A DNA stretch of 64,000 bases from Protula sp. h YS-2021 (taxonomy: Eukaryota > Annelida > Polychaeta > Sabellida > Serpulidae). The stretch lies in assembly GCA_949752745.1 (NCBI GenBank), contig OX457024.1, forward strand, positions 107,657,692 through 107,721,691, written 5' to 3'. The notes below the pieces were generated by a model that was given only the letters and a program-made list of their open reading frames with translations, did no database searches and was not told where the DNA came from. Below, piece after piece: positions 1-64,000 of the stretch (position 1 is the first letter of the stretch; each line of letters opens with the position of its first letter). The position numbers were made by a program, and so were the translations under genes.

Positions 1-290
1 TGTTTCTGAGATAGCCATAAATGACTGACAGTGCTGTAATATTCTATAATGTGCTTTGGAAAATTGATTGTGTTTAGAATTATTTACAATAGTTAATACC
101 AAAGCTTTCCTTGTGTAGCAATTTCTCATTGTGTTGACACGACTTGCGGTACAAGCATCAGCTGGTATTTTGTCTAACAACAATTGAAGCAAATCCTGTC
201 TCTGACAAGCAATATCTAAAGCTGACAAGCCTGTTGCATTAGGCTGTAAAATATTATCAGCATTCGCCGAAGTAGTCATCCAAGACTGGT
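1..290 (-). CDS. Ankyrin-repeat protein, partial exon running off the left edge
   Basis: The minus strand is open from about 290 to base 1. It encodes an ankyrin-like helix-turn-helix pattern (ATGLSALDIACQRQDLLQLLL), followed by a less repetitive Lys/His-rich stretch. The likely acceptor is near 290-300, but the upstream pyrimidine tract is weak, so this edge is approximate. It probably belongs to the same gene as the exon ending at 1008, separated by an intron of roughly 700 bases. No specific family is recognised beyond ankyrin repeats, which mediate protein binding. The 3' end lies outside the window. Confidence 0.5.
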
Positions 291-1007
291 GGTGTCTCGC
301 CGGCAGCACAACACTTACTTAGACTCTGTTTTAAATCTTCATCTGTGCAAAAAAAATCTGTGTCTCAAGATATTTGTGCGAATCGAGGAATTAAGTATTT
401 CGTATATGTATATCTTGTTTTCTAGCTCTGGCCAAAAATGCTTAAAAGGTCTATACAACATTTGCAGAAAATATTACTTTAATCATTACAAAGTCTGATT
501 AAGCAACCGCATTCTTAGAAGAAGATACAAGTAGATAACCACAAACAACAACACATTTAACAAGGGTATTTTCCCATTTATAAATATTTACAATCTATGT
601 GTCTATGGTCTATTTGCATACTATTTATCTATAAAAATGCATTGATTTAAAAGATTCAGATCCCCAAACACATCTGTGTCCGGGGGCTTCAATCAAGTAC
701 AGATTGGTTAAAATCCTTGTCTATGACTTTTCGAAACGACTCCTAGAATGACTACTCAATTAGAAATAATACCCTCTTTTTAAACAAGGGAGGGCTGTTT
801 CAAAAGGACCACCTTTTATGGATAACGCAGAGCACATAATCAAAATATTCCCCTTTAAAATAAAATTGGCACCCTTGCCCCAAGACAAAACCCTTTCTCT
901 GCGTTTTTTTGCTACGCATGATAACACATAGGATACCAAGTGGCACCACCGGATTTCTTTGCTGCCATACGATGGGGATAAACAACAAATCAATCATCTT
1001 CAGTTAC

Positions 1008-1660
1008 CTGTAAATAACGTTGACAGTTCTTCAAGGACCTCTAAACTGCTCATATGTGCCACCGCATGTTGTAAAGCTGTTAATCCTCTAAACCTAGGCG
1101 TCAAATTCACGTTATTCTTGTTCAAGGAGAATAACTTCACTTTTGTAGGGGAATCTTTTTTTATTGCACAGTGTAACGCAGTTTCTGAATCTTGATACGC
1201 GCTGTTTATATCAGCTCCAAACTGAATCATTTTACGACACATGGAAAATGGTAAAATTTTCAATAGCAATGGCTAGCGTATGGTTTGAAGCGTTTGTCAT
1301 TGGCTTATTTTCTATAAATAACAGCATTGTTTCTTCCACGTCTTTTAGCATTTCATATTTACTTAAATCGTCAAGATTTTGAATATATGCTGCAAAAGCA
1401 CTGTTTCCATATCTGTCTAATGCTAACAATATAGGCTTAATTTCCTCGCTATTTAGGAGAAGGCAAAAGATTTTCTGCTGTCGTGCCATTATTTTGTATG
1501 GATAATCTGCTAAATTGCAGGCCATTATATGTAGATGGGTTTGCTTCGATCTATCTGAGACATCTTCATCATAGCGTTTACCATTTGTAATCAAATGTTT
1601 AAAATGTTTAATAAATGCATTATTGTCACATTCTTTCATTTCATCGACATTACAAATTAG
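1008..1660 (-). pseudogene. Ankyrin-repeat exon with an internal frameshift
   Basis: Two overlapping minus-strand frames together give a continuous ankyrin-type protein. The upstream frame runs from about 1660 to 1232 and the downstream frame from about 1265 to 1008. The switch occurs inside a short T-rich run near 1250-1262, in the middle of an ankyrin unit: HTLAIAIEN in one frame, then MIQFGADINSAYQDSETALH in the other. A good donor (ACAG/GTAACT) ends the exon at 1008. The frameshift could be a real mutation or an assembly error. If it is an error, this is a normal exon of the gene continued at 1-290. Confidence 0.5.
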
Positions 1661-2240
1661 ATTTTTTTTAAATTAATTTTTGAATAGGATCACATTTTGC
1701 CCAGAATAATTCACTTTTACCAATTATGGGAAACAGTGTTGCCATTGTGTCTTTAACAGCATCAAAGCTTTTATCCTACAAAATACGTAAAGCAAAACCC
1801 ATATGTTCATTCTGAATTGCTTCGTGATATACCATATTGCATTCAACAAGCGAAACACCCGTCAAGCAGAATTGTCACATATTATTTATAATCTATTGAT
1901 ATGTTTGTTCTACTAGTTTTTTGCATAAACAAGTGGTACTTGATCTTATCGCTATACACTCACCATACAACAACTACAGTACCAAAGCACTGAGAAGCAA
2001 TTCGTTGGTGATCCGTTTTCATTTGCCATGGATATGACCTGCCTTTTTTCATGAAACAGTGTAAAATGCTTCCAGTCCGTATTTATATTGCTTTCCGTGG
2101 AAAGTCAAAAAATTTCAGAAAACGCCTACTTACTCTCATCTCAAAGCAGACCAGTTAAAAACGTTTCAATCTAGACTTCGTGGGTGTCAATGTTGTATCA
2201 CACATTCGATAAGCTAACGCATTTGGAGCGGACATTAATC
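1661..2240. other. AT-rich stretch, no gene seen
   Basis: The upstream frame of the ankyrin exon closes near 1665. No coding pattern, RNA gene or repeat was recognised between there and the tRNA-like piece. Confidence 0.4.
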
Positions 2241-2244
2241 TCCT

Positions 2245-2325
2245 GCTTACTACCCAAGTGGGATTCCGTTATCTAGGGATTGTTAGGCCAACGCTCTAAC
2301 CAACTGAGCTTATTGTCAAAAACAT
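2245..2325 (-). repeat. tRNA-derived sequence (SINE head or tRNA pseudogene)
   Basis: The minus strand reads AGCTCAGTTGGTTAGAGCG, a near-perfect tRNA D-arm/A-box, then an anticodon-arm-like GGCCTAACAATCC. A degraded B-box-like segment (GGAATCCCACTT) follows. The 5' acceptor strand has no pairing partner at the 3' side, so this is not an intact tRNA. A tRNA-derived SINE head is the simplest reading. No SINE tail was recognised. Confidence 0.5.
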
Positions 2326-3111
2326 TGGCGCCTCCGATTACAAAACGAGAATAAAATGTCTCCTGATATCTTCGCTATGTTAGGAGAAATATTTTCATTG
2401 TAGACTTTCACAATTCCGTGGGACCAACCTAACCAAATGTTGCCCGTTTTATTTTATTACAAAATGTAAATCTGTTATCGTTAAAATAAACTCCAGAACA
2501 AGATTTATTTATTAACATTGTTCATTTTCAATCCAAATCTTTCATTTATGAAACCTACTGCTTACTATACGACAGAATTTTTTCACACCTTGATTAACCC
2601 ATCCTGTAGGATAATGAAATAAAAGATATATTGTTGACATGGTGATAGCAACACTTTGACCTACGTGACTATTTCCATCCATTCAAATTGTTTTTGTCAT
2701 AAGTTCAGCCATCTTTCCTATTGCCAGCGTTCCAACTGACCGAAAAAGTTCTCAGATGCAAAAATAACCACAAAACGAATTTTAATTAAAATGCAAAAAA
2801 AAAGATTTTATAAAAATTTAAAAAATAATAATACGAGATTCCAGTTTTAATATACTCTCCACCCGTACACAAATTTGTATAACCTACAACGGCCAGTTAT
2901 AGAAATATGGCGTTGAAAAGGAGACAGAAGAGGTTGACGAACGGACCGAAGGACCGAAATGGATGTCCCTACATTTTTCCACTGGTGATAATAGTGACTT
3001 AAGGTGTTTATCGTTTTTTTTTTCTATTTGCAGCTTATCATTTACAACTGGCCTATTTTTAAAATGATGAAACTAACATAAGCAGCTTCGATATTTAAAT
3101 CTGGTAACCTT

Positions 3112-3656
3112 CCGCCGTATTCACGAAAGTTTAACCAATGAGTTAATCCATACCTTAATCCAAAAAGTTAACTTCGCGGTTTAAACCAAGTTTAAATCAT
3201 TTGGGTTAATTTGTGTCATATTCACGAAGGTTAACTACGGGTTAAAGCAGTGGGTTAAACCAAAAAAGTCAACCCTGCTAGTGAGGAGGGTTAAACCAAG
3301 ATTGAGTTTCTAAGAAATGTGTAAGTCATTTTATTTGCGTTCCTCCTCTTCCTCCTTTTTCTCTCTAGAAGGGAGGGGGGTGCAATTAGGTGCAACTGTG
3401 CTTGAAACTGACTTGCAATCCAAATAACAAGTTTACAGACAAAATCATGGAGATTGCATTGACGAATACAGGATATTGCAGAGAGGGTAGGCACGGGTCC
3501 GAATTTTATTGAAGGTACACTATATTTACTTGTGGCAGATCATAGGAAGTGGGGAAGGGAGTTTATCAGTTGTAGAGCTCTCACCTCTAAATTAAAAGAA
3601 ATGACTGTAACACTTCGGGTACTACTTTGGGTATATCCCCCTCTCTCCTTCTCTCT

Positions 3657-3705
<49 letters not shown>

Positions 3706-4369
3706 TCTCTCTCTCTGTCTGTCTCTCTGTCTCTCTCTCTCTCTCTTTCTCACTGTCTCTCTCAGTCCCTATCCCCCGCCCGGTCTCAACCTTTATACAC
3801 ATGTTGAGTGTCCAGCTGCTGTCAAGCAACGTTATGACGATAGTTTTCAACGAAATCACCTCAACTTTTTACATCATTACCCAGTCACTGCTTTTATTTC
3901 GCTTTTAAAAGGTATGTTTTATGACTACGGCGACAATTTGCTACGAGAGAACTTCAATTTACGTAGTCATTTAGACGTCCATTGTGGGTCGTTTCGCATA
4001 TTTTTTGCAAACAGGATATTCTGCGAAGTCATAATATCGCCCACTTGCATCACCCCGGTCCAAGACAAGGGGATCTTATCCTAAAAAAATCCAAATGAAG
4101 AAAAACAAAACACAGTTATTTTTTCCCTTTCCAAAAGGTGCCAGTCTCTTGGAAAATCCTTGGTAATCCCTGTATTCCCCCCCCCCCCCCAATAACAATG
4201 ACGTATTTGGGTTAGCCAAAATTAAACCCTGGTTTAGTTTAACCAGGGTTAAACTTCATTCGTGAATATGGGTTAAAGCATTAGTTTAGCCAATCCAAAT
4301 TTCTTCGTTTAACCCAGTGGATTAACCTAATCAGTTAAACCAAAGAGTTAACTTTCGTAAATATGGCGG
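3112..4369. mobile_element. DNA transposon/MITE with long terminal inverted repeats and CTT duplication
   Basis: The left end (3112 onward, CCGCCGTATTCACGAAAGTT) matches the reverse complement of the right end (up to 4369, CCGCCATATTTACGAAAGTT). The inverted similarity, rich in TTAACC-type words, continues inward for well over 100 bases on each side. A 3-base direct repeat CTT flanks both ends (3109-3111 and 4370-4372). The interior has no transposase-like reading frame, only a CT microsatellite and non-coding sequence, so the element is non-autonomous. A 3-base duplication would suit a PIF/Harbinger-like mover, but the family is not established. Confidence 0.7.
3639..3760. repeat. CT microsatellite
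   Basis: A (CT)n tract with TTCTCT and TGTCTC interruptions inside the inverted-repeat element. It produces long Ser/Leu and Arg/Glu reading frames on both strands that are not genes. Confidence 0.95.
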
Positions 4370-4372
4370 CTT

Positions 4373-5780
4373 GTCTATTTCAATTGCTAAAGTCCTATCT
4401 CATTTCTCCATCTATGTCTTAGCATTCTAGAAAAAAAGTTTATATAAGACCAAATAATTTAAGTCAATTATTTTTAAATGACGGCAATCAGTACTGATTA
4501 CGCTCGGATTGTCCCAGGTTTTAGCCCTTATTGAATTGATAGAAAAAATCACATCAATTTATAATAAAATGTTCATCACTGTTGTATCTGACGCACAGGC
4601 GGATGACTACTGCTTCTCAAAGAGACATGGCCGAAAAAAGTTCATATATATTGCCAAACCAACAACAAAACTCCCAAAAGCCAAAAGGACTATTTTATGT
4701 ACAGCAAAAGGTGAAGTGCACCAAGGCAGCGGAACATATTTCCGGGAATAACAGAAATTAAAACAGTTACAATAAAATCTCAACTTCGTAGTAAGAAGGC
4801 ACATAATATAGCGTAGGACCTAAACACGCGCCTTAGACACTATTAACCATAAACTGCTTTTCGATAAACTCAGTATTTAGTTGTAAGAGAAAAATGAAAA
4901 TACTCGATTTCCTCAACACCTACACAATAGAATTCTGTGAAATTTAATAATACAAAACATTTATATGAGCTTACTGTAAAAGTAGTATCCCGCAAACACT
5001 TATTTTAGGACCTTTGCTTGTTATACAGTACATTTATAATATCCATAGCAATTTTTAAATCCTTGATTTTGTGTTATTTTCCGACAGTGCTATTATTTTT
5101 ATTATCTAATTATTTCTATCCTCGAGTAATAATTTTTTCAATGTTGACCAAAAGACTACAGTTCCGTGTTTTGTCCATAAAATATCTTTCTAAAGCTTGC
5201 CTCCGTCATAAATAACTTATTATAATGAAATCCGGGGTACCACATCAAAAAAGTATTTCAGATACTATAGTTAAATTTTATGTGGCGTAAAAATATAACA
5301 CATCAATACAACTACATTTTGCCGTCTTCAATTTATATTTGTGTAAAGATGGAGATGGAATTAAGAATTATTAGGAATTATTTTGAAGTCATAATTTTGT
5401 TGCTATAAGTGCTCATAATAGAAAACATGGATCCGAAAATGTAATGGTGCAATCCATATTTTATAGTTGTATAACGAAAATGCCAATTTAATGAGTAAAT
5501 ATGAATCATATATCTAAAACGAAAAGAGTCTGAAACAAAAAGTTAAAATAAAAAATAAACAATTATGACACCGAATAAGCTTAATTAAAAGCTCAGCTGG
5601 CAGTTAATATACCTTTCCCTAATATATTGTAGTTCTATCAAGCCCAAAGTTAAAAAAAAAATCAGAAAGATCTCATGCGGACCTCGGCTGTTTGCGTAGT
5701 CTTTTTCATTTTTCTCGTTGCCGTTTGTGTATAATCATTATTCCGGACAACCTGTAAACAAAGTGGGAATTTCGGCGTAA
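4373..5780. other. Intergenic AT-rich sequence upstream of KATNAL2
   Basis: No coding exon, RNA gene or clear repeat was recognised. The last 150 bases before the ATG at 5784 are less AT-rich and must contain the KATNAL2 5' leader and core promoter. No TATA box or initiator could be assigned with confidence. Confidence 0.4.
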
Positions 5781-5783
5781 AAG

Positions 5784-5840
5784 ATGGCTGAGACACTCAG
5801 CTATCAGGCTATTCGAAGCGCCAATCAAGCCAGAGAGGCG
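5784..5840 (+). CDS. KATNAL2: KATNAL2 exon 1 (start codon, 19 codons)
   Basis: The ATG sits in a good context (AAGATGG) and opens a frame matching the vertebrate KATNAL2 start (LSYQ...NQAREA). The exon ends in phase 0 at GAGGCG/GTAATT. The ATG is chosen because the match begins right after it and no upstream in-frame homology is visible. Confidence 0.85.
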
Positions 5841-6828
5841 GTAATTATTATATCAGTTAACACGTAAGAGTCACACAGGGAGAAGAAAACTAAATACACA
5901 GAACCAACTGTTCCTTTAATTTTCTTCTTTTTTTTGTCGCTGGGAAGCCTGTAGTCCTAGATGACTCTTGCTTCCCAGCATAGGAAGACAGAAAGGGTCC
6001 ACTGGGACTAGGAAGCCTGTACCTCCGAGTTAGCTCTGACTTAAATAACATCATATATATCTCTGCATGGGAATCTTGTAGCGTGTCGCGTCTTGGAGCT
6101 AGGTAACCTGTACAAGCTTGTAAACGGTCTGTACAGCAGATACTAGGAAAACAACAAATAGGAATTTTACTGGGGCGCCAAGCGCCCGTAGTGAAATTAT
6201 AGTTTTATGAGAAAACTGGAGTAAGATTTAATTTGCATTCTCGGGAATGCTCATGCGCAAAAGCCCTTAAATTCCACTTTTTTTTGGAAGGGCTTGAAAC
6301 ATCCAGTCTCCGATGAAAAAATGTTTTCTATCCTTTAATTCCACTTCTTTGTACTCATATGCCACTATTTCCCCTCAGATGCACACTCAACTCAAATATA
6401 ACCAGATATAGTTATTTTCATGGTTTATTGGCAATCTGTTCCTTGAAATGCCACATAATCGGATGAATTTAAATCGAGGGTCTCATTATATGCATGAAAC
6501 GAAAAGTCTTGAAAATGTATCAATATCCTCCTCTGTTATAAGCATGTCCTCTGGCTACCCTTGACTCGCTGCGCGATCTACGGAAACCACAAAACATTTT
6601 AAGTGCACATTAACCCATCTCTTTATAGGTTTCACATTTACTGAACCCATTATACTGATTCTGAATATTAAGGAACGAAACCCAAATTATCTGTTATCCC
6701 CAAACATCCCCATTTATAATCATACCATATTCAACTACACCCTAATACCCCCTCCAAATGGTGAGGGAGGGTGGGAATAAATTAGATCTTACTCCAGTTT
6801 CCTCATAGAACTATGAGACGACACTACC

Positions 6829-6871
<43 letters not shown>

Positions 6872-9800
6872 AAAATTTCCTTTGAGTTCCCACATTTTTT
6901 GAAATTAGCCGTTCCCAAGACCACGTCAATGAATACACCCATAGACGCAGCCTCGGACGTACTAACCCCTCTTGTTGAGTGGACTGTAAATACAACAGCG
7001 TCAATGCCTGACCTGGCCAAAATCGCTTTCACCCATCCGGTTATGGTGCTTGATTTTACCGGTTTGAAAGATGCACTGAAGCCAGAAATAACTGATTTCC
7101 CTGAAAAGCTCTCAGTTTCGATGTTCTACTTAAATATTCACGCCAGAATGTCCTGATTATCTTCCAGGCCTTTCTACAATTTTCCCCAGTTTTCTACACA
7201 CAACTTTACACTGCCTCCAATCGGGTCTTTCAGAATTCCGGGAAAAGTTTGAAAGCCTATGTTTTGTTTTTCAACAACTTTTTAGCCTTCTTCTCATTGC
7301 CCAGAATTTTCCTCACGATGGGCAAGCGCCTGTAGTATTTAAGGTGTACACTAGACTGTCCCACGCCTAATAATAGACTTCTGAAGGAGCTGAAGTAAGC
7401 TAGACAAATCAATGGTTGCGTTTTCCCCTTGTTTCTTAATGGCATCCAAATTTTGGAAAGAGGGCCTGTTGTCTTCATTAAAATTGCCTGAACCCTCTAC
7501 TTAGTTGCGTCCTGCTTAATGAGGGGTATGTTTCTCGAGTCCTCCTCGAGAATCTCCCTCCATTCCTCTTCCACCTTAGGCACATTCGGGGCTTTCGATT
7601 TGGGCAAAGGAAGGTCCTTACCCACTTTTTCCATCACCTCGGGTGATAAATACCTAGTAAAGTACTTAAGCGCGAACTTCTCCAGATTACTAGGCAACTG
7701 AAATACCTCTTCTTTACCTTAGGGATCGAATTGCTCATAATCGTCCCCACTGTATTCAGACGACGACTTATTCGAATCTGATTCTTCACTAGAAGACGAG
7801 AAAGAAGACGACCCATCGTCCTCCTCTGAGGAGCTAACTCTACGGCTCTTCTTGGCCTTCTTACTTTTTTGTCTCTTTGACCTCTTACACCCCCCACGCC
7901 TTGAACCGGGTGGAGTTCCGTCCATAGCGGCGGACTGAGATACCTGACGTTAACTGGACATTAGCGGTCACATCCACAAGACCATCCCGCGACTGACGGA
8001 TTGTATCAACCGAATTCATGTTCACCAAACAGTTTAACCTGGCAGTGACTCAATTTATGGAAAAATACTACCTGATTTTAAGCGATTTACTTCCTGATTT
8101 TTTCTGACGGCTTGCGCATAAAAGCCCTTCCAAAAAGAGGGCTTTTGCGCATGAGCATTCCCAAGAATGCAAATTAGATCTTACGGAAATTTCCGAAGTA
8201 AAATTGAAGAAGTCCTCACATACGGATTCTAAGTTTATTCAAACGATATTATTGACCTAACACCCATTTCAGTGTTTGAATAGCCAGTCGCGGTAGAAGC
8301 AAAAGTTTGATGTAGATAGACTGAAACCTACTTACTGGTTTTATTATTGGATATCCTTGCAGTCACATACTTGGGAATGTGTCTCCCATAATATTGTAAC
8401 AAAATTGAAAGTACCATTTGTTGTTCAAGGCAAGAGTTAACAAAACTGCTCTTTTTTTTTTTTTTTTTTTTTGATGTCGAAATGTTGGCTGTACTACAAG
8501 GTTTTTATCGCTTCAGCTGATTGGTTCACAAGTAGACTGTTGCCGTACTTTTTCTGCTAAACGTATGTATTATTCACCCCAGAACACCATTATACTTTTA
8601 TCTCGTTTAAAACCTGTTTGCGTAGAATTTGTTGTTTTATATTGGCAGTGTTTGGGTAGACTTCCTCTGTCAGTAGTGTATATTTGTTCCGTGGAATTTA
8701 AGGCATATTTCCCTAAAATAATTCAAAACCCATAATTTTATTCTAGTTACCAGAGCTCGAAATTAATGAGTGCCCGAGGCACCCACATTTTGGCCCGGGC
8801 CCCCAAATTTTTACGGTTGGGCCCAGATTTTTAAGGGCCCGGCTCACCCCCGGATATTTTAGGTCACTTTTATAAATACATATAATTTGATATTGTATTT
8901 TGAAATAGATTGTCATAAGATGACATACTAAAGACAAAGACAAGTTATATCAATGCGCATTTGAAGCTTAATTTTTTTTTTTGAAAAAAAAAAAAAATTG
9001 GATCATTAATCCGGGCACCCTAAAATTCATCCTGGCACCCAGATATTTTAACCGAGGGCCCGAGTTTTTGCCACAGTTTTCTTTGGAGTTATACCGTTCA
9101 CTAGAAATGCCATGTACAACTAATACTTTCCAATTAAATTTTTAAACAGTACTGGGACATAAATTTCACAGTGCTGACAATATGCTTTATTCGTTACGAA
9201 GTCATTTTTGCTGTCCTAATTGTCGACAAAATATTCATGAGACGTTATTATACCGGTATATCCATTAGGTAAAAGAATTACAGTTAAAAGATTATCAAGG
9301 CTGCTAGGAGTACCCTCTGACACGGCATATTTGCATCAACTTTAATCAATGATACTTGGTTTCCACGCTCTCACATGCAAAGATATATACCAGTCTTGTT
9401 TCACCAGTCGTGAAAAAAAAACACCGCATGGTTTACAAAAGTGGATCAAAAATATTCGTATGTACTAGTACCCAAAGACTGGTGAGCAAAATAGTTGCTC
9501 ACCTGATTAAGATAGAAAATGCTTCTCTTTTCACAGTCTAGAAAAAGCTTGGTCTTATGTCAGTAATAACAACTGACGATGTCACAATACTCAGTCTATG
9601 CCTTCAGTGTGTTTTCATTGGTCACAGGATGAACAAAGAACGGAGTCAAGGAAGAAGAACCTGCTAATCCTGGTGCTCCATTACCTCAGCGAGGAAGGGT
9701 AAGAAGAAGAAAACAAGGACTCCAGTGCTCTCTTTTCTGCGCTGGCCGAATTTCATCGTAGAATGTGTCCTATATTGAAGAGCAGCGTATTGAGTATTTG

Positions 9801-11708
9801 AATATATTGAAGGTGTTGTAACTCCTATGATTGAATACAAACGGACAAACTGCGGTGAGTTTCGTTTAAACGAGTAAGTGGCGTATTCAGTTGATGTGAT
9901 TTAAAAAGGTATTACATGCTGACGTGTTGTACTGCAGTGACGTGGTCTATCTCAGTGATGCGTCCCGCAGTGAAGTGTTACACCGTTGTGATATGGTTTA
10001 GTTTGCTGACGTGTTGTACCATAGTGACGTGTTGTTCCTAGTGACGTGGTTTATTTCAGTACCTTGTTGTGTCGCTGTGATCTGTTGTACTGTAGTGAGA
10101 TATTTTGTCGCATTGACGCGTTTTATCACGGTGACGTGTTGTGTCTTAGTGACATATTTTATCGTGGTGACGCGTTTTGTCGCAGTGACGTGTTGTGCCC
10201 TTGTGACATATTTTGTCGCATTGACGCGTTTTATCACAGTGAGGTGTTGTGCGCTAGTGACATATTTTGTCGCAGTGACGCTTTGTAATTTTTGGCAGCT
10301 ACATAGAATCGTCTCAGACCCTTGGCAGGGAGACAAATATTGACTTGAATCGCTACGAAGTGTGCGACAATGTCGACCTGGACACGGTCCTCATGGAGTA
10401 CGAATCCTACTACTACATCAAGTTCGCCAGATATCCTAAAATCACCAAGAAGCTCACCCAGAGTGGTAAGTCATTTGTTTTTGTTTACTCGTTCTAATTT
10501 TAAATGATAGCATTACTTCCCATTAGTGATGATCTGTGAAAAATACTTCATTAAAAACACTACTAGACCTATTAAAAAAGAGAAAAAAGAACAGAACTTT
10601 TCCTGCTGGCATGAAAATGCTTTATGTTTTAGCAACAGAAGATAGAAAATTTCAACGAAGTACCAAAATGAGAAGGTAACGTATTATTTTGTCAATTTCA
10701 AGTGTACATAAAAACGCTTTTCAATCAATTAATCGATCAAATATTACTTAATTATTTTCAAAATATAATTTGCACTGAATTTTTTATGTTTCTATTTGAT
10801 GGCTATGATAAATGAAAATAACTATTAGAAGATAAAAGTTAGTTCTTGAACATTTCAACTGTTCCGTTCCATAAGGAAAATATTGAAGTGTTTGTGACGG
10901 TTTTTTGGTTGGGACTTAGCGGGGGAGATTGAACTGCAAGGATAATTGAAACAAGCTTGTAACACACATCTGTAGCAAACATACTCCGGTGCTCGCGATA
11001 AATAAAAAAATAAATAAAAAAGTAAGCGTTGGGGAAGGGTGCAACTCTTTTGATGTTACCTTGCCTTTTGATGTGGTACAAATGCGTAAAATTGCATGAA
11101 AAAATATGCATCCATGGAAATCGAATGGTTCAAGATTTTATTACGCCCGTGGTCACCATAGTAACAATGGCTTGGTGGCACTATTTATCGCAAACACTGA
11201 AATCAGGATCCTTTTTTTTTCTTTACGCAGTAATGAGATACACAGTGTTGGATCCAAATCTGGGGTGTAGTGCGCGATTTTTTTTTTTCATCGAGGTTCA
11301 TCACGTAGTCACGCTAAAAAACGGACGATCTGGATCCAGCACTGCATGCTGTTCGATCTCCGGATGCTGTAATCAATATATGATTATCATCGCCATCCCA
11401 CTTCTGCACGTCCTCATCTACCAATAAATAAATAAATAAATGGAAAAAAATAGCTTCCGTATTGCATGCGAACTTGTCATCTAGATCCTCAAAATTTAAT
11501 TGAAATCGTTTTGAGAGTTTTTTTTTATTTATTATTTATTAGATTCTGTCCAATAAGTGTAATGAATATTTGATGTCAGTCCTAGATTTCAAAAACCTTT
11601 TGATTAGGAAAAAAGAATATACGTTGCATGCTTCTTCCATTGTAATACCCGATAACTTTTCAGATCACATAGGAGAACAAATTCCACCCTAGAGTCGTCT
11701 CGGTCAAA
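5784..11708 (+). CDS. KATNAL2: Katanin p60 subunit A-like 2, 5' exons only (LisH N-terminus)
   Basis: KATNAL2 is an AAA+ ATPase of the katanin microtubule-severing family with an N-terminal LisH dimerisation motif. It acts at centrioles, spindle and cilia. The exons are 5784-5840, 9628-9698, 10299-10465, 10633-10675 and, tentatively, 11664-11708. They join in frame (phases 0, 2, 1, 2) to give the conserved start MAETLSYQAIRSANQAREA, then a LisH helix pair (KKNLLILVLHYLSEEGYIES). The family signature RYEVCDNVDLDTVLMEYESY and YYYIKFARYPKITKK follow. The human protein reads very similarly from memory. No Walker A, Walker B or other AAA+ exon was recognised between here and the convergent ZFYVE26 gene at 27 kb. 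The assembly gap at 20.4 kb may have swallowed the rest. Confidence 0.85.
6830..6869. repeat. Poly-T tract (about 40 bases)
   Basis: An uninterrupted T run truncating the recombinase fragment. On the minus strand it is poly-A and may mark a template switch or insertion point. Confidence 0.95.
6868..7146 (-). pseudogene. Tyrosine recombinase C-terminal fragment
   Basis: The minus-strand frame encodes KPVKSSTITGWVKAILARSG followed by VHSTRGVSTSEAASMG. This is the HxxR box and following helix of tyrosine recombinases found in DIRS-type elements. The expected final W..(S/T)F..FY segment is recognisable only as a degenerate N-F-K..G-N-S-K. The catalytic Tyr is replaced by a poly-T/Lys tract at 6830-6869. 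Confidence 0.6.
7257..7925 (-). pseudogene. DIRS-like gag/ORF1 with two in-frame stops
   Basis: One frame of 223 codons runs from the ATG at 7925 to 7257, with stops at 7719 and 7497. Residues 1-65 are a basic then acidic Ser-rich head (KRSKRQKSKKAKK, then SSSEEDDGSSS). The middle part (SNLEKFALKYFTRYLSPEVM, LPLPKSKAPNVPKVEEEW) and the end (GPLSKIWMPLR, then LLLGVGQSSVHLKYYRRLPI) follow the order seen in ORF1 of DIRS/Ngaro-type elements. The role would be nucleic-acid binding and particle formation. The gene is broken. Confidence 0.6.
9628..9698 (+). CDS. KATNAL2: KATNAL2 exon 2 (LisH motif)
   Basis: The acceptor TTGGTCACAG opens DEQRTESRKKNLLILVLHYL, equivalent to the human EMRTEARRKNLLILISHYL segment of the LisH motif. 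The donor is GAAGG/GTAAGA, phase 2. The preceding intron of about 3.8 kb holds the DIRS-like remnant. Confidence 0.88.
9905..10292. repeat. Degenerate 17/35-bp GTGACG-rich minisatellite in KATNAL2 intron 2
   Basis: Repeats of the type GTGACGTGTTGTG and GTGACATATTTTGTCGCA run up to the acceptor of KATNAL2 exon 3. Several units end in CAG, resembling acceptors, but they do not copy the exon edge. Reading frames here on both strands are repeat artefacts. Confidence 0.85.
10299..10465 (+). CDS. KATNAL2: KATNAL2 exon 3 (conserved EVCDN-D-DTVLMEYESYY block)
   Basis: The acceptor TTTTTGGCAG is followed by one base completing the Gly codon left by exon 2. It then encodes the strongly conserved block ending KFARYPKITKK. 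The donor AGTG/GTAAGT is near consensus, phase 1. This is the most diagnostic exon for the KATNAL2 assignment. Confidence 0.92.
10633..10675 (+). CDS. KATNAL2: KATNAL2 exon 4 (basic linker)
   Basis: A 43-base exon between TTTATGTTTTAG and AGAAG/GTAACG. It continues in frame and encodes ATEDRKFQRSTKMR, similar in spacing and charge to the human linker after KKSSDTAEN. It ends in phase 2. Confidence 0.7.
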
Positions 11709-12090
11709 GTATGTTTCTAGATGACCAATTCTGCTTTTTATGCGTCTCTCTGTTCTGTAGAACTCTGTGAATGATTGCGACCATTTTTTTTTTGGTGTTT
11801 AATACGCGCACCCCTTTTATGCTTTGATAATAACGCATGCTTTAATTATTTTTTGTACATTCGTGTGACACAAGAAATGTTATTTTTGACATGTCTTTCG
11901 TGTATGTTTTCACTTCTTGTATTGAAATTACGATCTGTAAGGTTAACTAAATCAACTACTCGTGAATGTTCACCATGGACGAAGGACTGAGGGGGGGGGG
12001 GGGGGCGGGGGGCTTTCACATCCATTTGTGCATGAAAAAATCGACCGTGCAGTTTTACACACATGGCCACAATTAAAGTGATATAGCAGT
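10676..12090. other. KATNAL2 intron 4 and following sequence, mostly non-coding
   Basis: Apart from the tentative exon at 11664-11708, no exon was recognised. The open frame on the plus strand at 11029-11427 has no protein-like composition and I do not call it. A G/C homopolymer lies near 11991-12010. Confidence 0.4.
11664..11708 (+). CDS. KATNAL2: Possible KATNAL2 exon 5
   Basis: A 45-base open segment has a fair acceptor (AACTTTTCAG), a consensus-like donor (TCAAA/GTATGT) and compatible phase. It encodes SHRRTNSTLESSRSK, a basic/Ser-rich stretch plausible for the low-conservation linker. Nothing beyond splice signals and phase supports it. Confidence 0.35.
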
Positions 12091-12092
12091 GA

Positions 12093-14505
12093 CTGGACAG
12101 TCTTCCCTGGATATTTATATCCCTGCATGATATTGCTGCCTGATCACTGCTGGATATTTATATCCCAGCATGATATGGCTGCGTGATCACTGATGGATAT
12201 TTATATCCCAGCGTGATATTGCTGCGTGATCACTGATGGATATTTATATCCCAGCATGATATTGCTGCCTGATCACTGATGGATATTTATATCCCAGCAT
12301 GATATTGCTGCGTGATCACTGATGGATATTTATATCCCAGCATGATATTGCTGCGTGATCACTGCTGGATATTTATATCCCAGCATGATATTGCTGTGTG
12401 ATCACTGCTGGATATTTATATCCCAGCATGATATTGCTGTGTGATCACTGCTGGATATTTATATCCCAGCATGATATTGCTGTGTGATCACTACTGGATA
12501 TTTATATCCCAGCATGATATTGCTGTGTGATCACTGCTGGATATTTATATCCCAGCATGATATTGCTGCCTGATCACTACTGGATATTTATATCCCAGCA
12601 TGATATTGCTGTGTGATCACTGCTGGATATTTATATCCCAGCATGATATTGCTGCCTGATCACTGCTGGATATTTATATCCCAGCATGATATTGCTGTGT
12701 GATCACTGCTGGATATTTATATCCCAGCATGATATTGCTGTGTGATCACTGCTGGATATTTATATCCCAGCATGATATTGCTGTGTGATCACTGCTGGAT
12801 ATTTATATCCCAGCATGATATTGCTGCCTGATCACTGCTCGATATTTATATCCCCGCATGATATTACTGTGTGATCACTGCTGGATATTTATATCCCAGT
12901 ATGATATTGCTGTGTGATCACTGATGGATATTTATATCCCCGCATGATATTGCTGTGTGATCACTGCTGGATATTTATATCCCAGTATGATATTGCTGTG
13001 TGATCACTGCTGGATATTTATATCGCAGCATGATATTGCTGTGTGATCACTGCTGGATATTTATATCCCTGCATGATATTGCTGTGTGATCGCTACTGGA
13101 TATTTATATCCCTGCATGATATTGCTGCGTGATCACTACTGGATATTTATATCCCAGCATGATATTGCTGTGTGATCACTGCTGGATATTTATATCCCAG
13201 CATGATATTGCTGTGTGATCACTGCTGGATATTTATATCCCAGCGTGATATTGCTGCGTGATCACTGCTGGATATTTATATCCCAGCATGATATTGCTGC
13301 GTGATCACTACTGGATATTTATATCCCAGCATGATATTGCTGTGTGATCACTGCTGGATATTTATATCCCAGCATGATATTGCTGTGTGATCACTGCTGG
13401 ATATTTATATCCCTGCATGATATTGCTGTGTGATCACTGCTGGATATTCATATCCCAGCATGATATTGCTGTGTGATCACTGCTGGATATTTATATCCCA
13501 GCATGATATTGCTGCGTGATCACTGCTGGATATTTATATCCCAGCATGATATTGCTGCGTGATCACTGCTGGATATTTATATCCCAGCGTGATATTGCTG
13601 TGTGATCACTGCTGGATATTTATATCGCAGCATGATATTGCTGTGTGATCACTGCTGGATATTTATATCCCAGCATGATATTGCTGTGTGATCACTGCTG
13701 GATATTTATATCCCAGCATGATATTGCTGCCTGATCACTACTGGATATTTATATCCCAGCATGATATTGCTGTGTGATCACTGCTGGATATTTATATCCC
13801 AGCATGATATTGCTGCGTGATCACTGCTGGATATTTATATCCCAGCATGATATTGCTGCGTGATCACTGCTGGATATTTATATCCCAGCGTGATATTGCT
13901 GTGTGATCACTGCTGGATATTTATATCGCAGCATGATATTGCTGTGTGATCACTACTGGATATTTATATCCCAGCATGATATTGCTGTGTGATTACTGTT
14001 GGATATTTATATCCCAGCATGATATTGCTGCGTGATCACTGCTGGATATTTATATCCCAGCATGATATTGCTGTGTGATCACTGATGGATATTTATATCC
14101 CAGCATGATATTGCTGCGTGATCACTGCTGGATATTTATATCCCAGCATGATATTGCTGTGTGATCACTGCTGGATATTTATATCCCAGCATGATATTGC
14201 TGTGTGATCACTGCTCGATATTTATACCCCAGCATGATATTGCTGTGTGATCACTGATGGATATTTATATCCCAGCATGATATTGCTGTGTGATCACTGC
14301 TGGATATTTATATCCCAGCATGATATTGCTGTGTGATCACTGCTGGATATTTATATCCCAGCATGATATTGCTGTGTGATCACTGATGGATATTTATATC
14401 CCAGCGTGATATTGCTGTGTGACCACCGCTGGATATTTATATCCCAGCATGATATCTCTGTGTGATCACAAGTGGATATTTATATCTCAGCATGATATTG
14501 CTGCG
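12093..14505. repeat. 43-bp satellite array, about 56 copies
   Basis: The unit TGATCACTGCTGGATATTTA-TATCCCAGCATGATATTGCTGTG repeats head to tail with few substitutions (CTG/CTA/GAT before GGATAT; TGTG/TGCG/TGCC at the end). Each unit contains two dyads: the palindrome GTGATCAC and GGATAT-TT-ATATCC. The edges decay at 12093 and after 14480. Confidence 0.97.
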
Positions 14506-14514
14506 TGAATACAA

Positions 14515-15600
14515 CTGAGAATCACAACTTCTCTTTCTTTTCTTCCGTTCTATTTTTATTTGGATTTGTTTTACTCCTCATATTTAATTAAGCGCGTGTA
14601 TAAATTTGGGTTCCAGTGGCACGAATTTACGTCATAGACTATAAGAAATAATATTAACAAACAAATAAGGGCGGGGTGGTGGGGGGGGGTCGCTGTGTAT
14701 ACTAATGGCGTGAAGTTGTTGTAAATTGTTTAGAAGTTCCAGGATGGGCAGTGTGACTGAGAGAACGCTGAGGTATATTCTCTAGCGCTTGTGGTTGCAG
14801 TCATCCTCTTATACAGTTTTTTTTTATTGATTTATATATTTATTTTTTGGTTTGGTTTTTCGTTTCTTGATTTGGTGCGATTCCAGCATGCCCATGTCGT
14901 TTGCCTGGGGGCCGTAAATTGATTTTGTGTGATTTTCGTAAATGTAAATTCAAACATTAAATAGCAGGGTGTGGGGGATGGTGGTCGGGGGGGGGGGGGG
15001 CTGCTGGTATCGCACTGATATGAAATGTCTTTTTTTATATGTGTGTGTGTGTTTTTTTTTTTTTTTTTGTTGTTTTTTTTTTTGGTTTTGGTTTGAGATT
15101 TGAAATAGATGAGAGGAATATCTGACGGGTATATCAAGTTTGAAGCAAATTCATTATCCTACATTGGATAACCGGCCTTGCCTTGCACGTTTCACAAGTA
15201 GCATGTGCCTGCATTGAGAGGGGGTAAAAAACTAACAAGTGTGACGCATGTTTGATGTGGCTATTTTGATCGAAATCATCCCCCTTCTGTCTCTGTTTTC
15301 ATTTTCCACCCGCACACTGCCCAGGCGTGCAGTTTAGTGTTTGTCAGCTGATCTGATTTGCTTTTTATTATGACACACGGAGTGATAAATCACTACAGAT
15401 GACAAGTAAATTTGACGTCCTCTAACCGAGACTGTAGAGCTTCGCTAACCAGGCTCGCTACATGGCCAATGTGACGCTGACGTGGATGGAGGGGGGGGGG
15501 GGGGGGGGTGGGTGTGGGGGTTACGTATTGGACGCAGCACATAGGCATGACGCCGTGAGAGGAGGGTGTGCTTTACACCATATTTTGGCTCTCAACGCGA
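14515..15600. other. Non-coding stretch with homopolymers
   Basis: Contains G, T and GT runs (14680-14690, 14990-15000, 15040-15080, 15490-15510). No exon, RNA gene or repeat family was recognised. Confidence 0.4.
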
Positions 15601-15608
15601 TGGATTTT

Positions 15609-15745
15609 TGGTATTATAATAGCGATAGACTGTGGGGCTGGTGTGTTTTGTATTAGATCCAGGCACGTGTGATAGGCCGCTGTTGCAGCTCGTTCACATG
15701 CCTTCCAGCACTAATACCCGGCCCAGGTAGTCTGTCTCTATAATA
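15609..15745. repeat. Imperfect hairpin (foldback) element, copy 1
   Basis: The left arm (TATTATAATAGCGATAGACT...) pairs imperfectly with the right arm, whose reverse complement begins TTATAGAGACAGACTACCTGGGC. The left arm is also similar to the arms of copy 2 at 15926-16081. It looks like a small foldback/MITE family. Confidence 0.5.
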
Positions 15746-15925
15746 AAAAATAAACGTACATTTTTGAAACAACAAATTTCCTGGATTTTTGCTCTGCGTA
15801 CCGGAAAGGGAATTTTGAAGGGTATAAATTGCCCATATAAACGATGAACAACCTGCCGGAGCGAGGGGAAAACAAGTTTGTTTCTCACCCCCCAGTCCTA
15901 TCCCAACCAGGACTAAACATTTCGA

Positions 15926-16081
15926 TTATAGGGATAGATCATGGGGCTGAGTGCTTTGTATGGGATTCGAGCACGGGTGGAAGGTCTGTGAACGAACCGC
16001 GCAGCGGTGAGTTCATTGGCCTGCCACAAGTGCCCGAATCCCATGCAAAACACGCCTGCTCCATGGTCTATCACTATTATA
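15926..16081. repeat. Imperfect hairpin (foldback) element, copy 2
   Basis: Arms of about 75 bases are inverted around the centre near 16000. The left arm TTATAGGGATAGATCATGGG... pairs with a right arm whose reverse complement reads TTATAATAGTGATAGACCAT.... The shared core is GCATGGGATTCGRGCAC. Copy 1 lies 180 bases upstream in the same orientation. Confidence 0.6.
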
Positions 16082-16139
16082 ACACAAACCATTGCTTAAA
16101 TGGCCGAAAATGGCCAAAAACTCGTTATTTTTCGTGAAC

Positions 16140-17795
16140 ATTTTTTCACGGTATTATTCTGCGACCTGAGTGACGCATAGCAACTTGTGCAGCGCAAAGG
16201 CAATCGTTTTGCGTCACAATGCCATCGTCATAGTTTCTCTGCGTCATGCCTATTGTTATTCTGTGAATTGGTTTCGCGACTTGTGTACGTAGTTAGAGAA
16301 CGCTGACGTTTTTCCTATCATTTCTTTATACGGGAGTGCATTATTCAGTCGGTGCGTGTTATAATAGAAAATAAGAGATATCGAAAGATTCACCCGAAAG
16401 ACAGAAAGGGTGCTGAAAGTGGCCTTCCAGAGGAAAACTGTTTCGCGCTCGCATTTTTCACACTAGTAAAACTTCTAACGCTTAAAAATAACTGCTTATT
16501 AATTGCTACTGATAAGTGTTCATGTCATATAAACAAGTTACAAAATCACTGAACTATATTTGAAAATTTCAAAAAAAATGATCGATTATGAGAGATTATT
16601 ATTTTTTTCCTGGCCTGACAGTGAAAGCTACGAGGCCTGTATAAATGTGTAGAGTTGGAAACAACAATGTGAGACTTCTGCGGAATGAAAACCTGAAATT
16701 AAAACAAGTGGTGTGATATAAAATAACGAATATTGCTCCATGTGTGATTTTAGGGAGTGGGCCTCTCCCCTCCCCCTCCCCCCTCACCCCTAAAATCATC
16801 CTTCGGAACTTCACTCCGCGTTTGGCGCTGACGGATGAAATCTAGCGTGTGAACGGTTAGGTTTACGTCATGAGTGACGTCACAAATTCTGTTCGAATTA
16901 ATAACGACACCTTTCGAAGCTCCTGATCCCGGGGGAGGGGGCCGGGCGGGGGGGGGGGGGGTAGCTGCATGTTACCATGTGTGCCAAAAATAATAAACGC
17001 GGAAAAAGTGGGTAATTTTGAGTCCAGACGCGGGCCGCGAGGCGTGCAAATTTCGTTAAAAGGGCGGAGGGGCGTAATTTTCATTCAGCACTCCCTCGAA
17101 AAGGGGGATCTTTTTTTCACTCCACGTTTGATTTAAAAAAGTGGGTATTATTTCAAATTTTCACTGCGGTTTTAGGGGTCGTTTTGAAAAGTCGTGGACG
17201 CGCAAGGTAATTAGTTGGTACGTGAGTGCCCCCAACCCCCCTTCCCCAATCCCCTCCCTCCTCCCAGGCTTCCGATGGAGCAAATAGCAGAGGTCACGTG
17301 ATCAACAGTTGTTTCAGACTCTACCAGCTGTGTGTTCGCTAACATTTTACAACCTGTGCAGATGACTTGATGTTGATATTTTTTGTGTGAGCTGTTGGAG
17401 TTAACAGCTTTTTTCATGAGTAGCTTTAGCATTGGCACTAATCCACTTTGCTTCCACGCTGAAAGAGAGAAAACAGTGGCGGGCATTTCCCTGGCCAAGA
17501 AAACTGCGCGGGGCTGGAGCTCACTTCCGGAAGTGGCTGCAGACACAAAGTAAGACGCCCCGTTCCCACGCATCTCCCCTCTATTACGCTCCGGCTTTAG
17601 TTATCTATGCGGATCGCGCCTTTTCGTCGTAGCTGGGTTTTCAGGGAGTGTTCATGTTAGGGTGTCTGTGCGGGAGGGGCTGTGGAGTGGTGGGGAGGGG
17701 GGATGTGATATATCTTTTGCCTTGGGTCTTTCTAATAAGGAGAAAGGGAGAGGGGGCGGGGGGAGTTGTGCGCGGCGCGTAATTCGCTTTATTGC
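16140..17795. other. Non-coding stretch
   Basis: No exon or known repeat was recognised. Short open frames at 17211-17632 overlap on both strands and lack conservation clues. CpG and G/C-rich segments occur at 16740-17260. Confidence 0.35.
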
Positions 17796-17797
17796 TT

Positions 17798-18268
17798 GGT
17801 CAGTCTTTCAGTGGGACGTGGTCAGTCTATCAGTGGGGCGTGGTCAGTCTATCAGTGGGGCGTGGTCAGTCTATCAGTGGGGCGTGGTTATTCTATCAAT
17901 GGGGAGTGGTCAGTCGACCAATGGGGCGTGGTCAGTCTTTCAATGGGGCGTGGTCAGTCTATCAGTGGGGCGTGGTTATTCTATCAATGGGGAGTGGTCA
18001 GTCGACCAATGGGGCGTGGTCAGTCTATCAATGTGACGTGGTCCGCCTGCCGGTTGGGCGTGGTCAGTATCGACGGATCGTCGTCTACCTATCAATGGGC
18101 CGTGGTCTTCCTCTCAGTGGGGCGTGGTCCGTCTTGCAGTGGGGCGTGGTCCATCTGTCAATGGGGATTGGTCCATCTATCAACTGGGCGTTGTCCGCTT
18201 GCCAGTTAGGCGTGGTTGGTTTATCCATGGGGCATGGCCCATCTGTCAGTGGGGCGTGGTACGTCTAA
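17798..18268. repeat. 22-bp satellite with GGGGCGTGG boxes, about 21 copies
   Basis: The unit CAGTCTATCAGTGGGGCGTGGT repeats at 22-base spacing, with a few longer degenerate copies at the right. Because 22 is not a multiple of three, all three plus frames stay open with the same repeated peptide. This explains the three overlapping long frames, which are not genes. Each unit carries a GGGGCGTGG (KLF/Sp-like GC/CACCC) box. Confidence 0.95.
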
Positions 18269-18869
18269 TATAATATGGCGTGACCCTCATTTCCGACGTG
18301 TGGGGATTGTTCATTTTTTCCGGCCTGCTTTTATTACAGCAAGGAAACACTTAGTGCAGCTGCATCTGTCTCGTAGTTGAACTGACACTGTTCGTACACC
18401 CGGTCCTTGTTACTGTTAGAATAATGCAAATAGTTAAATCTATTTCACTGAATTTAATCTCATTCTTTTAAATCTGTTTTCCCTTGTTTTTGCGTGTTTG
18501 CTGTCAGTAGTTTCTGTTTCTAATTGTCTGAAAACTATGCTAAAGATTAATATTTTAGTGTCAATTTAATGGGTTTTTTTATTCCTAAGTTCTATAAAAA
18601 GGATATGGCATGGTTTGTTTACTGAGATGCATAGAAAATGTAATCATGTTTAAGATCTAAATCTTAGTCCTAGGGATGTTTTAGTTGAGAGTCAATGAGA
18701 AGCGTGCAATTTCTGATAAGCTCCCAGTAAGTGAACCTATTCAATAAAATGCCTTTGCTATTTTTGCATAGGCCAAAGCTTGTGCTTCGCTTTGTGGTAA
18801 ATATTTGCTGTCCCTGAAAAGCTAATCAAACAACTTTTCAACCAAAAAAAAAAAAAAAAATAGTAGTTT

Positions 18870-18987
18870 CCTCGGGGACGTATTCATAAAATATTACTAG
18901 CTTATTAGTGCTACTAGTGCTATTGATATTGTATAATAAGCTAGAACTATTAGGGCTAAGTGCGCTTTATGAATACCAACCCCGGGG
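18870..18987. mobile_element. Short MITE with inverted ends (about 118 bp)
   Basis: The left end CCTCGGGGACGTATTCATAAA matches the reverse complement of the right end, CCCCGGGGTTGGTATTCATA. The interior is AT-rich with GCTTATTA/TAATAAGC dyads. No target duplication is evident. Confidence 0.65.
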
Positions 18988-18989
18988 CA

Positions 18990-20395
18990 CCTGCATCAGT
19001 CAGTGCGGGCGCTGGAGTGAGGTCACTCCATCATGTCGTTCGTTATCTCAGGTATAAACAAATGAATGTCAGTCAGATTCTGCACATGCGCAAAAGGGCC
19101 AAAAATTAAGAAAGAATAATCTGGCTGTTTTTTTTTTTTTTTGTTTTGTTTTGTTTGTTTGTTTTTTTTTAATCGGTTTTGGTCCGCCATTTGCACAATG
19201 CGTAGCAGGAATTACTTAAAAGGAAGAGCCATGCACTTGTTATCAGCTCCTCAAGAGCCTCAGTGTGGTTTAATATAACACAGATTTATAACGCTGAACA
19301 AAAAAGAAGTGATTTATTTAACGATAAAATAACGTTAAAACGCATCGGGGCATTGTATTGACTAGGTCTCAAGTGTGCAATATAAATGACGCAGATGTGA
19401 AAAAAAGAAAAGAAATCATGTTTCGATGTTGTTTTCAGTACTCTGAATAAATAAAGGATGTTTTTCATCGGTCGTTAAATATCACTCTTATGTGAAAATG
19501 TGATCCAGGTTTAACTATAAAAAAAGTGATAAATGTTGTAAAAAATAAGTCTGGCTCAACTGCAAGGATTTTTCAAATTCCTATTGTTTCCATTTAACTA
19601 CAGTCCTGCACCGCAACCTCGTATGCACCGAAAAAAAAACAGTTATTTTCTTTCTCTTTTTTTTTCATATCTATACGCAGGATAGAAGAAGAAAGTTATT
19701 CAAGACTCTCGAACAAGTATATCATTCTTGTTGTTGAAGCTTTCGAAAGATTTGCCGTGAAGTGAAGGAAAAACAAATCTTCTTGAATTCTTGCTCTAGA
19801 TCCCTGTCTACCTGTCGGCTCTGATTTTTTCAAATGTATTGCAGTTGCGTTTGGAGCTAGAGTTTTATTTTATGTTTTTATATATTTTTTTAACCTTTTT
19901 AAGTTTTGAATTTGTATCCTTCTGCTTTACCTCTTTTTTCCCCCCGCCACGCCCCTCCATTCTCTGCATGATTGGCTGCCCTGTTGCCGTGGTTACCGAC
20001 ACACGCCATGCATGTCACCATGGTTACTGTGTTCAGTTCACTTACAAGACAAGGCAGCACCACTCTTCAGTCTCCAAGACTACCGCTTGTGTTTGAGTAA
20101 GTTAGTTTCAATGGCGCAACGAAAATCTACACAAAGAAATCATTTCTAATGTATAAAAATGCCTCTTGTGTATCGAAAGAACGTGCTTCTTTGTCCCACA
20201 AATAAAGGTATGTTTTTAAAGGCACAGAAATAGTTTTAAAAGTTGGAGCACGTGTTCTAGCAACGGTCGCTAAAAAAAAACAGGATGGTAGGTTTTTGAA
20301 GAAATGCTTGGTTCTTTACAGCCGTGAAGGGCTTTTGATTTTTCGAGACAAAAAACTGTTGGCCCCCTGCTTGCTTAGTGACAACTAACCTATAA
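18990..20395. other. Non-coding stretch left of the assembly gap
   Basis: Only T/A homopolymers and short non-coding frames were seen. A pyrimidine tract plus CAG at 19680 precedes a short open segment, but this was not strong enough to call as an exon. Confidence 0.35.
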
Positions 20396-20595
20396 NNNNN
20401 NNNNNNNNNNNNNNNNNNNNNNNNNNNNNNNNNNNNNNNNNNNNNNNNNNNNNNNNNNNNNNNNNNNNNNNNNNNNNNNNNNNNNNNNNNNNNNNNNNNN
20501 NNNNNNNNNNNNNNNNNNNNNNNNNNNNNNNNNNNNNNNNNNNNNNNNNNNNNNNNNNNNNNNNNNNNNNNNNNNNNNNNNNNNNNNNNNNNNNN
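20396..20595. other. Assembly gap (200 N)
   Basis: A run of exactly 200 Ns, typical of a gap of unknown true size. Missing KATNAL2 exons could lie here. Confidence 0.99.
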
Positions 20596-21695
20596 GAAAT
20601 TACCCAGTTAGTCCCTTCTAGAATCGGTCAAAACAAAGGGGCAAACACGGCAGAACATTGGTAAGTTAGTTAATTAGTGGACCAGGCGCGAAAACTTGTA
20701 TATATTTTTTTTTTTTTGGGGGGGGGGGGTGAGGGAGGCGGTGGGTTAAATGCACATGTGAGTTGCTCGTGACTAGTATCCAGTGGCGGATGTGACGTCA
20801 TAACGGGGTTTCCCCGCCTCTTTGCGTGATTAAGGTGATTGTTTCGTAATTGCAATCTCTGCTTTATGTAGCCATATCCCATTAATTGCAATTGAACAGC
20901 ATTGATTTTTTGTAGCTTTACAACTGTACTGCCCCATCTTTTAAAAATCAGTATTATTTTACGGATGTTGGTGAAATACTGTTGATAAGTGATAAAATTT
21001 GTAAAGTAAAACAATTGACTGTGTTCATTGAATATTGTTTTTTGTTCGAAATTTGCAGTAAAATATGTATCACGTAGAACTAAAGGGACAGTGCGACACC
21101 TGGTGCATATTTACTTTCATAGGTTTCTTCAATGTGTGTTTTCCATGAAGAGTAAACCCGTTCTTATTGTTTAAAAAAGATTTTATTGTTTTTCTCTTAA
21201 TGAACGTTTTGTGAGTTGTAATGGCAGGTATTAAACTATGGAGATGAATAAAACCTGAGCAAGTAAATGTTTGAAGTTTTAAGGGTTCCAGATGGTGTTT
21301 TTTTTTAATATGGTGCGCACTCATGAAGTAGCTATATATTATTAGAGGGGGCAGGAGACTTTCTCGGGCGAAAAGGAGTTGGGCGGAATGGTGGTACAAA
21401 TTAATATAAGCAGTGCGCAACTGAAACTGTAATTGAAAGAGCGAGAGAGAGGGGGGAGAGGGACGGAGAAAGAGAGAGAGAAAGAGGGGGAGAGAGAGTG
21501 TTTGTGTGTGTGTTAAGAACAAAGTTTATGTTTTACTAAAACTTACCTTCTATCTTTATGCATTTTAAGGCACTACCAATTGGTTATTTTATATTTCATG
21601 TCGTTTATAAACAATGATGACTATCCGTTATGCTTTTATGTGATTTTGGGCGATACCTCTGCCAAACGAACATCCAGTAAGACAAACAAGTTTGT
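20596..21695. other. Non-coding stretch right of the gap
   Basis: Contains a T/G homopolymer (20705-20735) and a GA-rich tract (21430-21495). A possible 39-base exon-like segment (20626-20660, CTTCTAG...ATTG/GTAAGT) is compatible in phase with the tentative KATNAL2 exon 5, but nothing else supports it. Confidence 0.3.
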
Positions 21696-21959
21696 CCAAG
21701 GACAAAGTCCCAGCTTACGAAAAGCAATAAGACCCAATTCCAGCGTGCATGAGTAAGGGAATTTTCCTGAAAAATTGGGCTTCAAAAGATGAGACGGCAA
21801 AGAGCTAGCCCAATAATTAATTTAGCACCGGACCAGAACATAGACCGATAAATGCATACAAAGATTTCTTTCCCAGAAAAATGGGAAACAGATTTTTTGT
21901 ATCTCTGGTAGACTGGATAGTCTGCCATAGATACCTTCAAACAACACTCGCATTTCGGA

Positions 21960-24138
21960 CCAGTGCGCATATTTATGTAACTTGCCTTGATGCGCGGTTC
22001 TTATTCAGACAAGTGCGCATGTTTGTTTAATTTTGCGTAGATGCGCGGCTCCCATTTTGGAACAGTGTACATGTTTATTTAACTTGCGTTGATGTGCGGT
22101 TCGCATTTCTGACGAGCGCCCATGTTTTTTTTTTCTTTTACCTTTTGTGAATGTGCGGTTCTTATTTCGGATCAGTGCGCACGTTTATTTACCTTGTGTT
22201 GATGTGCGGTTCTTATTTCGGATCAGTGCGCATGTTTATTTACCTTGCGTCGATGCGCGATTCTTATTCCAGACCAATACGCATGTTTATTGTACTTGCG
22301 TTGATGAGCGGTACTTAATTTGGACAAGTGCACAAGTTTCCATAGGTTGCCTTGATGCGCTGTTCGCATTTCGGACCAGTTTGCATGTTTGTTTAACTTG
22401 CGTTGATGCACGGTGCTTATTTTGGACGTGTGCCTATGTTTATTTAACTTGCGTTGGTGAGCAGTTCGAATTTCGGATCATTACGCATGTTTATTTGACT
22501 TGCGTTGATGCGCAGTGCTTATTTTGGACCGCTGCAAATGTTTATTTAACTTGCGTTGGAGCGTAGTTCGCATTTCGAACCACTGCGCATGTTTATTTAA
22601 CTTGCGTTGATGCGCGGTTCGAATTTCGGAGAAGTGCGCATGTTTATTTAACTTGCGTTGATGCGCGGTGCTTATTTTAGACCAGTGCAAATGTTTATTT
22701 AACTTACGTTGGCGCGTGGTTCGCATTTCGAACCACTGCGTATGTTTATTTAACGTGCGTCGATGCGCGGTTCTTATTTCAGGCCAATGCGCATATTTCT
22801 TTAACTTGAGTTGATGCGCGGTTCTTATTCTGGACCAGTGCGCATGTTTATTTAAGTTGCGTTGATGCGCAGTTCTTATTTTGAATAGTGTGCATGTTTT
22901 TAAGTTGCGTTAATGGGCAGTTCGCATTTCGAAATAGTGCGCATGTTTATTTAACTTGCGTTAATGCAAGGTGCTTATTTTGGTCCAGTGTGCTTGCTTA
23001 TTTAGCTTGTGTTGCTGTGCGGTTCGCATTTCGGACCAGCGCACATGTTTTTTTTTTTAAACTTGTGTTGATGCGTGGTTCGCATTTTGGACCATTGCAC
23101 ATATTTATTTAACTTGTGTTGATGATCGGTACTTATTTTGGACCGGTGCAAATGTTTATTTAACTTGCGCTTATGTGCGGTTCGCAATTCGGACCAGTGA
23201 GCATGTTTATTTAATTTGCGTTGAAATCCGGTTCACATTTCGGACCAGTATACCTGTTTCTTTAGGTTGCGTTGATGCGCAGTTCGCATTTTGGGACAAG
23301 TGAGCAGGTTCATTTAACTTGCGTTGACGCGCGATTTGCGTTCCGGACCAGAACGCATGTTTATTTAAGTCCCGTCGATGCCCGACTCTTATGTCTATTC
23401 AACTTGCGTCGATTCATGGTTCTTTCTTCGGACCACTGCGCATGTTTATTTAACTTGCGTTGATGCGCGGTTCTCATTTCAGACCACTGCGCATGTCTAT
23501 TCAACTTGCGCCGATGCGTGGTTCTTTTTTTTCGGACAAGTGCGCATGTTTGTTTAACTTGCGTTGATGTGCGGTGCTTATTTTGGACCGGATCGCATGT
23601 TTATTTAACTTCCGTCGATGCGCGGTTGGCATTTCAGGCCATTGCCAATGTTTATTTAACTTGTGTTGATGCGTGGTTCGCATTTCAGTCCAGTGCGCAT
23701 ATTTATTTAACTTGCGTTGATGCGCGGTTCGCATTTCGGACCACTGCGCATGTTTATTTAATTTTCCTCGATGTGCGGTTCGCATTTCGGACCAGTGCGC
23801 ATGTTTCTTTAGGCTGCGTTGATGCGCGGTTCGCATTTCAGACCACTGCGCATGTCTATTCAACTTACGTCGAAGCGTAGTTCTTTTTTCGGACCAGTGC
23901 GCATGTTTATTTAACCTGCGTTGATGCGCGGTGCTTATTTTGGACCAGTTCGCATCTTTATTTATCTTCCGTCGATGCGCAGTTCACATTTCGGACAAAT
24001 GCGCATGTTTATTTAACTTGCATCGATGCGGAGTACTTAATTTGGACTACTGCGAATGTGTATTTAACTTGCGTCGATGTGCAGTTGTTAAATCTGACTA
24101 CTGCGCAAGTTCATTTAACTTGCGTTTATGCGCTGTAG
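21960..24138. repeat. 51-bp satellite, about 43 copies
   Basis: The unit TTGATGCGCGGTTCGCATTT-CGGACCAGTGCGCATGTTTA-TTTAACTTGCG varies by 10-20% between copies. Since 51 is 17 codons, it stays open in frame on both strands, producing pseudo-proteins such as HVYLTCVDARFAFRTSA on the plus strand and KLNKHAHWSEMRTAHQR on the minus strand. These are not genes. Confidence 0.95.
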
Positions 24139-25390
24139 GAGGAGATTCATTCAATTTTTTTTCAAAAATTCCGAAAAAGCCGTATGCATGACCCCCTAGA
24201 GACGGCTCATATCGAAAATAAATGAAATCTGATAAAAACTGTAGGAGGAAATGCATTTTGAATTTTTTTCTTCAAAAATTCTCTCATCGACTGAAAAAGA
24301 CAGGCTATATTCAAGACACCCTAAGCATGCCTCAGCCACAAAATAAATGATGTTTGATTAAAACTGCAGGAGAAAATGCATTTTGAGGTATTTTCATCAA
24401 AAATTCCCCCCGAAATCAAAAATTCCCCAGTCGAGTCAAATATTACAAGCCGTATGCGAGACCTACCTAAGGATGCCTCATAGCAAAAAAATAAATGAAA
24501 TCGGATAAAAACTGTAGGAGGAAATGCATTTTGAAGTTTTTCTTCAAAACTTCCCAAAAAATACAGAAATTGTCGGATCGATTAAAAAGGGCAAGTCGTA
24601 TTCTCAACCCCTCAGGGATGCCTCAAACCAAAACAAAAAAAAAAACAAAAAAAAAAACAAAAAAAAACTGTAGGGGGAAATGCATTTTGAAAAAAACTCC
24701 CTAAAAATACAAAAAATGCCCGATCGACTAAAAAGCACAAGCCGTATCCACTCACACCAAAAATAAATGACATCGAATCAAAATTGTATGGGTAGATGCA
24801 TTTTGAATTATTTTCGAATTTTTTGCTTCAAAAATTCCCCAAAAATACAAACTAAAAAAGCACAAGCCGTATGCACGACCCTTTAGGAGTGCCTCATGCC
24901 AAAAATAAATGATATCGGGTCAAAAATGTAAGAGGAGATACATTTTAAAATTTCTTTAAAAATTCGCCAAAAATTCAAAAATCACCCGATCGACTATAAA
25001 AGCACAAGCCGTATGCACGACCGCTTAGGAAATCCTCACACCAAAAATAAATGACATCGAATCAAAATTGTAGGAGTAGATGCATTTTTTTCAAAATTTT
25101 TGCTTAAAAAAATCCCCAAAAATACAAAAATTGTCCGATCAACTAAAAAAGCACAAGCCGTATGCACGACCCTTTAGGGGTGCCTCATACCAAAAATAAA
25201 TGACATCGGGTCAAAAATGTAGGAGGAGATACATTTTTAATTTTTTTCTTGAAAAATTCGCCAGAAATTCAAAAATCACCCGATCACCTAGAAAAGCACA
25301 AGCCGTATGCACGACCCCTTAGGGATGCCTCACACCAAAAATAAATGACATCGGATTAAAATTGTAGGAGTAGATGCATTTTGAAACAAA
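24139..25390. repeat. Core tandem repeats of about 100-155 bp, about 10 copies
   Basis: Copies begin around GTAGGAGGAAATGCATTTTG (near 24139, 24241, 24364, 24515, 24670, 24786, 24930, 25073, 25219, 25370). They contain AAAATTCCCCAAAAATACAA, CCGATCGACTAAAAAAGCAC and AAGCCGTATGCACGACCC. Later copies are more uniform (about 143-150 bp). They end in a CTAACTAA microsatellite (about 25400-25425) before the terminal hairpin. Confidence 0.9.
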
Positions 25391-25483
25391 GTTTACAGCG
25401 AACTAACTAACTAACTAACTAACGGACGCCACCCGCAAACCGATAGGAATACCCCAGCTTACGTGTAACGTAAGCTGGGCTAA

Positions 25484-25538
25484 AAAGTCACAAGCAAACG
25501 CATAAACATTTTTTTTATTTGGCAATTTTATTTATTTG

Positions 25539-25570
<32 letters not shown>

Positions 25571-27046
25571 AGGCATTCTACAAATTTGAACTCAGATGTT
25601 TACAGCCCGGAATCTATAACATTTGGTCCAAAGCAAGTTAATTAAGGAGAGAAATCTGCAGGTTACGCCAAAGAATCAATTGTCGCACGCAGCAAACTTA
25701 GACCAATAATCACCGTAACACTTATCTAGATACATAAACTCAGATAGGAAATCATATAAATTTTACACCCCCCCCCCTCTCAAATCTCGCCTCTGTCCCC
25801 GGCACTGCCGCCAATGACCTCACACAACCCTAAGAACGAAGATAACGCCGCCTTCTATCACAAAACAACACGTTCTACCCCAACCCCCTCCCCCCTCCAA
25901 ACCAACCTCAAATCTCGCCTCAGCTCCGGCACTGCCGCCAATGACCTTGGACAACCCTTGAACCAAAATCAACAAGTGTTACCCCCTCAACTCAACATTA
26001 TAAAAATTAAAGCCAAAAACAAAAAAATAAATAAATAAATAATAATAAAAAAACATACTGATCTACCTAACGTCTAAAGGCAATCTCGAAAAATAAGGTC
26101 ACTTCTTTTCATGCGTTTCCTCCGAAAGAAAGAACTCGTTCAAGCTTTATCTGTATATTCAATAAAGCAAAAAACAAACAAAACCGCTAACTTCTGTTCA
26201 AAAAACTCAATGAATAAACAAACGCTTCTTGACTTATCCGAAAAATCCGAGTACCCGATACGTAATTTTCGAGACAGCCGAGCGATTTGCCTAAATTCGG
26301 GACGAATTGTCTGGCGCCATCATGACGTTTCGTCTGGCCATCTGGCTGACGTCAGCACGATTTGTCTGACTTTGAGCACTTTTTGATGTTCACAAATATC
26401 AAGCAAGAAACGTAATGGCTGGTGAAAAGAAATGTAGCGATAGTGATGACGTCTGCGTGAACAAGCACTTTACTTAATAGACGGCTACCGCTTTACCTTG
26501 GCCATCAGTTAACGTAAAAAAAAATAAATAAATAAAAAAAAATAAAATCTCTCACGTTGCGGTCTGTTTCATGAAAGGATTACTTTTTGCATGTTTTTCA
26601 AGTTCGAGCTACATTTTTTTAACTGAATAACCCCCTGGCTTGAACTGTGATATTATCATGAAATGTAGGTGTGCATCTGTACTATACAAGTGCAAGGTAA
26701 ATTCCAGATAGGAAACTGAGTTACTGTAATACCGCGCGTGAAAGTGTGGAAGTCAGCCATTTTGGTGCTTCGTGAAAGGGTCACCCCGCGCCAAAATGTT
26801 ATTCTTTCATGGAGCAGGACGTCCATGGAAATTTCAGGCTGGAAATGCATTGAACTACGCGGATTCCACGACCACCAGGTGTAAATACCGTGTATAACTT
26901 GACTACTTTTATGTTTACGTACGTGACCCCCACAAGGTGACCATTTTAACGCATTTAACTCACGTTTTGGTGAATCAACAAATAAACACACAATTCTCCT
27001 CCCAACCCCCCCCCCCCCCCCTCCCAACTCCAACACAAACACCCCC
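25484..27046. other. Intergenic region between the repeat element and the ZFYVE26 stop codon
   Basis: Holds a GATT microsatellite (about 25541-25570), a duplicated 130-base C-rich segment (25765-25985), A-rich tracts and a C homopolymer at 27007-27021. The ZFYVE26 3' untranslated region must be in the right part (minus strand, below 27047). No convincing minus-strand AATAAA signal was identified. Confidence 0.4.
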
Positions 27047-27229
27047 TCATCCTTTAGTGTCATTTTTCTCCGCTTTTTGGCGCAACCATTTATCACAGAT
27101 ATGCTTGACTGCACTTTGGCCCAGTAATTCTGCCTTTTGAGCAATGGCCTTGACCACATCCACGCGCTGGGTTTTCACCGCAATGAGGTAAGCCGATTTC
27201 AATTTATTGCATTGCATGTATGCATTTAT
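27047..27229 (-). CDS. ZFYVE26: ZFYVE26 last exon e45 with stop codon
   Basis: 60 codons plus TGA. INAYMQCNKLKSAYLIAVK matches human VRAYLICCKLRSAYLIAVK, and VKHICDKWLRQKAEKN matches VVQDICAQWLLTS. The acceptor is TATGTTTTGCAG. The C-terminus ends within a few residues of the human one. Confidence 0.96.
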   Translation of the reverse strand: MNAYMQCNKLKSAYLIAVKTQRVDVVKAIAQKAELLGQSAVKHICDKWLRQKAEKNDTKG

Positions 27230-30200
27230 CTGCAAAACATAAATAATTTCACACAGTGAACACAGGGATACACATCATAAATATGAAGACAGGTCATTTA
27301 ATTTCCAGCCCCTCGCCCACTGACACTATCCACTCCCCACCCCCACCTCATCTCCGCGCAGTGTTTTTCACGGCTCGGTCTTGCATTATTATTCCTTATT
27401 ACTTAATAAAACCCACAATTTGAAGGCATAGCTTATTTTCTTTTAGTCATGGGCGCGCAATAAAAAGTTTTACCTTGTTCACATCGCTTCTCATCAGCCT
27501 GATAAACTCCTCCACTTCTTTGGTCATCTGATCCTCCCTGGCCATGATCTCCACGCAAGGAATGATGACGTCATCGAAATGGTGGTCGGTGCACAGGCCC
27601 GAGTCCTTCATGCAGGCGAGCAGCTGGTGTATGTACTGGTAGCGGTGCAGACGGGCCAGGGTCACGCCTGCCCGCGTGTAGATGGAGCCACTGTCGAGCT
27701 TGAAGTCCTGAAAAAAATACAAACGAATTTTTATCAATAATATCATCACACATTATAATATCCTGACAAACCCACTTCAAATAATACGCGCTATTAAGTA
27801 CAAACAAGTCACAGTTTTCAGCTATTATACGAAACACCTTGTTATTTAAAATAAGAAATATATGAAACAAATAAGAAGGTAGATATTTTTTTTTTTTGGG
27901 GGGAGGGGGGGGGGGGGGAGTGAAGCACCTTCGACACAGTGTGTAGACATAGACTGAAGGCCGTAAAACCCCTTTTATATTCCATATATATCAATGAGAC
28001 CGGGCATTTTGAGTCTATTCCGGAACAGACTGAGTCCAAGTGCTTTATTTCGCCCAAGAGAAAAAATAAAAAAAAATGTGAACTTCTATTTGCTTGATCT
28101 CATTCTTGTCTTAAAACATAACGATGTGTTTCGAAGCGGCTCTTACCTGGATTATCCTGAATGCCAGTCCAAATCCGTCGTTGACATTATTGCCACAGAG
28201 CAGGACCTGAAACAAATACTCCAGATATCAAATGCCGCAGATATCAAACAGAGGATAGGTATCAAATACCGCAGATATCAAATACAAGACAGATATCAAA
28301 TACAAGACCGGTATCAAATACTACACATGGAGCAAGCACTGGACAGGTACCAACCAGATATTTTCTTGAACACACGAAATCATATTGACCACCGGAAGTA
28401 CTCACCAAGGAAGTGACGTCAGCCTTCATCCGGGTGCTCCCAAACAGCGTCGGTAGTTCCGGTGGCGCCACCTGCCGCGATTTACCCGGCGACGGTCCCT
28501 CGGGCGGGGCACCTGCACCCCGCTCCCTCTGGGGGCTCACAGAGGCCGGACCTGTCAGAGATTGGATCGTTCTCAGGTTCTCGCTGTAGTGGTTCAAATA
28601 TTTTGTCACTTCAACTTGGAGTTCTATTGTGTGAATGTATCTGAAACCAACACGCAGTTTTCTCCCAAACTGATTATTTTCAAAATTGTAGAAAACCAGA
28701 TCGTCAAGGCAGTCTGTCCTTAGTTTTCACTGAAATCAGTAATCCTTTATTTTAAAACCATCCTAACGCCTGTGCCCCTTAAAAATTTTCATCCTTTTTT
28801 GTCCAGCCAAAATCTATGAATTAGTAGATTTCCTTTGCACAATATCTGCACTACTTTAATTAAGTTTCTGCATCCACAAATTCTTCTAGTAAAACACACT
28901 TCAAAAATGTTCAGTAACAAAGATCTTAAGACGCAGTTGTTCATGTGACGTCACAACGAGGTTTCAGCGTACTTGGCTATTTCTCTGGGTGTCATGATGA
29001 GTCTGCTGAGCCTCTCGGGCTGGGAAGTGCCCGGGCGTTTGGGCGAGGCGCTGTCATCCACCCACAGGCGCCCGTCCAGGTAGCTCTCCATGTGCCGCCG
29101 GGCTTCGCTCAGGTGCTGCAGTCTGTGGGCACAGGACCGGGCATGTGAGCACAGGACAGGGCATGTAAGCACAGGACAGGGCATGTAAACACAGGACAGG
29201 GCACGTAAGCACACGACAGGGGATGTAAACACACCTCAGGGCATGTAAGCACAGGACAGGGCATGTAAGCACACGACAGGCCATGTAAGCACATGTGAGC
29301 ACATACAAGCACAGAACAGGGCATGTAAGCACACGACAGGCCATGTAAGCACACGTGAGCACATACAAGCACACGACGGGGCATGTAAGCACACGACAGG
29401 GCATGTAAGTACACGTGATGGCATGTACGCACGCGTTGAGACATGGAAGCATACGACTGGGTATGTAAGCACATGTGACCACCCGTCACCGCATTTTAGC
29501 ACACGTGAGCGCACACAAACACATTGGTGCAGGTTAACACATGTTTAAATTTCATTTATGTACTGGGTACCCCTTGACGAATTAATGTCACATTCCGTTT
29601 GGAAACAAATTTATTTTTCATTAAACTTTTGATGGTTATTGACCAAATCTATAATTTTTAATCAGCTTTAAAGACAATTACTGTGACGGTTTGCACACGA
29701 CACCTCACCTGTCGTAGAGGTCGCTGTATGACGTGGCGTCCTTCTGGTAGAAATACGTCACGCACGTCATGGCGGCTCTGATGAAGTCCTACAATTGTCA
29801 TGACTCTCAGTCTGAGCTCATACATTCGACTTTAATGTTTTAGCAGGCCGCTTTTAAGGGCTGTGCCGCCTAGCTACAGAGCGGGCAAAATAACAATCAC
29901 GCCTCGTGGCAAAATGGTTAAAATAAAGCTATTCTCATATAATGGCGTGGACGTACTTACTTTCAATAAAAACTCAGTGCGGTGTAAAGAATATGTGTAA
30001 GTTTTACGTTTTAGCTGTCGGCATTTGTGAAAAAAAATGTATCTACGAATTTTGTTGGCTAGTTACAGGGCAGGCAAAATAACATTATAGTTAGTAAGAA
30101 AAGATATTCTCACAGTGCGGTGTGGAGAGTAACTTGCCTTCATAAATAACTGAGTGCGGTGTAAGGAATGAATCATCTTGTTCTTGTTGAAATGCCGGCA

Positions 30201-33200
30201 CACAGCAGTGAGGTGGGAGCTCCACCTGTCCAGCGAGCTGTCGAGGGTAACCATGGCGTCCTGGAGCTTCACAATCTCTCCGCTATGCAAGGCTGGTATC
30301 ACAAGGTTCTCTATGAAAATGTCACTGCTGCATTTCTGAAAGGACGAAGTAAAATGTTGTACTCCCAAACAGCGTTAATTCTTGTGTTTGTGCAAAAACA
30401 AGTGTTAGAAGCTCTTAAAGATTGAAGATTTCCGGAACAAGATTGTCTGTGTCCACTGGTCACTGGAACGCGACATGTGCCAGGGAAACTCCGATGAAGG
30501 CACAAGGATTAACACACCACTAAAACAACGCCGAGAAAAGCGACGAATCAGGATAATACCGTGGGGTAGGCACTTACCTCTCAATGGACGAGTCTCAGCA
30601 CTTACCTCTCAATGGACGAGTCTCAGCACTTACCTCTCAGTGGGCGAGTCTTAGCACTTACTTCCGAGTAGACGAGTCCCAGCACTTACCCCCGAGTAGA
30701 CCAGTCCCAGCACTTACCTCCCATAAGACGAGTCCCAGCACTTACGTCCGAGTAGACGAGTCCCAGCACTTACCTCCGAGTAGACGAGTCCCAGCACTGA
30801 CCTCCGAGTTGACGAGCCATAGCACTTACCCCCACCCACCAAGTAGACAAGTTCCAGCACTTATTCCCCGAGTAGACGAGTCCCAGCACTTACCCCCGAG
30901 TACACGAGTCCCAGCACTTACCCCCCCCCCCCCTCCCCCACCGGAATATGAGTACCAGCACTTACCTCCGAGTAGACGAGTCCCAGCGCTTTCACGTAGA
31001 GCCCGCGGCGCTGATAGAAATTCAGCAGACTGGCGTACGTGCCGTACGTGCGCAGGTAGTACAGACACTCCTGCATGCACGTGCTTTCCAGCGCATCGTC
31101 ATCGTGCGCGCCGGGCACCTGCTCGAAAAACAGACCCGGATGTAAACAAAAACAATGACATGTGATGCCATTTTCGCCCATCACATTATTCAGTACACGC
31201 TGATTGCGAAAGATCACGCTCTCACAGCCTTGAGACAATCCGTCGCCAATACGCCCCCCCCCCCCCCAGCCCGCCCCTCCCAACCCACCCCGACCCGCCA
31301 ACATGCAACACACAGGAAATGACAATATCACACACACATCAAAAACATATCAAATGCCACCAGGAGAAATCAATAACCATTTCATTTTTACAAAGCGTTC
31401 AGACACATCCCCTCCTCGCCCCTCTCACTAATTTTCGCACCATCCTTCGAACATTCCTGCTTATCTGTCAATCCTGTGACACAAGATTTAATGGCATCTT
31501 ACTTGTGGTTCAGCCAGGAGATCTTTCACAGATTTCAGCTGTGTTAGAAGTCCAGCAGTCTGTAATGAGAAAGCAACCCGTTTATACGCCACTCCTCATC
31601 TGGTATACAAGAAAACGACTGCATGCGGAAACTTTATTACACAAGAAAACGACTGCATGCGGAAACGTTTCACGGTGTTTCTCGTCTTTCTTCTTTAAAT
31701 GAATGAAATATTTAATAGGGTGCGCAAATCACAAGATACCCAGACTGTCAAATTCTCTCCTAGCACAGGAGCTTATATTTTATGGTATGGTGTAGATTCA
31801 AGATCTTACGGTATGATGAAGAGCTCAGATTTTACGATATGGTGTAGATATTTAGATTTTACGGTATGGTGTAATACTTAGATTTTACGGCATGGTGTAG
31901 AGCTTAGATTTTAGGGTATGTTGTGCATCTCAGATTTTGCGGTATGGTGTACAGCTCCGATTTGACGGTATGGTGTAGAGCTTAGATTTTAAGGCATGGT
32001 GTCCAGCTCAGATTTTACAGTATGGTGTACAGCCCAGATTTTACGATATGGTGTAGAGCTTAGATTTTACGGTATGGTGTACAGCCCAGATTTTACGGTA
32101 TGGTGTAGAGCTTAGATTTTACGGCATGGTGTACAGCTCAGATTTTACGATATGGTGTAGAGCTTAGATTTTACGGTATGGTGTACAGCCCAGATTTTAC
32201 GATATGGTGTAGAGCTTAGATTTTACGGTATGGTGTACAGCCCAGATTTTACGGTATGGTGTAGAGCTTAGATTTTACGGCATGGTGTACAGCTCAGATT
32301 TTACGATATGGTGTAGAGCTTAGATTTTACGGTATGGTGTACAGCTCAGATTTTACGATATGGTGTAGAGCTTAGATTTTACGGTATGGTGTACAGCCCA
32401 GATTTTACGGTATGGTGTAGAGCTTAGATTTTACGGCATGGTGTCCAGCTCAGATTTTACAGTATGGTGTACAGCTCAGATTTTACGGTATGGTGTAGAG
32501 CTTAGATTTTACGGTATGGTGTACAGCCCAGATTTTACGGTATGGTGTAGAGCTTAGATTTTACGGCATGGTGTAGAGCTTAGATTTTACGGTATGGTGT
32601 ATAGCTTAGATTTTTGTATAGTGTAGAGCTTAAGTTTTACGGTGTGGTGTAGAGCTTAGATTTTACGGTACGGTGTAGAGCTTAGATTTTACGGTATAGT
32701 GTACAGTTCAGATTTTACGGTTTGTTGTGCAGCTCAGATTTTACGGTATGGTGTACAGCTCAAATTTTACGGTATGGTTTAAAGCTTAGATTTTACGTCA
32801 CGGTGTAGAGCTTAGATTTTACGGTATAGTGTATAGCTTAGATTTTACGGCTTTGTGTAGAGCTAAGATTTTTGCGGTATGGTGTAGAGCTTAGATTTTA
32901 CGATATGGTGTAGAGCTTAGATTTTACGATATGGTGTAGAGCTCAGATTTTGCGGTACGGTGTAGAGCTTAGATTTACGGTATGGTTAGAGCTTAGATTT
33001 TACGGTATAGTGTACAGCTCTGATTTTGCGGTATAGTGTACATCTCAGATTTTGCGGTATGGTGTAGAGCTCAGATTTTACGGTATGGCGTAGAGCTTTG
33101 CAACGATCACAGACATTTACTCGCAACTGAAGTAGCCAATTACCATGTCCACGGAAACGACGCTGTTTTCGAGAATTCCGAGAATGTCAGTTAACACCTT

Positions 33201-36200
33201 GGAGCCGCTCTGTGGTTGGTTCTTGTCTAGCGGAGCCTGAAACACCAATCATATAATCCATCACAAACCCTTCGTCAAAAACCAGAGATTCTTCTTGTTC
33301 CTTTTTTATCTTTGGTTGGTTTTTTTTTTTCAAGCAAACTATAGGCACATAACGAGAGTGGTATGCTTGGGGAGGTCCAGTAATATAGATTTAAAAAAAA
33401 AGAAAAAAAAGACCTTCTCCAGAAAAATATTGCGACCAGTTTCCGAAAGATGACAAATAGAACATTTTAGCATTTCTGCTGCGCATCACAAAGTTCCTTA
33501 GTTTATGGACAAAGATTAAAAAATTCGGTAAAATACGGAGTAAGATACGACAGATAAATGCCGGAAACTAGTTTATGAATTCTCCCTCTCCCCCTCTCCC
33601 CGTCCCTCCCCCACCCCTACGTTGTCACAGACGGGGCAGAACATCCAAACCTTCTTTTAGAAGTGCTCGACAATTCCCCTTATCCCCGCCCTCAACCCCC
33701 CCCCCCCCCCCCCTCCTCCACTAATCTCCTCCAAGGTCTACTCCGAAATGCCGCGATACCTTGAGACATCTCGCGAACTTCTCCCTGGCCGCGGGCAGGT
33801 CACCGTAGCACAGAAGCGCCTTGCCCCAGGCCACCCACACCCCGGCCGCGTCAATGCCGCACTTAGTGGAGACGTCCTTGGCCAGCTCCCAGTGCTCGCT
33901 CTCAATCAGTTTATCCCGCAAACGCCTGTGGGGATTACCACGCACACTTCTGTACTGCTGTTAGCATTACCGTAATTTTTTTAAAACCCACGACTATGTC
34001 TATGGATATGCAGTATTTAACTGAAAATTTGAACCGCTTGAAAGAAAATGAAGGCGCCAATAACAAACTTACGGGACAACGAAATGACAAATCAGCACCA
34101 ACTATACCATGGTGGAGAGCCGAGGGATCGAAGACGGGAGTACGGGTGGGGGCTAGGGAAGGGGGGACGGGGGTAGGTGGGGTGGAATTACGTTCAATAA
34201 GAAACTGCTGAGACAAGGAAATGACACACCAGTACCAACTATACCGAGGGATCGGGGGGGGGGGGAGTGGGGGTTGAGGGGGAGGAGGTGAGTGCGAGGA
34301 GATGAGGAGGGGGGCTGGGAAGGAGTGTGGGGGAGGGGGGAGATGAGTGGGGACTAGGGAGGAGTGGAGGAGATGAGTGGGGACTGGGGAAGAGTGGGGG
34401 AGATGAGTGGGGATTAGGGAGGAGTGGGGGGAGATGAGGGGGGCTGGGGAGGAGTGGGGGGAGATGAGTGGGGACTGGGGAGGAGAGGGGGAAATGAGTG
34501 GGGGCTGGAAGGAGAGGGGGAGATGAGCGGGACTGGGAAGGAGTGAGGGGAGATGAGTGGGGCTGGGGAGGAGTGGGGGGAGATGAGGGGGGGCCGGGAA
34601 GGAGTGGGGGAGACGAGTGGGGGCTGGGGGGGACTGGGGGTAGATGAGGGGTTGGGGGACGTGAGCTCTGACCTGAGCACGTCCATGCGTGTCAGCTGCT
34701 GGATGGAGGGAATGTAGGCCACGTTGCTGGCTACGAGCAGATCGACGATCTTCACCCTATCTAGATAGAGCTCGCACTTGCTGATTCCCGTGACGTCACC
34801 GATCCTGTCAAACTTGACCTTGGCGTTAAACAACAGGTTCTTCATCATGCTGTTAATGAATAAAACATGGCGCTTGATCATGGCACTGATTTGTGTTTCA
34901 AAAGAACATCTTTTAAATTAAAAACAGTCTATTCGAACAAGCATAAGACTAACCCGGGACCGCCTTAAAATTGTACAAATGCCATAATGCAGCAGTAATG
35001 ATTGCTCTTTTATTTACATCTACCTGTTTAACATTTAAAGATGATCAATTTTACATTGTTCATCCCGAGAAAACGATCAGTTTTTATTGCACTTCAGACT
35101 TGACAAAAACGTATGTGCAAAGTGTCCCATCTCGGTAAGATCAAATTTTACCTCTCCCTAACGAAGCAATCGGCTCGTGAGCGACATACCTGATTACTAG
35201 ACCATAGTCCACTTCTGGGTTTTTCACCCCGGGAGCGATGGGCTGTAGATACGTGGAGATTTGATCACACATCTGCAGCAACACGTCGCCGCACTGCCTC
35301 GCGTCGCTGTGCAGATCCAGGATGGAGAGACACAAAGACGCGCTCGGCGCCTGGCGCGGAGTAAACAAAAATACAGGTGACATATCACGTGATTCATCAT
35401 GTCAACAAATAACAGACACGTGACATATCACGTGACACATCACGTCAACAAATAAACAAAACACAATGTGACTCATCATGTGACGCATGCCAACAAGCTT
35501 TTAAAGACACAGCACGTCAACAAGTAAACAAGACACTTGACATACCACGTGACGCATCACGTCCACAAGTAAACAAAACACACGTGGCGTATCATGTGAC
35601 GCATCCCGTCGACAAGAAAACAAACACGCGTGACACACCGTGACGCATCATGTGCAAAGCATAGGATCGGTACTTAAAAGTCAATACCAGTGCAATCGTG
35701 TAGTGTAAAAGATAGCTTAACTTTTCAACCAAACTGTTTTAAAATACATAATATCTGCACCGTCTTAACCGCCCAACATGACCAAAAACGAAGAAAGCTC
35801 ACCAAAAGAGTATTCGAAAACATCGTATTCTATTCGACAAAGCATGACGTGTTACATCCACTTCATTTGCCATAATTTTCTAAAAGGAATAGTTATAATT
35901 TTACACACCACAATGTGGTTAACGGGTTGAGTTTATATACAAACATGATCGTAATAGAACTCCTCTCTGGTGTCGTCATTCAGGTTTTCGTCAAGGCTCA
36001 GAATGTACTGGTATTCCACGCCAGTACCCGATAAATGCACGGTACCCTGTCCTGTCAGCTCCAGGTTAGCCGAGCTACCCAGCCGTGACGCACCTGAAAT
36101 AGAGACGCCCTATATTCTACCAATGACACCAGTGCTAGATTCCAACGCAGCCGCTAGCAAACCTCTGTAAGTCTCCTAGCCAAGATAATTGTTTTTATAC

Positions 36201-39200
36201 ACGGCTGAAAAAAGCTCACAAAATATCCAAAAAACATAATTTAATTTTCACTTTGTCAGCGCTGAATATTTAACACACTTGTGCCGCACAGCACTGCCAG
36301 TCTTTTACTCCTTCCAGCATGATGGCCACAAAGTTACCAGTGACTTGACGGTCACCTGCCCTGTGACGTCACGCCACGTGCTTTACCTAGGGACTCGGGA
36401 GAGTCACGTGTCCCTGACAGCGTCTGACGCATGCGCTCTACGCGCTCCTTGCTCGTCAACACCGCAGGCTTCGGCTAGAGGGCGGAAAAAAGAAGAAAAA
36501 CTCACATTTTACTTTCGCCTTTAATAAAAAATTTAAAATTTATAAATTTTCAAGATGTGAGCCGATAAGCAACGAGTAGAGATAAAGACAGATAAGCGGT
36601 GTAATACACAAGTATCTCGCCTAAAAAATTGACTAATATCACCCACATATAAGCTTTTGTTGGGAAAAGAAAATCACTTTTCAATGTTGCCTTCAAAACT
36701 TAGGCAATATCTTCAATGAGGTACATTGTTCTGCAATGCGTTGAGAATGTCTGTGCCTGATTGAGGACAAGGCATTTGCAACATGACAACAACTCCTTTC
36801 AGAGATCATGAATAAGAACTGTTCGTTTATTGAATATAATCTTCTGACATACAGCAGTGAGAACAACTCTCCTTTTACTACTACGGATCTGCCGTGCTTA
36901 AGTAGCTCAAAGCCAGGTTAATCCTAGCGTGGTCAAAACCGCGCCTTCCCATGCTGCTGATTTGGTTAGGGGCCATCCATACAGTACGTACCGACAAACG
37001 TGTCAATTTTTGACAACCCCCCACTCCCCCCCCCCCGTACCCAGTGTGTATGCAGTGACCTAGACCCCTTCCCCTGTACGCACGTACGCAATATATTGTG
37101 CCATATTAAAAAAATATCAATTTATTTTAAAAACTAAAATGCCCATTAATCAGTGACCAAACTGAAAGTGTACATGCCAATATACATTAAAACGGAACCC
37201 TCCATCTCCCCCTTGTACGAAGTGCGTACGCACCGACCGTGACCCCCCCCCCCCCCCCCGCCCCTTCCCCCCTCCCCCTCTCTATGCGTACGTACTTTAT
37301 GGATGATTCCTTAGGGTTAGCTTACGCACTGTGAACCAGAAACACGAAGTTACTCTGCGCTGTTACGTCATTACGATATCGAGGATCGTACACTACGCAA
37401 ATCCTGTGAGTGTTCAAAATGCGGGCTTTACTCAGGATTAAGTTATCAATCCTCTATACTGGAGTGTGCCCGTTGGCGTGGGGGGTGGGGGCAGGGGTTT
37501 TGGGCGGGGTGGGGGGGGGGTACCTTGTAGCTCTGTTGGTAGCAGTCGTCACAGGCCCGCACGGAGCTGCCGCGCACACTTAGCGTCATTGTCGAACATT
37601 CGCTGCAGACGACCCGACCGCAACGCCGGCAGTGGTGGCGTCGGTTGAACATGCTAAACCTCTCCACATTGCAGCACTGGAAATATAAACGCTAAACCTC
37701 TCTACACCGAAGCACTGAAAATGTACGCACTTAAACCTCTCTACGTCGCAGCACTGAAAAAAAAAAAACAATTGCAAACCTCTCTAACGAAACACTGCAA
37801 ATATATGCGCTAAACCTCCCTATTTTGCAGCATAGAATATAAACACCAAACCTCTCCACATTGCATCACTGAAAACGTAAACGCTAACCCCCTCTAAATT
37901 ATAGTACTTTCTAGTGACATCCCCAGCATTTAATTTATGAACGAGGCCTATTCTCACCATACAGACGCTGGCAGCTTGATCGGGGACCCAGTCACTTCTG
38001 TCGGGCGCTTCCGCCGGCATGACGAAGACGGTTGGAAGCCCGTCCTTGACCTGCGCCTCCGGACTGCCCAGAGTGAACCTGGGAGAGCTCCTGGCCGGCA
38101 CGCTGCTCGGGTACGGCTGTGGCGGCGTCGATGCCTTCACTCCTTGATTGGAAAGCTGCCCAAATGACGACACCTAAAAAAGGTTAGCAGAGGCAATGAA
38201 AGATTGTTTCCAGCGGACGGCTAAAGGACAACGGTGTGAGATCTCCCGACCCCCCCCCCCCCCCAACACACAAACACGACATTTTAACCCCCTTGCCCCC
38301 CCCCCTCCCCACACACACACACACATACACACGACACTTTTACCCTCTTGCCTCCCCCTGAATACAAACCCATTGCCTCTCCCACCCCACCCCTCCCCCC
38401 TCCCAACACACACCTTGGGGATCCGGCTAGGGGAGGGTGTTGTTTTCGTCGCCACGGTCACGGCACCTGCCCGGCGGGTCTGCAGCGAGGACATGCTGCC
38501 CAGGGACCTGCTCGTCAGGATGCTCAGCCTCCCACCGCCAGCCACTTCCGGCTGTACGACCGGGAATTCCAGCGCCTTGCGGGCGTAAGTCACGAGCAAC
38601 TGATTGCAGTCCGCCAAGTCCAAATCCAGGGCCACTCTCCCGCCAGACGAGTCACGTGACTGCAGCCTGGCGACAGGAAACGGGGCGCTGATTGGTCCGC
38701 TGTTGGTGGGAGTGTTTGGCTCGTTGCCAGACGAGTCACGTGAATGGAGCCTGGTGACAGGAAACGGGGCGCTGATTGGTCCGCTGTTGGTAGGAGTGTC
38801 TGGCTCGTTGCCACAGTCGTCCGCGGACGTGTGATGCTCCTTGTTAGGTTCATAGTTAGTTGGCGTGTTTGGTTCCGACGATTGATATTTAGCCATTTCG
38901 TCAGTGATGCACCTCAATACCTTTCTCGAGAGATCCACCTGAAAACGGAAGCACGTGTTTTCTTGTTTTCTAATTTGATAAGACTGGATGCCCTTTGCCC
39001 GAGTACACTAAAATGTGGCGGAGAAATAAGGAGATTTCTATTTCAAAGGTTGTGCATGGTTTCCTCAAATATTCAGGCTTTAAAACTGATATAAAACTTG
39101 AATCAACTGAAGTTTTCTATGTTGAAAATAATTAAAAATGTGATATTATATGTCATAAACTGAAACAGATATTGTTCGAGATGAATCTAAACAGTGTGTG

Positions 39201-42200
39201 TCTATATATATATATATATAGTATACATTGATTTCTTTATATTTTATTTTATTTATTTATTTATTTTGCTTTCACTCTGTCCACATAAATCCGCATTTTA
39301 AGGTGATCCAGTGCTAAATTACTATCTCAAAATACAATAACAATATCCACCTGATTTCCGCGCACGCCTTTCTCACAGCGAAGTCAAATACAACTTCTTT
39401 TCATACTGTTGCGGACAAGGCTGACCCCTTCCCCCCCACCCCCCCCCCCCCCTCCCACCCCCATATCGGATCGTCCGCTTTCTGTAATACGACAAATGAG
39501 TACATGCTCCTTCATACCCCCCCGCTCCCGGCATTACAAAATTTTCCACAATACAGCAAATAACACGTACCTCGAACCAGACCCGCCATTTTGTATAATA
39601 CAGCCAATAAGCACCTGTACCTTCCCACCCCGCCACCACTCATCCTCGCATCACACCCATGTGGTACAGTACATACCCCAACATACCCCAACCCCACCAA
39701 TCCCAGTATCACAACCGCCATGTGATATAAATACAAGAACGGGAAGGTACCTTCTTGCCCCAGTCCCCCCTCCCGCCCCCACCCCCAACATCCCACATCA
39801 CAACCGCCATGTGATATAAAACAAGAACGGGAAGGTACCTTCTTGCCCCAGTCCCCCCTCCCGCCCCCACCCCCAACATCCCACATCACAACCGCCATGT
39901 CATATAAATACAAGAACGGGAAGGTACCTTCATGCCCTCCCCCCTCCCCCGCCCCCACCCCCAACATCCCAGCATCACAACCGCCATGTGATATAAAACA
40001 AGAACGGGTACCTTCATGCCCCCCGCCCCCCTCCCGCCCCCACCCCCAACATCCCAGCATCACAACCGCCATGTCATATAAAACAAGAACGGGTACCTTC
40101 ATGCCCTCCCCCCTCCCCCGCCCCCACCCCCAACATCCCAGCATCACAACCGCCATGTGATATAAAACAAGAACGGGTACCTTCATGCCCCCCGCCCCCC
40201 TCCCGCCCCCACCCCCAACATCCCAGCATCACAACCGCCATGTGATATAAAACAAGAACGGGTACCTCCATGCCCCTCGCCCCCGCCCCCACCCCCAACA
40301 TCCCAGCATCACAACCGCCATGTGATACAATAATACAAGAACGGGTACCTTCATGACCTCCCCCCTCCCGCCCCCACCCCCAACATCCCAGCATCACAAC
40401 CGCCATGTCATATAAAACAAGAACGGGTACCTTCATGCACCCCCCCCCCCCCACCCCCAACATCCCAGCATCACAACCGCCATGTCATATAAATACAAGA
40501 ACGGGAAGGTACCTTCATGCCCCCCTCCCCCCTCCCGCCACCACCCCCAACATCCCAGCATCACAACCGCCATGTGATATAAATACAAGAACGGGTACCT
40601 TCATGCCCTCCCCCCTCCCCCCCCCACCCCCAACATCCCAGCATCACAACCGCCATGTGATATAAATACAAGAACGGGTACCTTCATGCCCCCGCCCCCC
40701 CCCCCACCCCCAACATCCCAGCATCACAACCACCATGTGATATAAATACAAGAACGGGTACCTTCATGCCCCCCCCCAACCATCCCACATCACAACCGCC
40801 ATGTGATATAAATACAAGAACGGGTACCTTCATGCCCCCCGCCCCCTCCCCACCCCCAACATCCCAGCATCACAACCACCATGTGATATAAATACAAGAA
40901 CGGGTACCTCCATGCCCCTCGCCCCTCCCCCGCCCCCACCCCCAACCATCCCAGCATCACAACCGCCATGTGATATAACACAAGAACGGGTACCTTCATA
41001 TTCATAATCAGCTGTTCCAGCAGCAGAACGGGTTCCGCGATCACGTGGTCATAATCTGCTTGCATATTTTGCGGCAAACAGCCCAATGCCTTACAGCCTA
41101 TATCCAGCAGCATCAAGCGCTTCATCTCGCCGTCCGCGAGAACTCCACTGAGTTTCCGCATCATAAATTCAGTCAGAATCGAAGTATTTTGTTTGTTTGC
41201 GAACTGGTCGATAAGGCTATAGCACAGCGTTTTACACTCTGCACTACTTTTTGCGTACACCTTCTCAAGGATTTTCATGGCTTCTGTGATTTCTTTCGGA
41301 CTACTTTTCTCCAAGAGAAATTTTATATGCGCTTCATCCACGAGCTGGCTGAACTCGTGATGCCCGTGAATCTCAATCCACTTCCGAGTTAGGTCATGGG
41401 CGCTGACCTTGAGCAAAAACTCGAGAATGACATCGGGAGACGATCTGGAAAGTTCTGCCACTTTCTGCCACATTTTGAGCTGCATTAATACTGAAACAGT
41501 GTGTTGTCTGATGCAGTCGGATATCCCCTCCATCCCCGCGTCGTCTTGACTCGTCTCCTCAATAAAGAACTGGTTCGAATTTGACTCGTAATGTAATTCA
41601 ATTGTCGGGCCAGTATTCAGCTGTGTATCAACGCACTGGCATATCTGCAGTACACATAAACAAAACAACGCACTGGCATATCTGCAGTACACATAAACAA
41701 AACAACGCACTGGCATATCTGCAGTACACATAAACAAAACAACGCACTGGCATATCTGCAGTACACATAAACAAAACAACGCACTGGCATATCTGCAGTA
41801 CACATAAACAAAAACAACGCACTGGAATATCTGCAGTACCCTTAAACAAAAACAAACAGTTTAACTAATCACTGAAATATGTATGTCACTGGCAAAATCT
41901 CAAATCAGGCAGTTTACAAAGTGCCTGAAAATTTCACGTAGTTTGTAAACTGTTCGGTTGGGCCAACCATCTTTTAAATTGCCTAAGTTCCAGGCACTTT
42001 TAGGCAAACTGCCAAATGTTGGAGCCTAAAAGAACCAGGTAGTTTACAAAGATGCTGAAAATGTGAACTGCTTGATTTGAAAGTCTGCCGGTAACACACA
42101 TACACAGTTCGTGAGTGAGCAAGCCTGTTCGCGAACAGTCTGACCAAGAATAAGCAAATTGTTCCAAATAAACTGATAATTTGAACAACTGCGTAAAACA

Positions 42201-43124
42201 GCAGTGATCTGGAAATACTCTAAATCGTTCGTTTCTATATTTTTTTAAAAGAGTTACAAACTATGCACCAAATTATGCACCAATCTTTGGTTAAACTATA
42301 CCTGCATATAAACTTGCATAACATCCAGTTCTTCCAATATGGCCGCTCTCATGACGTCATTTTCACCAATGGCGTGCAGATACTCCTGCAGGTGCCTGAC
42401 ACATGTGAGCGCATCCCACAATTCCAAGCAGCCAATAAGCAGACGACTTCTCGCATTGCCCTCGCACATACCCATGAGAAGTTTCCACACTAAGGCACCG
42501 CCCTCAGGTGCTTGAGAGCTTTCCTCCGCCCCTTCATGCAACTCAGTTTCACTGCCCTTGCTTTGCCTCACGTGATCCAAAATGACACCCTCTGCCGCCC
42601 TGTCTTTAAGGAACACCACCTCGGGATGGGTGCAATTTATCAAAGCAGGGCAGCCTAATAGCAAGTCGCTGAGAACACGCCACTGCTTGCCGCCGATGAG
42701 GCTGCGTAATACGTCACAGATGACGTCACGAAATAAGGCGGAGTTAGGCGAAGCTAGACACAATACTGTGCTGTTAGGAATACTGTGTTTGTCCCAAATA
42801 TCTTCCAAAAATTGAGTATCACATTGGTTTGAGCTGCTGATGGTTGAACACAAGGGTAACACGTGACTGGTCACGTGTGTCCACAAAGCCGGACACGTGC
42901 TCTCCGTCACGCTTCTGACCTTGGCAAGGTCCGAAGCAGACGACGGAATGCTCGAGTTGAACAGAATAGCAAGGTTGGCGAGGACATGGGACTGGCTGTG
43001 CAGGTAGGACTCTACAGCCGGCGTGAGGCTGTAGGCTGAAAAATATATGCAACTAGAGCGGTTGTTTCCACATCAATGAGTACAGGTAGTTCATTGTAAA
43101 ATACACTCATTTCTATTACAACAA

Positions 43125-43163
<39 letters not shown>

Positions 43164-46100
43164 ACACTTTTGTCATGTTATCGTAACTTACCGGGTTTCC
43201 GAAGCTCAGTTCTCCTGCTGCATTTCAAAACACTGGCATCAAACCTCAACATTCCTGTTGAAAAAAGAACCATGAAATCGCTGATCTGGTGTAGGATCTA
43301 CACCAACATTCTCACTCGGCCACTGCCTTTATTTTCGCCAACTTATTTATCATTACATTTAAAAAAATATTCAATAACTGAAGTACATATTAGTTGATGA
43401 AGAGAATGGAATATGAGGTGCCTTGTTGTCCACGCGTTGATGACTTGCTTGGCAGACTTAGGCAGATGACGGAACTAACCTCCTAATTTTATAAGAAATA
43501 TCCCAATATTACCAGTACTCGTTTAGTCGAAGCATTACCATACCAATATCTTTTACTTTGTTACTTTAGCTGCTACAGTTAGGTTATTGTATGCATGTGA
43601 TGCGTTTTTTTTTTTTTTTTTGTATTCGTCCAACATATATATGTACTCATATTTCATTGCAAAAAAAAAAAAACCGCTTCTCTCTCTCTCTCTCTCTCCA
43701 TCCCCTCCCTTGTTATCTCTCCCTCCCTTTCCCTCCATGCCTCTTTCTTTCCCTCTCTCCACCCCACCCTCTCCGTGCATTTTTCATAATCAGCCCTCCC
43801 CCCTCCCCACACACCTGTATGTCACTATTTACATTACAATAGAGACCACACCTGAAAAAGAAGCCCTTCTTCGCGTCATCCCATCCCCATATGGCGCGGA
43901 ATGCACGCTGTCCCCGGATGACGCGGAATGCACACTGCCCCCGGATGACGCGGAATGCACGCTGTCCACCTCGCTGAGCCTCACACACACGGCGAGGTGT
44001 CCTTCCTCATAATCACCATAACCCGATTCCATTCCCTGCAAATATAAATGCTCAAAAAGAAGTCCAGAAACAAAGCCCCTTGTGTTCCTACATTTTTATA
44101 TGTTTTAATTACCTAAACGCGTTTCTTGCATTATAATTAGGAATTTTGGCTGATGAATTATTGTGATAAAATCAATCAATCAATCAATAATCAATCACCA
44201 TTCTGATCAAGACATCTTAATTTAAATTGTTGACGCAAGTCTTAAATTTCAGTTTTAAAAATACCATGATTCGTTTCAAACAATCTGGGTACCTTAATTT
44301 CGAGTGCGCAACTTTGTCGCTTCCGGTGGTGCGCAAGCAACTCCGGATAGAAAACTTGAACCTGTAACAAAATGTAACCAAACAATTAAATAAATGTGCG
44401 CTGTCATGAAAAGCATTCCGCCTGGAACTAAATACTACAGGGTTCATAGCAAAAACCAGACGTCAAATTCCAGGATTTTCAAGGACATATGGAGGTAAAA
44501 TTCAAGGTTTTTCAAGGATATTTGCAGGTCAAATTCCAGGATTTTCAAGGATATTTTAAAATGAAATTCCAGGATTTTAAAGAATTTTTCAAGAACTTAA
44601 AAACATTTTAAATTCAAGAATGTCGTTTATTTGTACTTCTAAACCAAATCATTTGATCATCTATTTGCACGTTATATTTTTAAATCATACATACAGGAAA
44701 AATTGATATACTGTATTTCATAAATTAGAAAAAAAATAATTAGGAATTCCGGATCCCAGGACTTTCAAGGATTTTTTTGTTAGATTCCAGGATTTTCCAG
44801 GATTATGGAAGGATTTTGCCGAATTCGAGGGATTTTCCAGGATTTCAAGGATCGCTCTGAACCCTGTACTAGTTTTGAATTAATTAGTTAACTACGTAAA
44901 ATATTTGCAAATCTTATTTCAATCAACAAATATTAGCAGATTTATTTTCAAATATAACGAAACTTGTTCCCCCAAATGTGAGGTAAATTTATACAGTAAC
45001 ATTCAGGAAGTACCTTGAAGAAAGGAGGATGAGTATCGACATCAGTACCAATACTCTGTGCGAAGTACCGGGCGTCTTCGCTGGACACTAGAGGGCAGTA
45101 CAGCGACCAGGGGTCCTTGCCTCCTGACAGTTATCCAAAGATAAAAAAATCTTTAAAATATGCAGTGATTAAAAAATAAAATAACACTGAACATAACCAG
45201 AAGAATGCAACGTTTAAAACCTATGCACTGAAACAAATATATTGATGTTCCTCAATGCTTTGGTTTCTAAACAGAAAACGATACTTGTCTTAACACGGTA
45301 AAATAGTGTTTTTTTTTTTCACTTCTCCATCCGTATTTTGTTATTGACTACCGTTTTAACAGAGGCTTACCTGCTCGCTGTGAAGTACGACTATTTTCAC
45401 TCAACACCATCCGCCTCAGATCTCCCAAACTGAATGCGAAAGAAGCAAAAATTACTCCGCCATACGACAAAAAATGTAGTACCTCCAAGGTTATTTATAT
45501 ACAATTATGGTGAGGTGACTGCCGACTGTTTTACAAACATTTTATACATAAAACATTTCCAACATGTTAATCTGGACCCAAGTTCTTAAACATTTTAGAA
45601 TAACATTCATAAATAATAAGAATACGATTCCCGTTTTAGCCTCGACACACTCGTTCTAATTTTCTTTTCTTTTTTTTTTTTTTTTTTTTTTTTTTGGCAT
45701 TTAATTGTCGTACAAGACACAGAACATTTTGAAACTGTACTGATATACTTTAAATATCGCGGTACTTGGAGTAGCACGGTACTGATGTTCTTCAAATACT
45801 GCGTTACGAACAGTATCACAGTACTGATATACTCAAAATACTGTGGTACTTAGAGTATCATCATCTATAACTAGGGTTCACAATCGAAGTCCGACCGAAC
45901 GGGTCCCGATCGAAGATACTGAGCCCTAAACCGAAATTTCGGGTGTTTCGGTTGTTTTTAGCCCCATTTGAGTTTCCACGGAAAAAAATGCACGGTATAT
46001 GTTCAGGAATAACATGCACCTTGTGTAATCACGGTCTCAATTATTCGGTGCCTGGGGTAAAACAAATCATATTGCTTGCTACAACAGGAGTTACGCATAA

Positions 46101-49100
46101 CAAGTGTAACATGCCGTGACATTCATTTGGTGTTTTAGAGTTTGGTTGGGCTTCTGTTAAAAAAAAACATTCTGAATAAAAAGCAGAAATTTATGTTCAG
46201 CGACGGTAAATTTAAAGATTATCCCATCCAAGCACATAACTGGGGGGAGGGGGGAGGGAGGTAGCCAGGTGGGGGTGGGACTGTACCTGGGAAATCTCGT
46301 GCCCCTCGAGCCCCAACCGAACAAACAAAAATGCGAGCCCCGAACCGAACATTTCCGCGAACCTTAGTTATAACCCTACACTAGGCGAAGGTACCTGACT
46401 AGACCAAGCTGTCCCACGCGGTAACAGTACTTCTGTAGCAGAAAGCTAAATCTCTCGTCGCTTACGCCTCTCATGAAACGTCTCAGCTCGTGCGGGCAAT
46501 TCTTCAACAAGGCCAAGAAAATGTGTGGTTATCATCACGAATAATTTATCGAATACTTAATTTTTGGTGGTTCTTAATGAAGGAAATTTGTCCCAGGTTT
46601 TTCTTTCAAGACTTCGAGGGATGAAGCAAGTATGGGTGCACCCCCCCCCCCCTCCTCCAGCGCACTCACCGGGCGCACCTCCCCCCCCCCCCCCCCACCC
46701 GGCAATGATCTTATTTGGAGTCCCCGGCCTTGCTAACGAATGGGGCACACCCCCCCAATCCCGCACTTACCTAACAAAGGGCGTAAATGAGTGGGGCGTA
46801 CCCTCCCCCCTTCCTCCCGCACTCACCCAATTCCCTGGCCTTGATCACGAATGGAACACACTCTCCCCTCTCCCGGTCCTTACTCGGGACCCCGGCCTTG
46901 TTATCGAATGGGGCGCACCACCCCGTCCCCCCCCCCCCCGCAACCCCCGCAACCCCCGCAATGACCTTACTCTGGGCCCCGCCTTGTTAACAAATGGGCT
47001 ACTTTCCCCTTTTATTTTTTATGTTTAACGAGTATTCACATCCGCTTATAAACAGGTCAAATTGACAAACTAAGTCTGTATGCTATTGACGCATGGATAC
47101 TGATCCAGGCCCGGTGGTCTCACCTTGACTATAAAGCACACGGTATGCAACAGCAACAGCTGCAGTAGGTTGCCATGGAAACACAGCTTGTCAATGCCAG
47201 TGGTTAATATTGACAAATCAGCGTCGCGGAGCCTCGTTGTGAGCCTGGTCACGTGAGCATACCGTGGACCGGAGACAAAACACTGCACGTCATCTCTGGT
47301 GATTTTCCACGGATGCGCATGTCTTTTAGAAGAGCATTCTGGAAAAGAAACAGAGTACATAAAATGTGACTCTACGTGACCTTTTCACCTTTTGTAAATA
47401 AAGAAACAATTTTTGTTCATTTTATTCAACGACAATTTTTTTTTTCAAAAATGTACAATAAGTAATAAAATACAATATGTAAATATGTAGACAAGTGAAA
47501 GTATACCTCTCAGCTCGTGCAACCATAGCAACAGAATACCATGGATACTCGTAAATCCAGAGATCACACTGCGCGGTCTTTTCTCATTTAAGACGACGAG
47601 ACCTTGGTTATCTGAGAGCGGCGGCGTGTCTGAAAGGACAGTGTGCAAAATGCACAGAAATGAATGCCACCAGCACACAATGACATGTTTGATCTGACCT
47701 CTACGGAAACCCAACGATACATTACAGCACTTGTCAACTGATCTGATCAAGTTTTCTTATTATCTGATTTTGTTGATTTTGACTTCCAGTTCACAAAATG
47801 TATTTGTCCCGTTGTAAGAACTGACACTTATTCTGATGCTCTTGTCAATCTAAAATATTTGGCTTAATGAGCGTCATGGTCATAAAGTACCACTGGATTC
47901 AGAGCACAACACTGCCCCTCCCCCCCCCCCCTCCACACACACCGTTAAAAAAAAAATAGATAACAGCAAAAAGTATTTGGTTTCTTTTTTGGATAGGTTG
48001 GATGATGGTGTATTCCATGGTCTGTTTCCCCCTCTCCGGAAGGGCGTGCTGTTAACTTTCCTGGTGTGCATCAGAGCATATTGTGACTGTTCCTGGTGTG
48101 GATTGGAATAGAATGGTTTACTATGACTGTACATGGTGTGGATCGGACTAGATGGGGGGCGTATTGTAACCCGTACGTGGTGTAGACTGTAGCAGAAGAG
48201 CATACTGTGACCGTACCTGGTGCAGACAGGAGGAGAGGAGAGCGCATTGTGACCGTACCTGGTGTGGACTGGAACGGAAGCTTCGGGCAGCAGTTGTGTA
48301 GCAGAACATCCGTCAGCTCTATCCCAAGCTCACTGACAACCTTCTCTATTCTAGAAGTAACATACATTTTGAATGTTTTTTTTCACAGCAGTGAAATACT
48401 CTCTTACATAACAGCTCCTACGTGCAGTAATTTTTCTCACAGTTTTCTTCTGTTATAATCTTGTGTTGCATGGATAATCATTCTATGGGATTTCTGGGCT
48501 GTGACATATTTCCGATTTCAATTTGTGCAAAAGTTTAAACGACTGTATAAAATAGAAAGCCTTTACAATTGAAGGGATCCAGCACCACTGGCTTCAACCA
48601 TAAACAGCTGGGTTTTTGAAAATTTGAAGTCTTACTTAGTTGGCTCTGTTTCATGTTCAAACACCATTTTCCCTATTGTGGACGTGGCGCTGACACTCAT
48701 CTGCTCAAAATACTCCATCTGACTCATCCATTCTGCCAAAGGTCAAACAAAGGTCAGGCAAAGGTCAGGCAAAGGCTAAAGCAACAGAAGCATTTAAACA
48801 GTAAAATCTGAACAACGCAACGAAAACATCGTGTTGCCTAAATTTTGAAAATCCAATTATTTTAATATGCCAAATTTCTTCAATAAAATTACACCGAAAT
48901 TAACTGAGAGATGCGATAATAGACAATAACTTGCGTTCACTGTCCGCCAAAACCTCCCGCACACGATGATCAAAGAATAACCAGATTTATTTACTGTTTT
49001 GAGTTTTTTTGTTTTTTTTTTGCACCGCCTCACCTTTGCTCTGGCCGGCTATTTCGGCGCTGAGACAGGACAGGGTTTTCATGTACTCATACAGTACTTT

Positions 49101-52100
49101 GGTGTAATTCACACTGTCTTCGTTTGTTTCGTTTAAATTCCTGCAAACGAAAAAAAAAGTTCCCTCACAATCGCTCCCTTTCTTCATTCCTAATGGCCAA
49201 TTTAATTCTATTCTATTCTGTCAATTCACATAATTTCGGGGGACTCCATTTTGCTCTGATTCTTCACTTGAGTTCCCCGACATTACATAAAACAGTTTGT
49301 GCAGCAAAAGCACCCGCTTTCGCAATCAACAGTGCCCACGCACACGCAGATACACCGTCACTGGCTTACGTCACAACGACGGCCGCTGCCACATGACGTG
49401 ACGTCACTTTTTTGCCGTTTCAACTCGACCAATCGAAACGAACCTTCAGCAGACTGCTGTTCTTAAGTATTTCATCAATCTATTGGAAATAAATATTTCA
49501 ACAAGCCCAGGCTTTTAAATTAAATGTCTGTCTATACTGATTCAGATATGGCTTATCCCGACTCAAGCCTTCCATCCAACCTTTTATCCTGACTTTTCAG
49601 GTTTACAGCCACCAGCTTAGTATTTTGAACATGACGTCATCATGTATTCGTATGACGTCATCACGTATACATATGACGTCATCACGTATACACACCGTGC
49701 GATGAACTAATATACGCAGACGCCATGACGTGTCATAATAAACCCACCCGAGCGTGTGGACAGATCCGAAACCCCTGCCGTAGGCTGGGTAGCACTGGTG
49801 GCACCAGCCTGACAGGCGGGTGCGTAAACAGTGCGCAATGCTAAGGGAGGATTTCTGAGATCAGTCCAAACAAGATTGTCGGCATTATTTTTATTTCATG
49901 ACTTCTTGTGCACTTATATTATCTTATAAATTCTGTTCTATTTTTTTCTGCGGCTCAGTAACACTATGGCGATGTCAAGTACACATTTACAGTACTTGAT
50001 ACTGAAAGCGCGGGAAATATGGCTGTCTTTATCTACTCGTCATAAACACTACATAAATACTATTGTTGTATTTGTAAATAAACAGCTCCTGACTGGTCGA
50101 GAGATGCATAACAAATATGACTGTTACATGGTTCAGCGTGACGTGTTAGGTCAATAAAACGTTTTAAAAAATATTACTAAATACAGCCATATACATTCTT
50201 TTTACCTTAAAAATGTGTGGTTTCGTTCAACATCCGACATCTTTAGAATGTTTGCGAATTGTTCAGAATTCCATAACTCTTTTTAAACTACGCTTTGAAT
50301 ATCCCACCAAACTAATAAATTAAAATAAAATAACCAACCGATTTACAAGCACGAAGCAATGTTTACAACCCATGAACAGTATAGACAGTACTTTTTAGCG
50401 AGTACTGAAGTACTCAAGGCCATGACGAAAACCAACGACGTAGTGGGCGTCAAGTACTGGATGATTGACAACATGGCACGAAATCGTTGATTTAAGCTCC
50501 TGCAGCTATAAAATTGCAACAAAGCAATTATGATACAGTTAGGAGGGTGACATGCAGTTTTATTACTGCGAGTTGGAATGTTACACGAGGCTTGTCCGCC
50601 CTCGGGTGAACAAAAACTACAAGTCACTCGCCCAACTATGCCACAATTGTATACTGTTTCCTTCGTACGCGAACTGGCAACCAGACAAATAAACAAACCG
50701 TGCGATGTACTGTGCGAGGCCACGCTTGTTGCCATCTCTGGCCAGAAACAGCACGAGTTGTTTCAACGCCTGCCTCACACCCGCCCTCGCCGGGGGATTC
50801 CCGTCCGTGGTGAGGCGGCGTCTCGATGTACGTGCTTCTTGTTTCTCAGTCAGATCCAATAATTCTGCACGTGCCTGGAAGCACAATGATAGGAAAAAGC
50901 AAACTGTCGGGACGTTGGTCAGAACAGAGGAGTTGTCACACGGGGGCCACGGTTTTAGAGATCGTGCCAAAACAATTCCACCTTTCTCGGGAACAAAGCA
51001 GTCACATTTTTATGATAAATTTACAATTGTTGCGACTATAGTTCACCTTCTGATAACTTAAAACTAGCAACGGTTTTTTATTCATTTTTTGTTTGTTTTT
51101 TTTTCGTTCATTAAATTTAATTATTTATTGTTATAACGTTACGTTTTTCTTAAAATGCAACCATAATCATGAACAGAGATTTAAAGATTCACACAGATGT
51201 CTCTGTTTTGCTCTAGGGTCCTTGATTAGGTGCAGCCACACAGTCACACACACACACACACAGCCTGGTTGCAGCCACACACCTTGCTGAGTAAATCCTG
51301 CAGCTCCTCATCGAAGGCAGTCTCCATCCTGAAGATATCTGCGCGCAGACTCAGCACCCCGTGTGTAAGCAGGCTATTCGCACCCGACACCAGCGTTGCA
51401 AGCCCGCCTTTCCCTCTCTCAAACCCGCCGTCAATACTCTCCCCTGACTGGCGTCTATTTCGACATAGACTCAGCTGGCCCATGACAGCTGCCATTCCAT
51501 GGAGAAATCCCACAATGCCGCTAACCGGAAGTGGCTGTGAATTTCCCGCGCTTTTGCTCTCCACTCTCTCGTCTGCCACGAGACCTTTTCCGGTGGCACT
51601 CCCGGCAGTTTTACGCATTTCCAACGGCACCAGTTTCAATGCCTGGTCGATCAAGCTATTGGACGAATCAATCGTATTGGAACTGGAACACGCCAGATCT
51701 AAAACAACCATAGCGGGGACCAGCCTTGCGTTGATACTCTCCACAATGCTACTGCACGCAGAGTGTGGCGACACAGACAGAGCTGGCTGGAGACTGAGAC
51801 CCAGCAGCTGGTCCACAGCACTCGTCACCGACACGGAAGCTAAGCCCCTCGCCGCGGTGTTCGCCACATTCGCCAGTGCTGTCTTACCAAACGCCGCCAG
51901 CCCGCCTCGCTTCTGTTCTTCTGAACAACAACAAAAAAACGGAATAAGACAAAACACGGTAATTGCTGCACTTAAACAATCTTGCAAGGGACCTTTACGT
52001 TGACGCTTGGTTCTATTTTATTTCACAACTGTTCAGTTACTCGTTCATGTATTGTTTTTTTTCAGCGAATCAGAAAGCAGCTTACTTTTAGCTTTGGTCA

Positions 52101-55100
52101 GTGGCTTGGTTACAGAGCTCGCATCATGTGACTGGATTTTACTGATAGCGGACCGGAAGTGCTCGGCAAATAGTACTTCCGCTTCCTGTTGGCTGTCCTC
52201 CAGGCTGAACAGCTGCGAAAAAAGTCAAACAGCTATAAGGTAACCAAACAGCTCCAAACGTAACCAAACAGCTCTAGTAAAAGCTGTAAACGTAACAAAA
52301 TCTCCAGAAAAAAATAACAAAATTCTCGGACTTGCAGTACATTGTCATTTGTTCGAGAAAATACAACAGGCAAACTTATATAAACAACCAAGCAACAGAA
52401 ATGTAAAAACAAACGTCAGTGTCCTCAAGGACAAAACCCAAAGACGAGTCCAAAATGGTAATCTTCACAGTGAGGTCCCGTAAAGTAGGCATCCTTATCT
52501 CTTTGGTATTTATTTCTTTTCCTGTAACCTTTAATCCTCTATCGACATGCCGCATGTACCACGCAGTATAAGGTAATTACCTTGACAACCTGCGTTGCCT
52601 GGGCGATTCTACCCCTTCGTAAACACATGGCGAGTAGCGTCTCCTTATCGGCCAGCATGCGGCTCACAATGTCGTCATTCCGCGTGAGAACTCCCCTCAC
52701 GTACGCCCTCTACAACACAAAAACACCTCACGTACGCCCTCTGCAACACAAGAACACCTCACGTACCCCCCCCCCCCCCCACACACACACAACATAAAGC
52801 ACCCCTCCCATAGGCCCTCTGCAACACAGGAACACCTCACGTACCCCCCCCCCCCCCAACACAAAGCACCCCTCACGCACGCCGTCTGCAACACAAAAAC
52901 ACCTCACGCACGCCGTCTGCAACACAAAAACACCTCACGTACGTCCTCTGCAACACAAAAACACCTCACGTACGTCCTCTACAACACAAAAACACCCCCC
53001 GTACGCCCTCTACAACACAAGAACACCTCACGTACGCCATCTACAACACAAAAACACCTCACGTACGCCATCTACAGCACAAAAACACCTCACGTACGCC
53101 CACTACAACACAAAAACACCTCACGTACGCCATCTACAACACAAAAACACCTCACGTACGCCCACTACAACACAAAAACACCTCACGTACGCCATCTACA
53201 ACACAAAAACACCTCACGTACGCCCTCTACAATACAAAAACACCTCAAGTACGCCATCTACAACACAAAAACACCTCACGTACGCCCTCTACAGCACAAA
53301 AGCACCCCTCACGTACGCCGTCTGCAACACAAAAACACCTCATGTACGTCCTCTACAGCACAAAAACACCTCACGTACGCCATCTACAACACAAGAACAC
53401 CCCTCACGTGCACCCTCTACAACACAAAAGCACCTCACGTACGCCGTCTGCAACTAAAAAACACCTCACGTACGTCCTCTACAACACAAAGACACCGTTC
53501 ACGTACGCCCTCTACAATACAAAAACACCCTACAATACAAAAACACTGGCTGTAACCCCATTGTCTGCCTACCTTGCCTCGTCGCTAGAGGCTGCATTTC
53601 CCGTGGTCAGTTTTTTTACCACGTGTATTTACTTGCATTTTTTGTTTATCTTGCCTCGTCGCTAGACACTGCGTTTCCTGTGGTCCGTTTTTTGACCACG
53701 TGTTATTTGTTTACGTTTTGTGTTTACCTTACCTCGCCGCTAGAGCCTTCGTTTCCTGTGGTCAGTTTTTTTTTTTTTTGACCACGTGTTATTTGTTTAC
53801 ATTGTGTGTTTACCTTGCCTCGCCGCGTGGGGCACTGTTTCTTTTTGGTGGGGTTTTTTGACCACGTGTTATTTGTTTACATTTTATGTTTACCTTGCCT
53901 CGCCTCTTGAGGCGGCGTTTCCTGCGCCGGGACAGCGAGCCCTTGGAGTCGTCCGTGGTCGCTGCCTGGCTGTCGCTCGTGTGTCCAGACAGCGAGTCCG
54001 CCATAGCTGTGAACGAAAACCAAAACACCTAACATACCCCTCCTCTTGTGAGACCTCCGACACAGAGGGAGCACCCGACGTACCAACGCGAAAATAGATG
54101 CGCGGTTGACAGTGGGTCACATCTCCCGTTACCAGCATAGCCGCACCACACCCCCCCCCCCCATAAATTCCATGGCGCCCACGCATTTGCACTGGCTGTA
54201 ACCCCTACCATCCGCGGAACCAGCCCTGAATTTTTATAACTAGCCAGTTCCTAACGAAAAAACGCAAGAATAAATAAAGCTCCTTAATTAATGGTTATTA
54301 TTAACTAATTATATGTAGATCTATATATAAACAGCAGAAATATATAGAAATCAATATGTAAATCCATGCACATTTATTTTAAAAGAATGGAATTTTATGG
54401 ATCACATAATTTCAATAAATTATCAAATTGCGGAACATATTTCATTACAATACTGAAATTTACGAGATTACCTACGCCAGTATATGCCCAGGCAAGCAAA
54501 GCGAGGCTTCAAAACCTTTCAATATTCAGTATGACTCAGCAAGATCAAGGAGAAATCGACTTATTGGGACATTTTTTGCAAGAAATAAACCCTTCTTATT
54601 TTACTTCCCTTTTCAATTCTTGTGCGTGCCGTGTGCAAAGTTGTCTTCTTAGACGGAAAATTTGAAAGTTAACTTCTTGCAAAAACGTCTGTTTTCTCAA
54701 TCCTCAATCCGACCGAGTACTCGCACCAAATCGATCCCAACTATTTATTACTCACTACAGCCCTACATGCATAGATATAGAAGCACCCAAGAGCCAATAA
54801 GATCGATCGCAGAGTGACCGCAGTTATTCACATTCCACACAATACAAATGAATTAATACACATCTTAATTGGAGCATATTTAGAAACAATTCATCTCGAG
54901 GAATTTCACGACGGACCGACCGCAGGGTACCACGAATGACCATACCCACTGGACACCATTTGACCCACAGGTAAAAGGGTAATAATTTCCCCTCACGTCT
55001 TTTGAGGGGAAATTTACCATATTGTGTTACTCAGTACGATAGCTACATTTTACATACGACAACATGGTGTTTATACTAAATATTTCTAGACTAACCAGAC

Positions 55101-55588
55101 GAACCAGTCGAGTTTTTTTATTATTTTTGTCAGCGGGGATAGTTGCGACTAGCTGCCAGCAAAAGTTTATTGGTCGACTGATCTCAGATTTAAGATTAAA
55201 AGCCACTTACCAATTCGCACAAGTGGCGTACTGTGAGGCTTAAATTTAAATTCAATCTATTTATATCAAGAAAACCACAACAGTATAATAAAGTGAAGAA
55301 AAAAAATCGCTGTGGGTTAAAACACACACACGTATTACGTACGCTGGCGCTTCTTGCGTTTCTCACACGTTTGCGGAATATCACTTTCATCGCTTGAAGA
55401 CCAATCTAAAAAAACAGAAAGACACGTGACCACTTCCACCGACATTGAAGCTCCATGTGGAAACTCTGAGACCCAGCGCCCTTCATTTGGCAGGAAAGAC
55501 CTGACGCGAAAAGACGTAAAGCGAAACATAAACATATGTTTATGACTTGCCAAACGTTATATCTTTTGTTTGTTTTTGTTTTGTTTTT

Positions 55589-55619
<31 letters not shown>

Positions 55620-58600
55620 TTTTGTTTTTTTTTTAAATTTCAACATTACGTTTTCTCGTCGTTAAAGGTACACATCCCATGTCCAGCAGGTTTTTCAAAA
55701 ACTACGGTGAGGTGTAATTTAAATCCATGTCTCCATTTCTGTGAAACTTCCTTTTGCGGTGCAAGCAGTAAGGTGTCCAAATACATCCCGTAAGCTCAAA
55801 GATGACAGAATAACACCGTTTTGTTTAAAATAAGAATTCTGAAGTAAACAAAAATAAAACATACATTTTTTCATAGGCTTTTCCAGAAACGATAAATGCA
55901 AGGTCGCAGAAATCGAATGAAAGTTAGCCGAGAAAGGAAAATTCTTTCTTTTGGCAAGCGGAGAGTAAACAATTTAATTCATATTCGGTTTTTGTTTTAA
56001 TGTCGGCTGTTCAGTGTTGAATAGCGCACCGAAATTTTAAGACGTTATGAGATATATATCTATATATAATTTTTGTTTTTCATTTCTAAGGCAATAATAC
56101 CAATAATAATACAGGTTCAATAACTAAAATAATGAAGAAGAAATGAAGAAGTTTTGATTTTGTGATGTTCGACTTGTCGTTCCGCTACTCTGGAATAGCC
56201 CACCAAAAATATCTGGTTTCTTATTTTCTTCAGAATTCATATTTTGGACAACACAGTGTTATAACTGAAATACCAGCAAGAAGTTTAAGCTGTTCGCAAG
56301 ATGACGTTAAATTAATACTTGGGAATGTTTTCTTTATCTGACTAAACGGCTGAATGCGACGAAAAAGCGACTACAAGCCACATTATATATGTATGGTCAT
56401 TCTTATGCAAATACTCTGGTCACGTTATGCAACTGTGGTCATTTTATGAAAATAACCTTATCATTTTATGCAAATAATTACGTAAATTTCATTGAAAATG
56501 ATTTGATAACTTTTTACAAATTACTGATCTAACCCCATGAACTGGGCCTAGATATAGCAAAATAATTTTTTTAATATTTTTTTTTTTTCATATGTAATGC
56601 ACATAGTATATGCACATACTATACTTATTTCAAAAATCAACTGCGTGGTGGGGAGTTACATGGGAGGTATAATATATATATTAATGAACGATTGCATACA
56701 ATGACGCTCTCTCTGCCCACATAAATACCTTGTGATCCCAATCTGTGTATCTACCCATTTTTTGTCCGGGTTAAACAACCGTATATTTCAACTTTTGCAG
56801 ATATTTAAAATTATAAATAACTACTTCTTTCAATTTCTTTAGGCGTCTGCTGCAGCCGTTTCTCATAACTGACGACGCATGGTTTTGTATAAATTGATAT
56901 ACATGTTTATAATGAAATCTCCTACGTACTAAGCTACGGGCAGTACACAATGCAGTCAGGAAAAAACCCAAATGAACAATGCATGGTTTTATGTAACAAA
57001 AAGACTTCTATTGAACTGCCAAAGTAGAAAAAACAAAACGATAAGAACTTTTTTTACCCTGTTTAAAAATCGATAAGAAAACTGTCAAATATTTTTTTTT
57101 AAAATATTTTCCACTTGCATTTGCTTTGGTTCTGAGTATAAGAAAATTTGGCAACGTTTCCTCTTTGATTTCTTTCATTTTCTACGTGGTCAGTCTGCAG
57201 TCGAAACGCCAAAATACTTGCGCATTTTATTCGAAAAAAAAACAAGTGTGATCAGGCGTACGACAGCAACTTGTATCGCTTGTATCTCGAACGGACCAAA
57301 TATGAATTTTACAACAATATCAAAGCGTCGTGTTTAAAGATGGGAAAAAACTATGAAATTCTATTCGCACCGCATATATTAGTAGATATAGATTTGTTTA
57401 TATGTAAATAAGCCCGTAAAAAAGAACTAGATGATGCATTCAGCTGTGATGGTGCGAACAGCCAATCTGAAGTCAGGGGTGCACATAAGACCTTCGCATT
57501 TCGCCATGGCGAAGGTGAAATCCATTTGGCGAAGGTGAACAGATTCAACTTTGCCAATTTGGCGAAGGTGAATTTTAGGCAAAATTATTATAATAAAAGC
57601 AAAGTATGTTTTGTTTTTGATTTAGGTGAACGTGAAATGAATGCACAGCTATCCTATTGACAAACGCAAACAGTGACGACGCATATCAATTTATACTTAA
57701 TAACAGATCACCATACCTGCAATAAACATTAAATTACAGTTTTAGTAAGAGGGTTAATCTGGCGAAGGTGAATTCGATTTGGCGAAGGTGAAATGAACGT
57801 CCTTCGCCAAATTGGCGGAGGTAAAATATTCCTTATGTGTACCACTGTGAAGTGCTTCTATTAGCAATAACAACGAGCCTCGTTTCCACTTACCGATGGC
57901 GTCATCATCAGAGCTGGCCTCTTCAGTGAGTCTTGCACTGCTCAGGATTTTACTGAACTGGAACGGTACGAAGTCATGTGACACGAGCTGGAAGCACCAC
58001 AGCGCCTCACTTATATGCTGCGTCAGTGTCACAGCCCGCATTTTCGCCTCTTTCTCCGGGATACTGCACTGCATTGGTGGTGGAGTCTTTCGGCTCACCG
58101 CCCCATCGGGAACCGCGATTTTCACATTGTGACCTTTAGCATTGGAGGACGAAAGCGTGGTGACGTCCGTAGCATCAAGGCACTGCTTGAGCAGGATCAA
58201 GGCATCCCTCATGAAATACTCATTACAGAGGAAGCCACCTCTCTCCCTGACGCCCGCCAAGTTGCTCGCTACACTGGAACCACTAAAATGCCCACTGCGC
58301 GATTCCCTGGCCTCTTTTTCAGACAACCGCTGTTCTTTGGGCTCGTTTTCGGGCTCAGCATCCTTGTTTACATTATTAGTTTTACCTGAAGATTTCTCGT
58401 CGTACATAGTGGCACCAAATAAATCATGGTTTACTTTCTTCTCTGTCCGTCGTAATTCTGTTCCATTTGCATCAGTCCCAAAGGCGGGTGTTTCAAACAG
58501 AGGGGGTGTAATGGGCGAAACAGGGGTCCTACAGACAGGTGTCTCCACACCCAAGCAGCTCTCTCCATACAGAGTCAAGCTAAAGTCGGCGCCATCTTCG

Positions 58601-61600
58601 CCGCTGTCTGACTGCGCATGCGTATTGGCTATGTCCTCTCCCCGTAGAAATAAGAGCGAGAATAAATTCTCCAACATCTCAATACGAAACGGAAAGCTTT
58701 CCAAGGCCATGACGCTGGCTTTAACTTGCTCCAAGAGCTTGATCACGTGCTCGTTGTAGCGGGTCTGCAGTTCTTCCATTTCAGCTGCTGACGCCGTTGA
58801 CGTGGCAACGCTGACGCTGCGAGACATCCGGGTACTTTCTGGCGGCTGTCGGCTATGTGACGTTCTTGACACCTGCCGTGGCTTGCTTCCTGAAACAACG
58901 GCCGTAGATACTTCATCGTTGGACGAGGACACATGGGTACCTCGAGTTCTCAAAGTATCGCATTACTAAGAAACACAAACATAGCAAAGGAGGTAACCCC
59001 GATACAACCGTCCCCATAGTTCAAGGGCAGCTGTACATTTTTCCCTTTTATGATTTCATATTTATTTATCTTTGCTAAATCTTCGCTGCAAAATTATGCC
59101 CAACAATCATTCGTAGGCTGCAGTACATGCTGCTATACACACCACTGACACGTGTTGCCAGAGAAGCTATTCACACAATCATATGTGTTATTTGTGCTAT
59201 CACTCATGTGCCATCACTCGTAATCCACGTGTGTTACCCAGCAATCACTCACTGAGCAGTAACACGTGTTACCTTCACTGACTCACGCCACGTTACCCGA
59301 GCTGTCGTTCACACGTGTCCCCTGCGCTGTCACTCATGCTAACACATGTCGCTCCCTGCATCATCACTCATGCTGCCACACATGTGCCTTGTGATATCAC
59401 TTATGCTGACAGACGTGTTCTCTGTGCTATCACTCCTGCTGACACATGTGTTCACCTTCCTATCACTCATGCTGAGACATGTGCTCCATGTGCTATCACT
59501 CCTGCTGACACATGTGCTCCATGTGCTATCACCCACATTAACACATGTTCCATGCGCTATCACTCATGCTGACAGACGTATTCCCAGTACTAGCACCCAC
59601 ACGGTAACACGCGTTACCTGCACACATGTTACCATCATTTATATGTCGGCACGTGCTGCCTCCCTTACCGTCCATGCGTCACACGTTACCTATCGCTTTA
59701 TCTGCCACACGCGCTACTTACACTATCGCTCACGCTGTACCACGTGTTACCTGAGCAATCATCCAGCTGTAACATGCGTTACCTGAGCGCTCATCCACGC
59801 TGTTACACGTATTACCTGATTCTCCCAAACACGTTGTCCGCGTGTTACCTGCACCACCGCGCGACACGTGTTACCTCATCCAAGCCGTCCTCTTCCACGT
59901 TGCTACACGTGTTACCTGAGCTCTCAGCCACGCCTTTGCACGTGTTACCTCAGCCCTCATCCACGTTGTTACACGTGTTGCCCCAGTCCTCATACACACT
60001 GTTGCACGTGTTACCCGAGCCATCATCCACGCTGTTACACTGTTACCTCAGCCCTCATCCACAGTTACATGTGTTATCTCAGCCCTCATCCACTGTTACA
60101 CGTGTTACCTGAGCCATCTTCCACGCTCTCCGCCCGTAATGTCGTCAACGACGCGGAATCGCCCGCCGAGTAGCTCCCGCTCTGCAGCGACAGTGACGTC
60201 AGTGGGCTCCAGCTGAGCATCTCCATGGAAGCAGTGAGCGCCTCGGTGAAGCATCGTACAGCGCTGAAGGCCTTGAATAATTCCGCGCTGTTCTCTTCTG
60301 GCAGACAGAGTCCATGTGCCGCGCACTCTGCAAGATTGTCATCAAATACACTTCTTCTGATTGAAATAATTCAAGCCTCGAGCTGCTGATAAACAGTGCT
60401 CCCTTTATAGAAAAGATAAGGCGTAAGATCAGCGGTATGACACACTATCTCAAGTTTATGCCACATGAGAAGACCAGATTCCACATGAGAAAACCACTGA
60501 TTTCACATGAGAAAACCACAGATTCCACATGAGAAAACCACAGATTCCACATGAGAAAACCACAGATTCAAGTTAAGTTTGATACAAGCTAACTCAAAAC
60601 TGATCAACACTGAATGCATTAACACGTTATAAAGATATACCGCGTCTAACCTCGTTCTAGCTGCTGAAGGAACTGGAGCACCTGGGAAGGGTCAAGGTCG
60701 CCCAGCGTAGAGCACCTGTGTAGAGCCTGCAGGGCCGAGTACAGCTGTACGCCCGTGTACAACTTGCTGTGTACAGCGTACTGGAATGCCTCCGACTCCG
60801 CCGGCAAAGTGCGTCTGAAACGCCATTGGCTCAAAGATTCAAGGGCAACTTTTTCGCAAGCACGAATGAACCGTGGGATTACTGTATACTGAAGGTGTCA
60901 AACTGACTCCAGACTCTAGCAGCACTCCCCCAACAGTATAGCATTGTAAAATGAACAACATTACTACAGGAAGGATTCGATCGTGCTCACAAATTTCAAA
61001 CGACCTTGACTTATTCGTATTTTTAACACGAATGCACTTCATTATATATTTCTATTTCTTTTCCAGACAATTTTATGTTATTGAGGTCAACTGGACAAAA
61101 AGGCCTAGGGAATTTATGGGCAGCTCTAGCCTGGTTAACGTAAGATGCCGGCATCACTTACCGAGCTACGTCACAGCACGTGTCAAGAAGCCTGGCCTTG
61201 ACCTTCAGTCTCTCACACGCGTCTTTCAGGTCAGACTGTACCTATTTTAAAAAAAATGGTGGCCATTTTCTGGGTCATATAGTTATCAAACACAATTCTA
61301 CATTTGTCAAAAGGTGAGTTTATGAGTTATATCATGAAAATATATACTTACATCTTACTGAGCTCAGCTAGTGTCACATTCAACAACTAACCATAGAATG
61401 ACAGACAGACAAACAGAGAGTCAGCGAGAGAGGGAGAGAGAAAAAAAAGATATATATATATATATTGTAAAGAATAACGTAACTGTGAAAGCATGTTTGA
61501 GAACTCGTGCCTATAATTAGGCACGGCATGCCTTGGGCGGACCGGGTTGACTATGACTATATATATATATATATATATATGTGTAGATACCCTGGACTGT

Positions 61601-63248
61601 TTATGGGAAGCCACCAGTCTAAGCGCTGAATCTAGGTCTGAACACTGATCCCATCCAATTATAAATAGCAGCGGTTTCAGGGGTTCAAATTCCTCCACAT
61701 TCCAGAGTTCACTGAGATGCTCAAACTCTCCATCCTTGATTAGCTTCACACCGACTTCCTGAAAAAAAATACAAACAAAAAATTACAGGGTATCACGTGA
61801 ACATTCAATATAATGCAACAGTTACAAATGTAAACACACACATACAACTAACTTACGATGACTAGATCCAGGAAATGCCTTTGTTGCTCCTGAGTGAGAT
61901 TAAACAGCTCTTTCCAGGCCGCTTGTCGGTCACTGTCTTTTAAGACACTCAAACAAAACCAATCTTTTTCGCTCATATACGAACTACCGTCCACAGAAGC
62001 CTGGCAGCGGTAAGCTTTTCTCTTGTGCGTCGCTTCGGCCTCGCTGAAGATACGCAGCAGGTCATCACAGCGTTGGCCAACCAGGCACGAGTACAGCTCC
62101 GCCAATGACACACAAACAGAGCCGTCACGTGACCTGCTAGTCGCCACGTGATCGACTAACTCCTCACAGACAGACACGTATCGCGATCTCTCTTCGTCCC
62201 TGACGCCTCCATCATGACTTGAAAACAAATCCAACAACCTGAGCTTTATCCCCTCGGTTCCATTCCTATCACAAGATGGCGCAGTACGTAATTCGGCCAC
62301 TAGCTTCTCAAAACACACCAAATATACATCTTTCAACTGCACCTCTAGCTCTGACAGCTTAGACCCGGAAGAGGCCTCCTGCAGTTTCAATATCACAGAA
62401 CGTCCCAGCGTGGGATTCTGAAGAAGAATCTTCTCCAAGGCCGGCGAGCATGCGTCTATGTCCAGGGTTCCCCCTTCGTTTTTCTGCAATGCTCGGTACA
62501 GACAGTAGAAACCCTGAAACAAAAGCAAACTGGGTATAAATAAACAAAAAAAAAACCTGTCAGCACTCGAACCGTATTACCAGTTGAAACTTACAGAAAA
62601 ATCATTAATCTTCAATAGAATTTTTACACACACAAGGCATGGTTTATCTTTTGATATTAAACTACGAACGCGAATCATAGAAAATAACAACACTGCCAGT
62701 GACTACAATGAATAGATTTCACAAAAATATATACTCTACAAAAAGGCAACGTAACAATAAAGTCATTCTCACATATCCGACGGCGACTTTCGCTTACGCT
62801 TACTTCGATTTCCGACGAGTCAATGCCGGAAACATCACAACATTCCACAAGCAGTAAGCGGAACTCTGCATCCTGCCTCAGGAACTCTGCATCCTGCCTC
62901 AGGAACTCAGCATTGTGCCTCAGGAACTCTGCATCCTGTCTCAGCCCCTCTTTATTTCCCTAACGAGTACAGAGAAAGGAAAAAAAATCGGTTATGCACG
63001 GAAAATATAGAGCGGAGCAAAAAAATTTCTCTTTACCCGCCACCCCCTCCTCTCAAGTCACAGAGAATTCTTTATTTATTGTCCAAAAGAAAAACATTGA
63101 CCCATTTTTTTTCTTTGTAAATTTCACTTACTTGTGATGACAATGCTTTGAAAAAGAACAAAATACTCCATTGTGTAGTGCGGAATAAAATTAGTGTTCA
63201 AACTCAAATTTTGTAATTTTTCAAAAATACAGCGCACAGCTTGTATGG

Positions 63249-63313
<65 letters not shown>

Positions 63314-63522
63314 TGTTAAGTCCGAATACAAAATCTGACACACGGAAGCAGTCCTTGGGCCTGACAAAGCCCTGAAGGAATTTTAATCCCTGTCACTTCA
63401 ACCCTTCCAGTGCCTTATAACATAAACAAAGAGAAATCGATACCACGCATTGGTCAATTTCCTCAGCACAGAGCCACGACAGAAGGTGCGGATTTGACGC
63501 TCCGTCCCGGGCAGACCCAAAA
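27047..63522 (-). CDS. ZFYVE26: ZFYVE26 / spastizin (FYVE-CENT), 45 exons placed, 5' end outside window
   Basis: Spastizin is a giant alpha-solenoid protein with one FYVE finger that binds PI3P. It works with spatacsin (SPG11) and AP-5 in lysosome/autophagosome reformation and has been placed at the midbody in cytokinesis. The C-terminal half is clearly orthologous: APSASLC, VDLLVASNVAYIPSIQQL, GDLPAAREKFARCLK, YYLRTYGTYASLLNFY, NDGFGLAFRIIQ and LKSAYLIAVK match human positions in order. The FYVE core is MFNRRHHCRRCGRVVCSECS. N-terminal matches include FIIGWDQCSDLDSALRLVAS and LENLFSLLFL. All 44 junctions agree in phase, and e2 to the stop is exactly 3125 codons including the stop, about 580 residues longer than human. 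Start codon and promoter are not in the window, or at least not recognised. All but one of the placed introns use GT-AG; intron 39 uses GC-AG. Many introns hold junction-copying minisatellites. Confidence 0.93.
27475..27707 (-). CDS. ZFYVE26: ZFYVE26 exon e44
   Basis: 78 codons, phase 0/0, ending at base 27474 by exact count. It encodes DFKLDSGSIYTRAGVTLARL (human DFQLDAAMTYCRAARQLVEK) and VEEFIRLMRSDVNK (human LEGLIQAIHNDDNK). The donor is AACAAG/GTAAAA. Confidence 0.96.
28147..28206 (-). CDS. ZFYVE26: ZFYVE26 exon e43
   Basis: 20 codons, phase 0/0: VLLCGNNVNDGFGLAFRIIQ, matching human VMLGGKNVEDGFGIAFRVLQ almost throughout. The donor is ATCCAG/GTAAGA. Confidence 0.97.
28211..28325. repeat. 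Short AGATATCAAATAC repeats in intron 42
   Basis: Six units of about 17-19 bases immediately upstream (gene strand) of the e43 acceptor. They resemble its GTATTTGTTTCAG but lack the CAG. Confidence 0.75.
28406..28640 (-). CDS. ZFYVE26: ZFYVE26 exon e42
   Basis: 235 bases, phase 2 to 0. YIHTIELQVEVTKYLNHYSE (human HMNTLQLQMEVTRFLHRCES) and LPTLFGSTRMKADVTSL (human LPTLFGNNHMKMDVACK) flank a longer Pro/Gly-rich insert. The donor is CCTTG/GTGAGT. Confidence 0.95.
28973..29122 (-). CDS. ZFYVE26: ZFYVE26 exon e41
   Basis: 150 bases, phase 2/2. LQHLSEARRHMESYLDGRLW matches human LSWLLKAKDHLKIYLQETSR, and RLIMTPREIAK matches KKMTAADVSR. The donor is GCCAA/GTACGC. Confidence 0.93.
29123..29500. repeat. 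20-bp minisatellite abutting the e41 acceptor (intron 40)
   Basis: The gene-strand unit TGTCCTGTGCTTACATGCCC begins directly at the e41 acceptor (CCTGTGCCCACAG). The copies have CACATG or TACATG where the true site has CACAG, so the acceptor AG is not preserved. About 18 units. Confidence 0.92.
29709..29788 (-). CDS. ZFYVE26: ZFYVE26 exon e40
   Basis: 80 bases, phase 0 to 2. DFIRAAMTCVTYFYQKDATS then YSDLYDR matches human DQVRAAMTCIRFFSHKAKSY. The acceptor is GACAATTGTAG and the donor GACAG/GTGAGG. Confidence 0.95.
30138..30335 (-). CDS. ZFYVE26: ZFYVE26 exon e39
   Basis: 66 codons, phase 0/0. SSLDRWSSHLTAVCRHFNKN then KMIHSLHRTQLFMK matches human TLESWGKYLIAACQHLQKKN and YELQQFMK. The donor is AAG/GCAAGT, a GC-AG intron with an otherwise consensus donor. 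Confidence 0.95.
30570..30990. repeat. Donor-copying 28-bp minisatellite in intron 38, about 14 copies
   Basis: The gene-strand unit is CTGGGACTCGTCTACTCGGAG/GTAAGTG: the last 21 bases of e38 plus the donor. Most copies keep GTAAGTG. Three read CATTGAGAG/GTAAGTG, some have GG/GTAAGTG and one has GTCAGTG. A C-homopolymer expansion interrupts the copy nearest the exon. Confidence 0.95.
30966..31118 (-). CDS. ZFYVE26: ZFYVE26 exon e38
   Basis: 51 codons, phase 0/0. MQECLYYLRTYGTYASLLNF then YQRRGLYVKALGLVYSE matches human YQECLFYLHNYSTNLAIISF. The donor TCGGAG/GTAAGTG is close to consensus and is the template for the array on its left. Confidence 0.95.
31503..31559 (-). CDS. ZFYVE26: ZFYVE26 exon e37
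   Basis: 19 codons, phase 0/0: TAGLLTQLKSVKDLLAEPQ, in the position of human FATLRELEATLR. The acceptor is TCATTACAG and the donor CCACAA/GTAAGA. Confidence 0.85.
31755..33110. repeat. 26-bp minisatellite in intron 36, about 52 copies, with 52-bp dimer structure
   Basis: The unit is GTATGGTGTAGAGCTTAGATTTTACG. In the left half, copies with GAGCTTAG alternate with copies with CAGCCCAG or CAGCTCAG, giving a 52-bp higher-order unit. It does not contain a splice junction of e36 or e37. Confidence 0.95.
33144..33236 (-). CDS. ZFYVE26: ZFYVE26 exon e36
   Basis: 31 codons, phase 0/0. PLDKNQPQSGSKVLTDILGI matches human PFDLNQLNHGSRLVQDVVEY. The donor is GACATG/GTAATT. Confidence 0.93.
33760..33925 (-). 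CDS. ZFYVE26: ZFYVE26 exon e35
   Basis: 166 bases, phase 2 to 0. LAKDVSTKCGIDAAGVWVAW (human LGVEVSTKTGLDTTGAWHAW) and GDLPAAREKFARCLK (human GNLTAAREKFSRCLK). Splice sites: AATCCCCACAG and CTCAAG/GTATCG. Confidence 0.96.
34255..34665. repeat. GA-rich 28-bp minisatellite in intron 34
   Basis: About 15 units of GGGGGAGATGAGTGGGGACT followed by GGGGAGGAGT. They lie between the e34 donor and e35 but do not copy either junction. On the gene strand this is a long pyrimidine tract containing several CAG words. Confidence 0.9.
34673..34849 (-). CDS. ZFYVE26: ZFYVE26 exon e34
   Basis: 177 bases, phase 2/2. MMKNLLFNAKVKFDRIGDVT (human IMKQLLFSAKMMFVKAGQSQ) and VKIVDLLVASNVAYIPSIQQ (human VDVLNILVAAAYRHVPSLDQ). 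The donor is CTCAG/GTCAGA. Confidence 0.95.
35190..35350 (-). CDS. ZFYVE26: ZFYVE26 exon e33
   Basis: 161 bases, phase 0 to 2. APSASLCLSILDLHSDARQC is nearly identical to human APSASLCIAILNLHRDSIAC, and NPEVDYGLVI to NPEVDAGLLT. Very secure. Confidence 0.96.
35360..35660. repeat. Degenerate 48-bp minisatellite in intron 32
   Basis: Units of GTAAACAAAACACACGTGACATATCACGTGACGCATCACGTCAACAA. Each carries one or more CACGTG E-boxes. The array starts about ten bases inside the e33 acceptor but does not contain its AG. Confidence 0.85.
35945..36093 (-). CDS. ZFYVE26: ZFYVE26 exon e32
   Basis: 149 bases, phase 1 to 0. VEYQYILSLDENLNDDTREE then FYYDH matches human VEWILDLKEEENELVRSEFYYEQ. The donor CAT/GTTTGT is weak, but phase and homology fix it. 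Confidence 0.88.
36387..36474 (-). CDS. ZFYVE26: ZFYVE26 exon e31
   Basis: 88 bases, phase 0 to 1. It encodes PKPAVLTSKERVERMRQTLS, the basic linker after the FYVE domain. The acceptor is CGCCCTCTAG and the donor CCCTAG/GTAAAG. Confidence 0.82.
36969..37310. mobile_element. PIF/Harbinger-like MITE in intron 30 with TTA duplication
   Basis: The inverted ends GGGGCCATCCATACAGTACG and (reverse complement) GGAATCATCCATAAAGTACG are flanked by TTA (36966-36968, 37311-37313). C homopolymers and repeated GTACGNACG words lie inside. TTA/TWA target duplications are typical of PIF/Harbinger elements. Confidence 0.7.
37524..37676 (-). CDS. ZFYVE26: ZFYVE26 exon e30 (FYVE zinc finger core)
   Basis: 51 codons, phase 0/0. 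CCNVERF completes the first CxxC with the Cys of e29. Then come the PI3P-binding motif RRHHCRRCG, CSEC, and RACDDCY with the final CxxC. Spacing equals human spastizin (CMVCCREHFTMFNRRHHCRR). PI3P binding targets the protein to endosomes, autolysosomes and the midbody. The acceptor is TTATATTTCCAG and the donor TACAAG/GTACCC. Confidence 0.96.
37650..37912. repeat. Acceptor-copying minisatellite in intron 29, 6-7 copies of about 40 bp
   Basis: The gene-strand unit is TTTAGCGTTTATATTTYCAG/TGCTGCAATGTGGAGAGG, that is, the intron end, the acceptor and the first 18 bases of the FYVE exon. Copies read CAG/TGCTTCGGTGTAGAGAGG, CAG/TGCTGCGACGTAGAGAGG, CAG/TGTTTCGTTAGAGAGG, a copy with the AG lost, and CAG/TGATGCAATGTGGAGAGG. 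Confidence 0.88.
37958..38173 (-). CDS. ZFYVE26: ZFYVE26 exon e29 (start of FYVE domain)
   Basis: 72 codons, phase 0/0. A Ser/Pro-rich linker leads to RSDWVPDQAASVCM, the WxxD motif and first zinc-ligand Cys of the FYVE finger (human HQWVPDETESICM). The donor is GTATG/GTGAGA. Confidence 0.93.
38414..38938 (-). CDS. ZFYVE26: ZFYVE26 exon e28 with 84-bp internal duplication
   Basis: 175 codons, phase 0/0. It starts VDLSRKVLRCITDEMAKYQS after NMK (human NMKVDWATVAVQTLQ). A 28-residue unit (EPDTPTNSGPISAPFPVTRL plus HSRDSSGN) is present twice, plus a degenerate third. The exon then reads CNQLLVTYARKALEFPV (human VDSLLSRYAEKALDFPY) and a Ser-rich linker to the FYVE region. The acceptor is CGTTTTCAG and the donor CCCAAG/GTGTGT. 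Confidence 0.92.
39700..40993. repeat. Donor-copying G-rich minisatellite in intron 27, about 15 copies of 70-105 bp
   Basis: Each gene-strand unit carries ATGAAG/GTACCCGTTCTTGTRTTTATATCACATGGCGGTTGTGATGCTGGGATGTT followed by GGGGGTGGGGGC..GGGAGGGGG. The first six bases copy the end of e27 (AATATGAAG) and the next copy its donor. Units near 39744-39920 read ACCTTCCC instead of GTACCCG directly after the AAGGTACC, showing drift. Long open frames here are artefacts. Confidence 0.92.
40994..41644 (-). CDS. ZFYVE26: ZFYVE26 exon e27
   Basis: 217 codons, phase 0/0. LKMWQKVAELSRSSPDVILE, RKWIEIHGHHEFSQL and VLLLEQLIMNMK match human WCDWQTLRSCCVEDPSTVMN, CEEWGCLYPIPREHL and LFMLEQLLMNMK. Both edges of this exon are the templates of tandem arrays. 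The acceptor is the copy contiguous with unique coding sequence. Confidence 0.92.
41629..41845. repeat. Acceptor-copying 37-bp minisatellite, 6 copies (intron 26)
   Basis: The gene-strand unit is GTTTATGTGTACTGCAG/ATATGCCAGTGCGTTGTTTT: the intron end, the CAG acceptor and the first 16 bases of e27. Five copies are essentially identical and the sixth (near 41820) has three changes, so the array is young. The e27 frame stays open through the array. Confidence 0.95.
41891..42089. mobile_element. Short inverted-repeat element (about 200 bp) in intron 26
   Basis: The left end GGCAAAATCTCAAATCAGGC pairs with a right end whose reverse complement is GGCAGACTTTCAAATCAAGC. The interior has further AGTTTACAAAG...CTTTGTAAACT dyads, so the piece can fold on itself. 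No target duplication is clear. Confidence 0.55.
42302..43035 (-). CDS. ZFYVE26: ZFYVE26 exon e26
   Basis: 734 bases, phase 1 to 0. It contains YSLTPAVESYLHSQSHVLAN, WKLLMGMCEGNARSRLLIGC and the conserved helix HLQEYLHAIGENDVMRAAIL (human ILAYCISDTAVQEGL), ending LDVMQVYMQ (human LAELQVYQK). The donor is ATGCAG/GTATAG. Confidence 0.9.
43124..43162. repeat. ATT microsatellite
   Basis: A (ATT)n tract of about 13 units in intron 25. Confidence 0.95.
43192..43254 (-). CDS. ZFYVE26: ZFYVE26 exon e25
   Basis: 63 bases, phase 1/1. MLRFDASVLKCSRRTELRKP corresponds in position to human LKVSKPSLSWKELRGR. The acceptor is TTTTTTCAACAG and the donor CCCG/GTAAGT. Confidence 0.75.
43852..44035 (-). CDS. 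ZFYVE26: ZFYVE26 exon e24 with SVHSASSGD coding repeats
   Basis: 184 bases, phase 0 to 1. After GYGDYEEGHLAVCVRLSEVD comes a tandem 27-base repeat encoding SVHSASSGG, SVHSASSGD and SVHSAPYGD, then TRRRASFSG. The donor is TTTCAG/GTGTGG. The repeat is absent from human spastizin as I recall it. Confidence 0.78.
44293..44361 (-). CDS. ZFYVE26: ZFYVE26 exon e23
   Basis: 23 codons, phase 0/0. It reads VQVFYPELLAHHRKRQSCAL. The acceptor is TTTTGTTACAG and the donor ATTAAG/GTACCC. Confidence 0.72.
44438..44866. mobile_element. MITE in intron 22, CAGGGTTC inverted ends, TACTA duplication
   Basis: A 429-base element begins CAGGGTTCA and ends TGAACCCTG, flanked on both sides by TACTA (44433-44437 and 44867-44871). 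The interior repeats CCAGGATTTTCAAGGAT in several diverged copies. This GGATTTTCAAGGA composition is typical of short non-autonomous DNA elements. The superfamily is not settled. Confidence 0.75.
45014..45123 (-). CDS. ZFYVE26: ZFYVE26 exon e22
   Basis: 110 bases, phase 1 to 0. It encodes KDPWSLYCPLVSSEDARYFA and ends in THPPFFK. The acceptor is ATAACTGTCAG and the donor TTCAAG/GTACTT. Confidence 0.75.
45371..45429 (-). CDS. ZFYVE26: ZFYVE26 exon e21
   Basis: 59 bases, phase 2 to 1. It encodes LGDLRRMVLSENSRTSQRA. The acceptor is TTTCGCATTCAG and the donor GAGCAG/GTAAGC. Called from splice signals, phase and an uninterrupted frame. Confidence 0.72.
45872..46366. mobile_element. hAT-like MITE in intron 20
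   Basis: The ends TAGGGTTCAC and (reverse complement) TAAGGTTCGC are inverted. The flanking octamers TCTATAAC and GTTATAAC agree at 6 of 8 positions, as expected for an aged 8-bp duplication. It ends 29 bases from the e20 donor. No coding. Confidence 0.6.
46395..46501 (-). CDS. ZFYVE26: ZFYVE26 exon e20
   Basis: 107 bases, phase 0 to 2. NCPHELRRFMRGVSDERFSF and LLQKYCYRVGQLGLV. The acceptor is taken as TTGGCCTTGTTGAAG because no AG precedes the frame further left within reach and the phase fits e19. The donor is GTCAG/GTACCT. Confidence 0.6.
46640..46990. repeat. C-rich degenerate repeat of about 85 bp in intron 19
   Basis: Roughly four units share GGCCTTG..AACGAATGGGGC, C homopolymers and CGCACTCACC. 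Read on the gene strand, the last is GGTGAGTGCG, a donor-like word. The units do not copy the e19 or e20 edges that I can see. Confidence 0.7.
47124..47338 (-). CDS. ZFYVE26: ZFYVE26 exon e19
   Basis: 215 bases, phase 1 to 0. It encodes WKITRDDVQCFVSGPRYAHV, then a solenoid helix LCFHGNLLQLLLLHTVCFIV. Splice sites: TTCTTTTCCAG and GTCAAG/GTGAGA. Confidence 0.8.
47507..47629 (-). CDS. ZFYVE26: ZFYVE26 exon e18
   Basis: 123 bases, phase 1/1. It contains LVVLNEKRPRSVISGFTSIH and GILLLWLHELR. The acceptor is CTGTCCTTTCAG and the donor AGAG/GTATAC. Confidence 0.8.
48060..48280. repeat. Donor-copying minisatellite in intron 17, 5-6 copies of about 46 bp
   Basis: Gene-strand units repeat CAGTCCACACCAG/GTACGGTCACARTATGC, that is, the last 13 or more bases of e17 plus the donor. 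Successive copies read CACCAG/GTACGG, CACCAC/GTACGG, CACCAT/GTACAG and CACCAG/GAACAG, so donor strength decays away from the exon. Confidence 0.82.
48259..48350 (-). CDS. ZFYVE26: ZFYVE26 exon e17
   Basis: 92 bases, phase 2 to 1. RIEKVVSELGIELTDVLLHN followed by CCPKLPF matches human ERLAALLAQENLSLSVPQVIVSCCCEPL. The donor CACCAG/GTACGG is the template for the adjacent array. Confidence 0.85.
48636..48732 (-). CDS. ZFYVE26: ZFYVE26 exon e16
   Basis: 97 bases, phase 1 to 2. It encodes WMSQMEYFEQMSVSATSTIG, comparable with human SRQMDYLGTFFSYCSTLAAV. The donor is ACTAA/GTAAGA. Confidence 0.8.
49034..49140 (-). CDS. ZFYVE26: ZFYVE26 exon e15
   Basis: 107 bases, phase 2 to 1. NLNETNEDSVNYTKVLYEYM then KTLSCLSAEIAGQSK. 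The acceptor is TCGTTTGCAG and the donor CAAAG/GTGAGG. Confidence 0.8.
49141..50698. other. ZFYVE26 intron 14
   Basis: No exon was recognised. It holds three TGACGTCA octamers (49632, 49652, 49674) in a short tandem repeat of 20-22 bases. Confidence 0.5.
50699..50874 (-). CDS. ZFYVE26: ZFYVE26 exon e14
   Basis: 176 bases, phase 0 to 2. It encodes ARAELLDLTEKQEARTSRRR and ends in LAQYIAR, equivalent to human IQTQLLQKN. The donor GCACG/GTTTGT is non-optimal and was chosen because the phase fits e15 and the similarity ends there. Confidence 0.78.
51283..51920 (-). CDS. ZFYVE26: ZFYVE26 exon e13
   Basis: 638 bases, phase 1 to 0. GLASVSVTSAVDQLLGLSLQ aligns with human AGMVFYSISDVTDKLLNTSG, MVVLDLACSSSNTIDSSNSL with AAFDLACSQCQLWKTCKQLL, and VSGIVGFLHGMAAVMGQLSL with FPVVLQQISKSLNYLLMSAS. 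The donor AGCAAG/GTGTGTG leads into a CA/GT tract. Confidence 0.9.
52086..52212 (-). CDS. ZFYVE26: ZFYVE26 exon e12
   Basis: 127 bases, phase 0 to 1. LFSLEDSQQEAEVLFAEHFR and SAISKIQSHDAS correspond to human LFTFNLKSSPSSGELMFMER and VIQELAQVEHKIEN. The acceptor is TTTTTTCGCAG. Confidence 0.88.
52581..52709 (-). CDS. ZFYVE26: ZFYVE26 exon e11
   Basis: 43 codons, phase 0/0. SRMLADKETLLAMCLRRGRI and AQATQVVK match human SPPESLLASCILRGNFAEAHQVLF. The acceptor is one of about 28 near-identical sites. The chosen one is the copy whose downstream sequence continues into conserved coding. Confidence 0.85.
52697..53552. repeat. Acceptor-copying 31-bp minisatellite, about 27 copies (intron 10, acceptor side)
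   Basis: The gene-strand unit TTTTTGTGTTGTAG/AGGGCGTACGTGAGGTG includes the TTGTAG acceptor and the first 15 bases of e11. Variants change AGGGCG to ATGGCG or ACGGCG, and TTGTAG to TTGCAG, so most copies keep a usable AG. Two C-homopolymer expansions interrupt the array near 52769 and 52842. Confidence 0.9.
53556..53930. repeat. Donor-copying minisatellite, 5 copies of 75-85 bp (intron 10, exon side)
   Basis: Each gene-strand unit carries a diverged copy of the last 30-35 bases of e10 (GGAAACG...AGMGGCGAGGCAAG), then GTAAACA and an intron segment ending ACACGTGGTC with an A run. Four intronic copies follow the true donor. Two keep CAAG/GT (GTAAAC, GTAGGC), one has GTAAG/GTAAAC and one is mutated to ATAAAC. 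Confidence 0.88.
53894..54006 (-). CDS. ZFYVE26: ZFYVE26 exon e10
   Basis: 113 bases, phase 1 to 0. It encodes DSLSGHTSDSQAATTDDSKG then a basic run (RRRKRRLKRRGK), matching the human Ser/Thr-rich ESTSSELSTSTSEGSLS linker in position and character. The donor GGCAAG/GTAAAC is the template for the adjacent donor array. Confidence 0.82.
54007..55342. other. ZFYVE26 intron 9
   Basis: AT-rich, with a C run at 54152-54161. No repeats copy the splice sites here and no gene was seen. Confidence 0.5.
55343..55405 (-). CDS. ZFYVE26: ZFYVE26 exon e9
   Basis: 63 bases, phase 1/1, joining e8 (DDDAIG) to WSSSDESDIPQTCEKRKKRQ, an acidic then basic linker. The acceptor is TTTTTTTAG and the donor CCAGC/GTACGT. 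Support comes from splice signals and phase. The equivalent human region is a disordered Arg-rich linker. Confidence 0.7.
55406..57467. other. ZFYVE26 intron 8, remainder
   Basis: AT-rich intron with a long interrupted T tract (55585-55640). No exon was recognised. Confidence 0.5.
57474..57847. mobile_element. hAT-like MITE in intron 8 with target duplication
   Basis: The ends CAGGGGTGCACATAAG and (reverse complement) CAGTGGTACACATAAG are inverted repeats. TGAAGT flanks both sides (57468-57473, 57848-57853). The interior repeats GGCGAAGGTGAA several times in both orientations. It inserted about 45 bases inside the e8 donor. Confidence 0.75.
57894..58889 (-). CDS. ZFYVE26: ZFYVE26 exon e8 (largest exon)
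   Basis: 331 codons plus split codons, phase 1/1. It encodes FPFRIEMLENLFSLLFLRGE (human LRLELLENIFSLLLITSADL), a low-complexity middle, SNLAGVRERGGFLCNEYFMR (human ISGFLADEFAIGAFLR region) and LTQHISEALWCFQLVSHDFV (human LSKVVSEAQWRHKVVTSNHR). The acceptor GTTGTTTCAG is chosen because it fits the phase of e7. The frame is open to 58953 upstream, so an earlier acceptor is possible. Confidence 0.9.
59210..60125. repeat. Donor-copying minisatellite in intron 7, about 25 copies
   Basis: On the gene strand the unit of 30-36 bases reads GTGGAYGAKGGCTCAG/GTAACACGTGTAACA. That is the last 16 bases of e7 plus the first 15 of the intron. Copies near the exon keep (C/G)AG/GTAACA. Those toward 59210 are increasingly degenerate (ATGCTGACACATGTG). 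Confidence 0.85.
60109..60327 (-). CDS. ZFYVE26: ZFYVE26 exon e7
   Basis: 219 bases, phase 1/1. ELFKAFSAVRCFTEALTASM is similar to human LTLYQGFCAMKYAIYALCVN. The rest is Ser-rich (SLSLQSGSYSAGDSASL). A different, longer frame in this exon is a shadow. The donor GGCTCAG/GTAACA is the template of the repeat array that fills the following intron. Confidence 0.85.
60461..60572. repeat. 22-bp minisatellite in intron 6, about 5 copies
   Basis: The unit CCACATGAGAAAACCACAGATT does not include either splice junction of the intron. Confidence 0.9.
60651..60814 (-). CDS. ZFYVE26: ZFYVE26 exon e6
   Basis: 164 bases, phase 2 to 1. VQLYSALQALHRCSTLGDLD corresponds to human HSVLYTLHHLTNLPALREED. The donor is GAACGAG/GTTAGA, a weaker +3 than usual. 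Confidence 0.85.
61162..61241 (-). CDS. ZFYVE26: ZFYVE26 exon e5
   Basis: 80 bases, phase 0 to 2. QSDLKDACERLKVKARLLDT matches human DELLRDACDGLWAHLEVLEW. The donor is GCTCG/GTAAGT. Confidence 0.9.
61591..61758 (-). CDS. ZFYVE26: ZFYVE26 exon e4
   Basis: 56 codons, phase 0/0. It encodes FEPLKPLLFIIGWDQCSDLD, very close to human FRPLSCLLVLLGWTHCQSLE, a conserved helix of the N-terminal solenoid. An AT dinucleotide tract lies just beyond the donor. Confidence 0.92.
61857..62513 (-). CDS. ZFYVE26: ZFYVE26 exon e3 (N-terminal solenoid)
   Basis: 219 codons, phase 0/0. It opens GFYCLYRALQKNEGG, equivalent to human LIRKALRALQGPD. Later it reads CEELVDHVATSRS (human CEELLEACRTEGS) and AAWKELFNLTQEQQRHFLDL (human EAWKVAYFYCLSNNKHFLEQ). 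The splice sites are strong (TTTGTTTCAG; GTCATC/GTAAGT). Confidence 0.9.
62804..62959 (-). CDS. ZFYVE26: ZFYVE26 exon e2 with EFLRQDA coding repeats
   Basis: 52 codons, phase 0 at both ends. The acceptor is TACTCGTTAG. The donor is GAA/GTAAGC, with a second GTAAGC six bases on. A tandem 21-base repeat (AEFLRQD) occurs about four times (62860-62945), followed by the solenoid-like LLLVECCDVSGID. The repeat is probably a lineage-specific insertion. Confidence 0.75.
63249..63311. repeat. AT dinucleotide microsatellite in intron 1
   Basis: About 31 TA units, uninterrupted. Shorter AT tracts occur at 61451-61464 and 61557-61580. Confidence 0.97.
63444..63522 (-). CDS. ZFYVE26: ZFYVE26 exon e1 (tentative)
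   Basis: The acceptor CTTTCTTTTCAG and donor CAATGCGTG/GTATCG bracket 79 bases in a frame reading ARDGASNPHLLSWLCAEEID. This resembles the CPNLLRCGQDIN region near the human N-terminus and ends in phase 0, as e2 requires. A longer competing frame in the same segment has no resemblance to spastizin. Confidence 0.4.
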
Positions 63523-64000
63523 CTGAAAAGAAAGTCAATAAACTAAAGCCATGGCGGAGCACAAACTTTAGCCATGAGTAGTGAACAGAATAAATATTGC
63601 CAACACAAAGAGAAAAAATGTCCGAAAGGTCCCGTACAACTTCAAGATACTCTTTAATTACGGGAACTCGCATTTATGCAGAGCAATTACGTCTTCGCAC
63701 TTGCTCTGTGTAAGGTTGGGAGATTAACACTCTGACAAGTTCGACAATACTTCTGTGCACCAATAATATATTTTAAAACGGGGCTTTGAAAATATTTAAA
63801 CATAGGCATCACAGAGGCAAAGTCCGATAGCAATAGCCCTCAGCCAAAATTTGGCTGGGGGCTAAAAACGGGGCTCAAAATTCTTCTTACAGTGAGATTG
63901 GCCCAGGAATGTATGTCAATTTTATTTTAGCACATCAAAAAATAATTATAACCCTCACCCAAAGAAAAAAACAAAAACAAAACAAAAAATATTACAGTGT
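63523..64000. other. Upstream ZFYVE26 intron or leader, no exon recognised
   Basis: AT-rich, with A runs near the edge. The expected N-terminal exons of ZFYVE26 (about the first 100-150 residues by comparison with human) are not visible, so the gene continues beyond the window. Confidence 0.5.

What the first reader, a model, noticed from the sequence alone, without database searches (positions are those of the whole stretch)
30570..60125. Splice-junction-seeded minisatellites: eight exon-intron boundaries of one gene have become tandem arrays
In ZFYVE26, seven introns contain a minisatellite whose unit is the splice junction itself (exon edge, splice signal and adjacent intron), starting exactly at the exon. 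These are the donors of e7, e10, e17, e27 and e38 and the acceptors of e11, e27 and e30. Units range from 28 to about 105 bases and copy numbers from 5 to about 28. The unrelated unit sequences show eight independent events with the same geometry. Either a mechanism favours duplication at splice junctions (for example R-loops, or template switching at transcribed exon edges), or arrays elsewhere are purged and arrays that rebuild a splice site are tolerated because any copy can serve. I know of tandem duplication of AGGT as a route to intron gain, but not of recurrent junction arrays within one gene.
Basis: partly seen in the sequence, partly recalled or inferred. Interest (0 to 1): 0.88.

Follow-up and report, generated by a model that had tools for sequence, protein, structure and literature searches.

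The report
Repeat arrays seeded at exon edges
In a marine tubeworm, several exon ends of a gene have been copied over and over into the neighbouring intron, a pattern already known as "mirages" in the lancelet, and here it turns up in several genes.

Summary
Eight of 76 modelled ZFYVE26 exon edges (five donors, three acceptors, seven introns) carry minisatellites whose unit contains the exon edge and splice site, all copies in the intron. The kind is known: such boundary repeats were named "mirages" in amphioxus (PMC3087553, passages). This genome is not amphioxus: its mitochondrial COX1 is closest, among named hits listed, to serpulid tubeworms. ZFYVE26 is not alone: five more arrays sit among 78 junctions of six myosin stretches chosen without regard to repeats, four in FYVE-anchored stretches. 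Arrays elsewhere in introns are abundant, not purged. Even so, 13 of 36 straddle a junction, against 3.2 to 6.0 expected from random placement. Inner copies cannot simply serve instead: 4 of 69 with an intact signal would keep an open frame, and the donor motif in copies is no better kept than other parts of the unit. Best reading: frequent short tandem duplications, tolerated at exon edges because the outer copy keeps exon and splice site whole. A two- to four-fold excess at junctions is unexplained.

The parts
27110..62513 (-). ZFYVE26 gene as modelled here (38 exons; the first exons lie beyond 62513 and were not modelled)
   Evidence: FYVE and TPR_ZFYVE26 domains; best orthologue hit E 5e-201; 27-29% identity over about 2300 aligned residues with 8 vertebrate orthologues; 7 of 37 introns have a phase mismatch, so small exons are missing or edges wrong there
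59731..60127 (-). Donor array at exon end 60109, unit about 33 bases
   Evidence: 15 intronic copies at 19 of 30, some of them in the related array 59310-59571
53570..53921 (-). Donor array at exon end 53894, spacing 77-86 bases
   Evidence: 4 intronic copies
52695..53529 (-). Acceptor array at exon start 52709, unit 31 bases, same intron as the previous one
   Evidence: 26 intronic copies at 19 of 30
48159..48273 (-). Donor array at exon end 48259, unit about 42 bases; further copies run down to about 48060
   Evidence: 5 intronic copies; the copy 42 bases on is also in frame and open
41629..41851 (-). Acceptor array at exon start 41644, unit 37 bases
   Evidence: 5 intronic copies
39686..40999 (-). 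Donor array at exon end 40994, unit about 85 bases, only about 7 bases of exon in the unit
   Evidence: 11 intronic copies
37653..37896 (-). Acceptor array at the start (37676) of the FYVE-finger exon, unit about 38 bases
   Evidence: 5 intronic copies at 19 of 30, 3 at 21 of 30
30570..30985 (-). Donor array at exon end 30966, unit 28 bases
   Evidence: 10 intronic copies at 19 of 30; TRF gives 30570-30929, the homology reaches the exon
38642..38813 (-). 84-base duplication inside coding exon 38938-38467, a multiple of three; contrast case within an exon

Best explanation
These are mirages: minisatellites grown from a short tandem duplication that happened to span an exon edge. The genome produces tandem duplications of about 20 to 120 bases very often. 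Where the duplicated block spans a junction, the outermost copy keeps the whole exon and its splice site, so splicing goes on from there, while the inner copies become intron, multiply by slippage or unequal exchange, and drift neutrally. The result is a longer intron with decoy splice sites. Shown: geometry, recurrence in other genes, absence of extra constraint on the donor motif of the copies, reading-frame fit of the exon-adjacent copy. Inferred: the duplication and growth steps, and actual splice use.
For: Eight of 76 exon edges, copies only in the intron. The same pattern in other genes on other chromosomes: L014, L018, L019, L021 and L034, L035. Array sizes from 2 copies (L035 acceptor 5948) to 29 intronic copies (L034) are present. 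Arrays also abound inside introns (22.5% of 30-mers). The junction takes no fixed place in the unit: the exon share runs from 0.08 to 0.80, leaning to the middle (KS against uniform p 0.08, 17 arrays; lengths entered by hand, three of them corrected by eye). Two of 17 units are multiples of three (the 53894 spacing varies from 77 to 86), so no frame constraint shows. The donor motif in copies is not better conserved than other phases of the unit (nine of 12 donor arrays; three had too few copies); in three acceptor arrays the site diverges as the rest does. Only 4 of 69 intact intronic copies would keep an open frame. All seven mirage introns are in phase with the exon-adjacent copy (edges came from a phase-aware model, so not fully independent). 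Eight vertebrate orthologues align without a gap at 40994, 37676, 41644 and 48259, and seven of the eight gap-free around 30966. One array straddles the end of a coding sequence instead of a splice site (L020), which fits 'edge of constrained sequence'.
Against: Random placement predicts 3.2 to 6.0 straddling arrays where 13 of 36 are seen, so something beyond chance plus tolerance acts, or my null is too simple. At acceptor 52709 the model gives nine residues more than the orthologues, so part of that unit may have become exon. At 48259 the second copy is also in frame, and the automatic model preferred it. At 60109 the protein is too diverged to judge. No RNA was seen.
Confidence: 0.65

Rival explanations
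1. A mutational process targets exon-intron junctions, for example DNA damage or template switching at sites of co-transcriptional splicing or R-loops, so duplications start there more often than elsewhere.
For: 13 of 36 arrays straddle a junction against 3.2 (gene-wide) to 5.0 (own-intron) expected, or 4.1 to 6.0 after weighting for G+C. The set chosen without regard to repeats alone gives 5 of 12 against 1.4 to 2.4, P 0.006 to 0.04.
Against: The junction takes no fixed place in the unit. Both donors and acceptors are hit. Four of the five blind cases lie in one gene (L035). Four of six myosin stretches have no junction array at all. Non-straddling arrays do not cluster significantly near exon edges (KS p 0.10, 22 arrays).
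Confidence: 0.25
2. Selection keeps the copies as spare or decoy splice sites, so that any copy can serve.
For: GT is intact in 112 of 131 intronic donor copies and AG in 33 of 36 acceptor copies (sums over the 14 arrays). A simple comparison shows the donor site less diverged than the rest (p 2e-7). Two inner copies at 48259 and two at 41644 would keep an open frame.
Against: The simple comparison is biased because copies were found by similarity around the junction. When every phase of the unit is scored the same way, the donor is average (mean rank 0.49, combined p 0.74, nine arrays). In 65 of 69 intact intronic copies of ZFYVE26, use would break the frame or meet a stop.
Confidence: 0.05
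3. The introns themselves arose from tandem duplications carrying AG/GT (Rogers-type intron gain), so the arrays are older than the introns.
For: Proposed for amphioxus mirages in PMC3087553 (passages). The nine extra residues at 52709 would fit a moved boundary.
Against: Orthologous protein sequence is continuous at five of seven mirage introns, and arrays of 2 to 3 copies sit at the edges of complete exons (L035). Intron positions of relatives were not compared.
Confidence: 0.06
4. Assembly artefact.
For: Tandem arrays are the classic place for assembly error.
Against: Copies differ from one another (mean column divergence 2 to 25%), arrays are short (0.1 to 1.3 kb) and recur in several genes of an assembly with contigs up to 114 Mb.
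Confidence: 0.03

Closest known systems
Mirages of amphioxus (Branchiostoma Adh3, globins BflGb6 and BflGb9; also reported for troponin C and PGBD5)
   Same: Minisatellite-like tandem repeats spanning exon-intron boundaries, at 5' or 3' boundaries, many copies with AG/GT signals, units of 10 to 160 bases, splicing reported undisturbed (passages of PMC3087553, and of PMC3902484; the founding paper, Nucl Acids Res 2002, was not held)
   Different: Here in an animal nearest to serpulid annelids; eight in one gene; density and excess over chance measured; no polymorphism or RNA data
Intron gain by tandem duplication at AG/GT proto-splice sites (Rogers model, cited in the passages of PMC3087553)
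   Same: Tandem duplication creates extra splice signals
   Different: Here existing introns appear lengthened; no new intron is shown
Ordinary intronic minisatellites
   Same: Overlapping unit sizes, same introns, 23 of 36 arrays of the test set
   Different: They do not contain an exon edge

Membership tests
Mirage (exon-intron boundary minisatellite) | Tandem repeat whose unit spans an exon-intron boundary, starting at the true junction | tested here: met
   eight junctions of ZFYVE26, others in L014, L018, L019, L021, L034, L035
Mirage (exon-intron boundary minisatellite) | Occurs at both 5' and 3' splice sites | tested here: met
   12 donors and 5 acceptors among the 17 arrays listed
Mirage (exon-intron boundary minisatellite) | Many but not all copies keep AG/GT | tested here: met
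   GT in 112 of 131 donor copies, AG in 33 of 36 acceptor copies, summed over the 14 of 17 arrays with three or more intronic copies
Mirage (exon-intron boundary minisatellite) | Normal splicing from the authentic junction | tested here: inconclusive
   Phase fits in seven of seven introns, 4 of 69 intact inner copies would also fit, orthologue alignments are continuous at five of seven; no RNA available
Mirage (exon-intron boundary minisatellite) | Length polymorphism and somatic instability | not testable with these tools
   One assembly only, no reads
Mirage (exon-intron boundary minisatellite) | Host is a cephalochordate (all reports found) | tested here: not met
   among named hits listed, COX1 is nearest to Ficopomatus (62%) and Hydroides (58%), both serpulid annelids; a matter of range, not of definition

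The most novel reading that the evidence does not exclude
Exon-intron junctions are preferred birthplaces of minisatellites: a process tied to splicing or transcription duplicates the junction itself, independently in lancelets and tubeworms, and so lengthens introns and seeds new splice sites across whole genomes.
Probability: 0.25. Interest if true: 0.8.

Novelty: new member of a known kind. Interest (0 to 1): 0.52.

Why it matters
The mirages found in print here all come from one chordate lineage. Finding them in an animal nearest to serpulid annelids, dense enough that one gene has eight and 13 of 152 tested junctions carry one, turns them into something that can be counted. The counts give a first test of whether duplication favours splice junctions. 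They also offer material for how introns lengthen, how the spliceosome picks the right site among dozens of near-identical decoys, and how introns might be gained. Gene finders can misplace exon edges in such genomes, as mine did at 48259.

Tried and rejected
A naive conservation test made the donor motif of intronic copies look selected (p 2e-7). Scoring all phases of the unit the same way removed it.

A bivalve origin, my first guess from the mitochondrial map, was dropped after the COX1 search. An amphioxus origin, suggested by the mirage literature, was dropped for the same reason.

Two PDB searches of exons gave nothing. A first gene model with a low intron penalty gave 208 exons, many of them false. 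In one search, L026 was flagged but the "exon" is a 23-base array called as coding; it was dropped from the count. In L014, the further "exons" within the same array were dropped too.

G+C content was tested as the reason for the junction excess: it predicts a 1.3-fold preference only. Clustering of non-straddling arrays near exon edges was tested and is not significant. Earthworm metallothionein intron repeats (PMC12783039, passages) are intronic minisatellites; those passages do not place them across boundaries.

In one search the one counted array of L038 was added by hand with an assumed small probability (0.006 or 0.02); a second L038 array and several L037 arrays lie in incomplete introns and were not counted. 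Some myosin edges (L034 1700, L037 690) are approximations.
Full report
WHAT IS THERE. The window lies at C1:107657692-107721691 of an 863-Mb assembly of 218 contigs. The gene on the minus strand is ZFYVE26: exon 37449-37691 has a FYVE finger and 27450-27752 matches TPR_ZFYVE26. The last 1519 residues of the conceptual protein find ZFYVE26 orthologues with E down to 5e-201. A simple splice-and-codon model gave the exons, which I curated by hand to 38; two exon starts (60870, 28650) remain approximations.

ORGANISM. Contig C218 (21.3 kb) is the mitochondrial genome; COX1 was found by family. In the 20.0 kb read, all 22 tRNAs predicted, and the long frames that I recognise as protein genes, are on one strand. 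Among the 120 COX1 hits listed (of 8000), the best named ones are Ficopomatus enigmaticus (62%) and Hydroides elegans (58% over a longer stretch), both serpulid tubeworms; other named hits are at 59% or less and spread over many phyla. Three unnamed proteins reach 63 to 67%. I take the host to be a serpulid annelid; the species is not established.

THE EIGHT ARRAYS. A 30-base window across each of 76 exon edges was compared with the sequence within 2.5 kb. Eight have three or more copies at 21 of 30 matches or better: donors 60109, 53894, 48259, 40994, 30966; acceptors 52709, 41644, 37676. For donors every copy lies downstream, for acceptors every copy lies upstream, that is, always in the intron. 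Two other edges have one weak hit about 1 kb away; 66 have none. Homology runs 7 to 32 bases into the exon, so the unit does not begin at the exon edge itself.

NOT ONLY ZFYVE26. Twenty 10-kb stretches covering 22 of the 26 FYVE matches show donor arrays at L014 (61 bases, 16 copies), L018 (29 bases, 9), L019 (56 to 66 bases, 3) and L021 (31 bases, 20); one search predicted 41 exons in them. Of 44 edge calls made at the 22 FYVE anchors themselves, one (L014) is a mirage; several of those calls are poor. Six myosin stretches, chosen from the 87 matches of a domain search for exon density and without regard to repeats, hold 78 internal junctions with five junction arrays: one in L034, four in L035, none in L033, L036, L037, L038.

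IS IT MORE THAN CHANCE? In ZFYVE26 introns 22.5% of 30-mers (n=8611) have three or more local copies, against 0.2% of exonic ones (n=2520) and 8 of 74 junction windows. So arrays are everywhere in introns, and coverage at junctions is lower than inside introns. The better comparison is by seed: an array that spans a junction must have started there. One unit per array is placed at random, with introns collapsed to their length before array growth and at least six bases on either side. Then 24 ZFYVE26 arrays give 1.8 (gene-wide) or 2.9 (own intron) expected spans; 8 are seen. Twelve myosin arrays give 1.4 or 2.1; 5 are seen. Pooled: 13 of 36 against 3.2 or 5.0, P = 3e-6 or 1e-4; with weighting for G+C 4.1 or 6.0, P = 4e-5 or 1e-3. 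One to three of the 16 non-straddling ZFYVE26 arrays continue a junction array (for example the 31-base array 52695-53529, split in two by TRF); merging them would raise the excess. ZFYVE26 was selected for being striking. The blind set alone gives P between 0.006 and 0.04, and four of its five cases share one gene. I read this as a two- to four-fold excess, likely but not proven.

HOW IT WORKS. (1) Inner copies are mostly unfit as substitutes: of 69 intronic ZFYVE26 copies with an intact GT or AG, 65 would break the frame or meet a stop; the four that would not are two at 48259 and two at 41644. The donor motif diverges like other phases of the unit (nine of 12 donor arrays), and in three acceptor arrays the site diverges as the rest does. 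Units are multiples of three in 2 of 17 cases. (2) The exon-adjacent copy fits. Phase is right in all seven mirage introns, though the edges came from a phase-aware model and at 48259 that model took the second copy. Eight vertebrate orthologues (8 of 120 listed) align gap-free near 40994 (NMK|VD) and 37676, seven of eight near 30966, and without a gap at the junction itself at 41644 and 48259. At 60109 the protein is too diverged to tell, and after 53894/52709 the model has nine residues that orthologues lack, a possible case of array sequence turned exon. (3) The series from two copies (L035 acceptor 5948, 98 bases) over three (L035 acceptor 3793, 76 bases) to 29 intronic copies (L034) looks like stepwise growth from one duplication. 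(4) An 84-base duplication within a coding exon is a multiple of three (38642-38813). (5) In L020 an array straddles a stop codon, with copies of the coding end 114, 221 and 285 bases further on, so the edge need not be a splice site. Together these favour frequent duplication plus tolerance at edges of constrained sequence; the excess over chance leaves room for a junction-directed process.

WHAT IS KNOWN. The kind has a name. PMC3087553 (passages read) describes tandem repeats spanning exon-intron boundaries in amphioxus globin genes and Adh3, calls them mirages, and notes undisturbed splicing, length instability and a possible role in intron gain. PMC3902484 (passages read) adds PGBD5 and troponin C. 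Seven searches of the held library for such arrays showed no report outside cephalochordates; several listings were capped (20 of 43, 10 of 103, 12 of 48), I saw titles and abstract openings only, and most subscription papers are not held, so absence there is weak evidence. PMC13202650 (listing and abstract opening only) reports a 20.6-kb mitochondrial genome for the serpulid Serpula uschakovi, in line with the 21.3 kb here.

LIMITS. No RNA, no reads, no relatives, no annotation. Exons outside the conserved ones are uncertain: 7 of 37 ZFYVE26 introns show a phase mismatch, none of them a mirage intron.

Noticed in passing
L020:4984-5430 (+): Array that straddles the stop codon of a terminal FYVE exon, with copies of the coding end 114, 221 and 285 bases further on; a boundary array without a splice site
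   Followed up: partly
L012, mitochondrial contig C218 about 10818-12635: Two long unassigned open frames share a nearly identical stretch of well over 100 residues, by eye, a tandem duplication in the mitochondrial genome
   Followed up: no
L033:1627-1780 and 1907-2060: Two nearly identical 51-residue myosin-head exons 280 bases apart, a candidate mutually exclusive pair
   Followed up: no
window 12107-14508 and 21952-24133: Large minisatellites, 43 bases x 56 and 51 bases x about 42 (two TRF rows), outside ZFYVE26; a run of 200 N lies near 20390-20600
   Followed up: no
window 62860-62944 and 43884-43967: Short arrays of 21 and 27 bases, both multiples of three, in stretches that may be coding
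   Followed up: no
L035:582-887: 120-base unit repeated 2.6 times that holds a motif like a tRNA B box, perhaps a tRNA-derived short interspersed element (motif recalled, no family search)
   Followed up: no
C11:7267119-7278461 and C74: The same myosin gene matches with equal scores on a chromosome and on a small contig, probably an unmerged second haplotype
   Followed up: no
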